Assembly (NCBI RefSeq): GCF_000733935.1
Contig: NZ_JPON01000001.1
Coordinates: 992,001-1,056,000, forward strand
Reading direction: 5' to 3'
Source of the DNA: Methylomarinum vadi
GTDB taxonomy: Bacteria > Pseudomonadota > Gammaproteobacteria > Methylococcales > Methylomonadaceae
Length of the DNA stretch: 64,000 bases
The notes beneath the pieces were generated by a model. That model had not been told where the DNA came from. It did no database searches and saw only the letters and a list, made by a program, of their open reading frames with translations. Of this stretch, positions 1 to 64,000 are shown one piece after another; within the stretch, counting starts at the first letter, position 1, and the number at the start of each line of letters is the position of its first letter. A program made the position numbers and the translations under genes.

Positions 1-359
1 AAAACGATATCGCCAGGCCCTAAGGTCGCCAAGGCCAAATGGGCGAGACCTTCCTTGGAGCCGATAGTGACGATCGCCTCGGTTTCCGGGTCCAAGTCGA
101 CATCGAAACGGGTTTTATACCAATTACAAATGGCTCGCCGTAGCCGAGGAATACCTTTGGAAACGGAATAACGATGCGTGTCGCCGCGAATGGTCGCCTC
201 GACCATTTTATCGACAATATGCTTGGGCGTCGGCTGGTCGGGATTTCCCATCCCAAAATCTATAATATCCTCACCCGCGGCACGAGCCTTGGCCTTTAAT
301 TCGTTGACGATATTAAAAACATAAGGCGGGAGGCGGCTGATGCGATGAAATTCTTCCAT
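1..359 (-). CDS. PLP-dependent aminotransferase (AlaC-like), 5' part only
   Basis: The first 119 codons of an aminotransferase run off the left edge. The start is the ATG at 357-359; the protein opens [20 protein letters not shown] and continues through [19 protein letters not shown] and [16 protein letters not shown], then GSKEGLAHL. These are N-terminal signatures of fold-type I class I/II aminotransferases of the AlaC/YfdZ type, which make alanine from pyruvate and glutamate. The catalytic lysine lies outside the window, so the substrate cannot be judged. It is read leftward with a 237 bp gap separating it from kdsB. Confidence 0.8.
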
Positions 360-596
360 TAAAGACTCTAAGACCCTAAAAATAAATTGATGGATGAACG
401 GTTCGGCTGCTAACTCTCTTTTAGTTCACAACCGCATTTTCCTAGAACACGACAAACATTCTAAATTAGTGTTTTTACAAATTTTTGTCAATTAGCAGTG
501 ATGATAATTCGGGGATTTTTTTACACCCCGGAGATTTGCTGTAAATGGCTTTCAATCGTTCTTGAAGCGATACGGCATTCGGCCTCTTCAGAATGC

Positions 597-1364
597 TTAA
601 TTACCCGCTAAAATTGCACCAACGCGGTGCAAATCCTCTTCGGTATCGACACCCGCTTCCGGGGTTTTGGCGACCGTCTTGACCAGAATTTTTTCGCCAT
701 GCCATAACACGCGCAATTGTTCCAAGCATTCTACGGCTTCGAGCGGCGACGGTCGCCAACTGCAATACCGCTGCAGAAAAGACACCCGATAGGCGTACAT
801 GCCGATATGGCGCAAAAACGGCAAGGCCTCGTTTGCCATATTCGCCCTATCGGGAAAGCCCCCCCGCTCCCAGGGAATCGGCGCCCTACTGAAATAGAGT
901 GCGTAACCGGACTTATCCAGCACCACCTTGACCGCGTTGGGATTGAAGATTTCGGCCTGATCCTCGATGCGCGCCGCCAGCGTCGCCATGCCGGCCCGGC
1001 CCTGACCGGACAGAGCGGTCGCCACATCATTGATGTAGGAAGGCGGAATCAACGGCTCATCCCCCTGCAGATTGACGATGACATCTTCTGCCTGCCAGTT
1101 TAATTGCCTGGCGACTTCGGCGATGCGTTCGGTACCGGATTGATGACCGGGATCGGTCATGACGACCTGCAGCCCTAAGCGTTCGACCTCGGCAAAAATC
1201 CGCTCATCGTCGGTGGCGACCACTACCTGCTCCGCACTGGCTTCCAGGGCGCGTTCGCAGACATGCGCAATCATCGGTTTACCGGCGATTTCCAGCAACG
1301 GTTTGCCCGGCAGGCGGCTGGAACCGTACCTGGCGGGAATGACGACTTTGAATCCGTCGCTCAT
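597..1364 (-). CDS. kdsB: 3-deoxy-manno-octulosonate cytidylyltransferase
   Basis: KdsB activates the sugar Kdo with CTP to give CMP-Kdo, the donor for the inner core of lipopolysaccharide; it is cytosolic. The 255-residue length is normal. The N-terminus has the nucleotide-binding [15 protein letters not shown], the middle has [12 protein letters not shown], and [10 protein letters not shown] follows near residue 187. It is the last gene of the exbB-exbD-lpxK-ycaR-kdsB run, and its ATG overlaps the stop of ycaR in an ATGA, which suggests coupled translation. The neighbours make or support lipid A, matching its role. Confidence 0.95.
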
Positions 1365-1552
1365 ATGTTCAAGGCGTCTATTTCTTCATCGGTCAATTCG
1401 CGCGCCTCGTCCTCCAACATAACCGGAATGTCGTCGCGGATCGGGAATGCCAAGCGATCGGCCTTACAGATCAATTCCTGATTATTTTTGTCGTAGACCA
1501 AGGAGCTTTTGCAAATCGGACATGCCAGAATATCGAGTAATTTTTTATCCAT
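1361..1552 (-). CDS. ycaR: Trm112/UPF0434 family small protein
   Basis: A 63-residue protein of the Trm112-like UPF0434 family: [20 protein letters not shown] with one CPIC knuckle, then [25 protein letters not shown]. Its position between lpxK and kdsB is the usual one in gammaproteobacteria. It overlaps the 3' end of lpxK by eight bases and kdsB by four. Its biochemical role is not established; the fold is shared with an activator of methyltransferases. Only one of the two cysteine pairs typical of Trm112 is complete. Confidence 0.9.
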
Positions 1553-2543
1553 GAGTTTTCTCTTTTAATAACGTTAATAATTGTTCGCTAAAATCCGCCT
1601 GCGGTTCCGCCCGGATAGGCACATGCCAATGGCTTTCATCGGCGAACGCCTGGCATTTAACCGCATCTTTTTCGGTCATCAAGGCCGGCTTGCCGTCTTG
1701 GAAACGAATATCGGCGGCGGCAAACTGGAAGTGATCGGGAAAAACGTGCTCCTGGAATTTCAAGCCGGCTGCCGTCAATAGTTTGAAAAAACGTTGGGGA
1801 TTACCGATTCCGGCAAGGGCATGGCAAGGCGTATCCTTGAACTGCCGCAATTCCTTTTCTTCCCCGGTTTTTAGATTCACGGCGCGATCGCCAATGAAGC
1901 GCATCGCATATTCCCCCTCCTCTTCCGCTTCGCCATTGACGATCACCAGATCCACTTCACGCAGTCGCTCGATCGGCTCCCGCAAAGGTCCGGCCGGCAA
2001 GCAATAACCATTTCCGAAACGGCGTTGGCCATCGATCACGGCGATTTCGATATCACGTTGCAAGGCATAATGCTGTAAACCGTCATCGCAGACAATCACA
2101 TCGCAATCATGTTGTTGCAACAAAGTGCGCCCGGCCGCGACCCGATCAGCGCACACCGCCATCGGACTGGCGCTGTGCCTGGCGATCAAAACCGGTTCGT
2201 CGCCGACCACTTGCGGATCGCTATCCTTACCGACGAAGACGGCTTTTTCTTTCGCCTCGCCGCCATAGCCGCGGCTGATGACGCCCGGATTGTAGCCATG
2301 CTCTCGCAACCAATTGGCCAACCAGATCACCAATGGCGTTTTGCCGGTTCCACCCACGGTAATATTGCCAACGATGATGACCGGCACGGGCAATTTACTA
2401 CTTTTGAAAATTCCCTTGCAGTATAGAAAGCGACGCAATCGAATGATATCGACATAGATCAATGAAAACGGCATGATCCAGGTCGAAACATACATTTCCT
2501 TGTACCAAGCATCCTGAAGCCAACGCGCCAAGGTCTTTTTCAT
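1545..2543 (-). CDS. lpxK: Tetraacyldisaccharide 4'-kinase
   Basis: LpxK phosphorylates the 4' position of the tetraacyldisaccharide to give lipid IVA, at the inner membrane. The 332-residue length is typical. A Walker-A loop is visible near residue 65 ([17 protein letters not shown]), preceded by the hydrophobic N-terminal segment [20 protein letters not shown] that anchors the family to the membrane. VISRGYGG and [14 protein letters not shown] are conserved family blocks. Its ATG overlaps the exbD stop by four bases (ATGA). Confidence 0.96.
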
Positions 2544-2977
2544 GAGTTGCCGGGAACATTCTTGGTGGCGAAGGTAATCCGTTTAAAACCTAAATCACTG
2601 GCAATATCGAGGGCGCTAATAACCGCCTGGTGCGGCGTTTTGCCGTCGGCGCTGATCACGAAAGGAATTTGCCTCGAATTACCGGCCGCCTGTTCCAGCG
2701 CCTTCCTCAACGTGGACAGTTTCTGATTGACCAATTGGTGAAATTTGCCGTCATCGGCGGAAATATAATAAATGCCTTCGGCGTCGATCAACAGAGTGAT
2801 GATTTTTTCCTGTTTTTCGGCCTCAACCCCTTTCGCTTGCGGCAACGATACTTTCAGTTCGGTTTGGCGATTAAACGTCGTGGTGACCATGAAGAAAATC
2901 AACAGCAGAAACACCACATCGATCATCGGTGTGACGGAAATTTCCAGCGGCGGTCTTTTACGGCGGCGAAAATCCAT
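2540..2977 (-). CDS. exbD: Biopolymer transport protein ExbD/TolR family
   Basis: A 145-residue ExbD/TolR protein with one transmembrane helix, EISVTPMIDVVFLLLIFFMVT, that carries the essential aspartate (near residue 20), followed by a periplasmic domain. With ExbB it forms a proton-driven motor in the inner membrane that energises outer-membrane functions. No TonB lies here; linkage to lpxK and kdsB is a common gammaproteobacterial arrangement. The start overlaps the exbB stop by one base (TAATG). Confidence 0.9.
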   Translation of the reverse strand: MDFRRRKRPPLEISVTPMIDVVFLLLIFFMVTTTFNRQTELKVSLPQAKGVEAEKQEKIITLLIDAEGIYYISADDGKFHQLVNQKLSTLRKALEQAAGNSRQIPFVISADGKTPHQAVISALDIASDLGFKRITFATKNVPGNS

Positions 2978-3591
2978 TAATCTTCCTCTCTATCACCGTG
3001 CATGATATCGATCAAGCGCAAGGATTCTTCTTCCATTTTAACGACATATTCATCGACCAGGCGTTCGAAATAACGGTGAAAGATCAAGCTCGGAATGGCC
3101 ACGGTCAACCCCGCCGCGGTCGTAATCAAGGCTTCGGAGATACCGCCGGCCAACACGCCGGGATCACCGACCCCGTGTACCATGATGGCGGAAAAAACCT
3201 TAATCATACCGATTACCGTGCCCAACAAGCCCATCAGCGGCGTTATCGAGGCAATCGTGCCCAGTGAATTGAGGTAGCGCTCCAATTCATGCACGACTTG
3301 ATGTCCTGCTTCCTCGATACTGGTTTTCATCATATCGCGTCCGTGTTCGCTATTGGCCAGGCCGGCGGCCAATACCGCCCCCAGGGGCGAACTCATTTTA
3401 ATGCGGCGCAAGGTCGCGTCATCCAGTTTATTGTCGCGATGCAGTTGCCAAATACTCGGCACCAATTCAACCGGCATAATAATGTTACGCCGCAATGACC
3501 AGAACCGTTCTCCAATGATGCCCATGGCCCCTATCGAACACAAAATAATCGGCAGCATCATCCAACCACCGTTTTTTATCAATTCAAACAC
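2977..3591 (-). CDS. exbB: MotA/TolQ/ExbB proton channel family protein
   Basis: A 204-residue inner-membrane protein of the ExbB/TolQ/MotA family, partner of the ExbD homologue immediately downstream. The N-terminal helix is WMMLPIILCSIGAMGIIGERFW; two further helices lie in the second half (TIASITPLMGLLGTVIGMIKVFSAI and the AGGISEALITTAAGLTVAIPSLI block, the family's best-conserved stretch). It is the promoter-proximal gene of the five-gene minus-strand operon; the 245 bp upstream would hold the promoter, but no clear site could be identified. Confidence 0.9.
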   Translation of the reverse strand: MFELIKNGGWMMLPIILCSIGAMGIIGERFWSLRRNIIMPVELVPSIWQLHRDNKLDDATLRRIKMSSPLGAVLAAGLANSEHGRDMMKTSIEEAGHQVVHELERYLNSLGTIASITPLMGLLGTVIGMIKVFSAIMVHGVGDPGVLAGGISEALITTAAGLTVAIPSLIFHRYFERLVDEYVVKMEEESLRLIDIMHGDREED

Positions 3592-3836
3592 GTATTTTTC
3601 CTTAGTTTTAAAAACCGAACCTTCACAGCAATCCAGCCGCTAAGGCCGGATAATTTATTATAAAATAAAAGGTTTTAGCAATATTCAGATTAACAGATCG
3701 CCCCTATTGAGTTAGCAAGACTATCGATAGCAGGGATCGCTGTCGTCAAGGCCCCAGGGTGGTTTTTATGCCGTGCCTTGATAGCTCGATGGGACACCTG
3801 AACTTCCATCAGAACCCTATTGATTAAATTGTTATT

Positions 3837-4991
3837 CTAACTCAACAACGCTTGTTTTTCTCGCCCGACCCAAATGAAAGCGATGATAAAAGCCAGACAA
3901 CAACAAGCCGCCGCCATCGAATAGACGAAAGTCGCGCCAAAGGAATCCCATAGATAACCGCTATAAAGGCTTCCCAACATACCGCCCAGGCCGAAACTCA
4001 TACTGCTGTACAAGGCCTGCCCTTTCCCTTGATGGCGGCCGCCGAAATATTGATGCACCAAATGAATCGCCGCCACATGCGATGAACCGAAGGTGGCGGC
4101 ATGCAACAACTGCGCGGCAAGCATCATCAGCAGAGAATCCGGGTAATGAGCGATCATCAGCCAACGAGCGATGCTCAAGGCGATGCTGATTAACAAAATG
4201 ATACGCAAACTGATCTTGGCCAACAACCGCTTCATAAAGATGAATAGCACGATTTCGGCGCAGACCCCGACCGCCCACAACGCGCCGATCAAGGTCGCTG
4301 GATAGGCGTGCTGATTCAGATAAATCGAATAAAACACATAATAAGGGCCATGCGCCAATTGCAACAGCATGTAGACCAGAAAGAACGCGATCACCTCGGG
4401 GCGCAATAAAATACGCCAGATGCCGACCGTGTCATGCGGCGAAATGCCGGCTTTCGCTTCCGGCGTCAGCAAAGCCACCATCCAAATCAAGCTCAACATC
4501 AGCGTGATGACCCAGGGCAGATTGCCAATGCTAAAAAACTCCAGCAACCGGCCAATCCCCAACACGGTGACGATGAACCCCACCGACCCCCATAATCTGA
4601 TCTGACTATAGCGGTGCGCTTCGTGTTTGAGGTGAAACAAAGTCGCCGCTTCGAATTGCGGTAATGCAGCGTTCCAGAAAAAACTGAAGCAAACCGTGAT
4701 CAGCGCGAACCACAAATAGCCTTCGAAGAACAAAAAACCGGCGAAAAACAAGGCGGCGAAGAACGATGCGATGCGAATAATGCGCATACCCTTGCCGGTA
4801 TGGTCGGCGATCCAGCCCCACAGATTGGGGGCGACGATTTTGGTTGCCACCATCAAGGCCGACAATTCGCCGATTTGCAAGGCCAAAAATCCGCTGTTTT
4901 CCAAAAAAAGACTCCAATAGGGCAGAAAACAGCCCAGGGTCGCAAAGTAGAAAAAATAGAAAGCGGAAAGACGCCAATAGGGCACAGTCAT
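3837..4991 (-). CDS. MFS transporter, phenylpropionate/LacY-like family
   Basis: A 384-residue major facilitator of the MFS_1-like (HcaT/phenylpropionic acid permease) type, with about twelve hydrophobic helices. The N-terminus MTVPYWRLSAFYFFYFATLGCFLPYWSLFL is characteristic, and the loop-2/3 block APNLWGWIADHTGKGMRIIR fits the MFS signature G-x-x-x-D-(R/K)-x-G-x-(R/K). It lies 51 bp downstream of aroC on the same strand, an order seen in related proteobacteria. The substrate cannot be read from the sequence, and the HcaT name implies no phenylpropionate pathway here. Confidence 0.85.
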   Translation of the reverse strand: MTVPYWRLSAFYFFYFATLGCFLPYWSLFLENSGFLALQIGELSALMVATKIVAPNLWGWIADHTGKGMRIIRIASFFAALFFAGFLFFEGYLWFALITVCFSFFWNAALPQFEAATLFHLKHEAHRYSQIRLWGSVGFIVTVLGIGRLLEFFSIGNLPWVITLMLSLIWMVALLTPEAKAGISPHDTVGIWRILLRPEVIAFFLVYMLLQLAHGPYYVFYSIYLNQHAYPATLIGALWAVGVCAEIVLFIFMKRLLAKISLRIILLISIALSIARWLMIAHYPDSLLMMLAAQLLHAATFGSSHVAAIHLVHQYFGGRHQGKGQALYSSMSFGLGGMLGSLYSGYLWDSFGATFVYSMAAACCCLAFIIAFIWVGREKQALLS

Positions 4992-5042
4992 GCGATAGTG
5001 GATGGTTTGAAATGTCGGAGTGCGGACGCACTCCGGAACGGG

Positions 5043-6131
5043 TTAGCGTAACGACGGCAAACCGGAATCGACGTCGATATTTTGCGCCCGGTGCCGCAGC
5101 ACATGGTCCATCAAGGTAATCGCCATCATCGCCTCGGCGATCGGCGTCGCCCTGATACCGACGCAGGGATCGTGCCGCCCGTGCGTCACGACTTCGATCG
5201 GCTCGCCGCGCGTATTGATGCTTCTGCCGGGAAGACGCAGACTGGAAGTCGGTTTCAGAGCGATACGGGCGACAATATCCTGGCCGGTCGAAATGCCGCC
5301 CAAGATGCCGCCGGCATGGTTACTGAGAAAACCCTCGGGCGTGATTTCATCGCGAAATGCCGTCCCCTTGCTATTCACACAAGCAAAGCCGTCGCCGATC
5401 TCGACGCCCTTGACTGCATTGATGCTCATCAGCGCATGCGCCAATTCGGCATCGAGGCGGTCGAAAATAGGCTCGCCCAATCCGGCCGGTACATTGCGTG
5501 CCACCACGTCGACTTGGGCGCCGATCGAGTCGCCCTCCTTGCGCAAGGCATCCATATAGTTTTCCAGTTCCGCAATCTTATCGGTATCGGGACAAAAAAA
5601 CGGATTGGTTTCGATCACCTCCCAATCCAATTTCTCGATCTTGATCGGGCCCAATTGCGACAAATAACCGCGTATCTCGATCGCGAACTGTTGTTTCAGG
5701 TATTTCTTCGCGATCGCGCCGGCCGCGACCCGCATCGCCGTTTCCCGCGCCGAGGAACGCCCGCCGCCGCGGTAATCGCGAACTCCATACTTGTGCTGAT
5801 AACTGTAATCGGCATGGCCTGGGCGGAAAGTTTCGGCGATGTTGGAATAATCCTTGGAGCGCTGGTCGGTGTTTTCGATCAGCAAACCAATCGGCGTACC
5901 GGTCGTTTTCCCTTCGAACACACCGGAAAGGATTTTCACTTGATCGGCCTCGCGGCGTTGCGTGGTATGCCTTGAAGTGCCGGGTTTACGCCGGTCCAGA
6001 TCGACCTGCAAATCGGCATCGTTCAGTTCCAACCCCGGCGGGCAACCGTCGACGATGGCGCCGAGGGCCGGCCCATGACTTTCTCCAAAAGTCGTTACGG
6101 TAAATAATTTTCCTATTGAATTTCCAGACAT
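5043..6131 (-). CDS. aroC: Chorismate synthase
   Basis: AroC converts 5-enolpyruvylshikimate-3-phosphate to chorismate with reduced FMN, the last shared step of aromatic biosynthesis. The 362-residue length is normal. Signatures: [19 protein letters not shown] near the N-terminus, [30 protein letters not shown] (FMN/phosphate binding), and [20 protein letters not shown]. It starts two bases after prmB ends on the same strand, so the two are probably co-transcribed. Confidence 0.98.
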
Positions 6132-6133
6132 TG

Positions 6134-7063
6134 TTATAACGCGTTTAAAAATAAAGAATGATATTGCTTAACCTGTTCGGCGGTCAGCAAAAACACACCC
6201 TCGCCGCCGCGTTCAAATTCCAACCAATAAAAAGGCACCTGCGGAAATAACTGCTGCAGCGTTTCCGCGCTACTGCCCACCTCGACGATCAAAATCCCGT
6301 GTTCGGCCAGATAATCGTTGGCATCGGCCAGTATCCGCCCCACCAGGTCCAGGCCGTTTTCGCCCCCCTTGAATCCCATCGCCGGTTCGGCGTGGTATTC
6401 GTGCGGCAAGCCTTCCCATTCCGCAACACTGACATAAGGCGGATTACTGACGATGATGTCGTAAGGTTTTTTCGGTAAATCGGCAAACAAATCCGATTGA
6501 AACAAGGTGACCTGATCGCTCACATCATGCTTGTCGATATTGATCCTCGCCACCGCGCAGGCATCGCCGGACAACTCCACCGCATCGATTTGCGCTTCGG
6601 GAAAAGCATAGGCGCAGGCAATGGCGATACAAGCGCTACCCGTGCACAGATCGAGCACATTAAAAATTTGCTCTTCGTCGACCCAAGGTCCAAAGCGCTG
6701 CTCGATCAACTCGGCGATCGGCGAACGCGGCACCAACACCCGCTCATCGACATAAAACGACAAACCGGCAAAAATAGCCTCATGGGTCAAATAGGCCGAA
6801 GGTTTGCGTTCGCGGATGCGCTTAAGGATCAAATCCACCACCTGCTCCCTCTCAGCCATCGTCAACGTCGCATCCAGGTACGAATCGGCCAGGTGATAAG
6901 GTTGATGCAGGGTATGTAACACGATTGCCGCCGCCTCGTCCAATGCCGTCACGGTACCGTGTCCGAGAAAAATTTGGTTGGCGGCGAACTGGCTGGCGCC
7001 CCAGCGAATATAGTCTCTGATGCGGGTCAGGGTTGTGGTAACATCTGAGGATGTTGAATTCAT
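6134..7063 (-). CDS. prmB: Ribosomal protein L3 N5-glutamine methyltransferase
   Basis: A 309-residue SAM-dependent methyltransferase of the HemK/PrmB family; PrmB methylates a glutamine of ribosomal protein L3. The SAM-binding motif is [20 protein letters not shown] and the substrate-glutamine motif NPPYV is present (near residue 195). The N-terminal helical part ([23 protein letters not shown]) and adjacency to aroC point to PrmB rather than the release-factor enzyme PrmC. Confidence 0.92.
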
Positions 7064-7149
7064 GGCCTATAATTTAGTTAAGCTGAGTCAACCGAAACGA
7101 GAATTTTAAACTAAACTGTGCCGGCTTGTCCGATTAAAGCTGATTTTTT

Positions 7150-8028
7150 ATGCCCAACGCCGTATCGCCACCGAAAACTGCGAATCTCGCCAAAAACCGT
7201 TTATACCTGGATTGCTACAAATACATGCAATCCGACAAGCTGGCCTTGCCGACCATTCCCGATGTCTCCTTTAAAATCCGCCGCGCAATCAACGATAAGA
7301 GAGCGAACAGCAGCAAAATTGCCAAGGTCGTGCAGATCGACCCCAGCATCACGGCCCGCCTGATCAAAATATCCAACAGCCCCTTGTACCGCGGCCGCCG
7401 CAAAATCGAAAGCTGTCCTGAGGCATTGACCAGGCTGGGACTGAAAGTATCGCAAAACATCATCACCGCTTTTGCCATGAAAGGTGTGTTCACGGCCAAA
7501 TCACCGATTATTCGCCGACAAATGCAGGATCTATGGACGCATAGCAGCTATGTCGCCGCTATCAGCGCCGTGTTCGCCCACAAAACTCCCGGCTTCGATC
7601 CGGACCGGGCCATGCTGGCCGGCTTGGTGCACGATATCGGCGTGGTCCCGATTCTGGCCTATGCCGACAAAAACGCCGACATCCTCGACAGCCCCAAGGA
7701 TCTGGCCGAAACCATCAAGGAGTTGAAAAATGATATCGGCTTGCAGATCATCCGTCGCTGGGATTTTCCCGATGACTTCGAGGACGTCATCACCAATTCG
7801 GAAAATTGGTATCGTGACACCGGCAGGGAAGCGGATTATGCCGACATCGTCATGATTTCCCAATTGCACAGTTACATCGGCAAGATCGACGTCAAGAAAA
7901 TGCCGAAAATGGACGAACTACCGGCCTATAAAAAACTGGCGGCCGGTAACCTCGATGCCGACCAAAGTATCAACATCCTGGATCAGGCCAAGGACGAAAT
8001 CGAACATATCCGACAAATGCTCAACTAG
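7150..8028 (+). CDS. HDOD domain protein
   Basis: A 292-residue HDOD-domain protein. The helical HDOD core begins around residue 33 (LPTIPDVSFKIRRAINDKRANSSKIAKVVQIDPSITARLIKISNS shape) and a degenerate phosphohydrolase motif LVHDIGVVPIL sits near residue 158. HDOD proteins act in bacterial signalling and motility control, usually without catalysis. It ends two bases before the next gene, a FliK-like protein, so the pair is probably one transcript and the job may relate to flagella; that is inference. The start is chosen at the first ATG; a Shine-Dalgarno site is weak. Confidence 0.8.
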   Translation: MPNAVSPPKTANLAKNRLYLDCYKYMQSDKLALPTIPDVSFKIRRAINDKRANSSKIAKVVQIDPSITARLIKISNSPLYRGRRKIESCPEALTRLGLKVSQNIITAFAMKGVFTAKSPIIRRQMQDLWTHSSYVAAISAVFAHKTPGFDPDRAMLAGLVHDIGVVPILAYADKNADILDSPKDLAETIKELKNDIGLQIIRRWDFPDDFEDVITNSENWYRDTGREADYADIVMISQLHSYIGKIDVKKMPKMDELPAYKKLAAGNLDADQSINILDQAKDEIEHIRQMLN

Positions 8029-8030
8029 CG

Positions 8031-9506
8031 ATGGAAATCAAGCTTCCTTTGCCGGTCAACACCTTAGGGACTGCCAAGAGCAAACTAGACGCGTTAACGT
8101 TGCAGTTGAATCAGCAACTTGAAGTCAAGGTCATCGAGGCAAAAAGCGAACAAAACACGCTGACCTTGCAATTCGCCAACACCACTCTACGGCTACAAAG
8201 CAATCAGCCGTTGGCGATCAAGCCTGGGCAAGCATTGATGTTGCAGGTCGTCAGGCTGCAACCCGCTCCGGAATTCCAAATCGTCAAACCGACGCAACCA
8301 ACAACACAAGCCGCCACCGAACCGCTGCAAAACGAAATCATATTAAAACAATTGCAACCCTCTCCCGCCCCTCAACAAACAACACAGTTAACCAAACAAC
8401 TCGTCACCGGCCAGTTAGTGGCCTTCAAGATTGCCGGCATCACTGCCAACTCGCTATCCGGCCTGTTATATATCGACGGCGAAAACAAAGCCAGCACTCG
8501 ACCGCCCTTGCCCGCCACGTTACCCGTAAAACAAATTGTCAATCTGGGCGTTTCCAGTGGACAACGCAATGACAATCAGGCGTTAACGCTAAAAAACGGC
8601 CAGTGGCTGACACTCGAAGTGGTCAAGCCCGGCGACCAGCCGCAATTCAAACTCGTTACCTATCCGGAGCGAGCAATAAGCGATCGGGCCATTACCGAGG
8701 CGATCAAACAGTATTTACCCATTCAAGACTCGGCCACGACATTGCTCAATTCGCTCTCTAACCTGGAAGGCGAAACGGAGGTGCCGCAGTTATTGCAGCG
8801 GCTGGCCCGCGAAATTCTGCAAAGCTTGCCGCAACGCTCGCAACTGACCGATGCCGATTCGCTAAAACACCATATCGAGAATTCCGGCAGACTGTTCGAA
8901 GCCAAACTCATTCAGCTAGCCACTCTTCCCGATATCAATTTGAAAGACGATTTCAAATTGAAACTGCTGCAACTGATTAATCAGTTACAACAACAGACCG
9001 ACCCGACGCCGGAGCAAAAACCCAAAGCAAACGAACTGAATTTACTTCGGGAAATTCTGCAAAAATCGCACGCCACCCTAGCCAAGACCATTCTCGATCA
9101 ACTTGCCTCGTTACCCAGAGAAGACGGCAACAAATTAAATTGGAGCTTGGAGCTTCCGTTCTTCAACCAAAAGCACATCGACAAGATTGCCATTCAAATC
9201 GAACAGGAAAAAACCGCCACCTCTAAACAAGCGAAAAACACCTGGGCCGTGACGATGACACTGACACCGCCGGGCTTAGGCACCCTGCACTGTAAATTAC
9301 ATTGCTTCGACAATATCGTCAGCACCCGATTCTGGAGCGACCAAACGTCCACCGTGGAAAAAATAAAGCACCATCTCGATTATCTAAGACAAGAATTAGA
9401 AAATAACGGCATCAATCCCGGTTTGATCGAAGTTCAGCAAGGCCACCCGCAACAAACGACGGACAGTCATTTAAGCGTACGCAATTTATTGAACGAGGAA
9501 GTATAA
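8031..9506 (+). CDS. Flagellar hook-length control (FliK-like) protein
   Basis: A 491-residue protein rich in Q, L, K and T. The C-terminal third (about residues 370-470) reads WAVTMTLTPPGLGTLHCKLHC followed by a helical tail, matching the FliK C-terminal hook-length domain (Flg_hook), which tells the flagellar export gate when the hook is complete. The N-terminal two thirds is low complexity with a KQLVTGQLVAFKIAG block repeated in variant form (PGQALMLQV, NGQWLTLEV), resembling repeated beta segments. No other flagellar structural gene is adjacent, so it may be an orphan or a FliK-like protein with another role. Confidence 0.7.
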   Translation: MEIKLPLPVNTLGTAKSKLDALTLQLNQQLEVKVIEAKSEQNTLTLQFANTTLRLQSNQPLAIKPGQALMLQVVRLQPAPEFQIVKPTQPTTQAATEPLQNEIILKQLQPSPAPQQTTQLTKQLVTGQLVAFKIAGITANSLSGLLYIDGENKASTRPPLPATLPVKQIVNLGVSSGQRNDNQALTLKNGQWLTLEVVKPGDQPQFKLVTYPERAISDRAITEAIKQYLPIQDSATTLLNSLSNLEGETEVPQLLQRLAREILQSLPQRSQLTDADSLKHHIENSGRLFEAKLIQLATLPDINLKDDFKLKLLQLINQLQQQTDPTPEQKPKANELNLLREILQKSHATLAKTILDQLASLPREDGNKLNWSLELPFFNQKHIDKIAIQIEQEKTATSKQAKNTWAVTMTLTPPGLGTLHCKLHCFDNIVSTRFWSDQTSTVEKIKHHLDYLRQELENNGINPGLIEVQQGHPQQTTDSHLSVRNLLNEEV

Positions 9507-9562
9507 AAAGAACGGCTTTGATTCCTATAAACTACTGTTTAGTCAAAGCGAAAGAAGCGATT

Positions 9563-9591
9563 GGAAGCGTCTTCACTGCGAAAACGCTTCC
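9563..9591. terminator. Possible bidirectional terminator hairpin
   Basis: GGAAGCGT at 9563-9570 pairs with ACGCTTCC at 9584-9591 across a 13-base loop. It lies between the convergent FliK-like and leuB genes. There is no strong T tract, so a terminator role is tentative. Confidence 0.35.
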
Positions 9592-9660
9592 CGATCGGAA
9601 GGAAAATACCCGCTATTTCTTGGGTTCAAAATGAGGAAAAGAACGAATTAATGGAGTCGT

Positions 9661-10767
9661 CTAGACCTTCGGCATTTGCCTCAGCTTTTCAACCACCTTG
9701 TCGCCGAATTCCACCGTACTGATCATCTTCACGCCGCTGCCGGGCTTGGACAAATCGGCCGTGGAGAAACCGTCGGCGAATACGCCTTGCATCGCCGCCC
9801 AAACATTTTTGGCTTCTTCCCCCATATCGAAGCTGTTTTCCAGCATCATCGCCACCGAACCGATCATCGAATAGGGGTTGGCGATATTTTTGCCGGCGAT
9901 GTCCGGAGCCGAGCCGTGCGACGGCTCGTAGTAGGCCTTTTCGGGACCGATGCAAGCGGAAGGCATCAAGCCCAATGAACCCAAGATGCCGCCGCCTTGG
10001 TCGCTGAGGATATCGCCGAACATATTTTCCATCACCATTACGTCGAACTGGGTCGGTTTCAGGCATAACGCGGTGGCCGCGGCGTCCACCAGGAAGTTGA
10101 CCACTTTGACATCGGGATATTCCTTGGCCACTTCTTCCATGATTTCATTCCACAATACGCTGGATTTCAACACATTGCTCTTATGAATGTTGTGCAGCAA
10201 TTTGCGGCGTTTGCTGGCTAATTTGAACGCTTCGTGCATGATGCGACGGATTTGTTCTTCGTCGTACTCCAGGGTTTCGCGGACATAACGCAACCCTTTG
10301 TCGTTGACACCCATTTCCTTGTCACCGAAATAGAGGCCGCCAACCAGCTCGCGCACCATAATCAGATCGATGCCGTCGCCGATAACTTCGGGTTTCAACG
10401 GGGAAAAATGCGCCAGTGACTTCGGCAAAAAAACCGGGCGGAAATTGGCATAGGTATTGTAGCGACGGCGTAAAGGCAGCAAGGCGCCGCGTTCGGGTTG
10501 TTTGTCCACCGGGATTTTTTTCGACTCCTCGTGGCTCAAACCAATCGTACCTTTCAAGATAGCATCGGCCTGATCGCAAATATCGATGGTCGCTTGAGGA
10601 AAGGCATCACCGGTTTCAAAATAAGCGCACGCGCCAAACAGCGCCGGCATTAATTCAAACTTGACGTCATTGCGTTCTTCGATGACCTTCAGCACTTTAA
10701 TGGCTTCATCGGTGATTTCAGGACCAATGCCGTCACCGGCCAATATTGCGATTTTATATTGCTTCAT
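9661..10767 (-). CDS. leuB: 3-isopropylmalate dehydrogenase family protein
   Basis: A 368-residue NAD-dependent beta-decarboxylating dehydrogenase of the isopropylmalate/isocitrate family. It opens KIAILAGDGIGPEITDEAIKVL; the metal and substrate block ENMFGDILSDQGGGILGSLGLMPSA and the nucleotide block EPSHGSAPDIAGKNIANP are intact. The ATG at 10765-10767 gives the usual N-terminus; an in-frame upstream extension of ten codons lacks family similarity. It lies downstream of the citramalate/isopropylmalate synthase, from which an IS200-like element now separates it. In a citramalate pathway the same enzyme would act on beta-methylmalate. Confidence 0.88.
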   Translation of the reverse strand: MKQYKIAILAGDGIGPEITDEAIKVLKVIEERNDVKFELMPALFGACAYFETGDAFPQATIDICDQADAILKGTIGLSHEESKKIPVDKQPERGALLPLRRRYNTYANFRPVFLPKSLAHFSPLKPEVIGDGIDLIMVRELVGGLYFGDKEMGVNDKGLRYVRETLEYDEEQIRRIMHEAFKLASKRRKLLHNIHKSNVLKSSVLWNEIMEEVAKEYPDVKVVNFLVDAAATALCLKPTQFDVMVMENMFGDILSDQGGGILGSLGLMPSACIGPEKAYYEPSHGSAPDIAGKNIANPYSMIGSVAMMLENSFDMGEEAKNVWAAMQGVFADGFSTADLSKPGSGVKMISTVEFGDKVVEKLRQMPKV

Positions 10768-10798
10768 TATTTCTGCTTTATCCGAATTAAACTTCAAA

Positions 10799-11390
10799 AC
10801 TAAACAACCACCCGCTCAAGCGGGTGGGTTCCAATAACGGACTGAAAGTCCGGATACGCGTCGACTAAACGACGCGTCTTAGTCGGGCTCCATCTTGAAA
10901 TTATCGTTTGGATTAGGTTCAAAGTGATGCTCCAAATATTGCTTTATCATCTCATCAGTCATTTGCCCCACTGTGGCGCAAAAATAACCGCGGGCTCAAA
11001 AATGTCGACCCCAATATCGCTTTTTCAAGTGCGGGAACTCTTCGAACAGATAGCTCGAAGTTCGTCCCTTGATTCGCCTCATGATTTCGCTTGGGGCCAT
11101 AGTCGGCGGCGCACTCACCAAAATGTGCACATGATCTTTGCTCACGACACCTTTGATAATCCGTATCTCAAAGGCTTCGCATGTCTGCCGCACCAAGTCT
11201 CTCACTCGTTCGGCTATTTCATCCTTCAGCACTTTATAACGATACTTCGTAACCCAAACAAAATGATACTCAATTTGGTAAACCGTATGGCTGCCGTATC
11301 TATAGTCCATCGCCACCTCCTTGGGCAAATTATCGCAGCTAAAGCTGACCGGCTAAAGCCGGTGGTTTAAACCTTATGATGGATAATTAA
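10799..11390 (-). mobile_element. IS200-like element, copy 1 (592 bp, transposase truncated)
   Basis: Copy 1 of a five-copy family, inserted between the leuA/cimA-like gene and leuB. The shared unit runs from ACTAAACAACC to GGATAATTAA. The end distal to the transposase start has hairpin CCACCCGC-TCAA-GCGGGTGG (10808-10827), then GGACT-GAA-AGTCC (10839-10851) and ACGCGTCG-ACTAAA-CGACGCGT (10856-10877). The other end has AGC-TAAA-GCT and ACCGGC-TAAA-GCCGGT (11337-11363). Subterminal hairpins without terminal inverted repeats or target duplication are typical of IS200/IS605. The pre-insertion sequence would be AATTAA. Confidence 0.92.
10879..11310 (-). pseudogene. tnpA: IS200-like transposase TnpA, nonsense-truncated (copy 1)
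   Basis: A Y1-type HUH transposase gene. The ATG at 11310 is preceded by the strong ribosome site AAGGAGGT, which decides the start; longer in-frame readings from a TTG translate this ribosome site as codons. The HUH pair HVH (His60, His62) is present, but codon 105, Trp in the intact copy, is TGA here (changed base at 10996). The product would stop at 104 residues and lack the catalytic Tyr125. The rest of the frame to 10879 is intact. Confidence 0.88.
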
Positions 11391-11396
11391 TGGTTG

Positions 11397-12956
11397 TTAC
11401 TTTGCTTTTCCAATCGTTTGACCACACTCCATTTCATGGAGCTGGATATTGATCAGTTTTAAAGTGGCCAGAATACCGGCAAAAACCTGATTGACATGGA
11501 CGCCACGGGTTTTACGCAATTCATTGCCGCAATCCCAAGTAATCACGCTCTCGGTCAATGCGCTGGCATGACCGCCTTTGGGAATGCGGATTTCGAAATC
11601 GGCCAGCTTGGGCAGCGTGAAATCATATTTGGCCATTACCTTGCTGATGGCATCGATGAAGGCATCGAAGCCCCCGCTTCCGGCTCCGGTGGCCTGGTGT
11701 TTGTCCCCTCGCACCTTGACGCGCAGACTCACAGTGGATTGTAAATCCAAACCGCTATTGATCGAACACGCCAATAATTTGATATGTTGGTAGCTTTTGC
11801 TTTCTAAGACATCGGCAATGATGAACGGTAGATCGTCGGTAGTGATGGTCTGCTTGGAATCCCCGAGACTGACGATACGGGCCAGCACTTTTTTCTGGTC
11901 TTCCTCGGAAAGATTTACTTCGAGTTGTTCGAGATTCTTTTTCAGGGAAGCCTTGCCGCTCATTTTTCCCAAGGCGTAGCTGCGGGTTCGCGAAAAACGT
12001 TCCGGCCCCAAACGGGTTTTATACAACCCTCCTTTCTGATCGCCATCGGCATGAATACCGGCAGTTTGGGTAAAAACATCGGCTCCGACGATCGGGGCAT
12101 TGTCGGCGATACGCTTACCGGAAAAATTTTCCACCATGTTGCTGATGCGAACCAAATGGCTTTCGTCAATGGCAAGTTGCATACCCATTTTATCACGCAA
12201 CACTACGGCAACTTCAGCCAGCGAGGCATTGCCCGCACGCTCGCCCAGGCAATTGATGGTGCAATGGACCGCCCTGACGCCGGCACGAACGGCCGCCATG
12301 ACGTTGGCGGTGGCCAAACCGTAATCGTTATGGGGATGAAAATCGAACTGAAGTTCCGGGTAACGCTGACACATGTCGTTCAGGCTGGCAAAGACCTCGT
12401 CCGGCGCCATAACCCCCAAGGTGTCCGGCAACATGAAATGGCTGACCCGGCTGTGCTGCAGTCTATCCACCAAACCATACACATAATCACGGCTATCCTG
12501 ATAACCATTCGACCAGTCTTCCAAGTAAATATTAACTTTCAGGCCTTGTTCATGGGCATAAGTAATCGTTTGCAACACATCGGCGCTATGCTGTTCCAAA
12601 GTTTTACCCAACTGTTCACGGCAATGTTTCTCGCTGCCTTTGGCAAGCAGATTGATAACTTTGCCGCCGGTGGATTTGATCCAATCGACACTACGCGTGT
12701 GATCGACAAAACCGAGCACCTCAACCCGATCTGCGAAGCCCTCCTGTCGAGCCCATTGATTGATCTCGCTGACAGCTTCCCTTTCCCCTTCGGAGACCCG
12801 CGCCGAGGCCACTTCGATACGGTCGACGCGTAAAAACTGTAATAACGCCTTGGCGATGCTGACTTTTTCCGTCGGTGTAAAGGCGACGCCCTGTGTTTGC
12901 TCACCATCACGCAAAGTGGTATCCATCAGCTGGATATGTCTTGAATCAAGCGACAT
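11397..12956 (-). CDS. 2-isopropylmalate / (R)-citramalate synthase
   Basis: A 519-residue DRE-TIM metallolyase: LMDTTLRDGEQTQGVAFTP holds the catalytic Arg-Asp, FHPHNDYGLA the metal-binding histidines, and a C-terminal regulatory domain follows (GSGGFDAFIDAISKVM, then EIRIPKGGHASALTE). The blocks RVDRIEVASARVSEGE, NIYLEDWSNG and DVFTQTAGIHADGD resemble, from memory, the Leptospira-type citramalate synthase (CimA) more than E. coli LeuA. CimA condenses pyruvate with acetyl-CoA for isoleucine; LeuA uses 2-oxoisovalerate for leucine. The specificity is not settled by sequence reading alone. It is upstream of leuB, with an IS between. Confidence 0.85.
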   Translation of the reverse strand: MSLDSRHIQLMDTTLRDGEQTQGVAFTPTEKVSIAKALLQFLRVDRIEVASARVSEGEREAVSEINQWARQEGFADRVEVLGFVDHTRSVDWIKSTGGKVINLLAKGSEKHCREQLGKTLEQHSADVLQTITYAHEQGLKVNIYLEDWSNGYQDSRDYVYGLVDRLQHSRVSHFMLPDTLGVMAPDEVFASLNDMCQRYPELQFDFHPHNDYGLATANVMAAVRAGVRAVHCTINCLGERAGNASLAEVAVVLRDKMGMQLAIDESHLVRISNMVENFSGKRIADNAPIVGADVFTQTAGIHADGDQKGGLYKTRLGPERFSRTRSYALGKMSGKASLKKNLEQLEVNLSEEDQKKVLARIVSLGDSKQTITTDDLPFIIADVLESKSYQHIKLLACSINSGLDLQSTVSLRVKVRGDKHQATGAGSGGFDAFIDAISKVMAKYDFTLPKLADFEIRIPKGGHASALTESVITWDCGNELRKTRGVHVNQVFAGILATLKLINIQLHEMECGQTIGKAK

Positions 12957-13160
12957 GATTTCTGTCTAATTTATTAAATAATTGGTTTCAGTACCCTTCA
13001 TGGCTGTCCGGAAATCAATTACGAACGAGGCAGCAATAAAGATGACTAAATGACACGCAGCTGATCATTTTCCCTAAAACTGGCGCGCCTTGCAATCCTT
13101 GCTTCCATCTCACCTTTTAGAAAAACGACATAAGAGCAACGACAACAAGACTTCAGGATT

Positions 13161-13646
13161 TCATTTGGAATGAAAAACTTGTTGGTAAAATGGGTGCCAG
13201 GCGCAAGCGCTCCGTATCGAAACAGCGGATTGATTCAAATCGAAAACGATGGGCGAGGTTTCATATTTGTTTCCTTGGCCTTTGACTACCACTCGATTTT
13301 TTTTGACGAAGTCCCTAAAGATACTTTCCATGATAGCCCCGGTGGTAATAGTGGTCCTATCACCAACGACATTATTGACATTGATGATATTTATTTCTTC
13401 CTTATCCACCTTATACTGAAAATGCGTGATATTTTTCGCCGAATTTGGTTCTCGCCAGGTGATGGCTAATTGCGGGGTCTCGTTTTCCCTGCAAAAAATT
13501 TTGACTTCCGTTTTAGCGGAAGGCTTAATTGAGGCAATCCCCACTTTGTTATCCATCAAGGGATCTTTTGTAATAGCCGAAGTCCAATCCGCTAAAATCT
13601 GAGTATTGCCGGCCATCAACAATACAAACATAATTATTTTTTTCAT
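13161..13646 (-). CDS. Hypothetical secreted protein
   Basis: I do not recognise the family. The 161-residue product begins with a signal peptide, MKKIIMFVLLMAGNTQILA, with likely cleavage after ILA-DW. The mature part is mostly beta-prone, with TEVKIFCRENETPQLAITWREP and two cysteines (FCRE and SACAW) that could form one disulfide. The region is AT-richer than the metabolic genes around it and stands just before a toxin-antitoxin pair and a REP transposase, consistent with accessory DNA. Confidence 0.6.
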   Translation of the reverse strand: MKKIIMFVLLMAGNTQILADWTSAITKDPLMDNKVGIASIKPSAKTEVKIFCRENETPQLAITWREPNSAKNITHFQYKVDKEEINIINVNNVVGDRTTITTGAIMESIFRDFVKKNRVVVKGQGNKYETSPIVFDLNQSAVSIRSACAWHPFYQQVFHSK

Positions 13647-13856
13647 GGATGTTTACCGGAAGCACTGAATTGGACTTTCGATAATAACACAGCCTACCAT
13701 TTGTATTGACTCAAACGAGATCCGACAATTACAAATTAATCTCACTGAAAGCGTGGGATTTGTTCAGTGCCTGGTTTCGGCCACTTTGCGACATTCAAAG
13801 ATTTCAATGTATGACTGCAATAAAACCGAAACCAGTCGCATAACGCCAAAATCACC

Positions 13857-13872
13857 GGCCCGCGTTAGCGGG
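13857..13872. terminator. Small hairpin downstream of higA
   Basis: The sequence CCCGC-GTTA-GCGGG lies about 18 bp past the higA stop codon. The stem is only five pairs and the following T run on the minus strand is weak, so this is a tentative terminator for higBA. Confidence 0.3.
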
Positions 13873-13889
13873 TCAAGCGAATTTTATGG

Positions 13890-14204
13890 TCATGCCATTT
13901 TTTGTACGTGCTTATAATCTTGTATTGACTCAATTTCTTTTTTTTCAATACTTTGCGCTTTATACAGCTCCCACCTCATTTGCAGATTTAGCCAAAAATC
14001 AGGCGAGACTCCAAAAAACTTCCCTAGCCGCAAAGCTGTACTTGGGGTAACCCCTCGTTTTTGATTAACTAACTCATTGATGCGTTGATAGGGAACATGA
14101 ATCGCCTCTGCAAGTTCACGCTGCGTAATTTCCATAGGAACAAGAAATTCTTCACGGAGCATTTCTCCAGGATGAGTTGGTTCTCTATGGGTTGGGACTC
14201 TCAT
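13890..14204 (-). CDS. higA: HigA-family antitoxin
   Basis: A 104-residue antitoxin with an Xre-type helix-turn-helix: HPGEMLREEFLVPMEITQRELAEAIHVPYQRINELVNQKRGVTPSTALRLGKFFG shape across residues 11-65. HigA binds and neutralises HigB and represses the operon. The HPGE(M/I)L start and the SPDFWLNLQ block near residue 70 are family hallmarks. It follows the toxin gene by 11 bp, the toxin-first order typical of higBA. Confidence 0.93.
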   Translation of the reverse strand: MRVPTHREPTHPGEMLREEFLVPMEITQRELAEAIHVPYQRINELVNQKRGVTPSTALRLGKFFGVSPDFWLNLQMRWELYKAQSIEKKEIESIQDYKHVQKMA

Positions 14205-14215
14205 AATATTTGCCT

Positions 14216-14509
14216 CTAGTGATAATCAGTTATTTCTACATTTGCTGGGCCTAATTCTTCCCATGAAAAACAAATTCTATATTGTTCATTGATACGAATA
14301 CTGTACGAACCAGCTCTGTTTCCCAAAAGACTTTCTAACCGGTTCCCAGGAGGAACTTTCAATTCTTCTAGGGATTGAACAGAGTCTAATTGATCTAATT
14401 TCCTTGCTGCAATTCGCCATAGAGTTTGTGGGCAAGCCTTTCGTGCCAATTTGGAATTGACCCCATTAAATATATCTTCTGTCGCCTTATCATTGAACGA
14501 TACAATCAT
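14216..14509 (-). CDS. higB: HigB-family mRNA-interferase toxin
   Basis: A 97-residue toxin of the RelE/HigB superfamily, a ribosome-dependent mRNA endonuclease. It reads ARKACPQTLWRIAARKLDQLDSVQSLEELKVPPGNRLESL then GSYSIRINEQYRICFSWEELGPANVEITDYH; the conserved YSIRINEQYRICF strand and C-terminal DYH fit the family. Expression is expected to be autoregulated by the HigA pair. Located in an accessory stretch beside a REP transposase. Confidence 0.93.
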   Translation of the reverse strand: MIVSFNDKATEDIFNGVNSKLARKACPQTLWRIAARKLDQLDSVQSLEELKVPPGNRLESLLGNRAGSYSIRINEQYRICFSWEELGPANVEITDYH

Positions 14510-14655
14510 GGGATCATGATAGCACGGCTTCCATGATATTCAAGGTATCTCCACAAATCACCGGCAAATTGGAGCAACGAGAAGCTTGTGGCATTTGCCA
14601 CAAACGAACGTCGCGGAAATTTGTCCGCGTGAATTTGCATTGTTAGGTGAGGGCC

Positions 14656-14690
14656 GTAGGCTGGGTTGAACAACGAGAAACCCAGCATTA
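14656..14690. repeat. REP-like palindrome (left of RAYT)
   Basis: GTAGGCTGGGTT and AACCCAGC form an 8-bp stem (GCTGGGTT/AACCCAGC) around a ten-base loop. It lies immediately downstream of the tyrosine transposase gene, in the relation known for REP elements and their RAYT genes. Confidence 0.8.
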
Positions 14691-14693
14691 CAA

Positions 14694-15224
14694 TTATTCC
14701 CAATCCTGTTCGATTAAGTCCGGTGCGGCAGCCCAATCTTCACTGTAAATCCCTAATTTAACCCAACGATGAAAAGATGAAAAAGGCCATTCCTTCACTT
14801 TCGTTACAAGCCCATGTTTTACTGGATTGTAATGAATATATTCAAAATGCCGCTGAAAATCTCTATCATCGCGGATTTGGTGCTCCCAATAACGGCGTTG
14901 CCATAGGCCGCGTTCTTTGTTACGCAATCGACTGCCGGATACTCTTTCGCCTTTCTCGATAGACCTGGAAAAATGCGATTTGATCAAACGCCAGCGCATC
15001 GGATAATCGTCGTCGCCTTCTGGTAATCGCCAAATACAATGTAAATGTTCCGGTAATATTGCTATGGCTTCGATGACCAGGGGATGGCGTTGTTTCGTAT
15101 AGCGAAATGCTTGGCGTAAATCGTCGACACGCCGAACCAGCAAGTCATTTTGTTTTCGTTGAGCAAGATTGACGGTAAAGAAATAAACGCCGCCTTTTGC
15201 ATGGCTACGAATGTAAGTGCGCAT
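14694..15224 (-). CDS. REP-associated tyrosine transposase (RAYT)
   Basis: A 176-residue single-domain Y1 HUH transposase of the RAYT (TnpA-REP) group. The HUH motif appears as EHLHCIWRLPEGDDDYPMRW near residue 60, the block RGLWQRRYWEHQIRDDRDFQRHFEYIHYNPVKHGLV contains the conserved tyrosine, and KEWPFSSFHRWV is a RAYT hallmark. RAYTs nick REP hairpins and are thought to spread them. REP palindromes sit directly on both sides, and a further copy of the same core lies near 50.67 kb. Confidence 0.92.
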   Translation of the reverse strand: MRTYIRSHAKGGVYFFTVNLAQRKQNDLLVRRVDDLRQAFRYTKQRHPLVIEAIAILPEHLHCIWRLPEGDDDYPMRWRLIKSHFSRSIEKGERVSGSRLRNKERGLWQRRYWEHQIRDDRDFQRHFEYIHYNPVKHGLVTKVKEWPFSSFHRWVKLGIYSEDWAAAPDLIEQDWE

Positions 15225-15240
15225 AATTTATTCATTCATA

Positions 15241-15273
15241 AGCTGGGTTTCATTATCATTCAACCCAGCCTAC
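15241..15273. repeat. REP-like palindrome (right of RAYT)
   Basis: GCTGGGTT at 15242-15249 pairs with AACCCAGC, followed by CTAC; it is the inverse-orientation partner of the repeat at 14656. Together they bracket the RAYT gene. Confidence 0.8.
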
Positions 15274-15465
15274 TTCTGCAAACCCAACATCGGCTTATTA
15301 TCAATTTGCGGACATTAACAAAACTAAAGAGATCGTCGCTTATGGGTCGATTACTCCCTTTCAAAGCACAATCATTGCGATTATATTTTAAAAGATGTTA
15401 GACCGAGTTTGAGTTTCTAATGTCATTCAAGGATTAATCTATTGATCTCATATAGAAAGCCACAG

Positions 15466-15915
15466 TCAAACGATATCTTCTCCCGACACCCTTATTTGCG
15501 CCAGCGAAGCAACCGCCCCGCCGCCACTAATATCGGGGATAATCATCAGCTCAAGCAGCCTAACGGACCCTATATCGAGCCGATGCACTTCGGTTTCCCG
15601 GGTTGATCCCCGTGGACTGAAATTCCATTGCTGACGGACAGCTTCGCGAAAGTTGTCGTCGTTATCCGGCGACCAGCGTAAAACATATTCCTGTGTTCGT
15701 TCGAGTGCATTTTCGACGAACACTAACTTGACTTTGCCTAACTTTATCGGGCGGGCGAATGTTAGCCGAATCTTCTGCCGCCCCGGCCCTGAAGCGCGCC
15801 ACCCCGAGGTAAAGATTGGTAACAAGGCAAAGTCGATAGGCCGAGTGGCATTTGCCGAACTCACGTCCACATCGGCCAGTTCAATTACATTCAACCATTC
15901 ATCATCGGTTTCCAT
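15466..15915 (-). CDS. Hypothetical protein, discoidin-like beta fold possible
   Basis: Family not recognised. The chosen ATG (METDDEWLNVIELADVDV) follows a good ribosome site (AAGAGG, five bases between); a longer reading from a TTG seven codons upstream lacks one. The 149-residue protein is strand-rich: SGWRASGPGRQKIRLTFARPIKLGKVKLVFVE, RTQEYVLRWSPDNDD, FSPRGSTRETEVHRLDIGSVRLLELMIIPD. That pattern resembles F5/8-type (discoidin) carbohydrate-binding domains, as inference only. No signal peptide is seen. Confidence 0.6.
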   Translation of the reverse strand: METDDEWLNVIELADVDVSSANATRPIDFALLPIFTSGWRASGPGRQKIRLTFARPIKLGKVKLVFVENALERTQEYVLRWSPDNDDNFREAVRQQWNFSPRGSTRETEVHRLDIGSVRLLELMIIPDISGGGAVASLAQIRVSGEDIV

Positions 15916-15988
15916 TTTTTCCTCTTGATAGTGCAAATTTTGTCATCAACCCTTTTTTTGCCAGCCTGAACTAACGGATCGCTGCTCG

Positions 15989-18583
15989 TTAAACCCCAAG
16001 CTTCCCCTTCAATTTCTCGAAAGCACTCTCCAAGGAAGTATCCATGGCCACGACCCGGTTCATGGCGATAATCACCCTCGTCAATTGCGGAAAACCGGTG
16101 CTGCGTGTCGCCTTAGTATAAACAGGCTGAATATAAAGCAATCTTCCGTCCACGGGCACGATAATCATTCGGCCTTTAATAACGCTAGTCCCCCGTTGTT
16201 GCCAGAGAGTCAGTTGGCGGGAAATCTCCGGGTCCTGGTTGATCAAACCGCTTATCTGTGCCGGCCCTTCAACCTGCTGGTCTACCGGGAAACGATAGTT
16301 GACAATGTCGGCGGAATAGGCTGACTGGCAATCGGCGGCTTTTATGCAGCCGGCCATGGTAATCATGCCGAGATTGGCGCGACCGATTTGGGCCATCGGG
16401 GCAACCAACAAAAACCGGTATAAATCCGGATTGGCCTTGCTTACGCCACCTCCAGGAATCAGCGTCAGAAAATACGGCAACATTTTTTTGCCGTCGAGTT
16501 GCGGAAAAGTCATTGCCTCGCTTTGTTGATAATACACATCCGGATTTGTCTGGTGATAGCGAGCATACACCGCCATTTGTAACGCGAACAATCGACTCGG
16601 ATAACTCAGATGATTGATAAAGGATTGCGGAATTTCCGCCGCATTTTTAAATAGCATCGGATAAATATTGCGGTATGTCGTCGCGATGGGATCATTCGGA
16701 TCGACCAAGTAAAAATCTACATCTCCGTTGTAGGCATCGACAATAATTTTGACCGAGTTACGAAGATAGTTCACGGGCTTGACTTCCATCCCGTCATCGA
16801 GCGGAAAATCGTAACTAGCGACAACAGGAAAACGATCGGAGGTGGTATAGGCATCGACTATCCAATAAATTTTGTTGTTTATCACGACCGGATAGGGATT
16901 GGGATCAAGCGTTAAAAACGGCGCCAATGTATTGACCCGTTCGATGATATTACGCCTGAACAACATCCGGCTATCTTCGGTCATGTTAGTCGTGAACAGC
17001 AAGTCGAAATCCTGGAAATACGCGGACAGGACGATTCTGCGCAATAAAGAAGAAATCGTCACGCCGCCTTCCACCATCAAATCGTTACGCAGTCGAAAAG
17101 TTGCGCCTTTAGGGTGCGGCGGACGTGCGTCATTGGGAGTGATGGCATAAGCGTATTTCGCCATCCCATAGAAAATTTGTGGTTGCTTGATCTTCAGTTG
17201 CTCATAATCGGTCAGATTATTTAAATCGCGGATCAACCATTGCATCGGCTGATCGGCCTGCTGCAAAGACGGCGTCATGACCAGACCGTAACCATGCGTA
17301 TAGATAAAATGTAGATTGTTCCAAGTCTTGGCCGATCTTGGTAACCGGTAAAAATTCAACTCACGGGCGGCGACATTGACCTGAACATTAACCCCTTCAA
17401 GCCGATATCGATCAACCGCGACATCCTTAAATGCGAAAAAAGGCCTGATGGCCTGCATCTGGTCGTAACCGGCCAACAAAAGCTCATGGTCCCATAATGG
17501 AATGTTTTTTAATACGTCTTTGATGGCTTGGCTATTTAATGGAGCTGATTCGCTTTTTAATGGGTACTCGACAATGTCAACCTGATTCAGGCCGAATCCT
17601 TGTAAAGTCGCTTCGATGTTATAAGCCATATTTTTACGTTCCGCCGTGACCGGATTGGCGGCAACATAAAATCGATCGATCAAGGAGGGAACCCAATGGG
17701 TCTGCTTAAAGGCTACCATGGCAAAGTAAATCAACGCGCTCGCGCACATCCATTTCAAACCGCGCCGGGTATAGAGATATACGACCGCCGAAAAAGCGGC
17801 GACGATGAAAAACAGAAAATTCAGCCAGATCAACGGTAGTTGAAAATTCATTTCCACAAAACCGGGTCCGAAATAGACGGGCTGGTGGCGGTCGACATAA
17901 AGAATCTCGTAACGCTCCAGGTTAATGGACCAGGCTAAAATCGCGACAATCACGCCAATCAATAACGCCAGATGAATTTTGGCGCCGCCTGGCAACAACT
18001 CCCTATCGGTTTGCTGACGATTCGCTTGCCAATAGCAAGCGGCAATGGTGGCAAACAATAACGAAAAAACCACCAGCATTTCATTTTGCACCAATTTGAT
18101 CAACGGAAATGACAATAAGTAAAAGCTGACATCCTGACCAAAAACCGGGTCTTTCATATTCGAACCCGCATTGAAGAAGAACAACAGAAAATCTTCCCAA
18201 TGCAAATAAATCGGGGTCAAAATCGGCATCGTGAAAATGGCCACGCAAATCATGGCCAACCTGACCGACGGCGTCAATAACAGCACGGCAAGCCTGTTTT
18301 TAAGTCCCGAGCCGCCGAACAAGCCAGCCGGATCGATGCGTAATAGTCGCGGAATCAAGATGAAATTAACAAAGATAAATCCCCCCTGAACCAGCGTAAT
18401 CGCCAAAGCGATAAGATCCCTGTAAACCACGCGCATTAAATAGTACAGCAGCATGCCCAACGACGCATGCCACCAGATTTCCACCAAAAAATGCATGGCG
18501 GCGAAACCCAATAAACCGCTAATCAGTAAAAACCCACTTCCCAGGGCAATAAAACGTGTAGAAGCATTCAATTTGGCTTGCAT
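15989..18583 (-). CDS. UPF0182 family large membrane protein
   Basis: An 864-residue protein of the UPF0182 (COG1615) family of unknown function. About seven hydrophobic helices occupy the first 300 residues, starting FIALGSGFLLISGLLGFAAM; a large soluble domain follows, containing the family blocks ILYVDRHQPVYFGPGF, NNLHFIYTHGYGLVMTP and VDFYLVDPNDPIATTYRNIYP. The C-terminal part ends in a helical tail (ALES-FEKLKGKLGV). It is transcribed alone; no neighbour suggests a role. Confidence 0.9.
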   Translation of the reverse strand: MQAKLNASTRFIALGSGFLLISGLLGFAAMHFLVEIWWHASLGMLLYYLMRVVYRDLIALAITLVQGGFIFVNFILIPRLLRIDPAGLFGGSGLKNRLAVLLLTPSVRLAMICVAIFTMPILTPIYLHWEDFLLFFFNAGSNMKDPVFGQDVSFYLLSFPLIKLVQNEMLVVFSLLFATIAACYWQANRQQTDRELLPGGAKIHLALLIGVIVAILAWSINLERYEILYVDRHQPVYFGPGFVEMNFQLPLIWLNFLFFIVAAFSAVVYLYTRRGLKWMCASALIYFAMVAFKQTHWVPSLIDRFYVAANPVTAERKNMAYNIEATLQGFGLNQVDIVEYPLKSESAPLNSQAIKDVLKNIPLWDHELLLAGYDQMQAIRPFFAFKDVAVDRYRLEGVNVQVNVAARELNFYRLPRSAKTWNNLHFIYTHGYGLVMTPSLQQADQPMQWLIRDLNNLTDYEQLKIKQPQIFYGMAKYAYAITPNDARPPHPKGATFRLRNDLMVEGGVTISSLLRRIVLSAYFQDFDLLFTTNMTEDSRMLFRRNIIERVNTLAPFLTLDPNPYPVVINNKIYWIVDAYTTSDRFPVVASYDFPLDDGMEVKPVNYLRNSVKIIVDAYNGDVDFYLVDPNDPIATTYRNIYPMLFKNAAEIPQSFINHLSYPSRLFALQMAVYARYHQTNPDVYYQQSEAMTFPQLDGKKMLPYFLTLIPGGGVSKANPDLYRFLLVAPMAQIGRANLGMITMAGCIKAADCQSAYSADIVNYRFPVDQQVEGPAQISGLINQDPEISRQLTLWQQRGTSVIKGRMIIVPVDGRLLYIQPVYTKATRSTGFPQLTRVIIAMNRVVAMDTSLESAFEKLKGKLGV

Positions 18584-19036
18584 ATGATTTCGTCTTTGAA
18601 TCGCTGGAACATTACGGGATGATAATGGAATTATCTAAAAAAACTAAGGCTTATCGATAAATGAACCAAATCGATGCCTAAACCCGGCTCAGCAATACTA
18701 TGCAAACTAACATAGCGACGAACCAATGTACTGCGACTGGCATTATCGTTTCGCATTGAAACTAAAATGAAATTCAATCCGCGTGTTTCTGGACAATACC
18801 CCCATGCTGGCTCACTGCCAGGATTGCGGAAACTAAAGCCCTTGTAAAAGCTCTCGTTGATTCCGCGTAAAAGATGGATTAAGAGAATAAAGCAGATTTT
18901 GCCTCTTTTATCGGTAATTGTTTGCCGAGAAATTGCAGAATCGGTAATCAGAAGTCATCGCATAGGCTTTCAACAGCTTAATTCGATATTCGGGACATTT
19001 CTTAATTGTTTCCTTTTAAAACAATAAAAAAATATC
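18584..19036. other. Intergenic stretch without recognisable gene
   Basis: This is the gap between the divergent UPF0182 gene and the cold-shock gene. I see no open frame with family similarity, tRNA or clear repeat in it. It is AT-rich towards the right end, where the cold-shock promoter begins. Confidence 0.6.
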
Positions 19037-19219
19037 TTGACTTACCTGAATTAGAACTTCATACTGACCCCAGCTTGAAAATAAGATTTACCCTCTGTTT
19101 ACGATATCGGCGTTTCTCCTAGGAAGTTCTCGTCCTGTTTTTCATAAAGTAAGTTCTAATTTTTATCAGCTACATCCGCCTCATGAAGGCATTTTTTCAA
19201 TTTTATTATAGGACTTACT
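19037..19219 (+). promoter_or_regulatory. Cold-shock gene promoter and long 5' leader
   Basis: A sigma-70-like promoter is visible: TTGACT (19037-19042), a 17-base spacer and CATACT (19060-19065). Transcription would start near 19072, giving a leader of about 148 bases before the ATG at 19220. Long structured leaders of this size are characteristic of cspA-type genes, where they act as temperature-sensing RNA. A ribosome site AGGA lies at 19210-19213. Confidence 0.6.
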
Positions 19220-19432
19220 ATGTCTACGACTATCGGCACCGTTAAATGGTTTAATTCTGAAAAAGGTTTCGGCTTTATTGAACAACAATCAGGCCCTGAT
19301 GTTTTTGTTCACTTCAGAAGTATTATTAATGACGGTGGCTATAAAACCCTTGAAGAAAACCAAAGGGTTGAATTCAGCGTAACCCGTGGCCCCAAAGGCC
19401 CTCAAGCGGAAAATGTCAAAGTCATCAACTAA
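19220..19432 (+). CDS. Cold-shock protein (CspA family)
   Basis: A 70-residue single cold-shock domain: [27 protein letters not shown] carries both RNA-binding motifs (RNP1 KGFGFI, RNP2 VFVHF), and it ends [15 protein letters not shown]. Such proteins bind single-stranded RNA and act as RNA chaperones in the cold. It is monocistronic, with its own promoter, long leader and terminator, and heads a group with a desaturase, an RRM protein and a DEAD-box helicase, all of types linked to cold adaptation. Confidence 0.96.
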
Positions 19433-19440
19433 TTGACTTT

Positions 19441-19475
19441 ACAGACTGCCGTCTCAAGGCGGCAGTCTGTTTTTC
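19441..19475 (+). terminator. Intrinsic terminator of the cold-shock gene
   Basis: An 11-bp perfect stem, ACAGACTGCCG pairing with CGGCAGTCTGT around an eight-base loop, is followed by TTTT. It begins eight bases after the stop codon. Confidence 0.92.
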
Positions 19476-19899
19476 AACATGAAACCCGCCAAGCCATAAT
19501 CAACTTATTGTATATGTTAACGCCTGATGACAATGGCGTTTGGTCGACATAAGCATGGCTCTTTCATCTGTTAGTCATCGTTGAACTTTTCCATTCTTTG
19601 TTGAACAAACCTCTTAAAACGACAAGTCGCAAACACGACTCGTTGGTTTTCTTATCCGCACCTTAGATGTTTGGATAAGAATTTGCACCGCCTGAAATTT
19701 CTTATTTATTTCCAGCCTGCTTTAACCGTTAACCCATCGATCTTCGCTTGATTTTATCCATCAGCCGAACCCGTTCCATTGGGTAGCATTTTTACTTCCC
19801 CTTTTCATTTAACAACCGATCACTCAAATTTCGGAGTATCAGTTGAAAAGAATCAGGGCATTGCCCAAGATTCCGTTTTAGTTTTATAGAGTTATCATT
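19476..19899. other. Intergenic stretch, probable desaturase leader
   Basis: It lies between the cold-shock terminator and the desaturase start. No gene or RNA is recognised. A long leader for the desaturase is possible; I could not identify a convincing promoter. Confidence 0.5.
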
Positions 19900-20452
19900 A
19901 TGTCGCAACGAGTTCCCCCTCCGGAAACCTTTGTATCCTCCCCATCAGAAAACAACCACGCCGTTCGTGAAAACCTGATTCAGAGCGTATCCAAATATGC
20001 GCAAGCCGACTATCGCAAGGCGTATTGGCAAGTCGCGAACACTTTTTTACCATACCTCGGCCTCTGGGCTCTGATGGTTCTAACCGTGGTTTATTATCTT
20101 CCGGTTTGGACGACCCTGCTATTGGCGGTGCCGGCTTCCGGTTTTTTGGTTCGGATTTTTATTTTGTTCCATGATTGTTGTCACGGTGCATTTTTCCCTT
20201 CGCGGCGCGCTAACCGAATTCTAGGCTATGTGGCCGGCATTCTGACCTTCACGCCGTTCGAGGATTGGCAGCGCACGCACACGATCCACCATGCTGCGTC
20301 AGGCAATCTGGATCGTCGCGGTACCGGTGACATCTGGACCTTGACGGTCGATGAATATCTGTCGGCATCGAGACTAAACAACCACCCGCTCAAGCGGGTG
20401 GGTTCCAATAACGGACTGAAAGTCCGGATACGCGTCGACTAAACGACGCGTC

Positions 20453-20884
20453 TTAGTCGGGCTCCATCTTGAAATTATCGTTTGGATTAGGTTCAAAGTG
20501 ATGCTCCAAATATTGCTTTATCATCTCATCAGTCATTTGCCCCACTGTGGCGCAAAAATAACCGCGGGCCCAAAAATGTCGACCCCAATATCGCTTTTTC
20601 AAGTGCGGGAACTCTTCGAACAGATAGCTCGAAGTTCGTCCCTTGATTCGCCTCATGATTTCGCTTGGGGCCATAGTCGGCGGCGCACTCACCAAAATGT
20701 GCACATGATCTTTGCTCACGACACCTTTGATAATCCGTATCTCAAAGGCTTCGCATGTCTGCCGCACCAAGTCTCTCACTCGTTCGGCTATTTCATCCTT
20801 CAGCACTTTATAACGATACTTCGTAACCCAAACAAAATGATACTCAATTTGGTAAACCGTATGGCTGCCGTATCTATAGTCCAT
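20453..20884 (-). CDS. tnpA: IS200-family Y1 HUH transposase TnpA, intact
   Basis: A 143-residue transposase that cuts and joins single-stranded DNA. The ATG at 20884 follows AAGGAGGT with a five-base spacer. Residues from MDYRYGSHTVYQIEYHFVWVTKYRYKVL to HVHILVSAPP give the HUH motif (His60, His62); MIKQYLEHHF carries the catalytic tyrosine (Tyr125); RYWGRHFWARGYFCATVG precedes it. Length and motif spacing are those of IS200/IS605 TnpA. No tnpB is present. It may serve the four truncated copies in trans. Confidence 0.95.
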   Translation of the reverse strand: MDYRYGSHTVYQIEYHFVWVTKYRYKVLKDEIAERVRDLVRQTCEAFEIRIIKGVVSKDHVHILVSAPPTMAPSEIMRRIKGRTSSYLFEEFPHLKKRYWGRHFWARGYFCATVGQMTDEMIKQYLEHHFEPNPNDNFKMEPD

Positions 20885-20906
20885 CGCCACCTCCTTGGGC
20901 AAATTA

Positions 20907-21020
20907 TCGCAGCTAAAGCTGACCGGCTAAAGCCGGTGGTTTAAACCTTATGATGGATAATTATCGCAGCTAAAGCTGACCGGCTAAAGCCGGTGGTTTA
21001 AACCTTATGATGGATAATTA
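20907..21020. repeat. Tandem duplication of the IS end in copy 2 (2 x 57 bp)
   Basis: Two perfect 57-bp units lie head to tail, each beginning TCGCAGCTAAAGCTGACC and ending GGATAATTA. Each contains the ACCGGC-TAAA-GCCGGT hairpin. Both are preceded by AATTA, so slippage between these short repeats or an aberrant end-joining event could have created them. Confidence 0.9.
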
Positions 21021-21622
21021 AGCGCCTGGGTTATCGATTGTTTCGCAACCCCTTAATTTTATTTACCGTCATTCCGATGGTACTATTTTTGATCCTGCAA
21101 CGTTTTTCGAGCCATGGCGCGAAAAAACGTGAACGCCTGAGTGTCCTCTATACCAATCTCGCTCTGGTTGCGATTATTGGCTCGATGGGCCTGACGCTGG
21201 GATTTTGGAATTATCTGTTGATTCAATTGCCGATCATCATCTTAGCGGCGACCGCAGGCATGTGGTTATTTTATGTTCAACATCAATACGAGGATGCCTA
21301 CTGGGAGCGCCAGCATAATTGGGATTTGACCAGCTCGGGACTCGAGGGGAGTTCGTATTATAAACTGCCCAGGGCTCTACAATGGATCGCAGGCAACATT
21401 GGCCTGCATCACATTCATCATGTCAGAGCGAATATCCCGAACTACAACTTGCAGCGCTGTTATAACGAAGTACCGCTATTGCAGACGGTGAAACCGTTGA
21501 CGCTGCGTACGAGTTTAAAATCGTTGTGGTTGAATCTGTGGGATGAACAGAAGCAAAAACTGGTCAGTTTCGGCTCGATCAGAATGCTAACTCGCTTAGC
21601 GGGCCAGCAGGCTGACGCCTAA

Positions 21623-22085
21623 CCAAGCTGTAGCTATGGTAAAACATTATCCGTAGCCGCGGTAAATTGAACGACTAAACAGCCCTGCTTCGCTTGCAGG
21701 TCTTCGTAGAAGGATTGCATCCACTCCGCTGGGCCCTTTAATTGGTGCCTAAACGCGAAATAGCCTATAATCTAGGTTGTTTTATCGTTTTTATGCGCAC
21801 AAGTCGTTTGTTTTCAGTCTTGATAAATAAGCGAACGTCAAGGCTTCTCGACGTGTTGCAAACATCGAAATTCACAGTCCCCTTCCCAATGCTGGAGACA
21901 ATCGCGTCATCTGAAACAGCTGACCACGCTCCAGAATCCGCGCTACGCTTGTCCCGGGGATAGCAAGCAAACTGATGACTTGCCTTTTCCAGCGACGATT
22001 CAACCAGCGTAGCCTCATTCGTTGTATGCCCGGTCAATGATATCGACCAACGCATACAGTCTTTCACTCTCACTAAGGACACCTT
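21623..22085. other. Intergenic stretch upstream of RRM gene
   Basis: No recognised gene. Short open frames here lack family similarity and ribosome sites. The region ends in AAGGAC just before the RRM start and may form a leader for that gene. Confidence 0.5.
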
Positions 22086-22349
22086 TTGAAAAGAATATTT
22101 GTTGGAAATTTACCTAGCGATGCGACTGAAACCAGTGTGACGGCTTTGTTTTCGGAATTCGGTAAAGTGCATTCGATTGAGATCGTCACCGATATGTTCA
22201 GCGGTCAATGCAAGGGTTTTGGCTATGTCGGCATGGAAGGCCATGAAGCCAGGGCGGCCATCGCCAAACTCAGCGGCACTCTGTTCGGCGGCAAGTCGCT
22301 CAGGGTCGGTTTCGAGAATACTTCGCACAAAAAAGGCAGACGCCGCTAG
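22086..22349 (+). CDS. RRM-domain RNA-binding protein
   Basis: An 87-residue single RNA-recognition motif: RNP2 is KRIFVGNLPS and RNP1 is KGFGYVGM, followed by a basic tail SHKKGRRR. The start is TTG, with AAGGAC upstream; no alternative ATG gives the first beta strand. Small bacterial RRM proteins are often cold-induced. It precedes the RhlE-type helicase by 139 bp on the same strand. Confidence 0.92.
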   Translation: MKRIFVGNLPSDATETSVTALFSEFGKVHSIEIVTDMFSGQCKGFGYVGMEGHEARAAIAKLSGTLFGGKSLRVGFENTSHKKGRRR

Positions 22350-23278
22350 CCCCAGTCGAATATTTCTTCTTATTTCCAGGTTGCGGACGGCCGCTAACAG
22401 CGGAGAGATTCTTCGACAATAGCGCCGTCCCGTCAGTTCTATTATTTTACCTTTAGCGGGATTCAATCCCCATTATTTGAGATTCCTTATGTCATTTTTT
22501 TCTCTCGGCCTGTCCGAGCCCCTGTTGCGCGCGATCAGCGATTCAGGCTATCACTCGCCGACGCCGATACAACAACAGGCGATACCATCGATTTTATCGG
22601 GTCGAGACCTGCTTGCCGCCGCACAAACCGGGACAGGCAAGACCGCCGGCTTTACCTTGCCCATCCTTGAGCGCCTGGCCGCCAAGCCTATCAGCGGCAA
22701 GCGCCCCATCAGGGCACTGATTATAACGCCGACCCGCGAACTGGCCGCGCAAGTGGCCGAATCGGTCAACAAATACGGGGCGCATCAGCAACCGCGACTC
22801 AAATCCGATGTCGTGTTCGGCGGCGTCAAGATCAACCCGCAAATGCTGCGGTTACGCGGCGGCGTCGATATCTTAACGGCTACGCCGGGGCGGTTACTCG
22901 ATCTGGTCGAGCAGAATGCGGTCAAATTGAATCAGGTCGAGATCCTGGTTCTGGATGAAGCCGACCGCATGTTGGATATGGGATTCATCAGAGACATCAA
23001 CAAGGTATTGGCGTTATTGCCGAAAAAACGGCAAAACTTGCTGTTCTCGGCGACCTTTTCCGCCGACATCCGCCGATTGACCCAAAACCTATTGATCAAG
23101 CCTGTAAAAATCGAAGTGGCGGTTGAAAACACCGCCGCCGAGACCATCGAGCAGATCGCCTACCAGGTAGATAAAACGTCTAAAACTGCTTTCTTGACGC
23201 ATTTGATCAAAAGCAACGACTGGCAACAGGTATTGGTTTTTACCAGCACCAAACACGGCGCCAACCGCCTGACGAAGA

Positions 23279-23870
23279 ACTAAACAACCACCCGCTCAAG
23301 CGGGTGGGTTCCAATAACGGACTGAAAGTCCGGATACGCGTCGACTAAACGACGCGTCTTAGTCGGGCTCCATCTTGAAATTATCGTTTGGATTAGGTTC
23401 AAAGTGATGCTCCAAATATTGCTTTATCATCTCATCAGTCATTTGCCCCACTGTGGCGCAAAAATAACCGCGGGCTCAAAAATGTCGACCCCAATATCGC
23501 TTTTTCAAGTGCGGGAACTCTTCGAACAGATAGCTCGAAGTTCGTCCCTTGATTCGCCTCATGATTTCGCTTGGGGCCATAGTCGGCGGCGCACTCACCA
23601 AAATGTGCACATGATCTTTGCTCACGACACCTTTGATAATCCGTATCTCAAAGGCTTCGCATGTCTGCCGCACCAAGTCTCTCACTCGTTCGGCTATTTC
23701 ATCCTTCAGCACTTTATAACGATACTTCGTAACCCAAACAAAATGATACTCAATTTGGTAAACCGTATGGCTGCCGTATCTATAGTCCATCGCCACCTCC
23801 TTGGGCAAATTATCGCAGCTAAAGCTGACCGGCTAAAGCCGGTGGTTTAAACCTTATGATGGATAATTAA
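23279..23870 (-). mobile_element. IS200-like element, copy 3 (592 bp, transposase truncated)
   Basis: It interrupts the helicase between its two RecA-like domains. By eye it is identical to copies 1, 4 and 5. It forms a direct repeat with copy 4, only 319 bp away, so recombination between them would delete the middle helicase piece. Confidence 0.92.
23359..23790 (-). pseudogene. tnpA: IS200-like transposase TnpA, nonsense-truncated (copy 3)
   Basis: The reading frame matches the intact copy but codon 105 is TGA (changed base at 23476). The catalytic tyrosine lies past the stop. Ribosome site and HUH motif are intact. Confidence 0.88.
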
Positions 23871-24189
23871 ATGCCGCGCACATTAGCGCCAAGGCGATAC
23901 ACGGCAATAAGAGCCAGGGCGCACGAACCGCCGCCTTGGCCGAATTCAAGACCGGCGCGATTCAAGTACTGGTCGCCACCGATGTGGCGGCACGCGGCAT
24001 CGATATTGCCAAGCTACCGCATGTAGTGAATTATGAACTGCCGCGATCCTCTCCCGATTACGTGCACCGCATCGGCCGTACCGGCAGGGCGGGACGTGAA
24101 GGGCTTGCCGTATCGCTGATTTCCCAGGAGGAAAATAACGCGCTACGTCAGGTCGAGAAACTGATCGGCGCGAAAATTACCCGCGGTCG

Positions 24190-24781
24190 ACTAAACAACC
24201 ACCCGCTCAAGCGGGTGGGTTCCAATAACGGACTGAAAGTCCGGATACGCGTCGACTAAACGACGCGTCTTAGTCGGGCTCCATCTTGAAATTATCGTTT
24301 GGATTAGGTTCAAAGTGATGCTCCAAATATTGCTTTATCATCTCATCAGTCATTTGCCCCACTGTGGCGCAAAAATAACCGCGGGCTCAAAAATGTCGAC
24401 CCCAATATCGCTTTTTCAAGTGCGGGAACTCTTCGAACAGATAGCTCGAAGTTCGTCCCTTGATTCGCCTCATGATTTCGCTTGGGGCCATAGTCGGCGG
24501 CGCACTCACCAAAATGTGCACATGATCTTTGCTCACGACACCTTTGATAATCCGTATCTCAAAGGCTTCGCATGTCTGCCGCACCAAGTCTCTCACTCGT
24601 TCGGCTATTTCATCCTTCAGCACTTTATAACGATACTTCGTAACCCAAACAAAATGATACTCAATTTGGTAAACCGTATGGCTGCCGTATCTATAGTCCA
24701 TCGCCACCTCCTTGGGCAAATTATCGCAGCTAAAGCTGACCGGCTAAAGCCGGTGGTTTAAACCTTATGATGGATAATTAA
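24190..24781 (-). mobile_element. IS200-like element, copy 4 (592 bp, transposase truncated)
   Basis: It is inserted eleven codons before the helicase stop (restored tail RIKDFEAIKQAC after TRG). If it had been the only insertion, the helicase could have stayed active with an altered tail; this suggests copy 4 may have preceded copy 3, as inference. Same orientation and target hexamer as the others. Confidence 0.92.
24270..24701 (-). pseudogene. tnpA: IS200-like transposase TnpA, nonsense-truncated (copy 4)
   Basis: As in copies 1, 3 and 5, codon 105 is TGA (changed base at 24387), removing Tyr125. All other visible motifs are intact. Confidence 0.88.
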
Positions 24782-24988
24782 GGATTTTGAAGCCATAAAA
24801 CAGGCTTGTTAATGCACCGGCTTCTTTTGAATTCAGTAGATTTCCCCTTTGAAGTAGCTTTTGCCTTCAGTTGCAATTTATGTGAGTGGACTCTCGTTTT
24901 CAATCCCCTTGTTTTGCCATAATCAATTTCGAGATTGTTGTTAATGTTCGTCTCACCCCCTCGATTTAGTAATCAAGTTAAAATTACC

Positions 24989-25018
24989 AAAGCCGTATGC
25001 TAAATACGGCTTTTTTTT
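24989..25018 (+). terminator. Intrinsic terminator downstream of the helicase
   Basis: AAGCCGTAT pairs with ATACGGCTT around a short loop and runs into eight T residues. It lies about 180 bp after the restored helicase stop. Confidence 0.85.
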
Positions 25019-25084
25019 GGCTAAATCGAGACAAAGCCCCTAGCGCTGCTTAAAATTAAGTATTTATGTCGATCGCAATCTAAC

Positions 25085-26314
25085 GTGCTTAATTTTATCT
25101 GGCTTTTTTTCTTCCTCTCGGCATTTGTCACCGCTTGCTATAAATTCCTTATATTCGCCGATCATGAAATTTTCAGCCAAATCATGCTGGCCATGTTCAC
25201 TCTGGCAAAAACGGCTTTTGAAATATCCCTGGGCTTAACCGGCGTTTTGTCATTATGGCTGGGGATTATGAAGATTGGCGAACGCAGTGGTTTCGTGCAA
25301 CTACTAACCAACCTACTCAATCCCTTGTTCGCCCGTTTGCTGCCGGAAATCCCAAAAAACCACCCGGCCCTGGGCGCCATCACAATGAATATTTCCGCCA
25401 ACGCCCTCGGACTCGATAATGCCGCCACACCGCTGGGCATTAAAGCCATGAAGGAAATGCAATCGCTGAACCCCACCCCCGATACCGCCAGCAACGCGCA
25501 AATTCTGTTTTTGGTCATCAACACCTCGGCGGTCACATTATTTCCCGTTACGATTTTCACCTATCGCGCCCAACTCGGCGCCGCCAATCCAACCGATGTT
25601 TTCATTCCCATTCTGATTTCTACCTATATGTCGACATTAGCCGGCCTTCTTGCGGTTGCCGTCATGCAAAAGATCAACCTGCTGGACAAAGTCATTCTCT
25701 CTTACTTGGGCGGATTGAGCCTGATAATCGGTGCGCTAGTGTTTTATTTCTCCGGCCTGGAAAAAGAGGCAATGCTGCAACAGTCCGCGATGATCAGCAA
25801 TATGGTTCTATTTTCGTTGATCATCGTTTTTTTGTGCGGCGCGATTTATCGGCGAATTGATGCTTATGGAGCTTTTATCGACGGCGCCAAGGAAGGCTTT
25901 CAAACGGCGGTCACGATTATTCCTTACCTGGTCGCCATGCTGGTCGCGATCGGCGTATTCCGCGCCAGCGGCACCCTGGACCTGATCGCCCAAAGCCTCA
26001 GATCATTGGTGCTTTCGCTGCATTGGGACGATCGCTTTATCGACGCTCTCCCCACAGCCTTGATGAAACCCTTCAGCGGGAGCGGCGCCAGGGCCATGAT
26101 GGTGGATACCATGCAAGCACATGGCGCCGATTCGTTTGCCGGCCGCTTGGCATCGATCGTACAAGGGAGCACCGAGACCACTTTTTATGTCTTGGCGGTC
26201 TATTTTGGTTCGGTGGGTATTAAAAACATCCGTTATGCCGCCGGATGTGGGATAATAGCCGATTTTGCCGGCATCATGGCGGCAATTGTTGTTGCTTATT
26301 GGTTTTTTGGATAA
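25085..26314 (+). CDS. SpmA-SpmB-like nucleoside-recognition domain membrane protein
   Basis: A 409-residue inner-membrane protein combining two nucleoside-recognition (Gate-type) domains, like Bacillus SpmA and SpmB fused. The first half has GITMKIGER-type and MNISANALGLDNAATPLGIKAMKEMQ signatures; the second has TVIIPYLVAMLVAIGVFRASG and PLSGSGARAMM-type blocks (here KPFSGSGARAMMVD) and QGSTETTFYVLAVYFG. These gate domains occur in transporters; the role outside spore formers is unknown. The start is GTG. It ends eight bases before mtaB. Confidence 0.88.
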   Translation: MLNFIWLFFFLSAFVTACYKFLIFADHEIFSQIMLAMFTLAKTAFEISLGLTGVLSLWLGIMKIGERSGFVQLLTNLLNPLFARLLPEIPKNHPALGAITMNISANALGLDNAATPLGIKAMKEMQSLNPTPDTASNAQILFLVINTSAVTLFPVTIFTYRAQLGAANPTDVFIPILISTYMSTLAGLLAVAVMQKINLLDKVILSYLGGLSLIIGALVFYFSGLEKEAMLQQSAMISNMVLFSLIIVFLCGAIYRRIDAYGAFIDGAKEGFQTAVTIIPYLVAMLVAIGVFRASGTLDLIAQSLRSLVLSLHWDDRFIDALPTALMKPFSGSGARAMMVDTMQAHGADSFAGRLASIVQGSTETTFYVLAVYFGSVGIKNIRYAAGCGIIADFAGIMAAIVVAYWFFG

Positions 26315-26322
26315 CTAACACA

Positions 26323-27612
26323 ATGCAGATTCATCTCAAAACCCTGGGTTGCCGCCTGAACGAAGCGGAACTGGAAACCTGGGCTCAGGCTTTTCAACAG
26401 GCCGGTCACCGCATCACCCGCGAACTCAGCCAAGCCAATCTGATCATCGTCAACTCCTGCGCGGTCACGCAAGATGCGGCCCGCAAATCCAGGCAGTTGA
26501 TTCGCCGCATACACCGCGACAACCCAAGCGCAAAGCTGGTCGTCAGCGGCTGTTACGCGACACTGAATGAAGACGAAGCCGCGCAATTGATGGGGGTCGA
26601 TTTAGTCGTCAGTAACAAAGACAAAAATCAGCTGGTCGAAAAAACATTGGCAAGCCTGGATATGGACAGCATGCCGGCCATGTCGACCGAACCGGGCGAA
26701 GTTTCGTTGTTCAGCCGCGGCCGGCAACGCGCTTTCGTCAAGGTCCAGGACGGCTGTCGTTATCGCTGCACCTTTTGTATCGTCACGGTCGCTCGCGGCG
26801 AGGAACGCAGCCGATCGATCCGGGAAATTATCGACGAAGTCAACGCGTTACATCAACAAGGCATAAACGAAGTCATTTTGACTGGAGTGCATTTAGGGGG
26901 GTATGGCAGCGATATCGAGAGCGATTTGGCGCAACTGATCGAAAACGTGCTTAACGAAACGCAAATTCCGAGAATCAGACTGGGTTCTTTGGAGCCTTGG
27001 GAATTGCCGGACAATTTCTTCGATTTATTTAACGACCCGCGCCTGATGCCGCATCTACACCTGCCGCTGCAAAGCGGCAGCGACAGCGTGTTAAGGCGCA
27101 TGGCTAGACGCTGCAAGACCGCCGAGTTCAGACAAATCGTCGCTCAGGCGCGCGCTAAAGTTGCGGATTTCAACATCACCACCGACATCATTGTCGGTTT
27201 CTCGGGCGAAACCGAGGAGGAATGGCAACAAAGCCTGGATTTCATCGAACAAACAGGGTTTGGCCATCTCCATATTTTCACCTACTCCAGGCGCGAAGGC
27301 ACCAAGGCGGCAAACATGCCCAATCAGATCGCTAATGACGTAAAAAAACGACGCAGCAGGCAACTGCACGAAATCGCCCATGCGATGAAAGAAACTTTTA
27401 TGGAAGAAAACCTAGGTCGGACATTTCCGGTTTTATGGGAAGGTCAAACCGAAACATTATCGAATGGTAAAACACGGGTTTTCGGATATACACCCAACTA
27501 CTTGCGTGTGGCTTGCGACACCGACAATATCGAGACCATCGAAAATCGGATTATTCCGGCAAGATTGCTGACCGTGGAAGATAATTATATTTTGTCTGAA
27601 CTACAACACTAA
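26323..27612 (+). CDS. mtaB: tRNA t6A37 methylthiotransferase MtaB
   Basis: A 429-residue radical-SAM methylthiotransferase that converts t6A37 to ms2t6A in tRNAs reading ANN codons. The N-terminal cluster domain shows LKTLGCRLNEAE, VNSCAVTQDA and VSGCYA; the radical-SAM triad is CRYRCTFC; the C-terminal TRAM-like part is short. LGCRLN distinguishes MtaB from MiaB. The ATG at 26323 is chosen because a longer frame overlaps the upstream gene. It is probably co-transcribed with the SpmAB-like gene. Confidence 0.92.
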   Translation: MQIHLKTLGCRLNEAELETWAQAFQQAGHRITRELSQANLIIVNSCAVTQDAARKSRQLIRRIHRDNPSAKLVVSGCYATLNEDEAAQLMGVDLVVSNKDKNQLVEKTLASLDMDSMPAMSTEPGEVSLFSRGRQRAFVKVQDGCRYRCTFCIVTVARGEERSRSIREIIDEVNALHQQGINEVILTGVHLGGYGSDIESDLAQLIENVLNETQIPRIRLGSLEPWELPDNFFDLFNDPRLMPHLHLPLQSGSDSVLRRMARRCKTAEFRQIVAQARAKVADFNITTDIIVGFSGETEEEWQQSLDFIEQTGFGHLHIFTYSRREGTKAANMPNQIANDVKKRRSRQLHEIAHAMKETFMEENLGRTFPVLWEGQTETLSNGKTRVFGYTPNYLRVACDTDNIETIENRIIPARLLTVEDNYILSELQH

Positions 27613-27661
27613 GGAACTCGCGGGCGGCAGGACGAATGCCGCCGGCCCTATTGCTTTAACC

Positions 27662-28417
27662 TTAATAAGGAGAAACCGGTCCCAAGCCGTCTTCCTCTTC
27701 ATCGAATTCCAGCACATCCATTTCATCCGGCGGATTGCCGTCGTAAACCAAGTAGTTACGTCGAGCAAGATAAGCATCCCGGAAGAAAATATAGCGGTCT
27801 AACGCGGCCTCGTCGGCTATCTTTTCCATCGCCAAATTATCCGCCCGCAAATCGGTCGCATTAAGAGCAAACAAACCAGTGGAAACATAGCCGCCCATAT
27901 AAGTAATGGGGTTCATCACCGCATCGCCGACTAAGCCGCCGACGCCCCGAGGAGAACTGGGCCCAAAAAACGGCAACACCATATAAGGTCCGGTTGATAG
28001 CCCCCAAACTCCCAGGGTTTGACCGAAATCTTCCTTGTGCTTGGGGAGGTCGATCATGCTTCCGACATCGATCAAACCACCGATACCCGCCGTGGTATTG
28101 ACCAAAAAACGCGCGCCGTCTGATCCGGACTGAGCTACTTTGCCCTGTAATAAATCGTTAATCGTAACGCCAATATCATCGATATTGCTGAAAAAATTAC
28201 TCACGGCCCTATCGGCGAATCCAGGCATCACCCATCGATACCCCTTGGCGACAGGTTTCATAACGTAATCATCCAAGTCATCGTTGAACGATTGCACCTT
28301 CCTATTCCACCCTTCCCAGGGATCTTTGGGATCATGAATTTCTGCTGTGGTTGCGCATCCACCGATAAAAAACAGCAAAATCATGCCCACGATGGAAACC
28401 AATTTAGTGTGATGCAT
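27662..28417 (-). CDS. mlaA: MlaA (VacJ) family outer-membrane lipoprotein, first copy
   Basis: A 251-residue lipoprotein with signal and lipobox LFFIGGCATT. The MlaA core is clear: DPWEGWNRKVQSFNDDLDDYVMKPVAKGY, NFFSNIDDIGVTINDLLQGK, HKEDFGQTLGVWGLSTGPYMVLPFFGPSSPRG. MlaA removes mislocalised phospholipid from the outer leaflet of the outer membrane. It stands alone, convergent with mtaB and divergent from rnt. A short acidic tail (EFDEEEDG) is unusual. A second homologue lies at 56739-57842. Confidence 0.92.
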   Translation of the reverse strand: MHHTKLVSIVGMILLFFIGGCATTAEIHDPKDPWEGWNRKVQSFNDDLDDYVMKPVAKGYRWVMPGFADRAVSNFFSNIDDIGVTINDLLQGKVAQSGSDGARFLVNTTAGIGGLIDVGSMIDLPKHKEDFGQTLGVWGLSTGPYMVLPFFGPSSPRGVGGLVGDAVMNPITYMGGYVSTGLFALNATDLRADNLAMEKIADEAALDRYIFFRDAYLARRNYLVYDGNPPDEMDVLEFDEEEDGLGPVSPY

Positions 28418-28509
28418 TTTCCCTCCGGTACCCTATTCTTTTTTGAGATGCCTCAAAGTTCGCGTAACATATCATAGTTTAAACTATTTTAGCTAACTTT
28501 AATAAACTA

Positions 28510-29139
28510 ATGGAAATCAGTCAAAATCCGCTAGGCAAGCGATTCAGGGGCTACTTGCCCGTCATTGTCGATATTGAAACGGCCGGATTTAACGCCAAAA
28601 AAAATCCCTTGTTGGAAATTGCCGCCGTGATCGTCGAACCGGATGCCAATGGATTATTACAGATTACCGAAACCCACTCCAGCAATATCATTCCATTTAA
28701 AAATTCGGAACTAGATGAAGCCGCCCTAAAGTTCAACGGCATCGATCCGTATCATCCGTTTAGAATGGCAATGGAAGAAAAAGATGCCTTGAACAAAATT
28801 TTCAAACCCATCAGAAATGCGGTTAAACGCAATGAATGCAACCGCGCCATTTTGGTTGGACATAATCCAGCCTTTGATATCAACTTTCTAAATGCCGCGG
28901 TCGAGCGCAATCAAATCAAACGATGTCCCTTTCATCCCTTCAGTAGCTTCGATACCGCCACCCTAGGGGGGCTGATTTACGGCCAAACCGTGCTGGCAAA
29001 AGTCGCGCAAGCGGCAGGGTTGGCATGGGACAGCGACAAAGCCCACTCGGCCCTCTATGATGCCGAACAAACGGCCAGACTGTTTTGTATGATGGTAAAC
29101 CGCTGGAAAAAATTGACAGAATTAGAGAAAGCGCCCTGA
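28510..29139 (+). CDS. rnt: Ribonuclease T
   Basis: A 209-residue DEDD-family 3'-5' exoribonuclease that trims tRNA and other stable RNA 3' ends. Exo I is VIVDIETAGFNAKKNPLLEIAAV, Exo II is GHNPAFDINFLNAAVER, and Exo III is HSALYDAEQTARLF with the catalytic histidine. FDTATLGGLIYGQTVLAKVAQAAG is an RNase T block. It converges on grxD across a shared terminator. Confidence 0.95.
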   Translation: MEISQNPLGKRFRGYLPVIVDIETAGFNAKKNPLLEIAAVIVEPDANGLLQITETHSSNIIPFKNSELDEAALKFNGIDPYHPFRMAMEEKDALNKIFKPIRNAVKRNECNRAILVGHNPAFDINFLNAAVERNQIKRCPFHPFSSFDTATLGGLIYGQTVLAKVAQAAGLAWDSDKAHSALYDAEQTARLFCMMVNRWKKLTELEKAP

Positions 29140-29149
29140 CAAGTAATTC

Positions 29150-29187
29150 GGGGCGCAAGAAAAAACCTTTTACTTGCGCCCCAGTTT
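29150..29187. terminator. Bidirectional terminator between rnt and grxD
   Basis: GGGGCGCAAG (29150-29159) pairs perfectly with CTTGCGCCCC (29173-29182). The + strand continues with TTTT and the minus strand reads TTTTTT in the loop region, so it can serve both converging genes. Confidence 0.8.
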
Positions 29188-29194
29188 TAAATTA

Positions 29195-29515
29195 TCACTC
29201 TTCCACGCATCCTGCGGCCGCTAATGCGGATTGCAACTCCCCTTTTTTAAACATATCGATGACGATATCGCAACCGCCTATTAGCTCCCCATTTATATAA
29301 AGCTGAGGATAGGTCGGCCAGTTCGAGAACTCCTTCAACGCTTCGCGCATTTCAGGGTCTTCGAAGATGTTGACATACATGTACTTGGCGTTACACGCCG
29401 CCAACACCTGCACCACTTGACCGGAAAAACCGCATTGAGGAAAATCGGGAGTGCCTTTCATATACAAGACCGCCGGATTTTCCAGTTGCTTTTTAATTCG
29501 CTCTATTACGTCCAT
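29195..29515 (-). CDS. grxD: Monothiol glutaredoxin (Grx4 family)
   Basis: A 106-residue CGFS glutaredoxin: KGTPDFPQCGFSGQVVQVL carries the single active cysteine, with FSNWPTYPQLYINGELIGGCDIV completing the glutathione-binding groove. Proteins of this type carry and deliver [2Fe-2S] clusters. It is monocistronic on the minus strand, convergent with rnt. Confidence 0.96.
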   Translation of the reverse strand: MDVIERIKKQLENPAVLYMKGTPDFPQCGFSGQVVQVLAACNAKYMYVNIFEDPEMREALKEFSNWPTYPQLYINGELIGGCDIVIDMFKKGELQSALAAAGCVEE

Positions 29516-29675
29516 TACACATCACACTTAAAATTAACAATAACCCAGTAATTCTATCAACTTTAATTATCCGAAAAAAGTTTTTATCAAAAACTAATCA
29601 TTGCCTCATAGGAAATTAAAAAATATAATTGAAGGTTTTTTTAAGGCTTCCGCCATTTTCCGGACGAAATTACCC

Positions 29676-30851
29676 ATGACCAGTCATATCATGCCTACTT
29701 ACGGCCGTCTACCGGTAACCTTTAGCCATGGAGAAGGCGCTTGGCTTTGGGATAATAGCGGAAAACGATATCTTGACGCCCTGTCGGGCATCGCGGTATG
29801 CAATCTCGGACACGCCCACCCCGCCATTCATCAGGCAATCTGCGAGCAAAGCCAAAAACTGCTGCATACATCCAATCTGTACGGCATTGATATGCAGGAA
29901 AAACTGGCTGACAAGCTGATCGCACTCAGCGACATGGATAATGTTTTTTTCTGCAATTCCGGCGCCGAAGCCAATGAAGCGGCGCTTAAGATCGCCCGTC
30001 TTTACGGCCACCGAAAAAATATAGCCAAGCCAATCGTCCTGTGCATGGAGAAAAGCTTCCATGGCCGCACCCTAGGCTCTTTGAGCGCTACCGGCAATGC
30101 CAAAGTACAGCAGGGGTTTGACCCCTTATTGCAAGGCTTTATCCATGTACCATTCAACGATATCGCCGCAATCCAACAAGCCATCGCCGACAACCCCGAC
30201 ATCGTCGCGATACTGGTCGAGCCCGTGCAGGGCGAAGGCGGCGTTAACATTCCGGCGGCGGACTATCTCAACCAAATCCGCACCTTATGCGACCGGCATG
30301 AACTGCTCATGATGCTGGACGAAATCCAAACCGGCGTTGGCCGCACCGGCAAATTCCTAGCGTACCAGCATAACGGCATACTGCCGGATGTCTGCACCAT
30401 GGCCAAAGCATTGGGAAATGGCGTGCCGATCGGCGCCTGCTTGGCCAAAGGGAAAGCCGCGCAATTGCTCGGCGCCGGCAGCCATGGCTCGACATTCGGC
30501 GGCAATCCGCTGGCTTGTAGCGCAGCCCTGGCGGTCATAAGCACCCTTGAACAGACCGACCTGATCAACCTGGCCGAACAGAAAGGCCAACTGATCGAGA
30601 ATCAGCTCAGGAAAAAAATCACCGGCAACCCGCAGATCAAACAGATTCGCCACAAAGGACTGATGATCGGCATAGACCTGGACAAACCGTGCGGCGAACT
30701 GGTAGCTAACGCCCTGCAAAAAGGTCTGCTCATCAATGTTACGGCGGAAAAAACCATCCGCCTGCTGCCGCCTTTGCTTATGGATAACGAACAAATCAAT
30801 TTCCTGACCGATACCTTGTCAGAACTGATTATTTCATTTAAAGAACAATAA
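29676..30851 (+). CDS. argD: Acetylornithine aminotransferase
   Basis: A 391-residue PLP enzyme for the fourth step of arginine synthesis. Blocks: [74 protein letters not shown], and [14 protein letters not shown] with the PLP lysine. The ATG at 29676 ([11 protein letters not shown]) matches the family N-terminus; a 25-codon upstream extension does not. It is followed two bases later by argF. Confidence 0.95.
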
Positions 30852-30853
30852 TA

Positions 30854-31759
30854 ATGACCCAACAACCCAGACACTTCATCAGCCTGCTGGACCTGTCGAG
30901 CGACGATTTACGCCGCTTGATCCACAGAGCGATAGAATTAAAACAACATCGCGATCCGGATTATCAACCGTTGAAAGGCCGCGTACTGGCAATGGTTTTC
31001 GAAAAATCCTCCACACGCACCCGGATTTCTTTTGAAACCGGCATGGCCCATTTTGGTGGAAGCGCGTTGTTCCTTTCCCCACGCGACACACAACTGGGCC
31101 GAGGCGAACCGCTGGAAGACAGCGCAAAGGTGATCTCCAGCATGGTCGATTGCATCATGCTTAGAACCAATGAACATAAAACGGTTACGACCTTCGCCGA
31201 GCATTCCAGCGTGCCGGTCATCAACGGCCTCACCGATTTGTTACACCCCTGCCAATTGTTGGCCGATATGCAGACCTATTTCGAATTGCGCGGCGATATT
31301 GAAGGCAAAACGGTCGCTTGGATCGGCGACGGCAATAACATGTGCCATTCCTACATCAACGCTGCGCGCATGTTCGATTTCCGCCTGCATATCGCCTGCC
31401 CTAGAGGCTACTGTCCGCAAGACGATATCGTTGCCGCCGCCGGTGACCGGGTTCAATTTTTCGCCACGCCAGAGGATGCGGCGAAAAATGCTGATTTAGT
31501 CGTTACCGACGTCTGGGCCAGCATGGGCCAAGAGGACGAACAGAAAAAAAGGGAAATTGCTTTCAAGAATTACCAGGTCAGCGCAAAAACCATGCGGGCC
31601 GCCAATTCCGACGCCCTTTTCATGCACTGTCTTCCCGCCCATCGCGGCGAAGAAGTCGCCTCCGAGGTAATCGACGGACCACAAAGCGTCGTTTTTACCG
31701 AGGCGGAAAATCGTCTGCACGCGCAAAAGGCCCTGCTTGAATTTCTCATCCAATGCTAA
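30854..31759 (+). CDS. argF: Ornithine carbamoyltransferase
   Basis: A 301-residue enzyme forming citrulline from ornithine and carbamoyl phosphate. The carbamoyl-phosphate loop is [12 protein letters not shown], with [12 protein letters not shown] and the catalytic [12 protein letters not shown]. It follows argD by two bases and overlaps the open frame of the next gene, so an arginine operon argD-argF is evident. Confidence 0.97.
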
Positions 31760-31803
31760 ATTCGCTAAAATCGAACGTTTTGAATTGCACCCTCTATCCA
31801 ATC

Positions 31804-32475
31804 GTGAAAAATATATTCAGCTCTCTGTTAATTCTTTTTTTGTGCAGCGCAGCGGCAAACGCAACCACGGTTTATGTGACCGATGACATTAAATTCACCC
31901 TAAGAAGTACGGAAAGCAATCGCAGTCGGATTCTTAAAATGCTGCCGAGCGGGACGCCTTTGACCGTTCTCGAAGTCGATGAGTCATCCGGCTATTCCAA
32001 GGTCCGTACCCGAAGCGGCGTAGAAGGCTATATTCTGACGAGACACACTTCTCCCAAACCGATCAGCCGCTGGTATCTGGAACGCGCCAACAAGAAGCTG
32101 GATGAGTTGCAGCAGGAAAACAACCGCCTTAAACAGGAACTGCAAGAAATAAAAGGAAATAACAACCAGACTCTGACCACCAATCAGGAACTCAGCCAGG
32201 AACGCGACCAATTAAGCAGCGAACTTAACGAATTAAAACAGACCGCCGCCAACGCGCTGCAACTGAAGCATCAACGCGATCAACTGCAGGAGCGGGTGAT
32301 TTCAGTGGAAAGGGAACTACAACAAGTTAAGCGAGAAAACCAGACCCTGGAGGACAGCACCAACCAGGACTGGTTCTTGTACGGTGGTGTGCTATCGTTG
32401 TTCGGCGTCATCCTTGGTTTTATCCTGCCTAAGTTAAGCTGGCGCCGCAAAACCAGCAATTGGGATACCTTTTAA
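31804..32475 (+). CDS. SH3-domain protein, YgiM-like (TIGR04211 type)
   Basis: A membrane-anchored protein with an N-terminal signal segment ([19 protein letters not shown]), a bacterial SH3 domain ([35 protein letters not shown]...GYILTRH), a coiled coil of about 90 residues ([23 protein letters not shown] onwards), and a C-terminal transmembrane helix ([20 protein letters not shown]). I prefer the GTG at 31804, which puts the signal peptide at the N-terminus; the frame is open 17 codons further upstream. The function is unknown, probably cell-wall related. Confidence 0.82.
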
Positions 32476-32507
32476 TAACATTAATTCAGAACTCAGGAAA
32501 CGCTGAC

Positions 32508-34205
32508 ATGGCAAATTCAGGAGACAAAAGCACTCGCACCTATTCCTCCCAAGTTGTTGACGGCATGGAACGCGCGCCCAGCCGGGCGATGCTGCATGCA
32601 GTCGGTTTCAGCAACGAAGACTTCAGCAAACCGCAAGTCGGTATCGCGTCGACCTGGAGCATGGTGACACCGTGTAACATGCATATCAACAAACTGGCCG
32701 AGGACGCCGCCAAGGGAGTCGACGGTTCCGGCGGCAAGGCCGTTATTTTCAACACCATCACGATCTCCGACGGCATTTCAATGGGCACCGAAGGCATGAA
32801 ATACTCGTTGGTCTCGCGCGAAGTCATCGCCGATTCCATCGAAACCGTGACCGGTTGCCAGGGATTCGACGGCGTCGTCGCGATCGGCGGCTGCGACAAA
32901 AACATGCCGGGCTGCATGATTGCCCTATCCCGTCTGAACCGACCCGCGATCTTCGTCTACGGCGGCACAATTCTACCCGGCTGCCATAACGAAAAAAAAC
33001 TCGATGTCGTCTCCGTATTCGAAGCGGTCGGCGCCCGCGCCAACAACAAAATCGACGACGCCGAGCTGCAGGCGATCGAAGCCAAGGCGATTCCCGGCGC
33101 CGGCTCCTGCGGAGGTATGTACACGGCCAATACGATGGCATCGGCGATCGAGGCGTTGGGCATGAGCCTGCCGAACAGTTCGGCGCAGGCCGCAGTTTCC
33201 GAAGACAAGCGCCTGGATTGCGAACGTGCCGGCGCGGCTGTTTTGGAATTGCTGAAAAAAGACATCAAGCCGCGCGACATCATGACCAAAGAAGCGTTTG
33301 AAAACGCCATAACCGTCGTGATCGCCCTGGGCGGCTCGACCAACGCCGTATTGCACCTGTTGGCGATGGCTAATGCAACCGGCATCGATTTGAGTCTGGA
33401 CGATTTCACCCGCATTGGCGCGCGCGTACCGATGTTGGCCGACCTGAAACCCAGCGGTCGCTACCAAATGGCGGAGCTGATTGAGATCGGCGGCATTCAA
33501 CCATTGATGAAAACGCTACTTGATAACGGCCTACTGCATGGCGACTGCCTGACCGTGACAGGAAAGACACTGGCGGAAAACCTGGCCGATGTTCAACCCT
33601 ATCCGGATGGCCAGGATATGATCCGCCCGTTGGACAATCCGATCAAAAAAGACAGCCATCTGGCCGTGCTTTACGGCAACCTGGCCACTGAAGGGGCCGT
33701 AGCCAAAATCACCGGTAAGGAAGGGCTGGTTTTTACCGGCAACGCCAAGGTGTTTGATGCCGAGGAACAAGCTTTACAGAGCATCCTCAATGGCGACATC
33801 GTCAAAGGCGATGTCATCGTGATTCGTTACGAAGGACCGAAAGGCGGACCGGGTATGCGGGAAATGTTGTCCCCGACTTCCGCCATCATGGGTAAGGGAT
33901 TGGGCAAAGACGTCGCCCTGATTACCGACGGCCGTTTCTCCGGCGGTACCCACGGCTTCGTGGTCGGCCACATTACGCCAGAGGCCCAGGTCGGCGGTAC
34001 GTTAGCCATCGTTCGAGACGGCGATCAAATCACCATCGACGCGGAAAACAAACAATTGACCTTACATGTTAACGAACATGAAATTGCCCGTCGCCTGGAA
34101 AAATGGCAGGCGCCTGAACCGCGCTATAAACGCGGTGTGCTGGCAAAATTCGCTAAATTGGTTAATTCCGCCTCCCAAGGCGCGGTAACCGACAACTTCG
34201 ACTAA
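32508..34205 (+). CDS. ilvD: Dihydroxy-acid dehydratase
   Basis: A 565-residue iron-sulfur dehydratase for the third shared step of isoleucine and valine synthesis. Cluster cysteines are in [23 protein letters not shown] and [30 protein letters not shown] and [18 protein letters not shown] are also present. The ATG at 32508 has an AGGAAA ribosome site; an upstream 16-codon extension is not family-like. It lies within the arginine gene group. Confidence 0.96.
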
Positions 34206-34247
34206 TCCGCCTTCCGCCGGCCCGTCCTGGGCCGGCTCGAGTCGCCG

Positions 34248-35582
34248 ATGAACACGCTTACTTGCAATGACCCGCTTGCCCAGGCGGCTTTCGTCAACTG
34301 GTTCAGAAATTCCTCGCCCTATATTCATGCCCACCGTAACCGTACTTTTGTCGTTTTCTTCAGCGGCGAAGCGGTAAACGGCAATTTTGCCGGCTTAATC
34401 CATGATTTTGCCCTGCTGAAAAGCCTGGGTATTCGCCTAGTCCTGGTCCATGGCATCAGACCGCAGATCGATCAACGCCTGCAACAGCATGGCATCACGG
34501 CACGCTTTCACAATAATCTGCGCATTACCGATGACCAGATCCTGCCCTATGTCAAGGAGGCTGCCGGACTGGTCAGGGTCGAAACCGAAGCGCTGTTATC
34601 GATGGGACTGGCCAATTCACCGATGGCCGGCGCAAAAATCAAGGTTGCCTCGGGAAACTTCGTCACCGCCAAACCCTTAGGCGTCATCGATGGCATCGAC
34701 TACTGCCATACCGGCCAGGTAAGACGCATAGACCATCAAGCCATTCATCAACAACTCGATCAGAACAATGTGGTATTGATCTCTCCGCTCGGTTACTCGC
34801 CCAGCGGCGAGGTCTTTAATTTGGGCTCGGAATTGGTCGCCACCGAAGTGGCAATTGCCTTGCAAGCGGAAAAATTGATTTTACTGACCGAGCTGGATTG
34901 TGTGTCGCCGAACAGCAATACTCTAGTACGGCAAATGACAACCGTAGAGGCACAAGATTTTTTAAACCAGTACCCGAATCAATCCAGCGCGACGATTCGC
35001 TCATTGAACGCCGCCATCGAGAGCTGCCAACGAGGCGTACAGCGGGTACACCTGCTCAACCACCACATAGACGGTTGTTTGCTGTTGGAGTTGTTCAGCC
35101 GCGACGGCATCGGTACTTTGATCAGCGCCACCCCTTTCGAGGAGATTCGTTCGGCGAATCTGGAAGACATAGGCGGCATTCTGGAACTCATCAAGCCGCT
35201 GGAACAGCAGGGGCAACTGGTCAAACGCTCACGGGAAAAGCTGGAAATGGAAATCAGCGATTACATCGTTATCGAACGGGACGGCCTCATTATCGGCTGC
35301 ACCGCGCTGCATTGCATGGATGGCGCCCAAGCCGGAGAGATTGCCTGCCTGGCCGTCCACCAGGATTATCGCAGGGCCTCGCGCGGCAGCCATTTATTGG
35401 AATTTTTAATCGAAAAAGCCAAGGAAACGGGTATCAAGCGTTTATTCGCGCTCTCGTCACAAACCATGCATTGGTTTATCGAACACGGTTTTATCGAAAG
35501 CGATGTCGCAACCCTACCGGAGCGCATGAAAAACTTCTATAACTATAATAGAAATTCCAAAGTGTTTTACAAGGATATCTAA
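34248..35582 (+). CDS. argA: N-acetylglutamate synthase
   Basis: A 444-residue bifunctional-looking protein: an amino-acid-kinase-like domain (residues 30-285, with LVLVHGIRPQIDQRL) that usually binds arginine for feedback control, and a C-terminal GNAT domain (residues 295-440, with CLAVHQDYRRASRGSHLLEFLI for acetyl-CoA). It makes N-acetylglutamate, the first step of arginine synthesis. It precedes cpdA by five bases. Confidence 0.94.
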   Translation: MNTLTCNDPLAQAAFVNWFRNSSPYIHAHRNRTFVVFFSGEAVNGNFAGLIHDFALLKSLGIRLVLVHGIRPQIDQRLQQHGITARFHNNLRITDDQILPYVKEAAGLVRVETEALLSMGLANSPMAGAKIKVASGNFVTAKPLGVIDGIDYCHTGQVRRIDHQAIHQQLDQNNVVLISPLGYSPSGEVFNLGSELVATEVAIALQAEKLILLTELDCVSPNSNTLVRQMTTVEAQDFLNQYPNQSSATIRSLNAAIESCQRGVQRVHLLNHHIDGCLLLELFSRDGIGTLISATPFEEIRSANLEDIGGILELIKPLEQQGQLVKRSREKLEMEISDYIVIERDGLIIGCTALHCMDGAQAGEIACLAVHQDYRRASRGSHLLEFLIEKAKETGIKRLFALSSQTMHWFIEHGFIESDVATLPERMKNFYNYNRNSKVFYKDI

Positions 35583-35587
35583 TCGTC

Positions 35588-36373
35588 GTGAACAAAATCC
35601 TGCAAATCACCGATCCGCATATTTTGCCTGAAGCAGACGGCACGTTATTGGGCATCGAAACGGAAAAATATTTCAGACAAGCCTTGGACCATGCTCATCA
35701 ACGGTTTAGTGGTTTCGATCTCATATTGCTGACGGGCGACCTGGCCCAAGACCCTTGTCCCGACAGTTACCTCCGGGTCCGGCAAATACTCAATCACTAT
35801 GAGACCCCGAGCATTTGCTTGCCCGGCAACCATGACGATTTTGCACAGATGCAGGCGATTTTCAACCAGGGTTTGGTCAGTTGCCAACGCTACCATCAGT
35901 TGAAAAACTGGCAAATCATCTGCCTGAACAGCCAAAAACCGGGGTTTCCCGGCGGATTACTGAATCAGGGCGAGTTGAACTTCTTGAGCGAACAATTGCA
36001 CCGCCACTCCGATTTGTTCACCCTGATCGCGCTGCACCATCATTGCATAGCCAGCGGCAGTAGCTGGATGGACACGATGATGATTGAAAACAGCGAGGAA
36101 TTTTTTGCCTGCGTCGCGAACCATCCGCAAATCAAGGCGATCATTTGCGGCCACGTGCACCAAGTACTGGAAAAGGAGCGGCATGGCATCCAATTGTTAG
36201 GTACGCCGGCCAGTTGTTTCCAGTTCAAACCCGGTTGCCGGCAATTTGCCTTGGACGATAAACCGCCGGGTTATCGCGTTATCGAACTCGACAATGACGG
36301 AAGTTTCCAAACCCAGGTGGCTTGGCTGCCCATCCATTTGGATGAGCTCGATTTCAATTCGGCCGGTTACTGA
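35588..36373 (+). CDS. cpdA: 3',5'-cyclic AMP phosphodiesterase CpdA
   Basis: A 261-residue metallophosphoesterase: [31 protein letters not shown] and CGHVHQV are the five metal-binding motifs, arranged as in the class III cAMP phosphodiesterases. It hydrolyses cAMP to AMP. It follows argA closely and its end overlaps the convergent rppH by seven bases. Confidence 0.9.
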
Positions 36374-36891
36374 TCCTTCACGATCGACAAATAGCCATCC
36401 GCCCTTACCGGCACCGAGTCGGAGATCAGCATTGCGCCCAGCTCGATCAAGGCCTTGCGGTAAACCTTTCGTTTGAAGTACACGACATCCTTCAAAGGAT
36501 GCCAATATTCCACCCACTTCCAATTGTCGAATTCCTGCTTATGACCGCAATCGAAACGGACCTTGGATTCGTCGGAAATCATGCGCAAGATAAACCAGAT
36601 TTGCTTCTGGCCTATACATAATGGCATCGAATTCTTTCTGACATATCGATCGGGTAATTTATATCTGAGCCAATATCGGGTCCGACCTAGCAGCTGGACA
36701 TCTTCGGGCAACAAGCCCGTTTCTTCCCACAATTCACGATACATCGCTGTTTCCGGGTCTTCATTACCATCGATACCACCCTGCGGAAATTGCCATGAGT
36801 TTGCACCTTTTCGTTTCGCCCAAAAAACACGACCATCGTCATTGCAAAGGATAATCCCGACATTGGGCCGGTATCCTTTTGAGTCAATCAT
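36367..36891 (-). CDS. rppH: RNA pyrophosphohydrolase
   Basis: A 174-residue Nudix hydrolase that removes pyrophosphate from mRNA 5' ends and starts decay. The Nudix box is [45 protein letters not shown] and [10 protein letters not shown] are RppH-specific. A hairpin capable of covering the region before its start codon lies just upstream (see 36891-36928). Confidence 0.95.
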
Positions 36892-36928
36892 GTTAAAACC
36901 TGTCTTCGTCAGTCTGACTGTTTTAACA
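36891..36928 (-). promoter_or_regulatory. Inverted repeat over the rppH translation start
   Basis: TGTTAAAAC and GTTTTAACA, nine perfect pairs, flank a 20-base loop that contains the shorter palindrome CAGT-CTG-ACTG. In the rppH mRNA the stem would pair the bases between AGG and the AUG, so it could limit ribosome access. It could also be a protein operator. No experiment is implied by the sequence. Confidence 0.4.
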
Positions 36929-37112
36929 CCGTAGCGAATGGTAAAATTAAAACAGATCAGTGATTTAAATTAATGGGGTAATTGTTCCACAAATCGGCAA
37001 TTGACGCCATACTGAGATGCTTTTTTATCGCACTTCACATTTCAGGATTTTCCTTCTTGCGAAAAAACCGACCTGAAGTGCTCAACTTTACTTATTGACA
37101 ACAGGACAATCC

Positions 37113-37802
37113 GTGAGTTTAGCCATTTTTGATTTGGATAACACCTTGATAGCCGACGATAGCGATTATTTATGGGGGCAGTTTCTGGTCGACCAGGGCA
37201 TCGTGGACAGGGAACAATACGAGGCAGCTAATGCGCGTTTTTATGAAGACTACAAAAAGGGCGACCTCGACATCGTTGAATTCCTTAATTTTTCCTTGGC
37301 GCCGTTGGCACAACATGATGCCGAACAATTATTTCAATGGCGCCATAAATTTGTCGAGGAAATCATTCACCCCCTCCTATTGCAACCGGCTATGGATTTA
37401 GTCGACAAGCACCGGCAACGCGGCGATACCTTATTAGTTATTACGGCGACCAATCGCTTTGTCACCGAACCGATCGTCAAACTCTATGGCATCGACAACC
37501 TGTTGGCGACGACCCCGGAATTCGTCGACGGCCGCTATACCGGCAAATTTAACGGCATCCCTTGCTATCAGGAAGGTAAGGTCAAACTGCTGCTGAAATG
37601 GCTGGAAAATTCTACCGAAAGCTTGGAAAACAGCTGGTTCTACAGCGATTCCCATAATGACCTGGCCTTATTGAAGCTGGTGACCCATCCGGTCGCGGTA
37701 GACCCTGATCAGGTCCTGCGCGATTATGCCGAACAGGCCGACTGGCCGATTATCAGTTTGCGAACTAAACAACCACCCGCTCAAGCGGGTGGGTTCCAAT
37801 AA
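37113..37802 (+). CDS. HAD-IB family hydrolase (SerB-like), 3' end altered by IS
   Basis: A haloacid-dehalogenase phosphatase with motif I LAIFDLDNTLI, motif II VITATNRF, and motif III SDSHNDLALL, typical of the HAD-IB SerB-like group. The GTG at 37113 has an AGGA six bases upstream; an in-frame TTG six codons earlier is less likely. Copy 5 of the IS is inserted at the stop codon: removing it and keeping AATTAA gives ISLRN-stop, 218 residues. The present frame reads through into the element for about 12 extra residues ([12 protein letters not shown]), probably without loss of the catalytic core. Confidence 0.88.
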   Translation: MSLAIFDLDNTLIADDSDYLWGQFLVDQGIVDREQYEAANARFYEDYKKGDLDIVEFLNFSLAPLAQHDAEQLFQWRHKFVEEIIHPLLLQPAMDLVDKHRQRGDTLLVITATNRFVTEPIVKLYGIDNLLATTPEFVDGRYTGKFNGIPCYQEGKVKLLLKWLENSTESLENSWFYSDSHNDLALLKLVTHPVAVDPDQVLRDYAEQADWPIISLRTKQPPAQAGGFQ

Positions 37803-38355
37803 CGGACTGAAAGTCCGGATACGCGTCGACTAAACGACGCGTCTTAGTCGGGCTCCATCTTGAAATTATCGTTTGGATTAGGTTCAAAGTGATGCTCCAA
37901 ATATTGCTTTATCATCTCATCAGTCATTTGCCCCACTGTGGCGCAAAAATAACCGCGGGCTCAAAAATGTCGACCCCAATATCGCTTTTTCAAGTGCGGG
38001 AACTCTTCGAACAGATAGCTCGAAGTTCGTCCCTTGATTCGCCTCATGATTTCGCTTGGGGCCATAGTCGGCGGCGCACTCACCAAAATGTGCACATGAT
38101 CTTTGCTCACGACACCTTTGATAATCCGTATCTCAAAGGCTTCGCATGTCTGCCGCACCAAGTCTCTCACTCGTTCGGCTATTTCATCCTTCAGCACTTT
38201 ATAACGATACTTCGTAACCCAAACAAAATGATACTCAATTTGGTAAACCGTATGGCTGCCGTATCTATAGTCCATCGCCACCTCCTTGGGCAAATTATCG
38301 CAGCTAAAGCTGACCGGCTAAAGCCGGTGGTTTAAACCTTATGATGGATAATTAA
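37764..38355 (-). mobile_element. IS200-like element, copy 5 (592 bp, transposase truncated)
   Basis: It is inserted in the stop codon of the HAD hydrolase, where the target hexamer AATTAA contains that stop (TAA). It looks identical to copies 1, 3 and 4, and has the same orientation. Confidence 0.92.
37844..38275 (-). pseudogene. tnpA: IS200-like transposase TnpA, nonsense-truncated (copy 5)
   Basis: Codon 105 is TGA (changed base at 37961), as in copies 1, 3 and 4. The frame beyond it remains open to the normal stop. Confidence 0.88.
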
Positions 38356-38472
38356 ACTTGGTCAAACATCGATTGCACACCTTCCTTTGAAGGCAGTATC
38401 GTCCGCCATGGAAGGCCGAAATGCACAAACAACAAGCAAATGTCGCTTCTCAAGACACCCATTCGAAGGGTT

Positions 38473-38703
38473 TTACTTTTTCCTGATATAAAAAATCTGC
38501 CGTTCGGGCTCTTTGATGAACTCCACGATCTGATGCCCCGCCTGTTCCGTGAAAACTCCGAAATCCAGGTGTGCGGCGGGATCGGTGGCAATGACCTTGA
38601 CCACCTCGCCGCTGTCCATGTCCATCAGCGCCTTCTTCAGTCGCAGTAAGGGTAATGGGCAATTCAATCCGCTGGCATCGACTTCCACATCAAAATCAAT
38701 CAT
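38473..38703 (-). CDS. TusA-family sulfurtransferase
   Basis: A 76-residue TusA-like protein: DASGLNCPLPLLRLKKALMDMDSGEVVKVIATDPAAHLDFGVF shows the CPxP sulfur-carrier motif at the start of the first helix. Such proteins pass persulfide sulfur in tRNA thiolation or sulfur metabolism. The ATG at 38703 is preferred to a TTG two codons upstream. It is divergent from cysG, whose product supplies siroheme for sulfite reduction; any link is inference. Confidence 0.9.
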   Translation of the reverse strand: MIDFDVEVDASGLNCPLPLLRLKKALMDMDSGEVVKVIATDPAAHLDFGVFTEQAGHQIVEFIKEPERQIFYIRKK

Positions 38704-38784
38704 AGGCAATAAAATTTTCCGGGCATGATAAACAAGAGTGCTTATAATACCATTCCCGATTACTTGCGAGAATGTTAATCACCG

Positions 38785-40182
38785 ATGGATTATTTCCCAC
38801 TCTTTTTGCAATTGAAGGACAGAAATTGTCTGATCGTGGGTGCTGGCGAGATTGCGGCGCGAAAAATTGACCTGATATCGAGGGCGGGAGCCAATATCAC
38901 CGTTGTCGCCAATAACGTTTCCGATACGGTCGCAAATTTAGCGCAGCGCGGCAAGATTACCGTCAAACAAAAGCCTTTTTCCGAGGACGACTTAAGCGGT
39001 ATGTTCCTGGTCATATCCGCAACCGACAACCTTGAAGCCAACAGTCGAGTCGCCGAACTGGCCGAGCGCCGCAATTTGCTGGTTAATGTTGTCGACAACC
39101 CCGAGTTGTGCAATTTCATTTTCCCTGCGATCATCGACCGCTCGCCGGTGGTCGCCGCCGTTTCCTCGGGAGGAGCCTCGCCAGTATTGGCGAGGCTGTT
39201 GCGCGCCAAACTGGAAAGCACGATCTCTCCCGCTTACGGCAAACTGGCGCAGTTGGCGGAAAAATTCAGGACAACGGTCAAGCAACGCATAAAACAATCG
39301 TCACAGCGGCGCATATTTTGGGAAAATGCCTTGCAAGGCGGTATCGCCGAATTGGTGTTTGCCGGCCGCAATTCTGAAGCGGAGCAGCAATTGCTAAAAC
39401 TATTGGATAACGATTTCGGCGATAACAAGGGCGAAGTCTATTTGGTCGGAGCGGGCCCCGGCGACCCCGAATTATTGACATTTCGGGCGTTACGCTTGAT
39501 GCAGCAAGCCGACGTCATCGTCTACGACCGCCTCGTCTCTCGGGAGATACTGGAACTAGCCCGACGCGACGCGGACAGGATTTATGTGGGCAAACAGCGA
39601 AGCAACCATAGTCTGCCGCAGGAATCCATCAACCAATTGTTAGCCAAGCTGGCGCTGGAAGGCAAACGGGTGGTCAGATTGAAAGGCGGCGACCCGTTCA
39701 TTTTCGGCCGCGGCGGCGAGGAAATCGAAACGCTGATGCAGCAAGGCATCAATTTCCAGGTCGTCCCCGGCATAACTGCCGCGGCCGGCTGCGCCAGTTA
39801 CGCGGGGATTCCCTTGACCCACCGCGACCATGCCCAGTCCTGCACTTTCGTCACCGGCCACCTGAAAGACGGCTCGATCAACCTGAACTGGCAGCAATTG
39901 GCCGCCCCCAATCAAACCATCGTCATTTACATGGGGCTGTTGGGACTGGAACATATTTGCGCGTCGTTGATTGATCACGGCTGCAGGAAAGACCACCCCG
40001 CCGCCATTATTCAACAAGGCACCACTCAGCATCAACGGGTTATCATCGGAACGCTGTCGACGCTACCGGCCTTGGTCGCCAATCAAGACATCAAGCCCCC
40101 CACCCTGATCATTGTCGGCACGGTCGTCTCCTTGCACAAAAAACTGCAATGGTTCAATAAAAATGATTCGACGATTGACTAG
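38785..40182 (+). CDS. cysG: Siroheme synthase (multifunctional CysG)
   Basis: A 465-residue fusion. Residues 1-210 are the dehydrogenase/ferrochelatase half (NCLIVGAGEIAARKIDLISRAGA for NAD binding, with VVAAVSSGGASPVLARLLR); residues 215-460 are the uroporphyrinogen-III methyltransferase half (VYLVGAGPGDPELLTFRALRLMQQADVIVYDRLVS, then RLKGGDPFIFGRGGEE). It makes siroheme from uroporphyrinogen III, the cofactor of sulfite and nitrite reductases. Its end overlaps the next gene by 20 bases. Confidence 0.95.
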   Translation: MDYFPLFLQLKDRNCLIVGAGEIAARKIDLISRAGANITVVANNVSDTVANLAQRGKITVKQKPFSEDDLSGMFLVISATDNLEANSRVAELAERRNLLVNVVDNPELCNFIFPAIIDRSPVVAAVSSGGASPVLARLLRAKLESTISPAYGKLAQLAEKFRTTVKQRIKQSSQRRIFWENALQGGIAELVFAGRNSEAEQQLLKLLDNDFGDNKGEVYLVGAGPGDPELLTFRALRLMQQADVIVYDRLVSREILELARRDADRIYVGKQRSNHSLPQESINQLLAKLALEGKRVVRLKGGDPFIFGRGGEEIETLMQQGINFQVVPGITAAAGCASYAGIPLTHRDHAQSCTFVTGHLKDGSINLNWQQLAAPNQTIVIYMGLLGLEHICASLIDHGCRKDHPAAIIQQGTTQHQRVIIGTLSTLPALVANQDIKPPTLIIVGTVVSLHKKLQWFNKNDSTID

Positions 40183-41128
40183 ATACGGGCTGCTAACGCC
40201 ATTATTATGCGTCTCCTTGCTGACGGCGTGCGACTTGACGGACGACCCCGAGAAAACCGCCACCCTGGCTGAGGTCGGCCTATTCTCCGCCAATCTTTCG
40301 GAGCATTATGCCCTGATCGGCGATTTATCCGGCCATGCCGAATTATGGCAATTGCATCCTAAGGCGCTAGTGCATAAATGGCAACATACCGACGAAAGCG
40401 CCGGTGTCATCGCCGTCGATATTTCCAGCAAGGAGGAATATGCCGTTACGGCGGAAAAAAATTCGCTGGCCTGGTGGCGTATTGCCGACGGAACCTTATT
40501 GTCCGTCTGGAGCCTCCCCGACATTTTCAGTGTCAGTATTTCGTCCGACGGCCAATATGCCTTGGTCGGCCTGGCCGATAAAGCGATTTATTTATCGTTG
40601 CGCCACGGCAAAACATTGTATGCCTTCGCACACGACGATACGGTGACCGGCACCGACCTTTCGAAAAGCGGCCGCTATGCCCTCACCGGCTCGGAGGATA
40701 AAAACGCAAAGCTTTGGGATCTGCGTGACGGCACACTTAAATATCGCTGGCAGCACGGCAATAAATTAGCCAGCGTCGCCATCAGTCCCGATGACCGGTT
40801 TGCGCTGACCAATGCCGCATTAGGCCAAACCCGCCTATGGAAAATTGCCAGCGGAAAAATGCATAAGGAATTGGGGCCAGCGCGAATCACGCTTTCCGCG
40901 GCGACATTTTCCGCCAACGCGAAATACCTGCTTACCGGCCATATCTCTCAACGCATCGAATTATGGAGAACCAGCAATGGCAGACTCGTTAAATTCTGGC
41001 GCGCCAAAAAAACCGAACCTTGGCGGCCCAGTGCGGCTACGATAGTGGCCTTGGGCTTCGTCGATCAGGATAAAAAATTCTATAGCATCGCCACCAATGG
41101 CTTGCTGCAACGTTGGCGAATCCGTTAA
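40163..41128 (+). CDS. WD40-repeat lipoprotein
   Basis: A 321-residue predicted lipoprotein: the signal peptide ends at lipobox LLTAC-DL, and about six or seven WD-like repeats follow, for example YALTGSEDKNAKLWDLRDGTLKYRWQHG, with repeated AxSxxxxYAL and LW units. A single seven-bladed propeller is expected. The start codon is the ATG inside the 3' end of cysG, so the two are coupled. The function is unknown; a scaffold role is inference. Confidence 0.8.
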   Translation: MIRRLTRYGLLTPLLCVSLLTACDLTDDPEKTATLAEVGLFSANLSEHYALIGDLSGHAELWQLHPKALVHKWQHTDESAGVIAVDISSKEEYAVTAEKNSLAWWRIADGTLLSVWSLPDIFSVSISSDGQYALVGLADKAIYLSLRHGKTLYAFAHDDTVTGTDLSKSGRYALTGSEDKNAKLWDLRDGTLKYRWQHGNKLASVAISPDDRFALTNAALGQTRLWKIASGKMHKELGPARITLSAATFSANAKYLLTGHISQRIELWRTSNGRLVKFWRAKKTEPWRPSAATIVALGFVDQDKKFYSIATNGLLQRWRIR

Positions 41129-41221
41129 CGCGATTCAGTTTTCATTCAGTGTTGATGGTGATAATCTGAACCTAAGGACAAAGCGATTGCCTTGAAAAAG
41201 GATTGAGTTTTTTACTGAAAT

Positions 41222-41236
41222 CGCCTATCCTAGGCG
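41222..41236. promoter_or_regulatory. Palindrome upstream of cytochrome c gene
   Basis: CGCCTA-TCC-TAGGCG is a perfect 6+3+6 inverted repeat immediately followed by TATTAT (41237-41242), a good -10 candidate. A repeat in this spacer position suggests an operator. A matching -35 is weak. Confidence 0.4.
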
Positions 41237-41309
41237 TATTATTTTTAATCCTGTTGCGTATCCGCCGTTACGATATGCAATTCTTTTTTAATCATAGCGA
41301 GAGATAAAA

Positions 41310-41645
41310 ATGAAAAAAGCATTAGGTTTATTAGCAGGTGTTGCTTTAATCGCATTAAGTGGTCAAGCATTGGCTGACGAAAAAACAAAAATCGGTAAAA
41401 AAATCTATGACCGTGCTTTCGGTCGTGGTTGTGGCGCCTGTCACGACATCTCTTCCAACCCACAACTGAAAGAATTGATCAAAGCCGGCGAGCTGGATAA
41501 AGCCAAATTTGCTCAAGTTTTGAAAGAAGGCAGAAACGGCATGCCTAAAGCCATGGATGCCATCATGGCTGTTGGTCCGGTCAAAAAAGCCGGCTATAGC
41601 GAAGATGAAGCGATCGACGCAGTTTACCAATACCTGAGCGAATAA
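41310..41645 (+). CDS. Class I monohaem cytochrome c
   Basis: A 111-residue secreted cytochrome: signal peptide MKKALGLLAGVALIALSGQALA, then a mature part of about 90 residues with the haem site CGACH near residue 43 and a probable methionine ligand in EGRNGMPKAMDA. It is a periplasmic electron carrier; the partner is not visible. It is monocistronic, with palindrome, promoter candidate and terminator. Codon use looks biased to frequent codons (GAA, AAA, GGT), which suggests high expression. Confidence 0.92.
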   Translation: MKKALGLLAGVALIALSGQALADEKTKIGKKIYDRAFGRGCGACHDISSNPQLKELIKAGELDKAKFAQVLKEGRNGMPKAMDAIMAVGPVKKAGYSEDEAIDAVYQYLSE

Positions 41646-41667
41646 AACCAAGTTTTAATCGCCCAAT

Positions 41668-41695
41668 AAAAAGGCCGCATTTAGCGGCCTTTTTT
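41668..41695 (+). terminator. Intrinsic terminator of the cytochrome c gene
   Basis: AAAAAGGCCGC pairs with GCGGCCTTTTT around ATTTA and continues in T residues. Strong and also usable from the opposite strand. Confidence 0.93.
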
Positions 41696-41716
41696 AATGC
41701 GTGAATTTCAGGGAAA

Positions 41717-42328
41717 TTATTTACGCCCCAAAAAGGAACGCGCCCTGTGATTCGGCAAGCGAAATCGATTTTTCAGCCAAAAACAGGCGATGGCGGCAAT
41801 CATCAGGCCACAGGAAGCGAACGTCAGGTAGATTAAATTTTTCAGATGGGAAAGCTCGGCGATCAATCTTTCGTTGGCCTGGCGCTCGCCTTCCTTGACC
41901 GGCGGCTCCGAATAAGAACGCAGGATGCGCACATCGTTTTTCAAGTCCTGAATCGTTCCCAACGACGTGGACACGCTACCCAGCCTAATACTCTCCTCCA
42001 AGATCCTCAGCTTGCTCTCGATCGACCCACTGATTAACCCGACCAATTGACTTTTTAACGCGTTGATTTCGTCCGACAAGGCGGGGTTTTGAACGGCTTG
42101 GGTAGCGGATGAAAACCGCTGCCGATCCTTTACTTGGTCGACCAAATCGTAATCAGGTAAAACCAGAAACCCCAACATAAAAACCATGAACATCAATGCC
42201 ATGACCAGCATCAACAGATATCTGTTTGCTTTTACCAAACCTTGATGTTGAGGTATGTCATGAAGTAAAACCACTTCACGCCCTTTGGCATTCACAACTT
42301 CAGGATCAACCTTACGCATATTGCTCAT
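41717..42328 (-). CDS. Two-helix membrane protein with coiled coil, unknown function
   Basis: Not recognised. The 203-residue protein has one helix near residues 37-57 (YLLMLVMALMFMVFMLGFLVL), a periplasmic or cytosolic coiled-coil-like middle (ALSDEINALKSQLVGLISGSIESKLRILEESIRLG), and a second helix near residues 165-183 (LIYLTFASCGLMIAAIACFWL), then a basic tail. The layout resembles structural or sensory membrane anchors; no catalytic motif is visible. Confidence 0.7.
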   Translation of the reverse strand: MSNMRKVDPEVVNAKGREVVLLHDIPQHQGLVKANRYLLMLVMALMFMVFMLGFLVLPDYDLVDQVKDRQRFSSATQAVQNPALSDEINALKSQLVGLISGSIESKLRILEESIRLGSVSTSLGTIQDLKNDVRILRSYSEPPVKEGERQANERLIAELSHLKNLIYLTFASCGLMIAAIACFWLKNRFRLPNHRARSFLGRK

Positions 42329-42609
42329 TATTATATTTATTTTGGAACCCGCTTACTATCGGCCTCCGATGGCAAGCGCTTTCTATCCTTCCCTTGCATC
42401 ATTGGCTAGTCAGTAACCTAAATCCAGGATGCATACAAAGCTTTTATTATACAAATTAAAAATAAAATGTCCTGTATTTTGTATCGCCGAACTAGGAAAT
42501 TCGGATCGGTTTCCAGATTTGACCGAACTCGAAAATTATCCGATTCGGATACAAAGAGGCAAGCGGTGCCCCCGACAATCGTCCTTACCGGGGACATCGG
42601 ACAATCAAA

Positions 42610-43818
42610 TCAACGTTTTTTCGCCGCAATTCTCATGCGCAGGGCGTTCAGCTTGATAAAGCCTTCCGCGTCCTTTTGATTATAGGCGCCCTCGTCTTCC
42701 TCGAATGTCGCAATCGCTTCATCGAACAGACTGTCGGTCGCCGAATCACGGCCCACCACGATGACATTGCCTTTGTACAATTTCAAACGAACCTTGCCGT
42801 TCACGTTGCGCTGCGACGTATCGATCATTTCCTGCAGCATTTCACGTTCCGGACTCCACCAATAACCGTTGTAAATCAGGGAAGCGTAACGCGGCATTAA
42901 CTCATCTTTTAAATGCGCCACTTCGCGGTCCAACGTAATCGATTCGATGGCCCGATGCGCCTTCAGCATCACGGTTCCGGCCGGTGTTTCGTAACAGCCC
43001 CTGGATTTCATGCCGACGTAACGGTTTTCGACGATATCCAGGCGGCCGATACCGTTGGCACCGGCGATCTGATTCAATTTCTCCATGACTTGCGCGGGAC
43101 TGTGCGGCTCGCCGTCGATCGCGACGATATCACCTTTCTCATAGGTCAATTCCACATAAGTCGCCTGGTCAGGCGCCTTTTCCGGCGACACGGTCCAGCG
43201 CCACATATCCTCTTCGGGCTCCGCCCACGGGTCTTCCAAAATACCGCCTTCATAGGAAATATGCAGGGAATTGGCGTCCATCGAATAAGGCGAGGATTTG
43301 CCTTTTTTCATTTCCACCGGAATACCGTGGCTATCGGCATAAGCCAACAATTTTTGCCGCGAATTCAAATCCCATTCGCGCCAAGGGGCTATAACCCTGA
43401 TGTCGGGACGCAACGCATAGGCGCCCAGCTCGAAACGCACTTGGTCGTTTCCTTTACCGGTAGCCCCATGAGAAATGGCTTGCGCGCCCGTTTCATTGGC
43501 GATTTCGATCAGGCGTTTGGCAATCAACGGCCGGGCGATGGAGGTACCCAGCAAATACTCACCTTCGTAGATCGTATTGGCGCGAAACATCGGAAATATA
43601 TAATCGCGGGCGAAATCCTCACGCAGGTCTTCGATATAAATTTCCTTGATGCCGGCAGCCTGCGCTTTGGCGCGAGCAGGCTCAACTTCTTCACCCTGGC
43701 CAATATCCGCAGTGAAGGTTACTACTTCACAAGAATATTCATCCTGCAACCATTTTAGAATGACTGAAGTATCCAACCCGCCTGAATAGGCCAAAACGAC
43801 TTTATTAATTTCCGCCAT
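42610..43818 (-). CDS. argG: Argininosuccinate synthase
   Basis: A 402-residue ATP-dependent ligase joining citrulline and aspartate. The N-terminal PP-loop is [35 protein letters not shown] and [17 protein letters not shown] follow. It stands apart from argD-argF-argA, transcribed alone on the minus strand. Confidence 0.97.
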
Positions 43819-43975
43819 AATCGATAAATACCCATTAAATGAAAAATGGGTCCAATTATACCGGAAATCGCTGCCTTATTTGGATAACTTTCTCAACGGC
43901 CGACATTTTGCCGCCAAAGTTTGCTGAAGGGTCTTATTTTAAAGAGCCATCAAATCAGTGAGCCGATAACTGGGG

Positions 43976-45124
43976 TCAATTGCTAAAAGTGATCACGACC
44001 CGCCGGTTTTGCGCCCTACCGGTGGGGAAACGATTGCTTTTTATTGGCAGGCTTTCGCCATAGGCTTTGACTCGCAAACTTTCGCCTGCTATGCCTTGAG
44101 CGATCAGATAATTCTTGACAGCCTCGCCGCGTTCTTTAGAGACTTTCAGATTACTGGCCCGCCTGCCCCGGCTATCGGTATGACTGCTGATAGTGATTTG
44201 ACCAAGGGGTTTATTATCCCGGATATACTGCGCCAGCAGTGCCAGCCTTTGTTTTTCCTGATAACTCAAGCGGGTACTGCCTTTACGAAAATAATAGCGG
44301 CTAAGCGCATCGGGGCCAAACACATTCAGCAGTAACTCGTTGTCATCGTTTCGTTGATAAGGACCGCTTTCGATACGAATTCGCTTGTCGGCAATTCCAT
44401 ACTGGCGCAATTGCTTAACGATTCGCTGCGCCCTGCGGCCGAACCATTTTTGGTCGGCTGTTCCCGCCACGGCGGTCGCACTGGCGATGACGACTCGAGC
44501 TTGCGGCATTTCCCGCATATAAACGGACACATCCCGTAAACGCTCGGCAACCGGCCCGGATAGCCCATCGCTTTGAGGCGCGAAATAAAGATCATCCCGC
44601 TCCAATTGCTTTTCACCGAAAGGCAACAAAGCCTTACGGCATTCGGCAAAATTAGAATAAGACTCGGCGAAGTTTATCGACGACACCGCGACCCGAATCT
44701 CCCGGCTGCGGCGAAACAACGCGAAAACCGGATAATGCCCTTGCAGCAAAGTATTCAGCATTTCCTCGGCGGCATCGGCAAAAACGACCAGCCGATGAAA
44801 ATGGGAAGGCGGCTGGTCGTCGAGAAAAACGGGGTAATCTCGCCGATAAGTCGGCTGCTCGCGCCAGGGTGACGGCTCGACATACAGGCTGGCGTGGCTG
44901 ATGGTCGATTGGAATTGGGTTTCCTGAAGATAAAATTGCAACGGTTCGCCGGAATAATGCAAAAACCCGGCGCTGCCGAAATGATCGATAGGATGCAGCA
45001 ATTGGCATAATGTTTTGCTTTGCTGACTCTGCCAGTCGGCATACTGCATCGGCGCCGTGACATATTCGCTCCAGCCTTCACCGCACAATAACAGCAATAC
45101 AATGGAAACCGCCATTTTGTCCAT
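43976..45124 (-). CDS. MotY-like OmpA-family protein
   Basis: A protein of about 382 residues with a signal peptide (MDKMAVSIVLLLLCGEGWS), an N-terminal domain like MotY (YVTAPMQYADWQSQQSKTLCQLLHPIDHFGSAGFLHYSGEPLQFYLQ), and a C-terminal OmpA-like peptidoglycan-binding domain (ITISSHTDSRGRRASNLKVSKERGEAVKNYLIAQGI...AQNRRVVI). MotY is part of the T ring that anchors the stator of sodium-driven flagella. The assignment rests on the N-terminal pattern; a general OmpA-family lipopolysaccharide/peptidoglycan linker is the alternative. The start may be ten codons further upstream (45154). Confidence 0.75.
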   Translation of the reverse strand: MDKMAVSIVLLLLCGEGWSEYVTAPMQYADWQSQQSKTLCQLLHPIDHFGSAGFLHYSGEPLQFYLQETQFQSTISHASLYVEPSPWREQPTYRRDYPVFLDDQPPSHFHRLVVFADAAEEMLNTLLQGHYPVFALFRRSREIRVAVSSINFAESYSNFAECRKALLPFGEKQLERDDLYFAPQSDGLSGPVAERLRDVSVYMREMPQARVVIASATAVAGTADQKWFGRRAQRIVKQLRQYGIADKRIRIESGPYQRNDDNELLLNVFGPDALSRYYFRKGSTRLSYQEKQRLALLAQYIRDNKPLGQITISSHTDSRGRRASNLKVSKERGEAVKNYLIAQGIAGESLRVKAYGESLPIKSNRFPTGRAQNRRVVITFSN

Positions 45125-45438
45125 GACTAATTCGCCCATACCTCTTCGGTTCATAAACCAATTAGCGGCCGAACGGCGATTTTTTTAACCCAGCTTTTTC
45201 AATTTAGAGCCATGAGTCTTCAAGCCATTGCTTAATATGCATTAAAAATCATGCCACTTTTCTTGCTTGTATTGCCATAAAATGATTTAGGCAGCCTCTA
45301 ATAATTCGAAATTTAGCCATCTTGATGTGTGTAAGTTATTGAAAATGCAGGATAGAAAAATTCGCATAACGTTATTTTTAGCGGCTGCCTTTACTCATTA
45401 TTTATCAATATCCTACAAGTTTCTACGACAAGGCTGGG

Positions 45439-46941
45439 TTAAGTCAAAAAAACACTCACCTCTTCGCAAAATTGTCGTGGCGCCTGCACATGCAGCCAAT
45501 GACCGGTATCGGCTATCTGCTTAATCCGGGCCTCCGGAAACCAGCGGTACACGTCTTCCTCGCGAATATAGTCGGAATCGCCGCCGCCCAGAAACAAGAC
45601 CTTCTTCGGATAAGGCAACACCTTGTCCGCCTCGGGAAAAGCAACGATGTTGTCGGCTGTGCGCCGGAAAATATCGAGATCGACCCGCCAGGCGTATTCG
45701 CCGTCTTTCAACTGCAGGTTTTGCAACAAGAACTGTCGATAACTGCCGTCGGCAATCGAATCGCTCAAGGCCGCTTCCGCCTCTTTCCGGTTGCGAATGG
45801 CTTGCAACGGTACGGCCCGCAAAGCCGTGATGGTTTGCTCGAAACTGTGCTGGTAACGAGTCGGCGATATATCGGCGACGACCAACCGCTCCACCGCTTC
45901 CGGATAATTGAGGGCAAACCACATCGCCACCTTCCCGCCCATGCTGTGTCCCAGCAGGTGGGCCTTACCGATGCCATGCTGATCGAGAAAGTTTTTTAAA
46001 TCGACGGCCATGGCCGAATAATCCATCACCGACGAATGCGGCGATGCACCATGATTGCGCAAATCCGGCACATAGACGTGGTAGCGTTCCGCCAGCATTT
46101 TGGCGATCGTGCGCCAGTTGCGCGACGAGGCGAAAAAACCGTGCAGAATAACCAAAGGAGCGGCATTACAGTCGCCGAACTCGTCAAACGCGAGCGTTAA
46201 AGGCTGTATGCTCATCGTCTCAGGCAAAACTAAAGGCGGCACCAAGCCCCCCCCGAATACGCCGCCCCAGACCACCAGCCAACCTAAATGCTCGCGAATG
46301 ATCGTCTGCACGATTTCCTTGACCATTTGCGGTGTCAACTCGTTCAAGCGTTTGTCGATCACCGTTTCGATCTTGCCGACGATATCCTCGCCGATCTTAT
46401 GCGCGTCCAACCCTTGGCGCAGCGCTTCCTTGAAGCGTTCCGATTCCACCATCTCGGTCAGCGTCGCTCGCATTTTCTGGATAAACGGCTCCTTCAAGGG
46501 CGTCAGAGCCTCTTCCCCGCCCATCATCTGTAACATCGCGCCAAAGGAGGATTCCATGATCGAGGTTACCAGGCTGTCGTAGACCTTGTCATAATCCACC
46601 GCATTCAACAAGGGGTCGATGTTCAATACCTTGCTGCCCTGCCGCTCTTCCTTCTCGATGAATTGTTCGACATGCTCCGCGGTGAAGAACTGCTGCATCA
46701 TCAATTCCTTGATCGACGACTTGAATTCGTCGAATCGGTTCGGGATGACGCCCGAACCATACAATAACGGCACTTTCTCGAACAACATATGCACCGCCAG
46801 CCAATTGGTAATCGCCCCCGACAAGGCGAAAAAGCCGATCGATTTCAGCAGTTCCGGCTGCACCGGACACCAATAGCCGGTTGCGATAACCAGCAAGGCG
46901 ACCAAATTGGTCAGTAAACTTTTATTGAACAGTTTCTTCAT
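45439..46941 (-). CDS. DUF445 protein fused in frame to an alpha/beta hydrolase
   Basis: One 500-residue frame holds two usually separate proteins. Residues 1-235 are a DUF445 membrane protein (LTNLVALLVIATGYWCP, GAITNWLAVHMLFEKVP, and ending LGWLVVWGGVFGG). From about residue 243 (MSIQPLTLAFDEFGD) comes a YbfF-like esterase with VILHGFFASSRNW, nucleophile elbow LLGHSMGGKVAMW and the acid/histidine parts (late GHWLH). A run of eight G residues (46247-46254) joins them. With six or nine G, the DUF445 frame would end VFGGLGAAFSFA-stop or similar, four bases before the esterase ATG at 46215. The fusion may be an assembly error or a switch. Confidence 0.75.
   Translation of the reverse strand: MKKLFNKSLLTNLVALLVIATGYWCPVQPELLKSIGFFALSGAITNWLAVHMLFEKVPLLYGSGVIPNRFDEFKSSIKELMMQQFFTAEHVEQFIEKEERQGSKVLNIDPLLNAVDYDKVYDSLVTSIMESSFGAMLQMMGGEEALTPLKEPFIQKMRATLTEMVESERFKEALRQGLDAHKIGEDIVGKIETVIDKRLNELTPQMVKEIVQTIIREHLGWLVVWGGVFGGGLVPPLVLPETMSIQPLTLAFDEFGDCNAAPLVILHGFFASSRNWRTIAKMLAERYHVYVPDLRNHGASPHSSVMDYSAMAVDLKNFLDQHGIGKAHLLGHSMGGKVAMWFALNYPEAVERLVVADISPTRYQHSFEQTITALRAVPLQAIRNRKEAEAALSDSIADGSYRQFLLQNLQLKDGEYAWRVDLDIFRRTADNIVAFPEADKVLPYPKKVLFLGGGDSDYIREEDVYRWFPEARIKQIADTGHWLHVQAPRQFCEEVSVFLT
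46247..46254. repeat. Eight-base G/C homopolymer at the gene fusion junction
   Basis: A run of eight C on the + strand (eight G in the mRNA). One fewer than nine changes the downstream frame from two separate proteins to a fusion. Homopolymers of this length can slip in replication and are also error-prone in sequencing. Confidence 0.9.
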
Positions 46942-47028
46942 CGTCGTTGAAAAATCGTCTATTTATCCAATACCTTGCATCTATGAATGTGTCAGCTATC
47001 TTGCCGGACAGGCGACGCTTTGTCCGTC

Positions 47029-49269
<2,241 letters not shown>

Positions 49270-49271
49270 CG

Positions 49272-49769
49272 TTATAAATCTTCCTTGGGTAAATCCACAT
49301 GTAACGCTTTATTTTTTTCCATGATCTCCTGTCGTATTTGCTTGCGCAGTTGCGCGGCTTCAAAGAGTTTCCGTTCCACGTCGGTTTCGATGTGTAGCGG
49401 CGGCACGTCGACCGGTTTGCCGTCGTCGCCGATCGCCACCATCGTGAAGTAACAAGAGGTCGTATGCCTCTTTTCCTGGCTACGCAGATCCTCGGCGACC
49501 GCTTTCACGCCGACCTCCATCGATGAGCGACCTACATAATTGATATGCGCATAAAAGGTCACCAGCTCCCCGACCCGTACTTTTTCCTTGAAGGATACCT
49601 GATCGAGCGTCGCCGTGACGACATAACATTTACTGTATTTGGCGGCGCAGGCATAGGCGACCTGGTCGAGCAATTTCAACAACGAACCGCCATGCACATT
49701 ACCGCTGAAATTGGCCATGTCCGGCGTCATCAACACCGTCATCGTCAACGATTTTTCTTGCTTACTCAT
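49272..49769 (-). CDS. Acyl-CoA thioesterase, hotdog fold
   Basis: A 165-residue hotdog-fold thioesterase of the YciA/BACH group: [47 protein letters not shown] shows the active-site Asn/Asp and HGG motif. It hydrolyses acyl-CoA; chain-length choice is unknown. Its start overlaps the cvfB stop in an ATGA, suggesting coupling with the parE-cvfB-parC unit. Confidence 0.88.
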
Positions 49770-50605
49770 GATTTATCCGTCAATGTGACCCTGTCTTCGG
49801 CCATCGTGATCAATCGCCGTTTATAGAGATGACCGAGCGCTTGTTTGAAGACCTTTTTGCTGACGCCGAAAGTATCGTAAATCAGCTGCGGCTCGCTCTT
49901 GTCGGTGATACGCATTTCGCCCTGCTGCCGCTTTAAAAGCGCCAGAATTCGCTCGGCGGTCGTTTCCGCCTGACAAGTGTTTTTTTCCTGTTGCAAACTC
50001 AGGTCGATTTTCTTGTCCGCGCGGATTTTCTTGATGTACCCCTTGATTTTCTGGCCCTTGCGCAGCTTCCGAAAGACTTCGTTCTTATACAGCACGCCCC
50101 AGAATTCGTGATTGACGACGGCCTTGGTGCCCAGCTCCGTTTCGTCGGCGATGATCAATTCCACCGGCTGCCCTTCTTTTAAATACACCGCTTCGTCGCG
50201 GATGAAATCGTCCAGGATGGCCGAGGCGGCGATGCGGTTGTCTTTGTCGAGAAACAATTTGACCAAATAATGCCTGCCTTCGACCATTTTTTGCTTCTGC
50301 TCGCTGAACGGCACCAACAAATCCTTGGGCAAGCCCCAGTCGAGAAAGGCGCCGGCATGGCTTAGCGACACGACTTTTAACCAGGCCACTTCGCCGACCT
50401 GGGCCAAGGGCGTTTGCGTCGTCGCCACTAGGTTGCCTTGGCCGTCGGTGTAGACGAAGACTTCCAGGTCGTCCCTCACTTGATAATCTTTCCGCACGTC
50501 CTGGCGCTGCAACGTAATCTCGCCGCTCTCGCCGCCGTCGAGATAGATTTCGCCGTCGCTCTGGCGGCAGATTTTTAGGGTGTTGAATTTACCGATATGA
50601 ATCAC
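49766..50605 (-). CDS. CvfB-family S1 RNA-binding protein
   Basis: A 279-residue CvfB/YitL protein: tandem S1-like OB domains (VGEVAWLKVVSLSHAGAFLDWGLPKDLLVPFSEQ, and KGQKIKGYIKKIRADKKIDLSL) and a C-terminal winged-helix part (VSKKVFKQALGHLYKRRLI). Homologues bind RNA and affect virulence gene expression in Gram-positives; here the role is unknown. Predicted transcription with the neighbours. Confidence 0.88.
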   Translation of the reverse strand: MIHIGKFNTLKICRQSDGEIYLDGGESGEITLQRQDVRKDYQVRDDLEVFVYTDGQGNLVATTQTPLAQVGEVAWLKVVSLSHAGAFLDWGLPKDLLVPFSEQKQKMVEGRHYLVKLFLDKDNRIAASAILDDFIRDEAVYLKEGQPVELIIADETELGTKAVVNHEFWGVLYKNEVFRKLRKGQKIKGYIKKIRADKKIDLSLQQEKNTCQAETTAERILALLKRQQGEMRITDKSEPQLIYDTFGVSKKVFKQALGHLYKRRLITMAEDRVTLTDKS

Positions 50606-50663
50606 TGTTTCAACTCAAAACTATTTAGAATCAGGTAATATGCCATGCGCTAAAGTTGTCGTC

Positions 50664-50693
50664 GGGTTACGGCTAACGCCTAACCCAGCCTAC
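50664..50693. repeat. REP-like palindrome related to the RAYT-flanking repeats
   Basis: GGGTTA (50664-50669) pairs with TAACCC (50681-50686), and the right arm continues CAGCCTAC, the same core as the repeats beside the RAYT gene. It sits in the 95-bp gap between parE and cvfB. Confidence 0.6.
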
Positions 50694-50700
50694 ATTTTTT

Positions 50701-52590
50701 TTATATTTCCGCCAGATTTCCCTTCGCCTCCAACCAGCTCTTGCGGTCCTGGGCGCGTTTCCTGGCCAGCAACAAATCCATTTGCTCGCGCGTGGCGTCC
50801 TGGTCGTCGACGGTCAATTGCACCAGACGGCGGGTATCGGGATTCATCGTCGTTTCCCGCAGCTGCGCCGGATTCATCTCGCCCAGCCCCTTGAAACGTT
50901 GCACGTTGATCTTGCCTTTCAGCTTCTCCGCTTCGATCCGGGCCAGCACACCCAGTCTTTCCGATTCGTCCAGGGCGTAAAATACCTTTTTGCCGACGTC
51001 GATACGATACAGCGGTGGCATCGCGACGAAAACATGCCCGGCTTCGACCAACGCCCGGAAATGGCGATAAAACAACGCACAGATCAACGTGGCGATATGA
51101 TTGCCGTCGGAATCGGCATCGGCCAGAATGCAGATTTTGCCGTAACGCAGATTGCCCAAATTGTCGGAATCGGGTTCGATACCCAACGCGACCGCGATAT
51201 CGTGCACCTCCTGCGAAGCCATCACTTGTCCCGGCTCGACCTCCCAAGTGTTGAGAATTTTACCGCGCAGCGGCATGATCGCTTGGTATTCGCGATCGCG
51301 CGCCTGCTTGGCCGATCCGCCGGCCGAGTCGCCTTCCACGAGAAACAGTTCGGTGCGGCTGATATCCTGCGCCGAGCAATCCGCCAGTTTGCCCGGCAGC
51401 GCCGGCCCCGATGTAACCTTCTTCCTGACGATCTTCTTGCTGGATTTCAGCCGTTTCTGGGCGCTGGCCAGGATGATCTCGGCGACCTTCTCGCCTTCCT
51501 GCGGATGCTGGTTCAGCCACAGACTGAAACTGTCCTTGGCGACGCCGGACACGAAGGTCACACATTCGCGCGAACTGAGCCGTTCCTTGGTCTGCCCGGA
51601 AAATTGCGGGTCTTCCAATTTGACCGACAACACGAAATGACAGTTTTCCCAGACATCCTCCGGCGCGATCTTGACGCCGCGCGGCAGCAGATTGCGGAAA
51701 TCGCAGAATTCCCGCATCGCCTCGGTCAGGCCGGCGCGCAGGCCGTTGACATGGGTACCGCCCTGCGCGGTCGGCACCAGATTGACATAACTCTCGGCGA
51801 TGGTTTCCGGCAGATTGTCGGCAGTCCAGACGATACCCCATTCGACCGCCTCGTTGCTGGCGTTCATCTCCGCCATGAAGGGTTGTTCGGGACAGATTTC
51901 CGTTTCGCCGACGCGGTCGAGCAGATATTCCTGCAAGCCGTGTTGATAGCACCACTCCCATTGCTCGTCGGTCGCCTCGGACTGCAACGAAATTTTCAGT
52001 CCCGGACATAATACCGCCTTGGCCCTGAGCACATGCTTCAACTTAGTAACGGAAACCTTGCCGGAATCGAAATAGTTTCCGTCCGGCCAGAAACGGATCG
52101 TCGTTCCGGTATTGGCCTTGCCGACGGATCCCACTTCCTCCAAATCGGTCAGCTTGTCGCCATGGGCAAAACTCATTCGATAGATGCTTCCGCCTCTTTT
52201 AACCTCGATCTCCAACTTTTTCGACAGCGCATTGACCACCGACACGCCGACGCCGTGCAGACCGCCGGAGAACTGATAATTCTTGTTGGAAAACTTACCG
52301 CCGGCATGCAACTGGGTCAGAATCACTTCCACGCCCGGTATGCGTTGTTCCGGATGCAGATCGACCGGCATCCCGCGACCGTTGTCCTGGACCGATACCG
52401 AACCGTCCTTGTATAAGATCACTTCGATCCTGTCGGCGTGGCCGGCCATGGCTTCGTCGACGCTGTTGTCGACCACCTCCTGTACCAGATGATTGGGCCG
52501 CGTGGTATCGGTATACATGCCCGGTCTCTTCCGGACCGGATCCAAACCGCTTAAAACCTCGATCGCCGCCGCGTTGTATTCGTTCGTCAT
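50701..52590 (-). CDS. parE: DNA topoisomerase IV subunit B
   Basis: A 629-residue type II topoisomerase ATPase subunit: GHKL motifs VVDNSVDEAMAGHADRIEV and QDNGRGMPVDLH, GGLHGVGVSVVNALS, and the TOPRIM block LVEGDSAGGSAKQARDREYQ. Partner of ParC downstream. It is divergent from xseB with a 111-bp shared upstream region. Confidence 0.97.
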   Translation of the reverse strand: MTNEYNAAAIEVLSGLDPVRKRPGMYTDTTRPNHLVQEVVDNSVDEAMAGHADRIEVILYKDGSVSVQDNGRGMPVDLHPEQRIPGVEVILTQLHAGGKFSNKNYQFSGGLHGVGVSVVNALSKKLEIEVKRGGSIYRMSFAHGDKLTDLEEVGSVGKANTGTTIRFWPDGNYFDSGKVSVTKLKHVLRAKAVLCPGLKISLQSEATDEQWEWCYQHGLQEYLLDRVGETEICPEQPFMAEMNASNEAVEWGIVWTADNLPETIAESYVNLVPTAQGGTHVNGLRAGLTEAMREFCDFRNLLPRGVKIAPEDVWENCHFVLSVKLEDPQFSGQTKERLSSRECVTFVSGVAKDSFSLWLNQHPQEGEKVAEIILASAQKRLKSSKKIVRKKVTSGPALPGKLADCSAQDISRTELFLVEGDSAGGSAKQARDREYQAIMPLRGKILNTWEVEPGQVMASQEVHDIAVALGIEPDSDNLGNLRYGKICILADADSDGNHIATLICALFYRHFRALVEAGHVFVAMPPLYRIDVGKKVFYALDESERLGVLARIEAEKLKGKINVQRFKGLGEMNPAQLRETTMNPDTRRLVQLTVDDQDATREQMDLLLARKRAQDRKSWLEAKGNLAEI

Positions 52591-52701
52591 ACTTCCTAAT
52601 CAGTTGGGATAATTTCAGATATAATAGCCGATTTACTTTGGTCAGCCGGATGCCTCCCATGCCGGCAGGCGCTACATCGTATCACAACCGACTTTATTTA
52701 T

Positions 52702-52935
52702 ATGCCGAGAAAAAAAAGTACGACGTTATTCGAGAACTCCATGGAGGAACTGGAACAGCTGGTGGAGCAAATGGAGAAAGGCGATATTTCTCTGGAGGAG
52801 TCGCTGCAATCCTTCGAACGCGGCATCAAACTGACACGTACTTGCCAGAAAGCCTTGCAGGAAGCCGAGCAGAAAGTGCAAATTCTACTGGAAAAAGACG
52901 GCAAACAAACCCTGGAGCCATTTAACGATGAGTGA
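52702..52935 (+). CDS. xseB: Exodeoxyribonuclease VII small subunit
   Basis: A 77-residue helical subunit: FENSMEELEQLVEQMEKGDISLEESLQSFERGIKLTRTCQKAL is the XseB signature. It supports the large subunit in single-strand exonuclease activity. It overlaps ispA by eight bases, the standard xseB-ispA-dxs order. Confidence 0.95.
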   Translation: MPRKKSTTLFENSMEELEQLVEQMEKGDISLEESLQSFERGIKLTRTCQKALQEAEQKVQILLEKDGKQTLEPFNDE

Positions 52936-53824
52936 AGCTTTGAAACAATATCTAACCGCCTGTCAAAATCGGGTCGAAAGAGCACTGGATGCCCGCCTGC
53001 CGAGCGACAATATTCTGCCGAAAAAACTGCATGAAGCCATGCGTTACAGCACTCTCGAAGGCGGCAAGAGAATGCGGCCGATGTTGACCTATGCCGCCGG
53101 CAAGGCTCTGGCTATCCCGGAAGAGTCGCTGGACGGTCCCGCCTGCGCGGTCGAATTCATTCATGTCTACTCGTTGATACACGACGACCTGCCGGCCATG
53201 GACGATGACGACTTGCGCCGCGGCAAACCCACCTGCCATGTCGCCTACGACGAAGCCACCGCGATTCTGACCGGCGACGCGCTGCAGGCTCTGGCCTTCG
53301 AAATCCTGGCCAATGACGCCAGCATCGCCGCGACGCCCGCTGCGCGCCTGAACATGATCACGACCCTGGCCAAGGCCAGCGGTTCGCAAGGCATGGTCGG
53401 CGGCCAGGCCATCGACCTGGAATCGGTCGGCACTACACTGACGCTGCCGGAATTGGAAAATATGCATATCCACAAGACCGGCGCGTTGATCCGGGCCAGC
53501 GTCAACCTGGCCGCGCTGTGCAAAGCGGACATCGACCCGACCGTCGCCAAGAAACTGGATCACTACGCAAAATGCATCGGCCTGTCGTTCCAGGTCAAGG
53601 ACGATATCCTGGATGAGGAAAGCGATACCGCGACGCTGGGCAAGACGCAAGGCAAGGACAAGGACAACGACAAGCCGACCTATCCCGCTCTTCTGGGACT
53701 GGCCGGCGCCAAACAAAAAGCACGAGAATTGCATGAGCAGGCATTGGAAAGCCTGAGCGATTTCGGTCCGGAGGCCGATTTGTTGCGGGATCTGTCGCTG
53801 TATATTATCGAACGCGACCATTAA
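52928..53824 (+). CDS. ispA: Farnesyl diphosphate synthase
   Basis: A 298-residue prenyltransferase: first aspartate-rich motif DDLPAMDDDDLRRG, second DDILDEESD, plus KRMRPML near the N-terminus. It condenses IPP with DMAPP and GPP to farnesyl diphosphate, the substrate of the squalene synthase at 61.2 kb. Confidence 0.96.
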   Translation: MSEALKQYLTACQNRVERALDARLPSDNILPKKLHEAMRYSTLEGGKRMRPMLTYAAGKALAIPEESLDGPACAVEFIHVYSLIHDDLPAMDDDDLRRGKPTCHVAYDEATAILTGDALQALAFEILANDASIAATPAARLNMITTLAKASGSQGMVGGQAIDLESVGTTLTLPELENMHIHKTGALIRASVNLAALCKADIDPTVAKKLDHYAKCIGLSFQVKDDILDEESDTATLGKTQGKDKDNDKPTYPALLGLAGAKQKARELHEQALESLSDFGPEADLLRDLSLYIIERDH

Positions 53825-53893
53825 AAACCGACTTGATACGTTGGTTATTAACCCTGATAATCAACGAAAAACTTTAACGGAACTGATTGAAAG

Positions 53894-55756
53894 ATGACCT
53901 TTACAGGAACCTATCCGATTCTCGACACCATCAGCCTGCCGGCCGACGTCCGCCGGCTGGACAAGAAGCAGTTGCCGCAACTGGCGAGGGAGCTGCGCGA
54001 ATTCCTGACCCATACCGTCAGCCAGTCCGGCGGCCATTTCTCCGCCGGCCTCGGCACGGTGGAACTGACCGTGGCGCTGCATTATGTCTTTAACACACCC
54101 GAGGATCAGTTGGTCTGGGATGTCGGCCACCAGGCCTATCCGCATAAGATCCTGACCGGACGCAAAGACAGGATGCCGACCATTCGCACCTACGGCGGCG
54201 TGTCGGCCTTTCCGAAACGGGCGGAGAGCGAGTACGACGCCTTCGGCGTCGGCCACTCCAGCACGTCGATCAGCGCGGCCCTGGGCATGGCGATCGCGTC
54301 GCAGTTGCGCGGCGAACACAAGAAAATGGTGGCGATCATCGGCGACGGCAGCATCACCGGCGGCATGGCCTACGAGGCGATGAACCATGCCGGCGACGTC
54401 AACGCCGATTTGTTGGTGATCCTGAACGACAACGATATGTCGATCTCGCCCAATGTCGGGGCGATGAACAATTACCTGACCAAGGTGTTGTCGAGCAAGC
54501 TGTATTCGTCGGTGCGCGAGGAAAGCAAGAAGGTGTTGAGCGGCATGCCCAGCGTCTGGGAATTGGCGCGCAAGACCGAGGAACACGTCAAGGGCATGAT
54601 CGTGCCGGGCACCTTGTTCGAGGAGCTGGGTTTCAATTATATCGGCCCGATCGACGGCCACGACGTGGACATGCTGGTATCGACGCTGGAAAATATCAAG
54701 GACCTGAAGGGCCCGGTGTTTCTCCATGTCGTGACCAAGAAAGGCAAGGGTTATGCGCCGGCCGAGAAGGACCCCCTGGCCTATCACGGCGTGCCGGCCT
54801 TCAACCCGTGCAAGGATTCGCTGCCGAAGGCGGCGCCGTCGCCGCATCCGACCTATACCCAGGTGTTCGGCAGTTGGCTGTGCGACATGGCCGAACAGGA
54901 CGAGCGCCTGCTCGGCATCACCCCGGCGATGCGGGAAGGCTCCGGCCTGGTCGAGTTCTCGCAGCGCTTTCCGAAACGCTATTTCGATGTCGCCATCGCC
55001 GAGCAGCACGCGGTGACCTTGGCCGCCGGCCAGGCCTGCCAGGGCGCCAAGCCGGTGGTGGCGATCTATTCGACCTTCCTGCAGCGGGCCTACGACCAGT
55101 TGATCCACGATGTCGCGCTGCAAAACCTGGATGTGTTGTTCGCTCTGGACCGCGCCGGCCTGGTCGGCCCGGACGGCCCGACCCATGCCGGCAGTTTCGA
55201 TCTCAGTTATCTGCGCTGTATCCCCAACATGGTGGTGATGGCGCCGGCCGACGAAAACGAATGCCGGCAAATGCTGACCACCGGCTACCACTATGAAGGC
55301 CCGGCGGCGGTGCGCTATCCGCGCGGCAAGGGCCCAGGCGCCGCCATCGAGTGCAACCTCGACGGCGTGGAAATCGGCAAGGGCGAGATCCGCCATCAGG
55401 GCGGGCGCATCGCCATCCTGGCCTGGGGCGCGCCGTTTAGCGCCGCACTGGAAGCCGGCAAGCAATTGGGGGCGACCGTCGCCAACATGCGCTTCGTCAA
55501 ACCGCTCGACCAGGACCTGATCCTGGACTTGGCCAAAAGCCACGATGTCATCGTGACCGTGGAAGAGAACGTCGTCGCCGGCGGCGCCGGCAGCGCGGTC
55601 AACGAATTCCTGCACGCGCAACGCATCCTGTTGCCGGTGTTGAACATCGGCCTGCCGGACGAATACGTCGAACAAGGAAGCCGCGAGGAATTGCTCGGCC
55701 TGGTCGGGCTCGATGTGAAGGGCATCCTGGCCCGAATCGAGGCGTTCTGCGCCTAG
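53894..55756 (+). CDS. dxs: 1-deoxy-D-xylulose-5-phosphate synthase
   Basis: A 620-residue thiamine-diphosphate enzyme starting the methylerythritol-phosphate route to isoprenoids: [19 protein letters not shown] is the ThDP motif, and [16 protein letters not shown] holds the catalytic glutamate. It follows ispA. Composition is visibly richer in GC (third positions G or C almost throughout) than ispA or the IS region; whether from expression level, transfer or local bias is open. Long frames on the opposite strand here are side effects of that bias. Confidence 0.97.
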
Positions 55757-55821
55757 GCCACTTCTGCAGCGATGCAGAACGAGGGCGCGCAGAAACCCAT
55801 CGCATTGCTTTGGCCGGCCAT

Positions 55822-55905
55822 CCGTAACCCGCATGAAGCAAAGCGGAATGCGGGGAATCGGAGCCACGCCATTCCCGGATTCCGCTGCGCTGCATCCAGG
55901 CTACG
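55822..55905. repeat. BIME-like pair of REP palindromes
   Basis: Two palindromes face each other: CCCGCAT/ATGCGGG on the left and CCCGGAT/ATCCAGG on the right, with the core TTCCGCTGCGC and a final CAGGCTACG. Ends GGGAAT and ATTCCC make the unit inverted. This is the general form of bacterial interspersed mosaic elements. Confidence 0.7.
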
Positions 55906-55969
55906 AAACTGCATCAAGACTCGACCGATGCGGTTCGTGCCTCACCGCGTCCTACGCCCCTGTCAGGTC

Positions 55970-55999
55970 GTAGGACGGATAAGCGCAGCGTCATCCGTC
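55970..55999. repeat. REP-like palindrome, second type
   Basis: GTAGGACGGATAAGCGCAGC continues to TCATCCGTC; GACGGAT pairs with ATCCGTC around a 12-base loop. The sequence resembles a commonly repeated proteobacterial palindrome and differs from the AACCCAGC type. Confidence 0.6.
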
Positions 56000-56027
56000 A
56001 AAGCCGGCACCAACATTTAACATTTCA

Positions 56028-56053
56028 GGTGCATGGCGCTTCGCTTATGCACC
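56028..56053. repeat. REP-like palindrome, third type
   Basis: GGTGCAT pairs with ATGCACC around the loop GGCGCTTCGCTT. It lies 24 bp before the apt start. Confidence 0.5.
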
Positions 56054-56076
56054 CTTTATTTTATAAGTAACCAACT

Positions 56077-56592
56077 ATGGAACGATTAAGAAACAAAATC
56101 CGCGATATCCCGGACTTCCCCAAGCCAGGCATCGTTTTCAAAGACATTACGCCGTTGGTCAAAGACCCGGCTGCCTTGCGTTTGACGGTTCATCAATTGT
56201 TGCAGCCTTTTTTAGGTAACGACATCACCGCCATCGCCGGCATGGAGGCGCGCGGTTTTATTTTCGGCTCACTAGTTGCCTGGGAACTGGGCATCCCTTT
56301 CGTGCCATTGCGCAAGCCTGGAAAACTCCCTTATGACGTGCAGAGCGTTTCCTATGACCTGGAATACGGCTCCGCCACTCTGGAAGCCCATATCGATGCC
56401 TTCGATAGCAATGATCAGGTGCTGTTAATCGATGATTTGTTGGCAACCGGCGGCACAGCTAAAGCTAGCTGCGAACTGGTGGAAAAACTGGGGGCAACAG
56501 TGGTTGCATGCGCGTTTGTCGTGGAACTCGATTTCCTGAACGGTCGCCAAACGTTAGCGGGTTACCCGGTCCATTCATTGCTCCACTATTGA
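56077..56592 (+). CDS. apt: Adenine phosphoribosyltransferase
   Basis: A 171-residue type I phosphoribosyltransferase for adenine salvage to AMP. The PRPP loop is VLLIDDLLATGGTAKASCELV; FPKPGIVFKDITPLVKDP and GMEARGFIFG are apt hallmarks. Monocistronic, convergent with the hopanoid transport genes. Confidence 0.96.
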   Translation: MERLRNKIRDIPDFPKPGIVFKDITPLVKDPAALRLTVHQLLQPFLGNDITAIAGMEARGFIFGSLVAWELGIPFVPLRKPGKLPYDVQSVSYDLEYGSATLEAHIDAFDSNDQVLLIDDLLATGGTAKASCELVEKLGATVVACAFVVELDFLNGRQTLAGYPVHSLLHY

Positions 56593-56671
56593 TATTGAGG
56601 CGGCGCCGGATGAATCCGCGCAGAGTAGTTCAGTCTTCGCCGCGTTTCCTTGCACTCCAACAAACAACCAT

Positions 56672-56695
56672 AAAAAAAGCCCCTATCAAGGGGCT
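56672..56695 (-). terminator. Intrinsic terminator of the hpn/mlaA unit
   Basis: On the minus strand AGCCCC pairs with GGGGCT around TTGATA and is followed by seven T residues. It ends the leftward hpnH-hpnB-hpnM-mlaA transcript and separates it from apt. Confidence 0.9.
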
Positions 56696-56738
56696 CTGTG
56701 CGAAATACCTGAAACATCAGATATCGAAACTGTAAATG

Positions 56739-57842
56739 TTATTGGCGTTCCAGGCGATCCAGTTTCTCGGCGGCTTGTTCGAAGGAACGCGAAGCATCGT
56801 CGAACGATTCAACCGCGCTATCGAATGAACTCGAAGCCTGGTCGAATTCATTCTTATCGGCACTAAGCTTCAACATGAATCCTTTTTCTGTTTCCTCCTT
56901 AAACGCATCCTCGTTGGCAACCACCTTTACAGGCTGCTGTTCCGCTGAGCCATCCATTTGTTGTTCGGCAGCCTCTTTTTCTGTCGAGGTCTCTTTCAAC
57001 GGCAGGGAAGAATCATCACCACCCTCTTCTTCCTCGTCATCATAGAACTCTTCTTCTAAATCCAAGATATCGTCGGCAAGTTCGATTTTACCGTCGGAAA
57101 CCAGATTACGACGGTATTGCAGAAACGATTCCCGGGTGAACACATAAGGATCCAGAGCCGCTTCATCGATAAATTTTAATGCGCCTTCGGCATTGGCGCG
57201 GGTATTCAACATGGAAACCAACTGCACCGGCAAACCTACATAGGTCGTCGGATTGGCAGCGGTATCGAAAACGCTGCCGGGAATTCCTCTGGAAGTAGTC
57301 GGACCCAATAACGGCAACACCAGATAAGGCCCTTCCGGCACACCCCATACCGCCAGCGTCTGGTCAAAGTCCTCCTCATGCTTTTGCAAACCCATTTCGG
57401 TGGCCACGTCAAACACACCTAACAGGCCAATCGTGCTATTGACGGTGAACCTGCCAGTATCTTCCAGCCCTTGCTGCAACTTACCCTGCATAACATCGTT
57501 CAGAACGACGTTGATATCCTTTAGATTGTTGAAAAAATTCGCGATACCGGTTTGCACAAACTGGGGGGTAATCCATATATACGCGTCGGAAATCGGTTTA
57601 GCGACATAGGTATCGACTTTGTCATTGAAAACAAAAATCTTACGGTTGAGATTTTCGTAAGGATCGACTTCATTCTCCTCGGCGGCGGCTTCCCCGACAG
57701 TGACCTCTTCCGCCGTCGTTTCCTGTTCGGCAACATTGGTGCCGGCACAACCGGTCAGCGCCAAGCTCGTTGCCAGCATCAACGCCAATAACCACCATAA
57801 ATGGTGTTTTTGTTCCAGGTTTTCGTTATACATCTTGCTCAA
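56739..57842 (-). CDS. MlaA (VacJ) family lipoprotein with acidic C-terminal tail
   Basis: A 367-residue lipoprotein: lipobox ALTGCAG after a long N-terminus, then MlaA core (DPYENLNRKIFVFNDKVDTYVAKPISDAYIW, NFFNNLKDINVVLNDVMQGK, HEEDFDQTLAVWGVPEGPYLVLPLLGPTTSRG). About 115 extra C-terminal residues follow, first very acidic (DLEEEFYDDEEEEGGDD), then a helical repeat-like end (FDQASSSFDSAVESFDDASRSFEQAAEKLDRL). It is the last gene after hpnM and may act with it in hopanoid or phospholipid transport. Confidence 0.9.
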   Translation of the reverse strand: MSKMYNENLEQKHHLWWLLALMLATSLALTGCAGTNVAEQETTAEEVTVGEAAAEENEVDPYENLNRKIFVFNDKVDTYVAKPISDAYIWITPQFVQTGIANFFNNLKDINVVLNDVMQGKLQQGLEDTGRFTVNSTIGLLGVFDVATEMGLQKHEEDFDQTLAVWGVPEGPYLVLPLLGPTTSRGIPGSVFDTAANPTTYVGLPVQLVSMLNTRANAEGALKFIDEAALDPYVFTRESFLQYRRNLVSDGKIELADDILDLEEEFYDDEEEEGGDDSSLPLKETSTEKEAAEQQMDGSAEQQPVKVVANEDAFKEETEKGFMLKLSADKNEFDQASSSFDSAVESFDDASRSFEQAAEKLDRLERQ

Positions 57843-57848
57843 CCTTAA

Positions 57849-58487
57849 TTAGCTTTGTTTTGCGTAATTATCTATCTTCTCTTTTATTTTTGTTATCAGC
57901 GCATCGAAACCTTGTTTTTCGATAATGCTCGAGAACTCCGATCTCTTTAATGCGACATCGTTAACGCCGTCGGCTATTATAAAAAGAATACGCCAACCTT
58001 CGTCATTTTTTTTCATCATGTAATCGAATTTTACATCCTTTCTTTCACTGGGTATTTGAAATAAATAATGTAAAACGATGCCGCCCTGCGATGTCTTTTC
58101 TTCCGACACATATTTAAAGGATTCGCCATCGAATTCCTTAAAATTATTGGCATAGGCCGAGATACTGTAATCGGTGAAGACATCAACAAACTGATTTTGC
58201 TGTTCCTTGCTCAGTTTTTTCCATTCAGGACCAACGACCAGCCTTGAAATCTTATACAGATAGTGGCTATTTCTAACCGTCTGGTCCAGTTTATCGTATC
58301 GCCCCTGAAAACCCAGGTCCTTGCCCTGCTTCATCACAGCGAGCAATACTTGTTGAAAATCCTCGACCACTTGTCTGGCAGAAGACGGATTTTCACTGCC
58401 TGATGCGGCAAAGACGTTATTGCCGACCAATGACCATAAAATAATGGCTAGGGTGAAATAAATTTTTAGCATTTTATTGATCATCAA
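57849..58487 (-). CDS. hpnM: HpnM/MlaC family periplasmic lipid-binding protein
   Basis: A 212-residue secreted protein of the Ttg2/MlaC family: signal segment IYFTLAIILWSLVGNNVFAA, then RYDKLDQTVRNSHYLYKISRLVVGPEWKKLSKEQQNQFVDVFTDYSISAYANNF and YMMKKNDEGWRILFIIADGVND. In hopanoid clusters this member is called HpnM. MlaC proteins carry lipids through the periplasm. It sits six bases before the MlaA homologue. Confidence 0.87.
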   Translation of the reverse strand: MMINKMLKIYFTLAIILWSLVGNNVFAASGSENPSSARQVVEDFQQVLLAVMKQGKDLGFQGRYDKLDQTVRNSHYLYKISRLVVGPEWKKLSKEQQNQFVDVFTDYSISAYANNFKEFDGESFKYVSEEKTSQGGIVLHYLFQIPSERKDVKFDYMMKKNDEGWRILFIIADGVNDVALKRSEFSSIIEKQGFDALITKIKEKIDNYAKQS

Positions 58488-58509
58488 TACCTCGTCGAAC
58501 TGTCAATCG

Positions 58510-59634
58510 TTACTCTGTCAGATAACTGCGCCCTTTCCAACGCGACCTTTCACCACGCCAATAACGAATGGCGGAAGTCCACGTCATCATTAAATATAAA
58601 CACGCCACCGCCGGCATTAGCAATGCCCACAGCGGATTAAACGAATAAAAACGCAGGGTCGGCCAAACCATCAACATCATCAAAAACAAGGAAAACAAAT
58701 TCAACACCAGCGCTTCCCCGGAAAAATAAAACAAAGCTAGCAATGGCCACCAGTACAACAACAGCATCAGGAAGGTGCAGGCCAGCAACAGCAACAGCGA
58801 ATAATTCAGTTGCGTATAAGCGGTCCGGGCCACCATTTGCCAAATTTCCGCCAAATTTCCGTAGGGGCGTTGACTGATTACGCCGTGAGTCAAGCCGATC
58901 CAAGTATTATACCCTGAATTTTTAATGGTTTTCGCCAACGTGCAATCATCGATCACGGCATCCCGAATCGACGCCATTCCACCGATTTTTCTTAACGCCT
59001 CGGTCTCGACTAGAATACAACCGCCAGCGGCGGCGGCCATTTTCGATGAGGGCTCATTTGCCAACGCAAACGGATAAATCATCTTAAAAAAGTAGATAAA
59101 AGCCGGCATCAACACTTTTTCCCAAAAAGAATCGAAGCGCAGCACCGCCATCAACGATATGAATTGCACATCGCCGGCCAGGTATTTTTGCTTCAAACCC
59201 TTAATCATTCCGGGACGCAAGGCAATATCGGCATCCAGCAATAACGTCAATCCGGTCTCGACATGACTCAAACCTTGCTCCTGGGCCCATAATTTGCCGG
59301 TCCACCCTGCCGGGAGCGGGGCGGACTCGATCACCTTCAGGCCAGCCAGGCCGGAGGCTCTGGCAATATCCGCCGTACCGTCGCTAGATTCGTCATCGAC
59401 AACGATGACCTTAAGCCCCCGCCCTTGTTGTTTCAGTGACGCCAAGGTTTCGGCAATGACTCCGGCTTCATCCCGGGCCGGTATCACGACGGTGATATCG
59501 CTCAAATCGTAATCCTCGTCAAAATCCTCGGGTTGCAGCACCTCCCGGGAACGCCAGGGCTGCCATGGCAGTAATAAAGTAATCCCCCAAATCAGCACAG
59601 CCAATGCCGATAAATAAAAACCTAATTCAACCAT
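58510..59634 (-). CDS. hpnB: Hopene-associated glycosyltransferase HpnB
   Basis: A 374-residue membrane glycosyltransferase of the GT2 family: ITVVIPARDEAGVIAETLASLKQQ, VVDDESSDGT and the catalytic-site TLLLDADIALRPGMIKGL, with helices at both ends (YLSALAVLIWGITLLLPW, and three near the C-terminus). The family is named HpnB in hopanoid clusters; the sugar is unknown. Its ATG overlaps the hpnH stop by one base. Confidence 0.9.
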   Translation of the reverse strand: MVELGFYLSALAVLIWGITLLLPWQPWRSREVLQPEDFDEDYDLSDITVVIPARDEAGVIAETLASLKQQGRGLKVIVVDDESSDGTADIARASGLAGLKVIESAPLPAGWTGKLWAQEQGLSHVETGLTLLLDADIALRPGMIKGLKQKYLAGDVQFISLMAVLRFDSFWEKVLMPAFIYFFKMIYPFALANEPSSKMAAAAGGCILVETEALRKIGGMASIRDAVIDDCTLAKTIKNSGYNTWIGLTHGVISQRPYGNLAEIWQMVARTAYTQLNYSLLLLLACTFLMLLLYWWPLLALFYFSGEALVLNLFSLFLMMLMVWPTLRFYSFNPLWALLMPAVACLYLMMTWTSAIRYWRGERSRWKGRSYLTE

Positions 59635-60731
59635 CAGGACTCAATCTTGACTGGAATATCTTTAATCGAAGCTTTAGTTTGCGCAAATTCCGGTGTTTTT
59701 TCCGGTACCATGGCTCCTTCCGTTTTAGGACCTCGAATTTTTGCCCAAAACGCTTTCAGCGGATGCGCCATCGTATCCTCGACCGCGGTAGCTTCGTATC
59801 CGCAATGCGCCATACAGTTGGCGCATTTGGGATTTTTCACGCTACCATACTTATCCCAAGGCGTGTCGTCCAACAATTCCTGAAAGCTTGAGGCATAGCC
59901 TTCATCGGCCAATAGATAACATGGCTTTTGCCAACCGAATACATTGCGGGTCGGATTGCCCCAAGGCGTGCAGTCATAATTTTGATTTCCAGCCAAAAAA
60001 TCCAAATAAAGGGAAGAGTGGTTCAATTTCCATTTGCGTTTTTTACCGATCCTGAAAATACCGCGAAACAGTTCTTTCGTCTCCTTGCCCTTGATAAACA
60101 CATCCTGTCTTGGAGCGTGCTCGTAACTGAAACCCGGCGCGATGGTCACTCCTTCGACACCCAATTCCATTGCATAATCTAAAAATTCGGCCACTTCCTC
60201 GGAAGTCTCTCCCTGAAACAGCGTACAGTTGACGGTAACGCGAAAACCTTTATCCAAGGCAAGCTTGATCGCCTCTACCGCTTGATCGAAAACCCCTTCC
60301 TGGCACACCGAAGCATCGTGGCGCTCGCGATTTCCATCGAGATGAATGGAAAACGTCAAGTAGGGCGAAGGCTTGTAGTCCTTAATCCGTTTTTTCAACA
60401 ATAAGGCGTTGGTGCAAAGATAGACAAATTTCTTCCTGGCAATAATCCCTTCGACAATTTGCGGCATTTCCTTATGAATTAGAGGCTCGCCCCCCGGAAT
60501 CGAAACCATCGGAGCGTCGCATTCATCGACCGCATCCAAACATTCCTGTGCCGACAACCTTTTATTGAGGATTTCATCCGGATAATCGATCTTTCCGCAG
60601 CCGGCACAGGCTAGATTGCATCGAAACAACGGTTCCAACATTAAAACCAGAGGATATTTTTTAACCCCTTTCAGTTTTTGCTTGATTAAATAACTACCTA
60701 CCGTTAATTGCTGACGTAAAGGAACACTCAC
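59634..60731 (-). CDS. hpnH: Adenosyl-hopene transferase HpnH
   Basis: A radical-SAM enzyme of about 365 residues that joins adenosine to hopene (side-chain extension). The cluster motif is CNLACAGCGKIDYPDE; VSIPGGEPLIHKE and PGFSYEHAP are HpnH blocks, and CANCMAHCGYEATAVED forms a C-terminal cysteine cluster. The start is GTG (VSVPLRQQLTVGSYL), with the ribosome site GAGGAG eight bases upstream; a 33-codon upstream extension is not family-like. First gene of the leftward hopanoid unit. Confidence 0.95.
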   Translation of the reverse strand: MSVPLRQQLTVGSYLIKQKLKGVKKYPLVLMLEPLFRCNLACAGCGKIDYPDEILNKRLSAQECLDAVDECDAPMVSIPGGEPLIHKEMPQIVEGIIARKKFVYLCTNALLLKKRIKDYKPSPYLTFSIHLDGNRERHDASVCQEGVFDQAVEAIKLALDKGFRVTVNCTLFQGETSEEVAEFLDYAMELGVEGVTIAPGFSYEHAPRQDVFIKGKETKELFRGIFRIGKKRKWKLNHSSLYLDFLAGNQNYDCTPWGNPTRNVFGWQKPCYLLADEGYASSFQELLDDTPWDKYGSVKNPKCANCMAHCGYEATAVEDTMAHPLKAFWAKIRGPKTEGAMVPEKTPEFAQTKASIKDIPVKIES

Positions 60732-61206
60732 AAGCTTACTCCTCAAAAACCATAAAAAAACAGCGAAATGGCATTGTTGCTTGATTGCAACAACGAAGAA
60801 ATAGTCGCTGAAAACCCGCCAACCGACCATAACCCTATAATATTTAATAGATTTATTCAGACATGAAACATGCCGGCCGATTGCATTTATGGCAGAGAAT
60901 ACACTTTTTTCGGCGCCGACTCCAGAAAAAAAAGGAAAAAATACAACATCCGACCCGCATACTTACCTAATCAGCGACAATTTTAGCTAAAATACAACAG
61001 AACTAACCCTGCCCAACAATCATAAGATTGAATCCACAACAATCCTCGCATCGGGCCCTATGTGTAAATGACAGAAATCTGTAAAAAGACTACACGGATT
61101 GTCGTCCAATAAATTTTGCCTTAAAACAACATTGCTTTGCAAAATACCAACAAACAGTCTATCATTTAGTCCAACCATGTGTAATGTAATCGCGAAGCAA
61201 ATACCA
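60732..61206. promoter_or_regulatory. Divergent control region between hpnH and squalene synthase
   Basis: An AT-rich region between two divergent hopanoid transcripts. ATTTTAGCTAAAAT (60980-60993) is a perfect 14-bp palindrome and might be an operator serving both directions. No clear -35/-10 pair was found. Confidence 0.4.
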
Positions 61207-62298
61207 ATGAACGGACCTCAGATTTCCATTGAAAAACCGGAAACACTGCTGCCTCTGGCCGACGACGAGTTGCAAGCCATTTTATTGGAAGGCGTATCCC
61301 GCACTTTCGCCTTGACCATTCCGCAACTTCCAAGCAGTCTTTATCCGGCGGTCGCCAATGCCTATTTGTTATGCCGCATCGTCGACACCATAGAAGACGA
61401 GGTTTCCTTAAGCGCCGAGCAAAAAAAATATTTTTGCCGGCAATTTATCGAGATCGTTAAAAGCGGAAAAAATTCCCGGCAATTCGCCGACGAGTTATCT
61501 CCATTGCTGTCCGAACAAACCATTCCCGCCGAACACAGTCTGATTCGCCTGACCCCCAGGGTTATCGACATCACGCATTCGTTCGACCAAGAACAAATCG
61601 ATGCGTTGGCCGAGTGTGTCGAAACCATGGCCAACGGCATGCCGATATTTCAGGCGCAGGATCTGCACGCGGGCCTGAAAACGATGGCCGACATGGACCG
61701 CTATTGCTATTACGTGGCCGGCTGCGTCGGCGAGATGTTGGCTCGATTGTTCTGCCATTATTCGCCCGAGATCAACCAACACCGGGAGAAATTGCTGAAA
61801 CTGTCGGTTTCCTTCGGCCAAGGCTTACAGATGACCAATATCCTCAAGGACATCTGGGACGACGCCAAACGCGGCGTGTGCTGGCTGCCGCAGGATATTT
61901 TCAGCGAAACCGGGTTCGACCTCGGCACGCTGACTCCGGAAACCAATGACGAACATTTCCGCCAGGGTCTCGAACATTTAATCAGCATCGCCCACGGCCA
62001 TCTCCATAACGCCTTGATTTACACCCAGTTGATTCCCTCCCATGAAACGGGTATCCGGAACTTCTGTCTTTGGGCGCTGGGCATGGCCGTGTTGACCTTG
62101 AAAAAAATCAAGGAAAACCTGGACTTTAACGATTCCAGCCAGGTGAAAATAACCCGCAAGAGCGTTAAAGCCACTATTTTTGCAACCAAACTGGCTGTGC
62201 GCAGCAACACTTTGTTGTCTTTGCTTTTTACTATTACCAGCCGAAAACTGAAAACACCCGATTGGCAGTATTCTCCACAATTGCCCGCAGGACAATAA
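61207..62298 (+). CDS. Squalene synthase (squalene/phytoene synthase family)
   Basis: A 363-residue head-to-head prenyl synthase: YLLCRIVDTIEDEVSL is the first aspartate-rich motif and QMTNILKDIWDDAKRGVCWLPQDIF the second; a late hydrophobic stretch (SNTLLSLLFTITS) may anchor it to the membrane. It makes squalene from two farnesyl diphosphates, and is placed 12 bases before squalene-hopene cyclase. One single-gene synthase is present here rather than the three-gene HpnCDE route. The ATG at 61207 is chosen from the family pattern; upstream frame is open but AT-rich with no ribosome site. Confidence 0.88.
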   Translation: MNGPQISIEKPETLLPLADDELQAILLEGVSRTFALTIPQLPSSLYPAVANAYLLCRIVDTIEDEVSLSAEQKKYFCRQFIEIVKSGKNSRQFADELSPLLSEQTIPAEHSLIRLTPRVIDITHSFDQEQIDALAECVETMANGMPIFQAQDLHAGLKTMADMDRYCYYVAGCVGEMLARLFCHYSPEINQHREKLLKLSVSFGQGLQMTNILKDIWDDAKRGVCWLPQDIFSETGFDLGTLTPETNDEHFRQGLEHLISIAHGHLHNALIYTQLIPSHETGIRNFCLWALGMAVLTLKKIKENLDFNDSSQVKITRKSVKATIFATKLAVRSNTLLSLLFTITSRKLKTPDWQYSPQLPAGQ

Positions 62299-62310
62299 GA
62301 AGGAAGCATT

Positions 62311-64000
62311 ATGTTTACAGAAGCCGAAGTAGAAATTAGCAACGAAACATCAAGCAGCTCCGCTTCATCAGGCATCAATCGCAGCGCGCTTGAACAGGCC
62401 ATTGAAAAGGCACAGGACCATCTGCTGAAACTACAAGACAAGGAAGGCTATTGGTTGTTCGAACTGGAAGCCGACTGCACCATCCCGGCCGAGTACATCA
62501 TGATGATGCATTACCTGGGTGAGATCGACGAAGCACTGCAAGCCAAAATTGCCGTTTATTTACGCAGCCGCCAATCCGAGGACGGCAGCTATCCGTTATT
62601 CACCGGCGGAGATGGCGATCTGAGTTGCAGCATCAAGGTCTATTACGCGCTGAAAATGGCCGGCGACTCGGTCGAAGCGCCGCACATGAAAAAATTGCGA
62701 GACTACATACTCAGCCAAGGCGGCGCGGCCAAGGCCAATGTATTTACCCGTATCGCCCTAGCCATGTTCGAGCAACTGCCCTGGCGCGGGGTACCCTATA
62801 TTCCGGTGGAAATCATGCTGCTGCCGAAGTGGTTCCCGTTTCATCTGGACAAGGTTTCCTATTGGTCGCGTACCGTGATGGTGCCGCTGTTTATCCTGTG
62901 TACCTTGAAAGCCAAGGCAAAAAACCCGCATAACGTCGGCATCCTGGAACTATTTGTCATCCATCCGGACAAGGAAAAACACTATTTTCCGGAAAGGACC
63001 CTGTTGAACAAATTTTTCCTGGGCCTGGACAAGCTTGGCCGCCTTACCCGCCCCCTGATTCCGCGCAGCATGCATGAACGCGCCATACAAAAAGCCTTGG
63101 ACTGGTTTACCGAGCGCCTCAACGGCGAAGACGGCTTGGGCGGTATATTTCCTGCCATGGTCAATGCCTACGAGGCCATGCTGCTGCTTGGCATGCCCAA
63201 GGACCATCCCAATGTCGTCATCGCCCGCAAGTCGATAGATAAACTCCTCGTCGTCAAGGACGACTACGCCTATTGCCAGCCCTGCCTGTCACCGGTCTGG
63301 GATACCGGCCTCGCGGCCCTGGCATTGATCGAAGCCGACAAGCACGGTAACAAAGACAGTCTCAATAACGCCTTCGAATGGCTTAAATCGAAACAATTGA
63401 CCGACGAGCCGGGCGATTGGCAGGTTTCCCGTCCCGGTTTGCCTGGCGGCGGCTGGGCCTTCCAATTCAACAACGCTTATTATCCCGATGTCGACGACAC
63501 CGCCGTGGTCGCCTTCGGCATGGCCGAATCCGAACTCGCAGACATGGACCAATCGATTCATCAGGCGACCCGCTGGATCGTCGGCATGCAATCGAACAAC
63601 GGGGGTTACGGCGCCTTCGACGTCGACAACACCTATTATTATCTGAACGAAATTCCGTTTGCCGATCACGGCGCGCTGTTAGACCCGCCTACGGTCGATG
63701 TCAGCGCCCGTTGCGCAATGCTGATGGCCCGCGTCGCCAAGGAACACGACGAATATTTGCCGGCGCTGCAACGCACCATCGACTACATCCGTAGCGAACA
63801 AGAGAATGACGGTTCCTGGTTCGGCCGCTGGGGCACCAACTACATCTATGGCACCTGGTCGGTCCTGTTGGGCCTGGAACAAACCGACGTCCCCAAAAGC
63901 GACCCGATGTACCGCAAGGCGGTCGATTGGCTCAAAAGCGTGCAACGAGAAGACGGCGGTTGGGGCGAGGACAACAAAAGCTACCACGACGAGCACAAAT
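62311..64000 (+). CDS. shc: Squalene-hopene cyclase, 5' part (runs off window)
   Basis: The first 563 codons of a triterpene cyclase, cut by the right edge; the usual length is about 630-660. The ATG at 62311 has AAGGA upstream. Tandem QW-type repeats are visible (QSEDGSYPLFTGG, SNNGGYGAFDVDN, ENDGSWFGRWGTNY, REDGGWGED), and the catalytic acid motif DVDDTAVVAFGM sits near residue 394. It folds squalene to hopene or diplopterol at the inner membrane. It is co-transcribed with squalene synthase. Confidence 0.97.
   Translation, partial: MFTEAEVEISNETSSSSASSGINRSALEQAIEKAQDHLLKLQDKEGYWLFELEADCTIPAEYIMMMHYLGEIDEALQAKIAVYLRSRQSEDGSYPLFTGGDGDLSCSIKVYYALKMAGDSVEAPHMKKLRDYILSQGGAAKANVFTRIALAMFEQLPWRGVPYIPVEIMLLPKWFPFHLDKVSYWSRTVMVPLFILCTLKAKAKNPHNVGILELFVIHPDKEKHYFPERTLLNKFFLGLDKLGRLTRPLIPRSMHERAIQKALDWFTERLNGEDGLGGIFPAMVNAYEAMLLLGMPKDHPNVVIARKSIDKLLVVKDDYAYCQPCLSPVWDTGLAALALIEADKHGNKDSLNNAFEWLKSKQLTDEPGDWQVSRPGLPGGGWAFQFNNAYYPDVDDTAVVAFGMAESELADMDQSIHQATRWIVGMQSNNGGYGAFDVDNTYYYLNEIPFADHGALLDPPTVDVSARCAMLMARVAKEHDEYLPALQRTIDYIRSEQENDGSWFGRWGTNYIYGTWSVLLGLEQTDVPKSDPMYRKAVDWLKSVQREDGGWGEDNKSYHDEHK

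Follow-up and report, generated by a model that had tools for sequence, protein, structure and literature searches.

A tnpA nonsense allele in most copies of a single-gene IS200-type element of Methylomarinum vadi, probably spread in trans by intact copies

Insertion sequences of the IS200/IS605 family in which most copies are defective have already been published for Halanaerobium hydrogeniformans (PMC7290912). According to that account, 1 of 22 copies of its IS605 tnpA is intact, 17 of 22 share one degenerate form with intact ends, trans-action was proposed, and IS200/IS605 elements are taken to be without strong cis preference. The majority form there is an internal deletion, which might owe its success to being smaller or to escaping TnpB, and the orientation of the 22 copies is given as unbiased by strand (10 on the leading strand). 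The PATEs of Haloquadratum walsbyi are described as transposase-free IS605 derivatives without a coding core; together with other IS605-derived repeats they have IS605-type ends and no transposase of their own and are thought to be mobilised, and the same source describes movement in a strain in which all IS200-type transposases are pseudogenes (PMC3119063). With respect to mechanism, the descriptions of IS608 and ISDra2 report a Y1/HUH transposase, a left-flank target that is kept and a replication-linked orientation (PMC5371812, PMC5934647). For IS608, the target is given as TTAC and the catalytic site as built from two monomers, with the tyrosine on helix alphaD swapped between them (PMC5934647).

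The element described here is 586 nt long and has five copies in the window (the whole stretch of 64,000 nt that was analysed), at 10799, 20373, 23279, 24190 and 37764, with tnpA on the minus strand in each. Within the element the five copies differ at a single base, base 198 of the plus strand, which is C in copy 2 and T in copies 1, 3, 4 and 5. Codon 105 of tnpA is consequently TGG (Trp105) in copy 2 (20570-20572) and TGA in the others (10996-10998, 23476-23478, 24387-24389 and 37961-37963), in agreement with the initial annotation, which had contrasted the desaturase copy with the other four. Copy 2 also has its left end tandemly duplicated over 57 nt. The features are as follows.

10799..11384, minus strand: copy 1, with the TGA allele, flanked by leuB-like (Iso_dh) and leuA-like genes
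10996..11310, minus strand: tnpA of copy 1, which starts at ATG, stops early at TGA (codon 105) and encodes 104 aa
20373..20958, minus strand: copy 2, TGG allele, inside a fatty-acid desaturase gene, which it interrupts
20453..20884, minus strand: intact tnpA of copy 2, 143 aa, PF01797 (Y1_Tnp)
20959..21015, minus strand: extra 57-nt left-end segment directly upstream of copy 2, with an internal TAATT at its end
23279..23864, minus strand: copy 3, with the TGA allele, which disrupts a DEAD-box helicase gene
24190..24775, minus strand: copy 4, with the TGA allele, on the 3' side of the Helicase_C domain in the helicase gene that copy 3 disrupts
37764..38349, minus strand: copy 5, TGA allele, adjoining a HAD-hydrolase gene

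The intact tnpA encodes a Y1 HUH transposase (PF01797, E 1.7e-46) and matched eight solved relatives, including the ISHp608 transposase. In four alignments the catalytic tyrosine and the HUH positions are present in intact copies, whereas in TGA copies the tyrosine lies beyond the stop; the catalytic residue of ISDra2 served as reference. Tyr125 is the residue that lines up with the C-terminal tyrosine in solved Y1 transposases; the 104-residue product of TGA copies is therefore without it, and the loss of Tyr125 reported earlier is borne out. Since tnpA fills 432 of the 586 nt, there is no space for tnpB, and the element is a single-gene (tnpA only) member of the IS200 subgroup of the IS200/IS605 family. 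In contrast, IS608 and ISDra2 carry tnpB. An antisense open frame is also present in the element. On the tnpA-sense strand, a subterminal hairpin at the right end had a z-score of -5.75, with 0 of 200 shuffles equally stable, and the hairpins predicted at the left end had a z-score of -1.28, with 24 of 200 shuffles equally stable.

In the 4.3-Mb contig of this probable methane-oxidiser, exact matches numbered 78 for TGA and 20 for TGG. We rejected counting all of these as independent, since one TGG copy is an assembly duplicate produced by untrimmed contig overlap, which leaves 78 TGA and 19 TGG among 97 copies. The tnpA frame is intact in 18 of the 97 copies and 78 of the 79 others share one mutation, TGA; this is the reverse of an intact majority with independent mutations, which the initial annotation had named as the contrary case. 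Other variation is nearly absent, with two internal SNPs and one last-base change beyond codon 105 in the 78 TGA copies, and at least 70 different left flanks occur among these copies. The earlier claim that the stop-bearing version had transposed at least three times thus holds with regard to repeated movement and is a large underestimate with regard to number. Additional SNPs were commoner in TGG copies (3/18 vs 2/78, P 0.044), a post hoc comparison of little weight that omits two damaged TGG copies and the TGA copy with the last-base change.

In other genomes, matches were found in 13 of 274 genomes of the class (E 1e-30) and in 51 of 121 genomes of the family (E 1e-20), its own genome included in both. 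Among the matches listed in either survey, where a listed stop may equal the normal frame end, no other genome had more than one full-length stop-bearing copy. The exact pattern had 0 matches in IMG/VR, the plasmid collection gave 18 matching records, all 60-80% identical, and some literature searches for the same nonsense-majority pattern in print gave no match.

In order to compare the movement of the two alleles we used target, orientation and placement. TNATT or TTAGT directly precedes all 78 TGA copies and all 19 TGG copies having the exact left-end motif, the latter number including the redundant copy at 1864 and omitting a damaged copy at 589068, which is also preceded by TAATT. The target is fixed at the left end, the right flanks are variable and there is no target duplication; the desaturase pieces that flank copy 2 are 6 nt apart in three of four relatives and 9 nt apart in the fourth. 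Orientation is linked to the replichore in 88 of 97 copies (72/78 TGA and 16/19 TGG), with switch points that were fitted to the data and agree roughly with the change of GC skew sign in the fetched loci. TGA copies were also examined for a target or an orientation of their own, and neither was seen (orientation against TGG copies, P 0.37). Nor did they enter genes more or less often: in 23/65 TGA and 5/17 TGG copies the site lies within an open frame of 150 codons or more (P 0.78), with 16 of the 98 copies left out for being tandem or odd and the redundant copy kept in. Given at least 70 left flanks and the same target and orientation as the other copies, the TGA copies appear to have moved by ordinary single-strand (Y1/HUH) transposition. 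In these properties the element resembles IS608 and ISDra2, although its target is TNATT and not TTAC, and its orientation differs from the unbiased one given for Halanaerobium.

We consider it very probable that TnpA of the intact copies acts in trans on the nonsense copies and moves them, with no strong preference for cis. A recent burst would have brought the element to 97 copies in the chromosome, and very early in this burst one copy would have gained the nonsense mutation at Trp105, removing the helix with the catalytic tyrosine. TnpA from intact copies (18 today) would recognise the unchanged ends of nonsense copies about as readily as its own, and these copies would leave their sites in single-stranded form and enter new ones 3' of TNATT, for the most part on one strand per replichore, which by GC skew would be the lagging-strand template. 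The nonsense version would then be a passenger: its ends are intact and it has moved repeatedly, and it is probably non-autonomous, judging from the loss of Tyr125. Trans-action by an intact transposase, one of the options of the initial annotation, best explains the allele counts, the identical ends and the shared target and orientation. In a neutral urn model, 78 TGA among 96 copies had P=0.19 with two founders, 0.034 with three and 0.006 with four; as P drops with founder number, simple neutral trans-action requires a very early mutation. When intact copies were given twice the rate of movement of TGA copies, the fit was poor (P=0.006 for a mutation at 2 copies and 9e-5 at 3 copies), which argues against strong cis preference.

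The initial annotation had regarded it as unusual for helper and passenger to belong to one IS family; for IS200/IS605 this does not hold, as the accounts of Halanaerobium (PMC7290912) and of PATEs (PMC3119063) indicate. Compared with PATEs, nonsense copies keep their full length and carry a single nonsense codon, and intact copies exist here, in contrast to the Haloquadratum strain. Compared with Halanaerobium, the element has no tnpB, and its majority and minority forms (78 vs 19) are one base apart. The explanations by size and by TnpB are therefore inapplicable, which gives a clean test in nature. With its one-base difference, the case is also a large natural experiment on the preference of an IS200-type transposase for its own copy. 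It is apparently a large natural case of parasites exploiting parasites and not a new genetic code, and the counts allow direct tests of how passengers with a dead transposase spread and of whether functional transposase is selected against.

The roughly 4-fold excess of TGA over TGG may be due either to a mutation at a very early stage or to selection acting against functional TnpA. That nonsense copies were favoured by selection, since their inserts add no functional TnpA, is a tentative suggestion that we regard as rather unlikely. It follows from the argument that with every further intact copy the cell receives more transposase and suffers more harm, which is not so for a nonsense copy; if true, the element would have found in the stop codon its own way to reach a high copy number that is tolerable.

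Gene conversion, by which most copies would have inserted as TGG and later turned into TGA, seems improbable, although 97 near-identical repeats could recombine. Neighbouring copies share alleles above expectation (P=0.003 for all 98, 0.034 when collapsed to 85), TGG copies are concentrated around 0.7 Mb (P=0.035), and none of six bins was significant for allele sharing by distance; this weak clustering could come from local hopping or local gene conversion. What is apparently the same site of another repeat also has different alleles (1178103 TGA, 1772191 TGG). However, a directly adjacent tandem pair retains both alleles (159745 TGA, 160331 TGG), the G496A mark of two TGG copies is never combined with TGA, and none of the four non-redundant TGG copies that bear other marks has been converted. 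The chance figure (0.0011) considers marked TGG copies only, is selective and has little weight, and three TGA copies also have private changes. Whole-element conversion, which would erase the marks, may have taken place; a strong bias would be required.

Readthrough or reassignment of UGA, giving TGA copies enough full-length TnpA for their own movement, is less probable still. The frame after the stop is intact, one residue alone is affected and a suppressor tRNA may exist elsewhere in the genome, but readthrough is unneeded where intact copies are present. Selenocysteine or a missing release factor 2 was rejected, since prfB is present (516.8 bits, cut-off 370) and none of 8 tRNA-Sec matches was above the gathering score; the four of these eight that were checked fall on genes for tRNA-Ser, -Gly, -Tyr and -Trp. 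A single tRNA-Trp was seen, with CCA as its anticodon. UGA thus looks like a normal stop, and no support was found for genome-wide recoding, which had already been excluded in the initial annotation. Of 28 relative loci searched, 18 had a match covering position 105, and the best covering match reads Trp in 15. The other three are frame-broken: L135 (Leu/stop) and L149 (Leu/Trp), with two matches each, and L136 (Lys, a poor match). Because relatives mostly read Trp105, there is no sign of a conserved programmed stop and we rejected it.

A split transposase, in which the 104-aa piece and a reinitiated C-terminal helix peptide rebuild an active dimer, is highly improbable: in-frame GTG and ATG occur shortly past the stop and the swapped helix of IS608 speaks for it (PMC5934647), but a split protein is likewise unneeded while intact copies exist. 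That the GGGCCC/GGGCTC difference is an error of sequencing or assembly can practically be dismissed, for although the untrimmed contig end is error-rich, its errors are mainly indels (84 gap bases and 6 mismatches in 6018 aligned positions), both versions of the copy duplicated by contig overlap have the same allele, and GGGCCC is found 10 times in the window.

The element is 586 nt in total, starts in the tnpA sense with ATCCATCATAAGG immediately after a target pentanucleotide, ends with GTTGTTTAGT, and its product is one Y1-family transposase of 143 aa (PF01797, E 1.7e-46). Its five copies in the window are as follows.

10799, tnpA on the minus strand, copy 1
20373, tnpA on the minus strand, copy 2, within a fatty-acid desaturase gene
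23279, tnpA on the minus strand, copy 3
24190, tnpA on the minus strand, copy 4
37764, tnpA on the minus strand, copy 5

As the initial annotation stated, copy 2 has TGG at codon 105 where the other four have TGA, and this one base is the only difference among the copies within the element. The stop gives a 104-aa product that still scores against PF01797, at profile positions 1-89 of 121 only, and Tyr125 lies beyond it. Tyr125 aligns with the C-terminal tyrosine of solved transposases, which is the catalytic residue of ISDra2. At window 22477-24775 a DEAD-box helicase gene is interrupted by copy 3, and copy 4 lies just after its Helicase_C domain.

The genome is one contig of 4,335,162 bases (G000:C1, forward-strand coordinates; the window is 992001-1056000). 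Exact-pattern matching found 78 TGA and 20 TGG copies genome-wide; 18 copies have an uninterrupted full-length frame in the Pfam search listing, and damage is seen in both remaining TGG copies (589068 and 1864). The copy at 1864 has 0 mismatches and 15 internal gaps relative to the consensus, and contig bases 1-6000 align to 4317158 onward (to about 4323109) with 6 mismatches and 84 gap bases. From this match, the contig ends are an untrimmed overlap, with uncorrected long-read-like indels at the contig start, and the copy at 1864 is a second sighting of that at 4319009. The genome-wide count called for earlier is thus 97 non-redundant copies and not 98, namely 78 TGA and 19 TGG, 18 of them intact. 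The first 6 kb (1-6000) are a lower-quality second version of 4317158-4323109, and, should the overlap (compared here over 6 kb) reach the contig end, the real length of the chromosome would be some 18 kb less.

TNATT or TTAGT precedes all 97 copies with the exact left-end motif (78 TGA and 19 TGG, the latter including redundant 1864 and excluding 589068), in much the same proportions for both alleles. With six tandem second copies set aside, 70 of 72 TGA copies have distinct left flanks, and those of the 18 remaining TGG copies (589068 is absent from this comparison) all differ. Orientation matches the replichore in 72 of 78 TGA and 16 of 19 TGG copies, with switch points of about 0.38 and 2.65 Mb fitted to the data; the sign of GC skew, computed on the window plus fetched loci, changes from positive to negative at the step from the 400-600 to the 600-800 kb bin and reverts at the step from the 2400 to the 2600 kb bin. 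Replication-linked orientation of this kind is described for IS200/IS605 elements in the available text of PMC5371812. Given the common target, distinct flanks and replichore-linked orientation, ordinary Y1 transposition is what spread the TGA copies, whose own ends are unchanged; with at least 70 distinct flanks, the claim of at least three transpositions is far too low. The insertion of copy 2 is clean: in four relatives with an uninterrupted gene, the desaturase pieces are separated by 6 nt in three and by 9 nt in the other. The desaturase relatives listed first are methanotroph records (Methylomicrobium, Methylicorpusculum, Methylobacter), and the host is probably a methane oxidiser from this group.

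Trans-action by an intact transposase had been proposed, with readthrough and gene conversion as the other options. The simplest source is the intact TnpA of the 18 good copies, which would move the TGA copies in trans, and to that extent the proposal holds. As to readthrough, UGA looks like a normal stop here, as claimed, and nothing found supports genome-wide recoding: RF2 is present, a genome search gave no tRNA-Sec over threshold (8 sub-threshold hits), and the tRNA-Trp located at one of these hits has anticodon CCA. In 28 loci searched in relatives, position 105 falls within a hit at 18; it is Trp at 15 of them, and the remaining three have broken frames, one with a stop at 105 in one of its hits. 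No DNA match was found in four of five same-genus genomes and a 33-base match in the fifth, with 9 of 15 or 18 candidates scored in two of the five.

Gene conversion of TGG copies into TGA ones is an improbable alternative, although conversion of the whole element, which would erase marks, could still have occurred. Against it, the G496A mark never occurs together with TGA in one copy, and four non-redundant TGG copies with other marks stay unconverted; the chance figure for the marks, 0.0011, is selective in ignoring three TGA copies with private changes. Neighbouring copies agree in allele beyond chance (P 0.003; 0.034 after collapsing) and TGG copies gather around 0.7 Mb (P 0.035), weak indications of non-random placement along the contig. 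A sequencing or assembly artefact is very unlikely: errors at the contig end are largely indels, and the copy that was assembled twice has one allele both times.

For movement in trans, we modelled a mutant arising among 2, 3 or 4 copies and reaching 78 of 96 (both damaged copies excluded). Equal movement of all copies gave P = 0.19, 0.034 and 0.006, respectively; with intact copies twice as fast, P was 0.006 and 0.00009 for mutation at 2 and 3 copies, so that strong cis preference of TnpA is disfavoured under the model. The TGA excess would then reflect either a very early mutation or an advantage of nonsense copies, the latter either at the element level or through cell-level selection against added functional TnpA.

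The initial annotation held a helper/passenger relation within one IS family to be unusual, which is not so in this family. In the available text of PMC7290912, 1 of 22 IS605 tnpA genes of Halanaerobium hydrogeniformans is intact, 17 copies are of one degenerate type, and trans-action is proposed for the degenerate copies; this is the closest published case found. The reasons offered there for the majority are size, TnpB escape, and an early origin combined with selection against functional TnpA. In comparison, the present element has more copies, a one-base difference, no tnpB and a strong strand bias; since the difference is one base and tnpB is absent, two of these three explanations fall away. 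Further along this line stand the PATEs of Haloquadratum, which have no coding part left; the same paper (PMC3119063, available text) also reports insertions in a strain in which every IS200-type transposase is a pseudogene. A transposase-defective majority probably moved in trans is thus of a kind already known, to which the present case adds a member.

Six head-to-tail pairs, all with an exact right-end/left-end junction and a 586-base period and one having both alleles, lie on G000:C1.

159745/160331, head-to-tail pair
1086395/1086981, head-to-tail pair
1092777/1093363, head-to-tail pair
3599910/3600496, head-to-tail pair, with an imperfect third member at 3599314
3618820/3619406, head-to-tail pair
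3790026/3790612, head-to-tail pair

Either re-use of a target that has been retained or insertion into the right-end TTAGT would be compatible with them. Three copies (window 20959-21015; G000:C1 1146676 and 3561982) have an additional 57-nt left end in front of them; it breaks off at an internal TAATT, a sequence that the element itself targets, which suggests that TnpA used this internal site. The copies at G000:C1 97427, 1178103, 1772191 and 2482025 share, by eye, one palindromic AATTAATT site within copies of another repeat; both orientations and both alleles are represented among them. With the damaged copy at 589068 and its 12 mismatches set aside, the G:C to A:T changes found number six (element bases 142, 183, 242, 394, 423 and 496), and each of them is G to A on the tnpA-sense strand, a small but one-sided tally.
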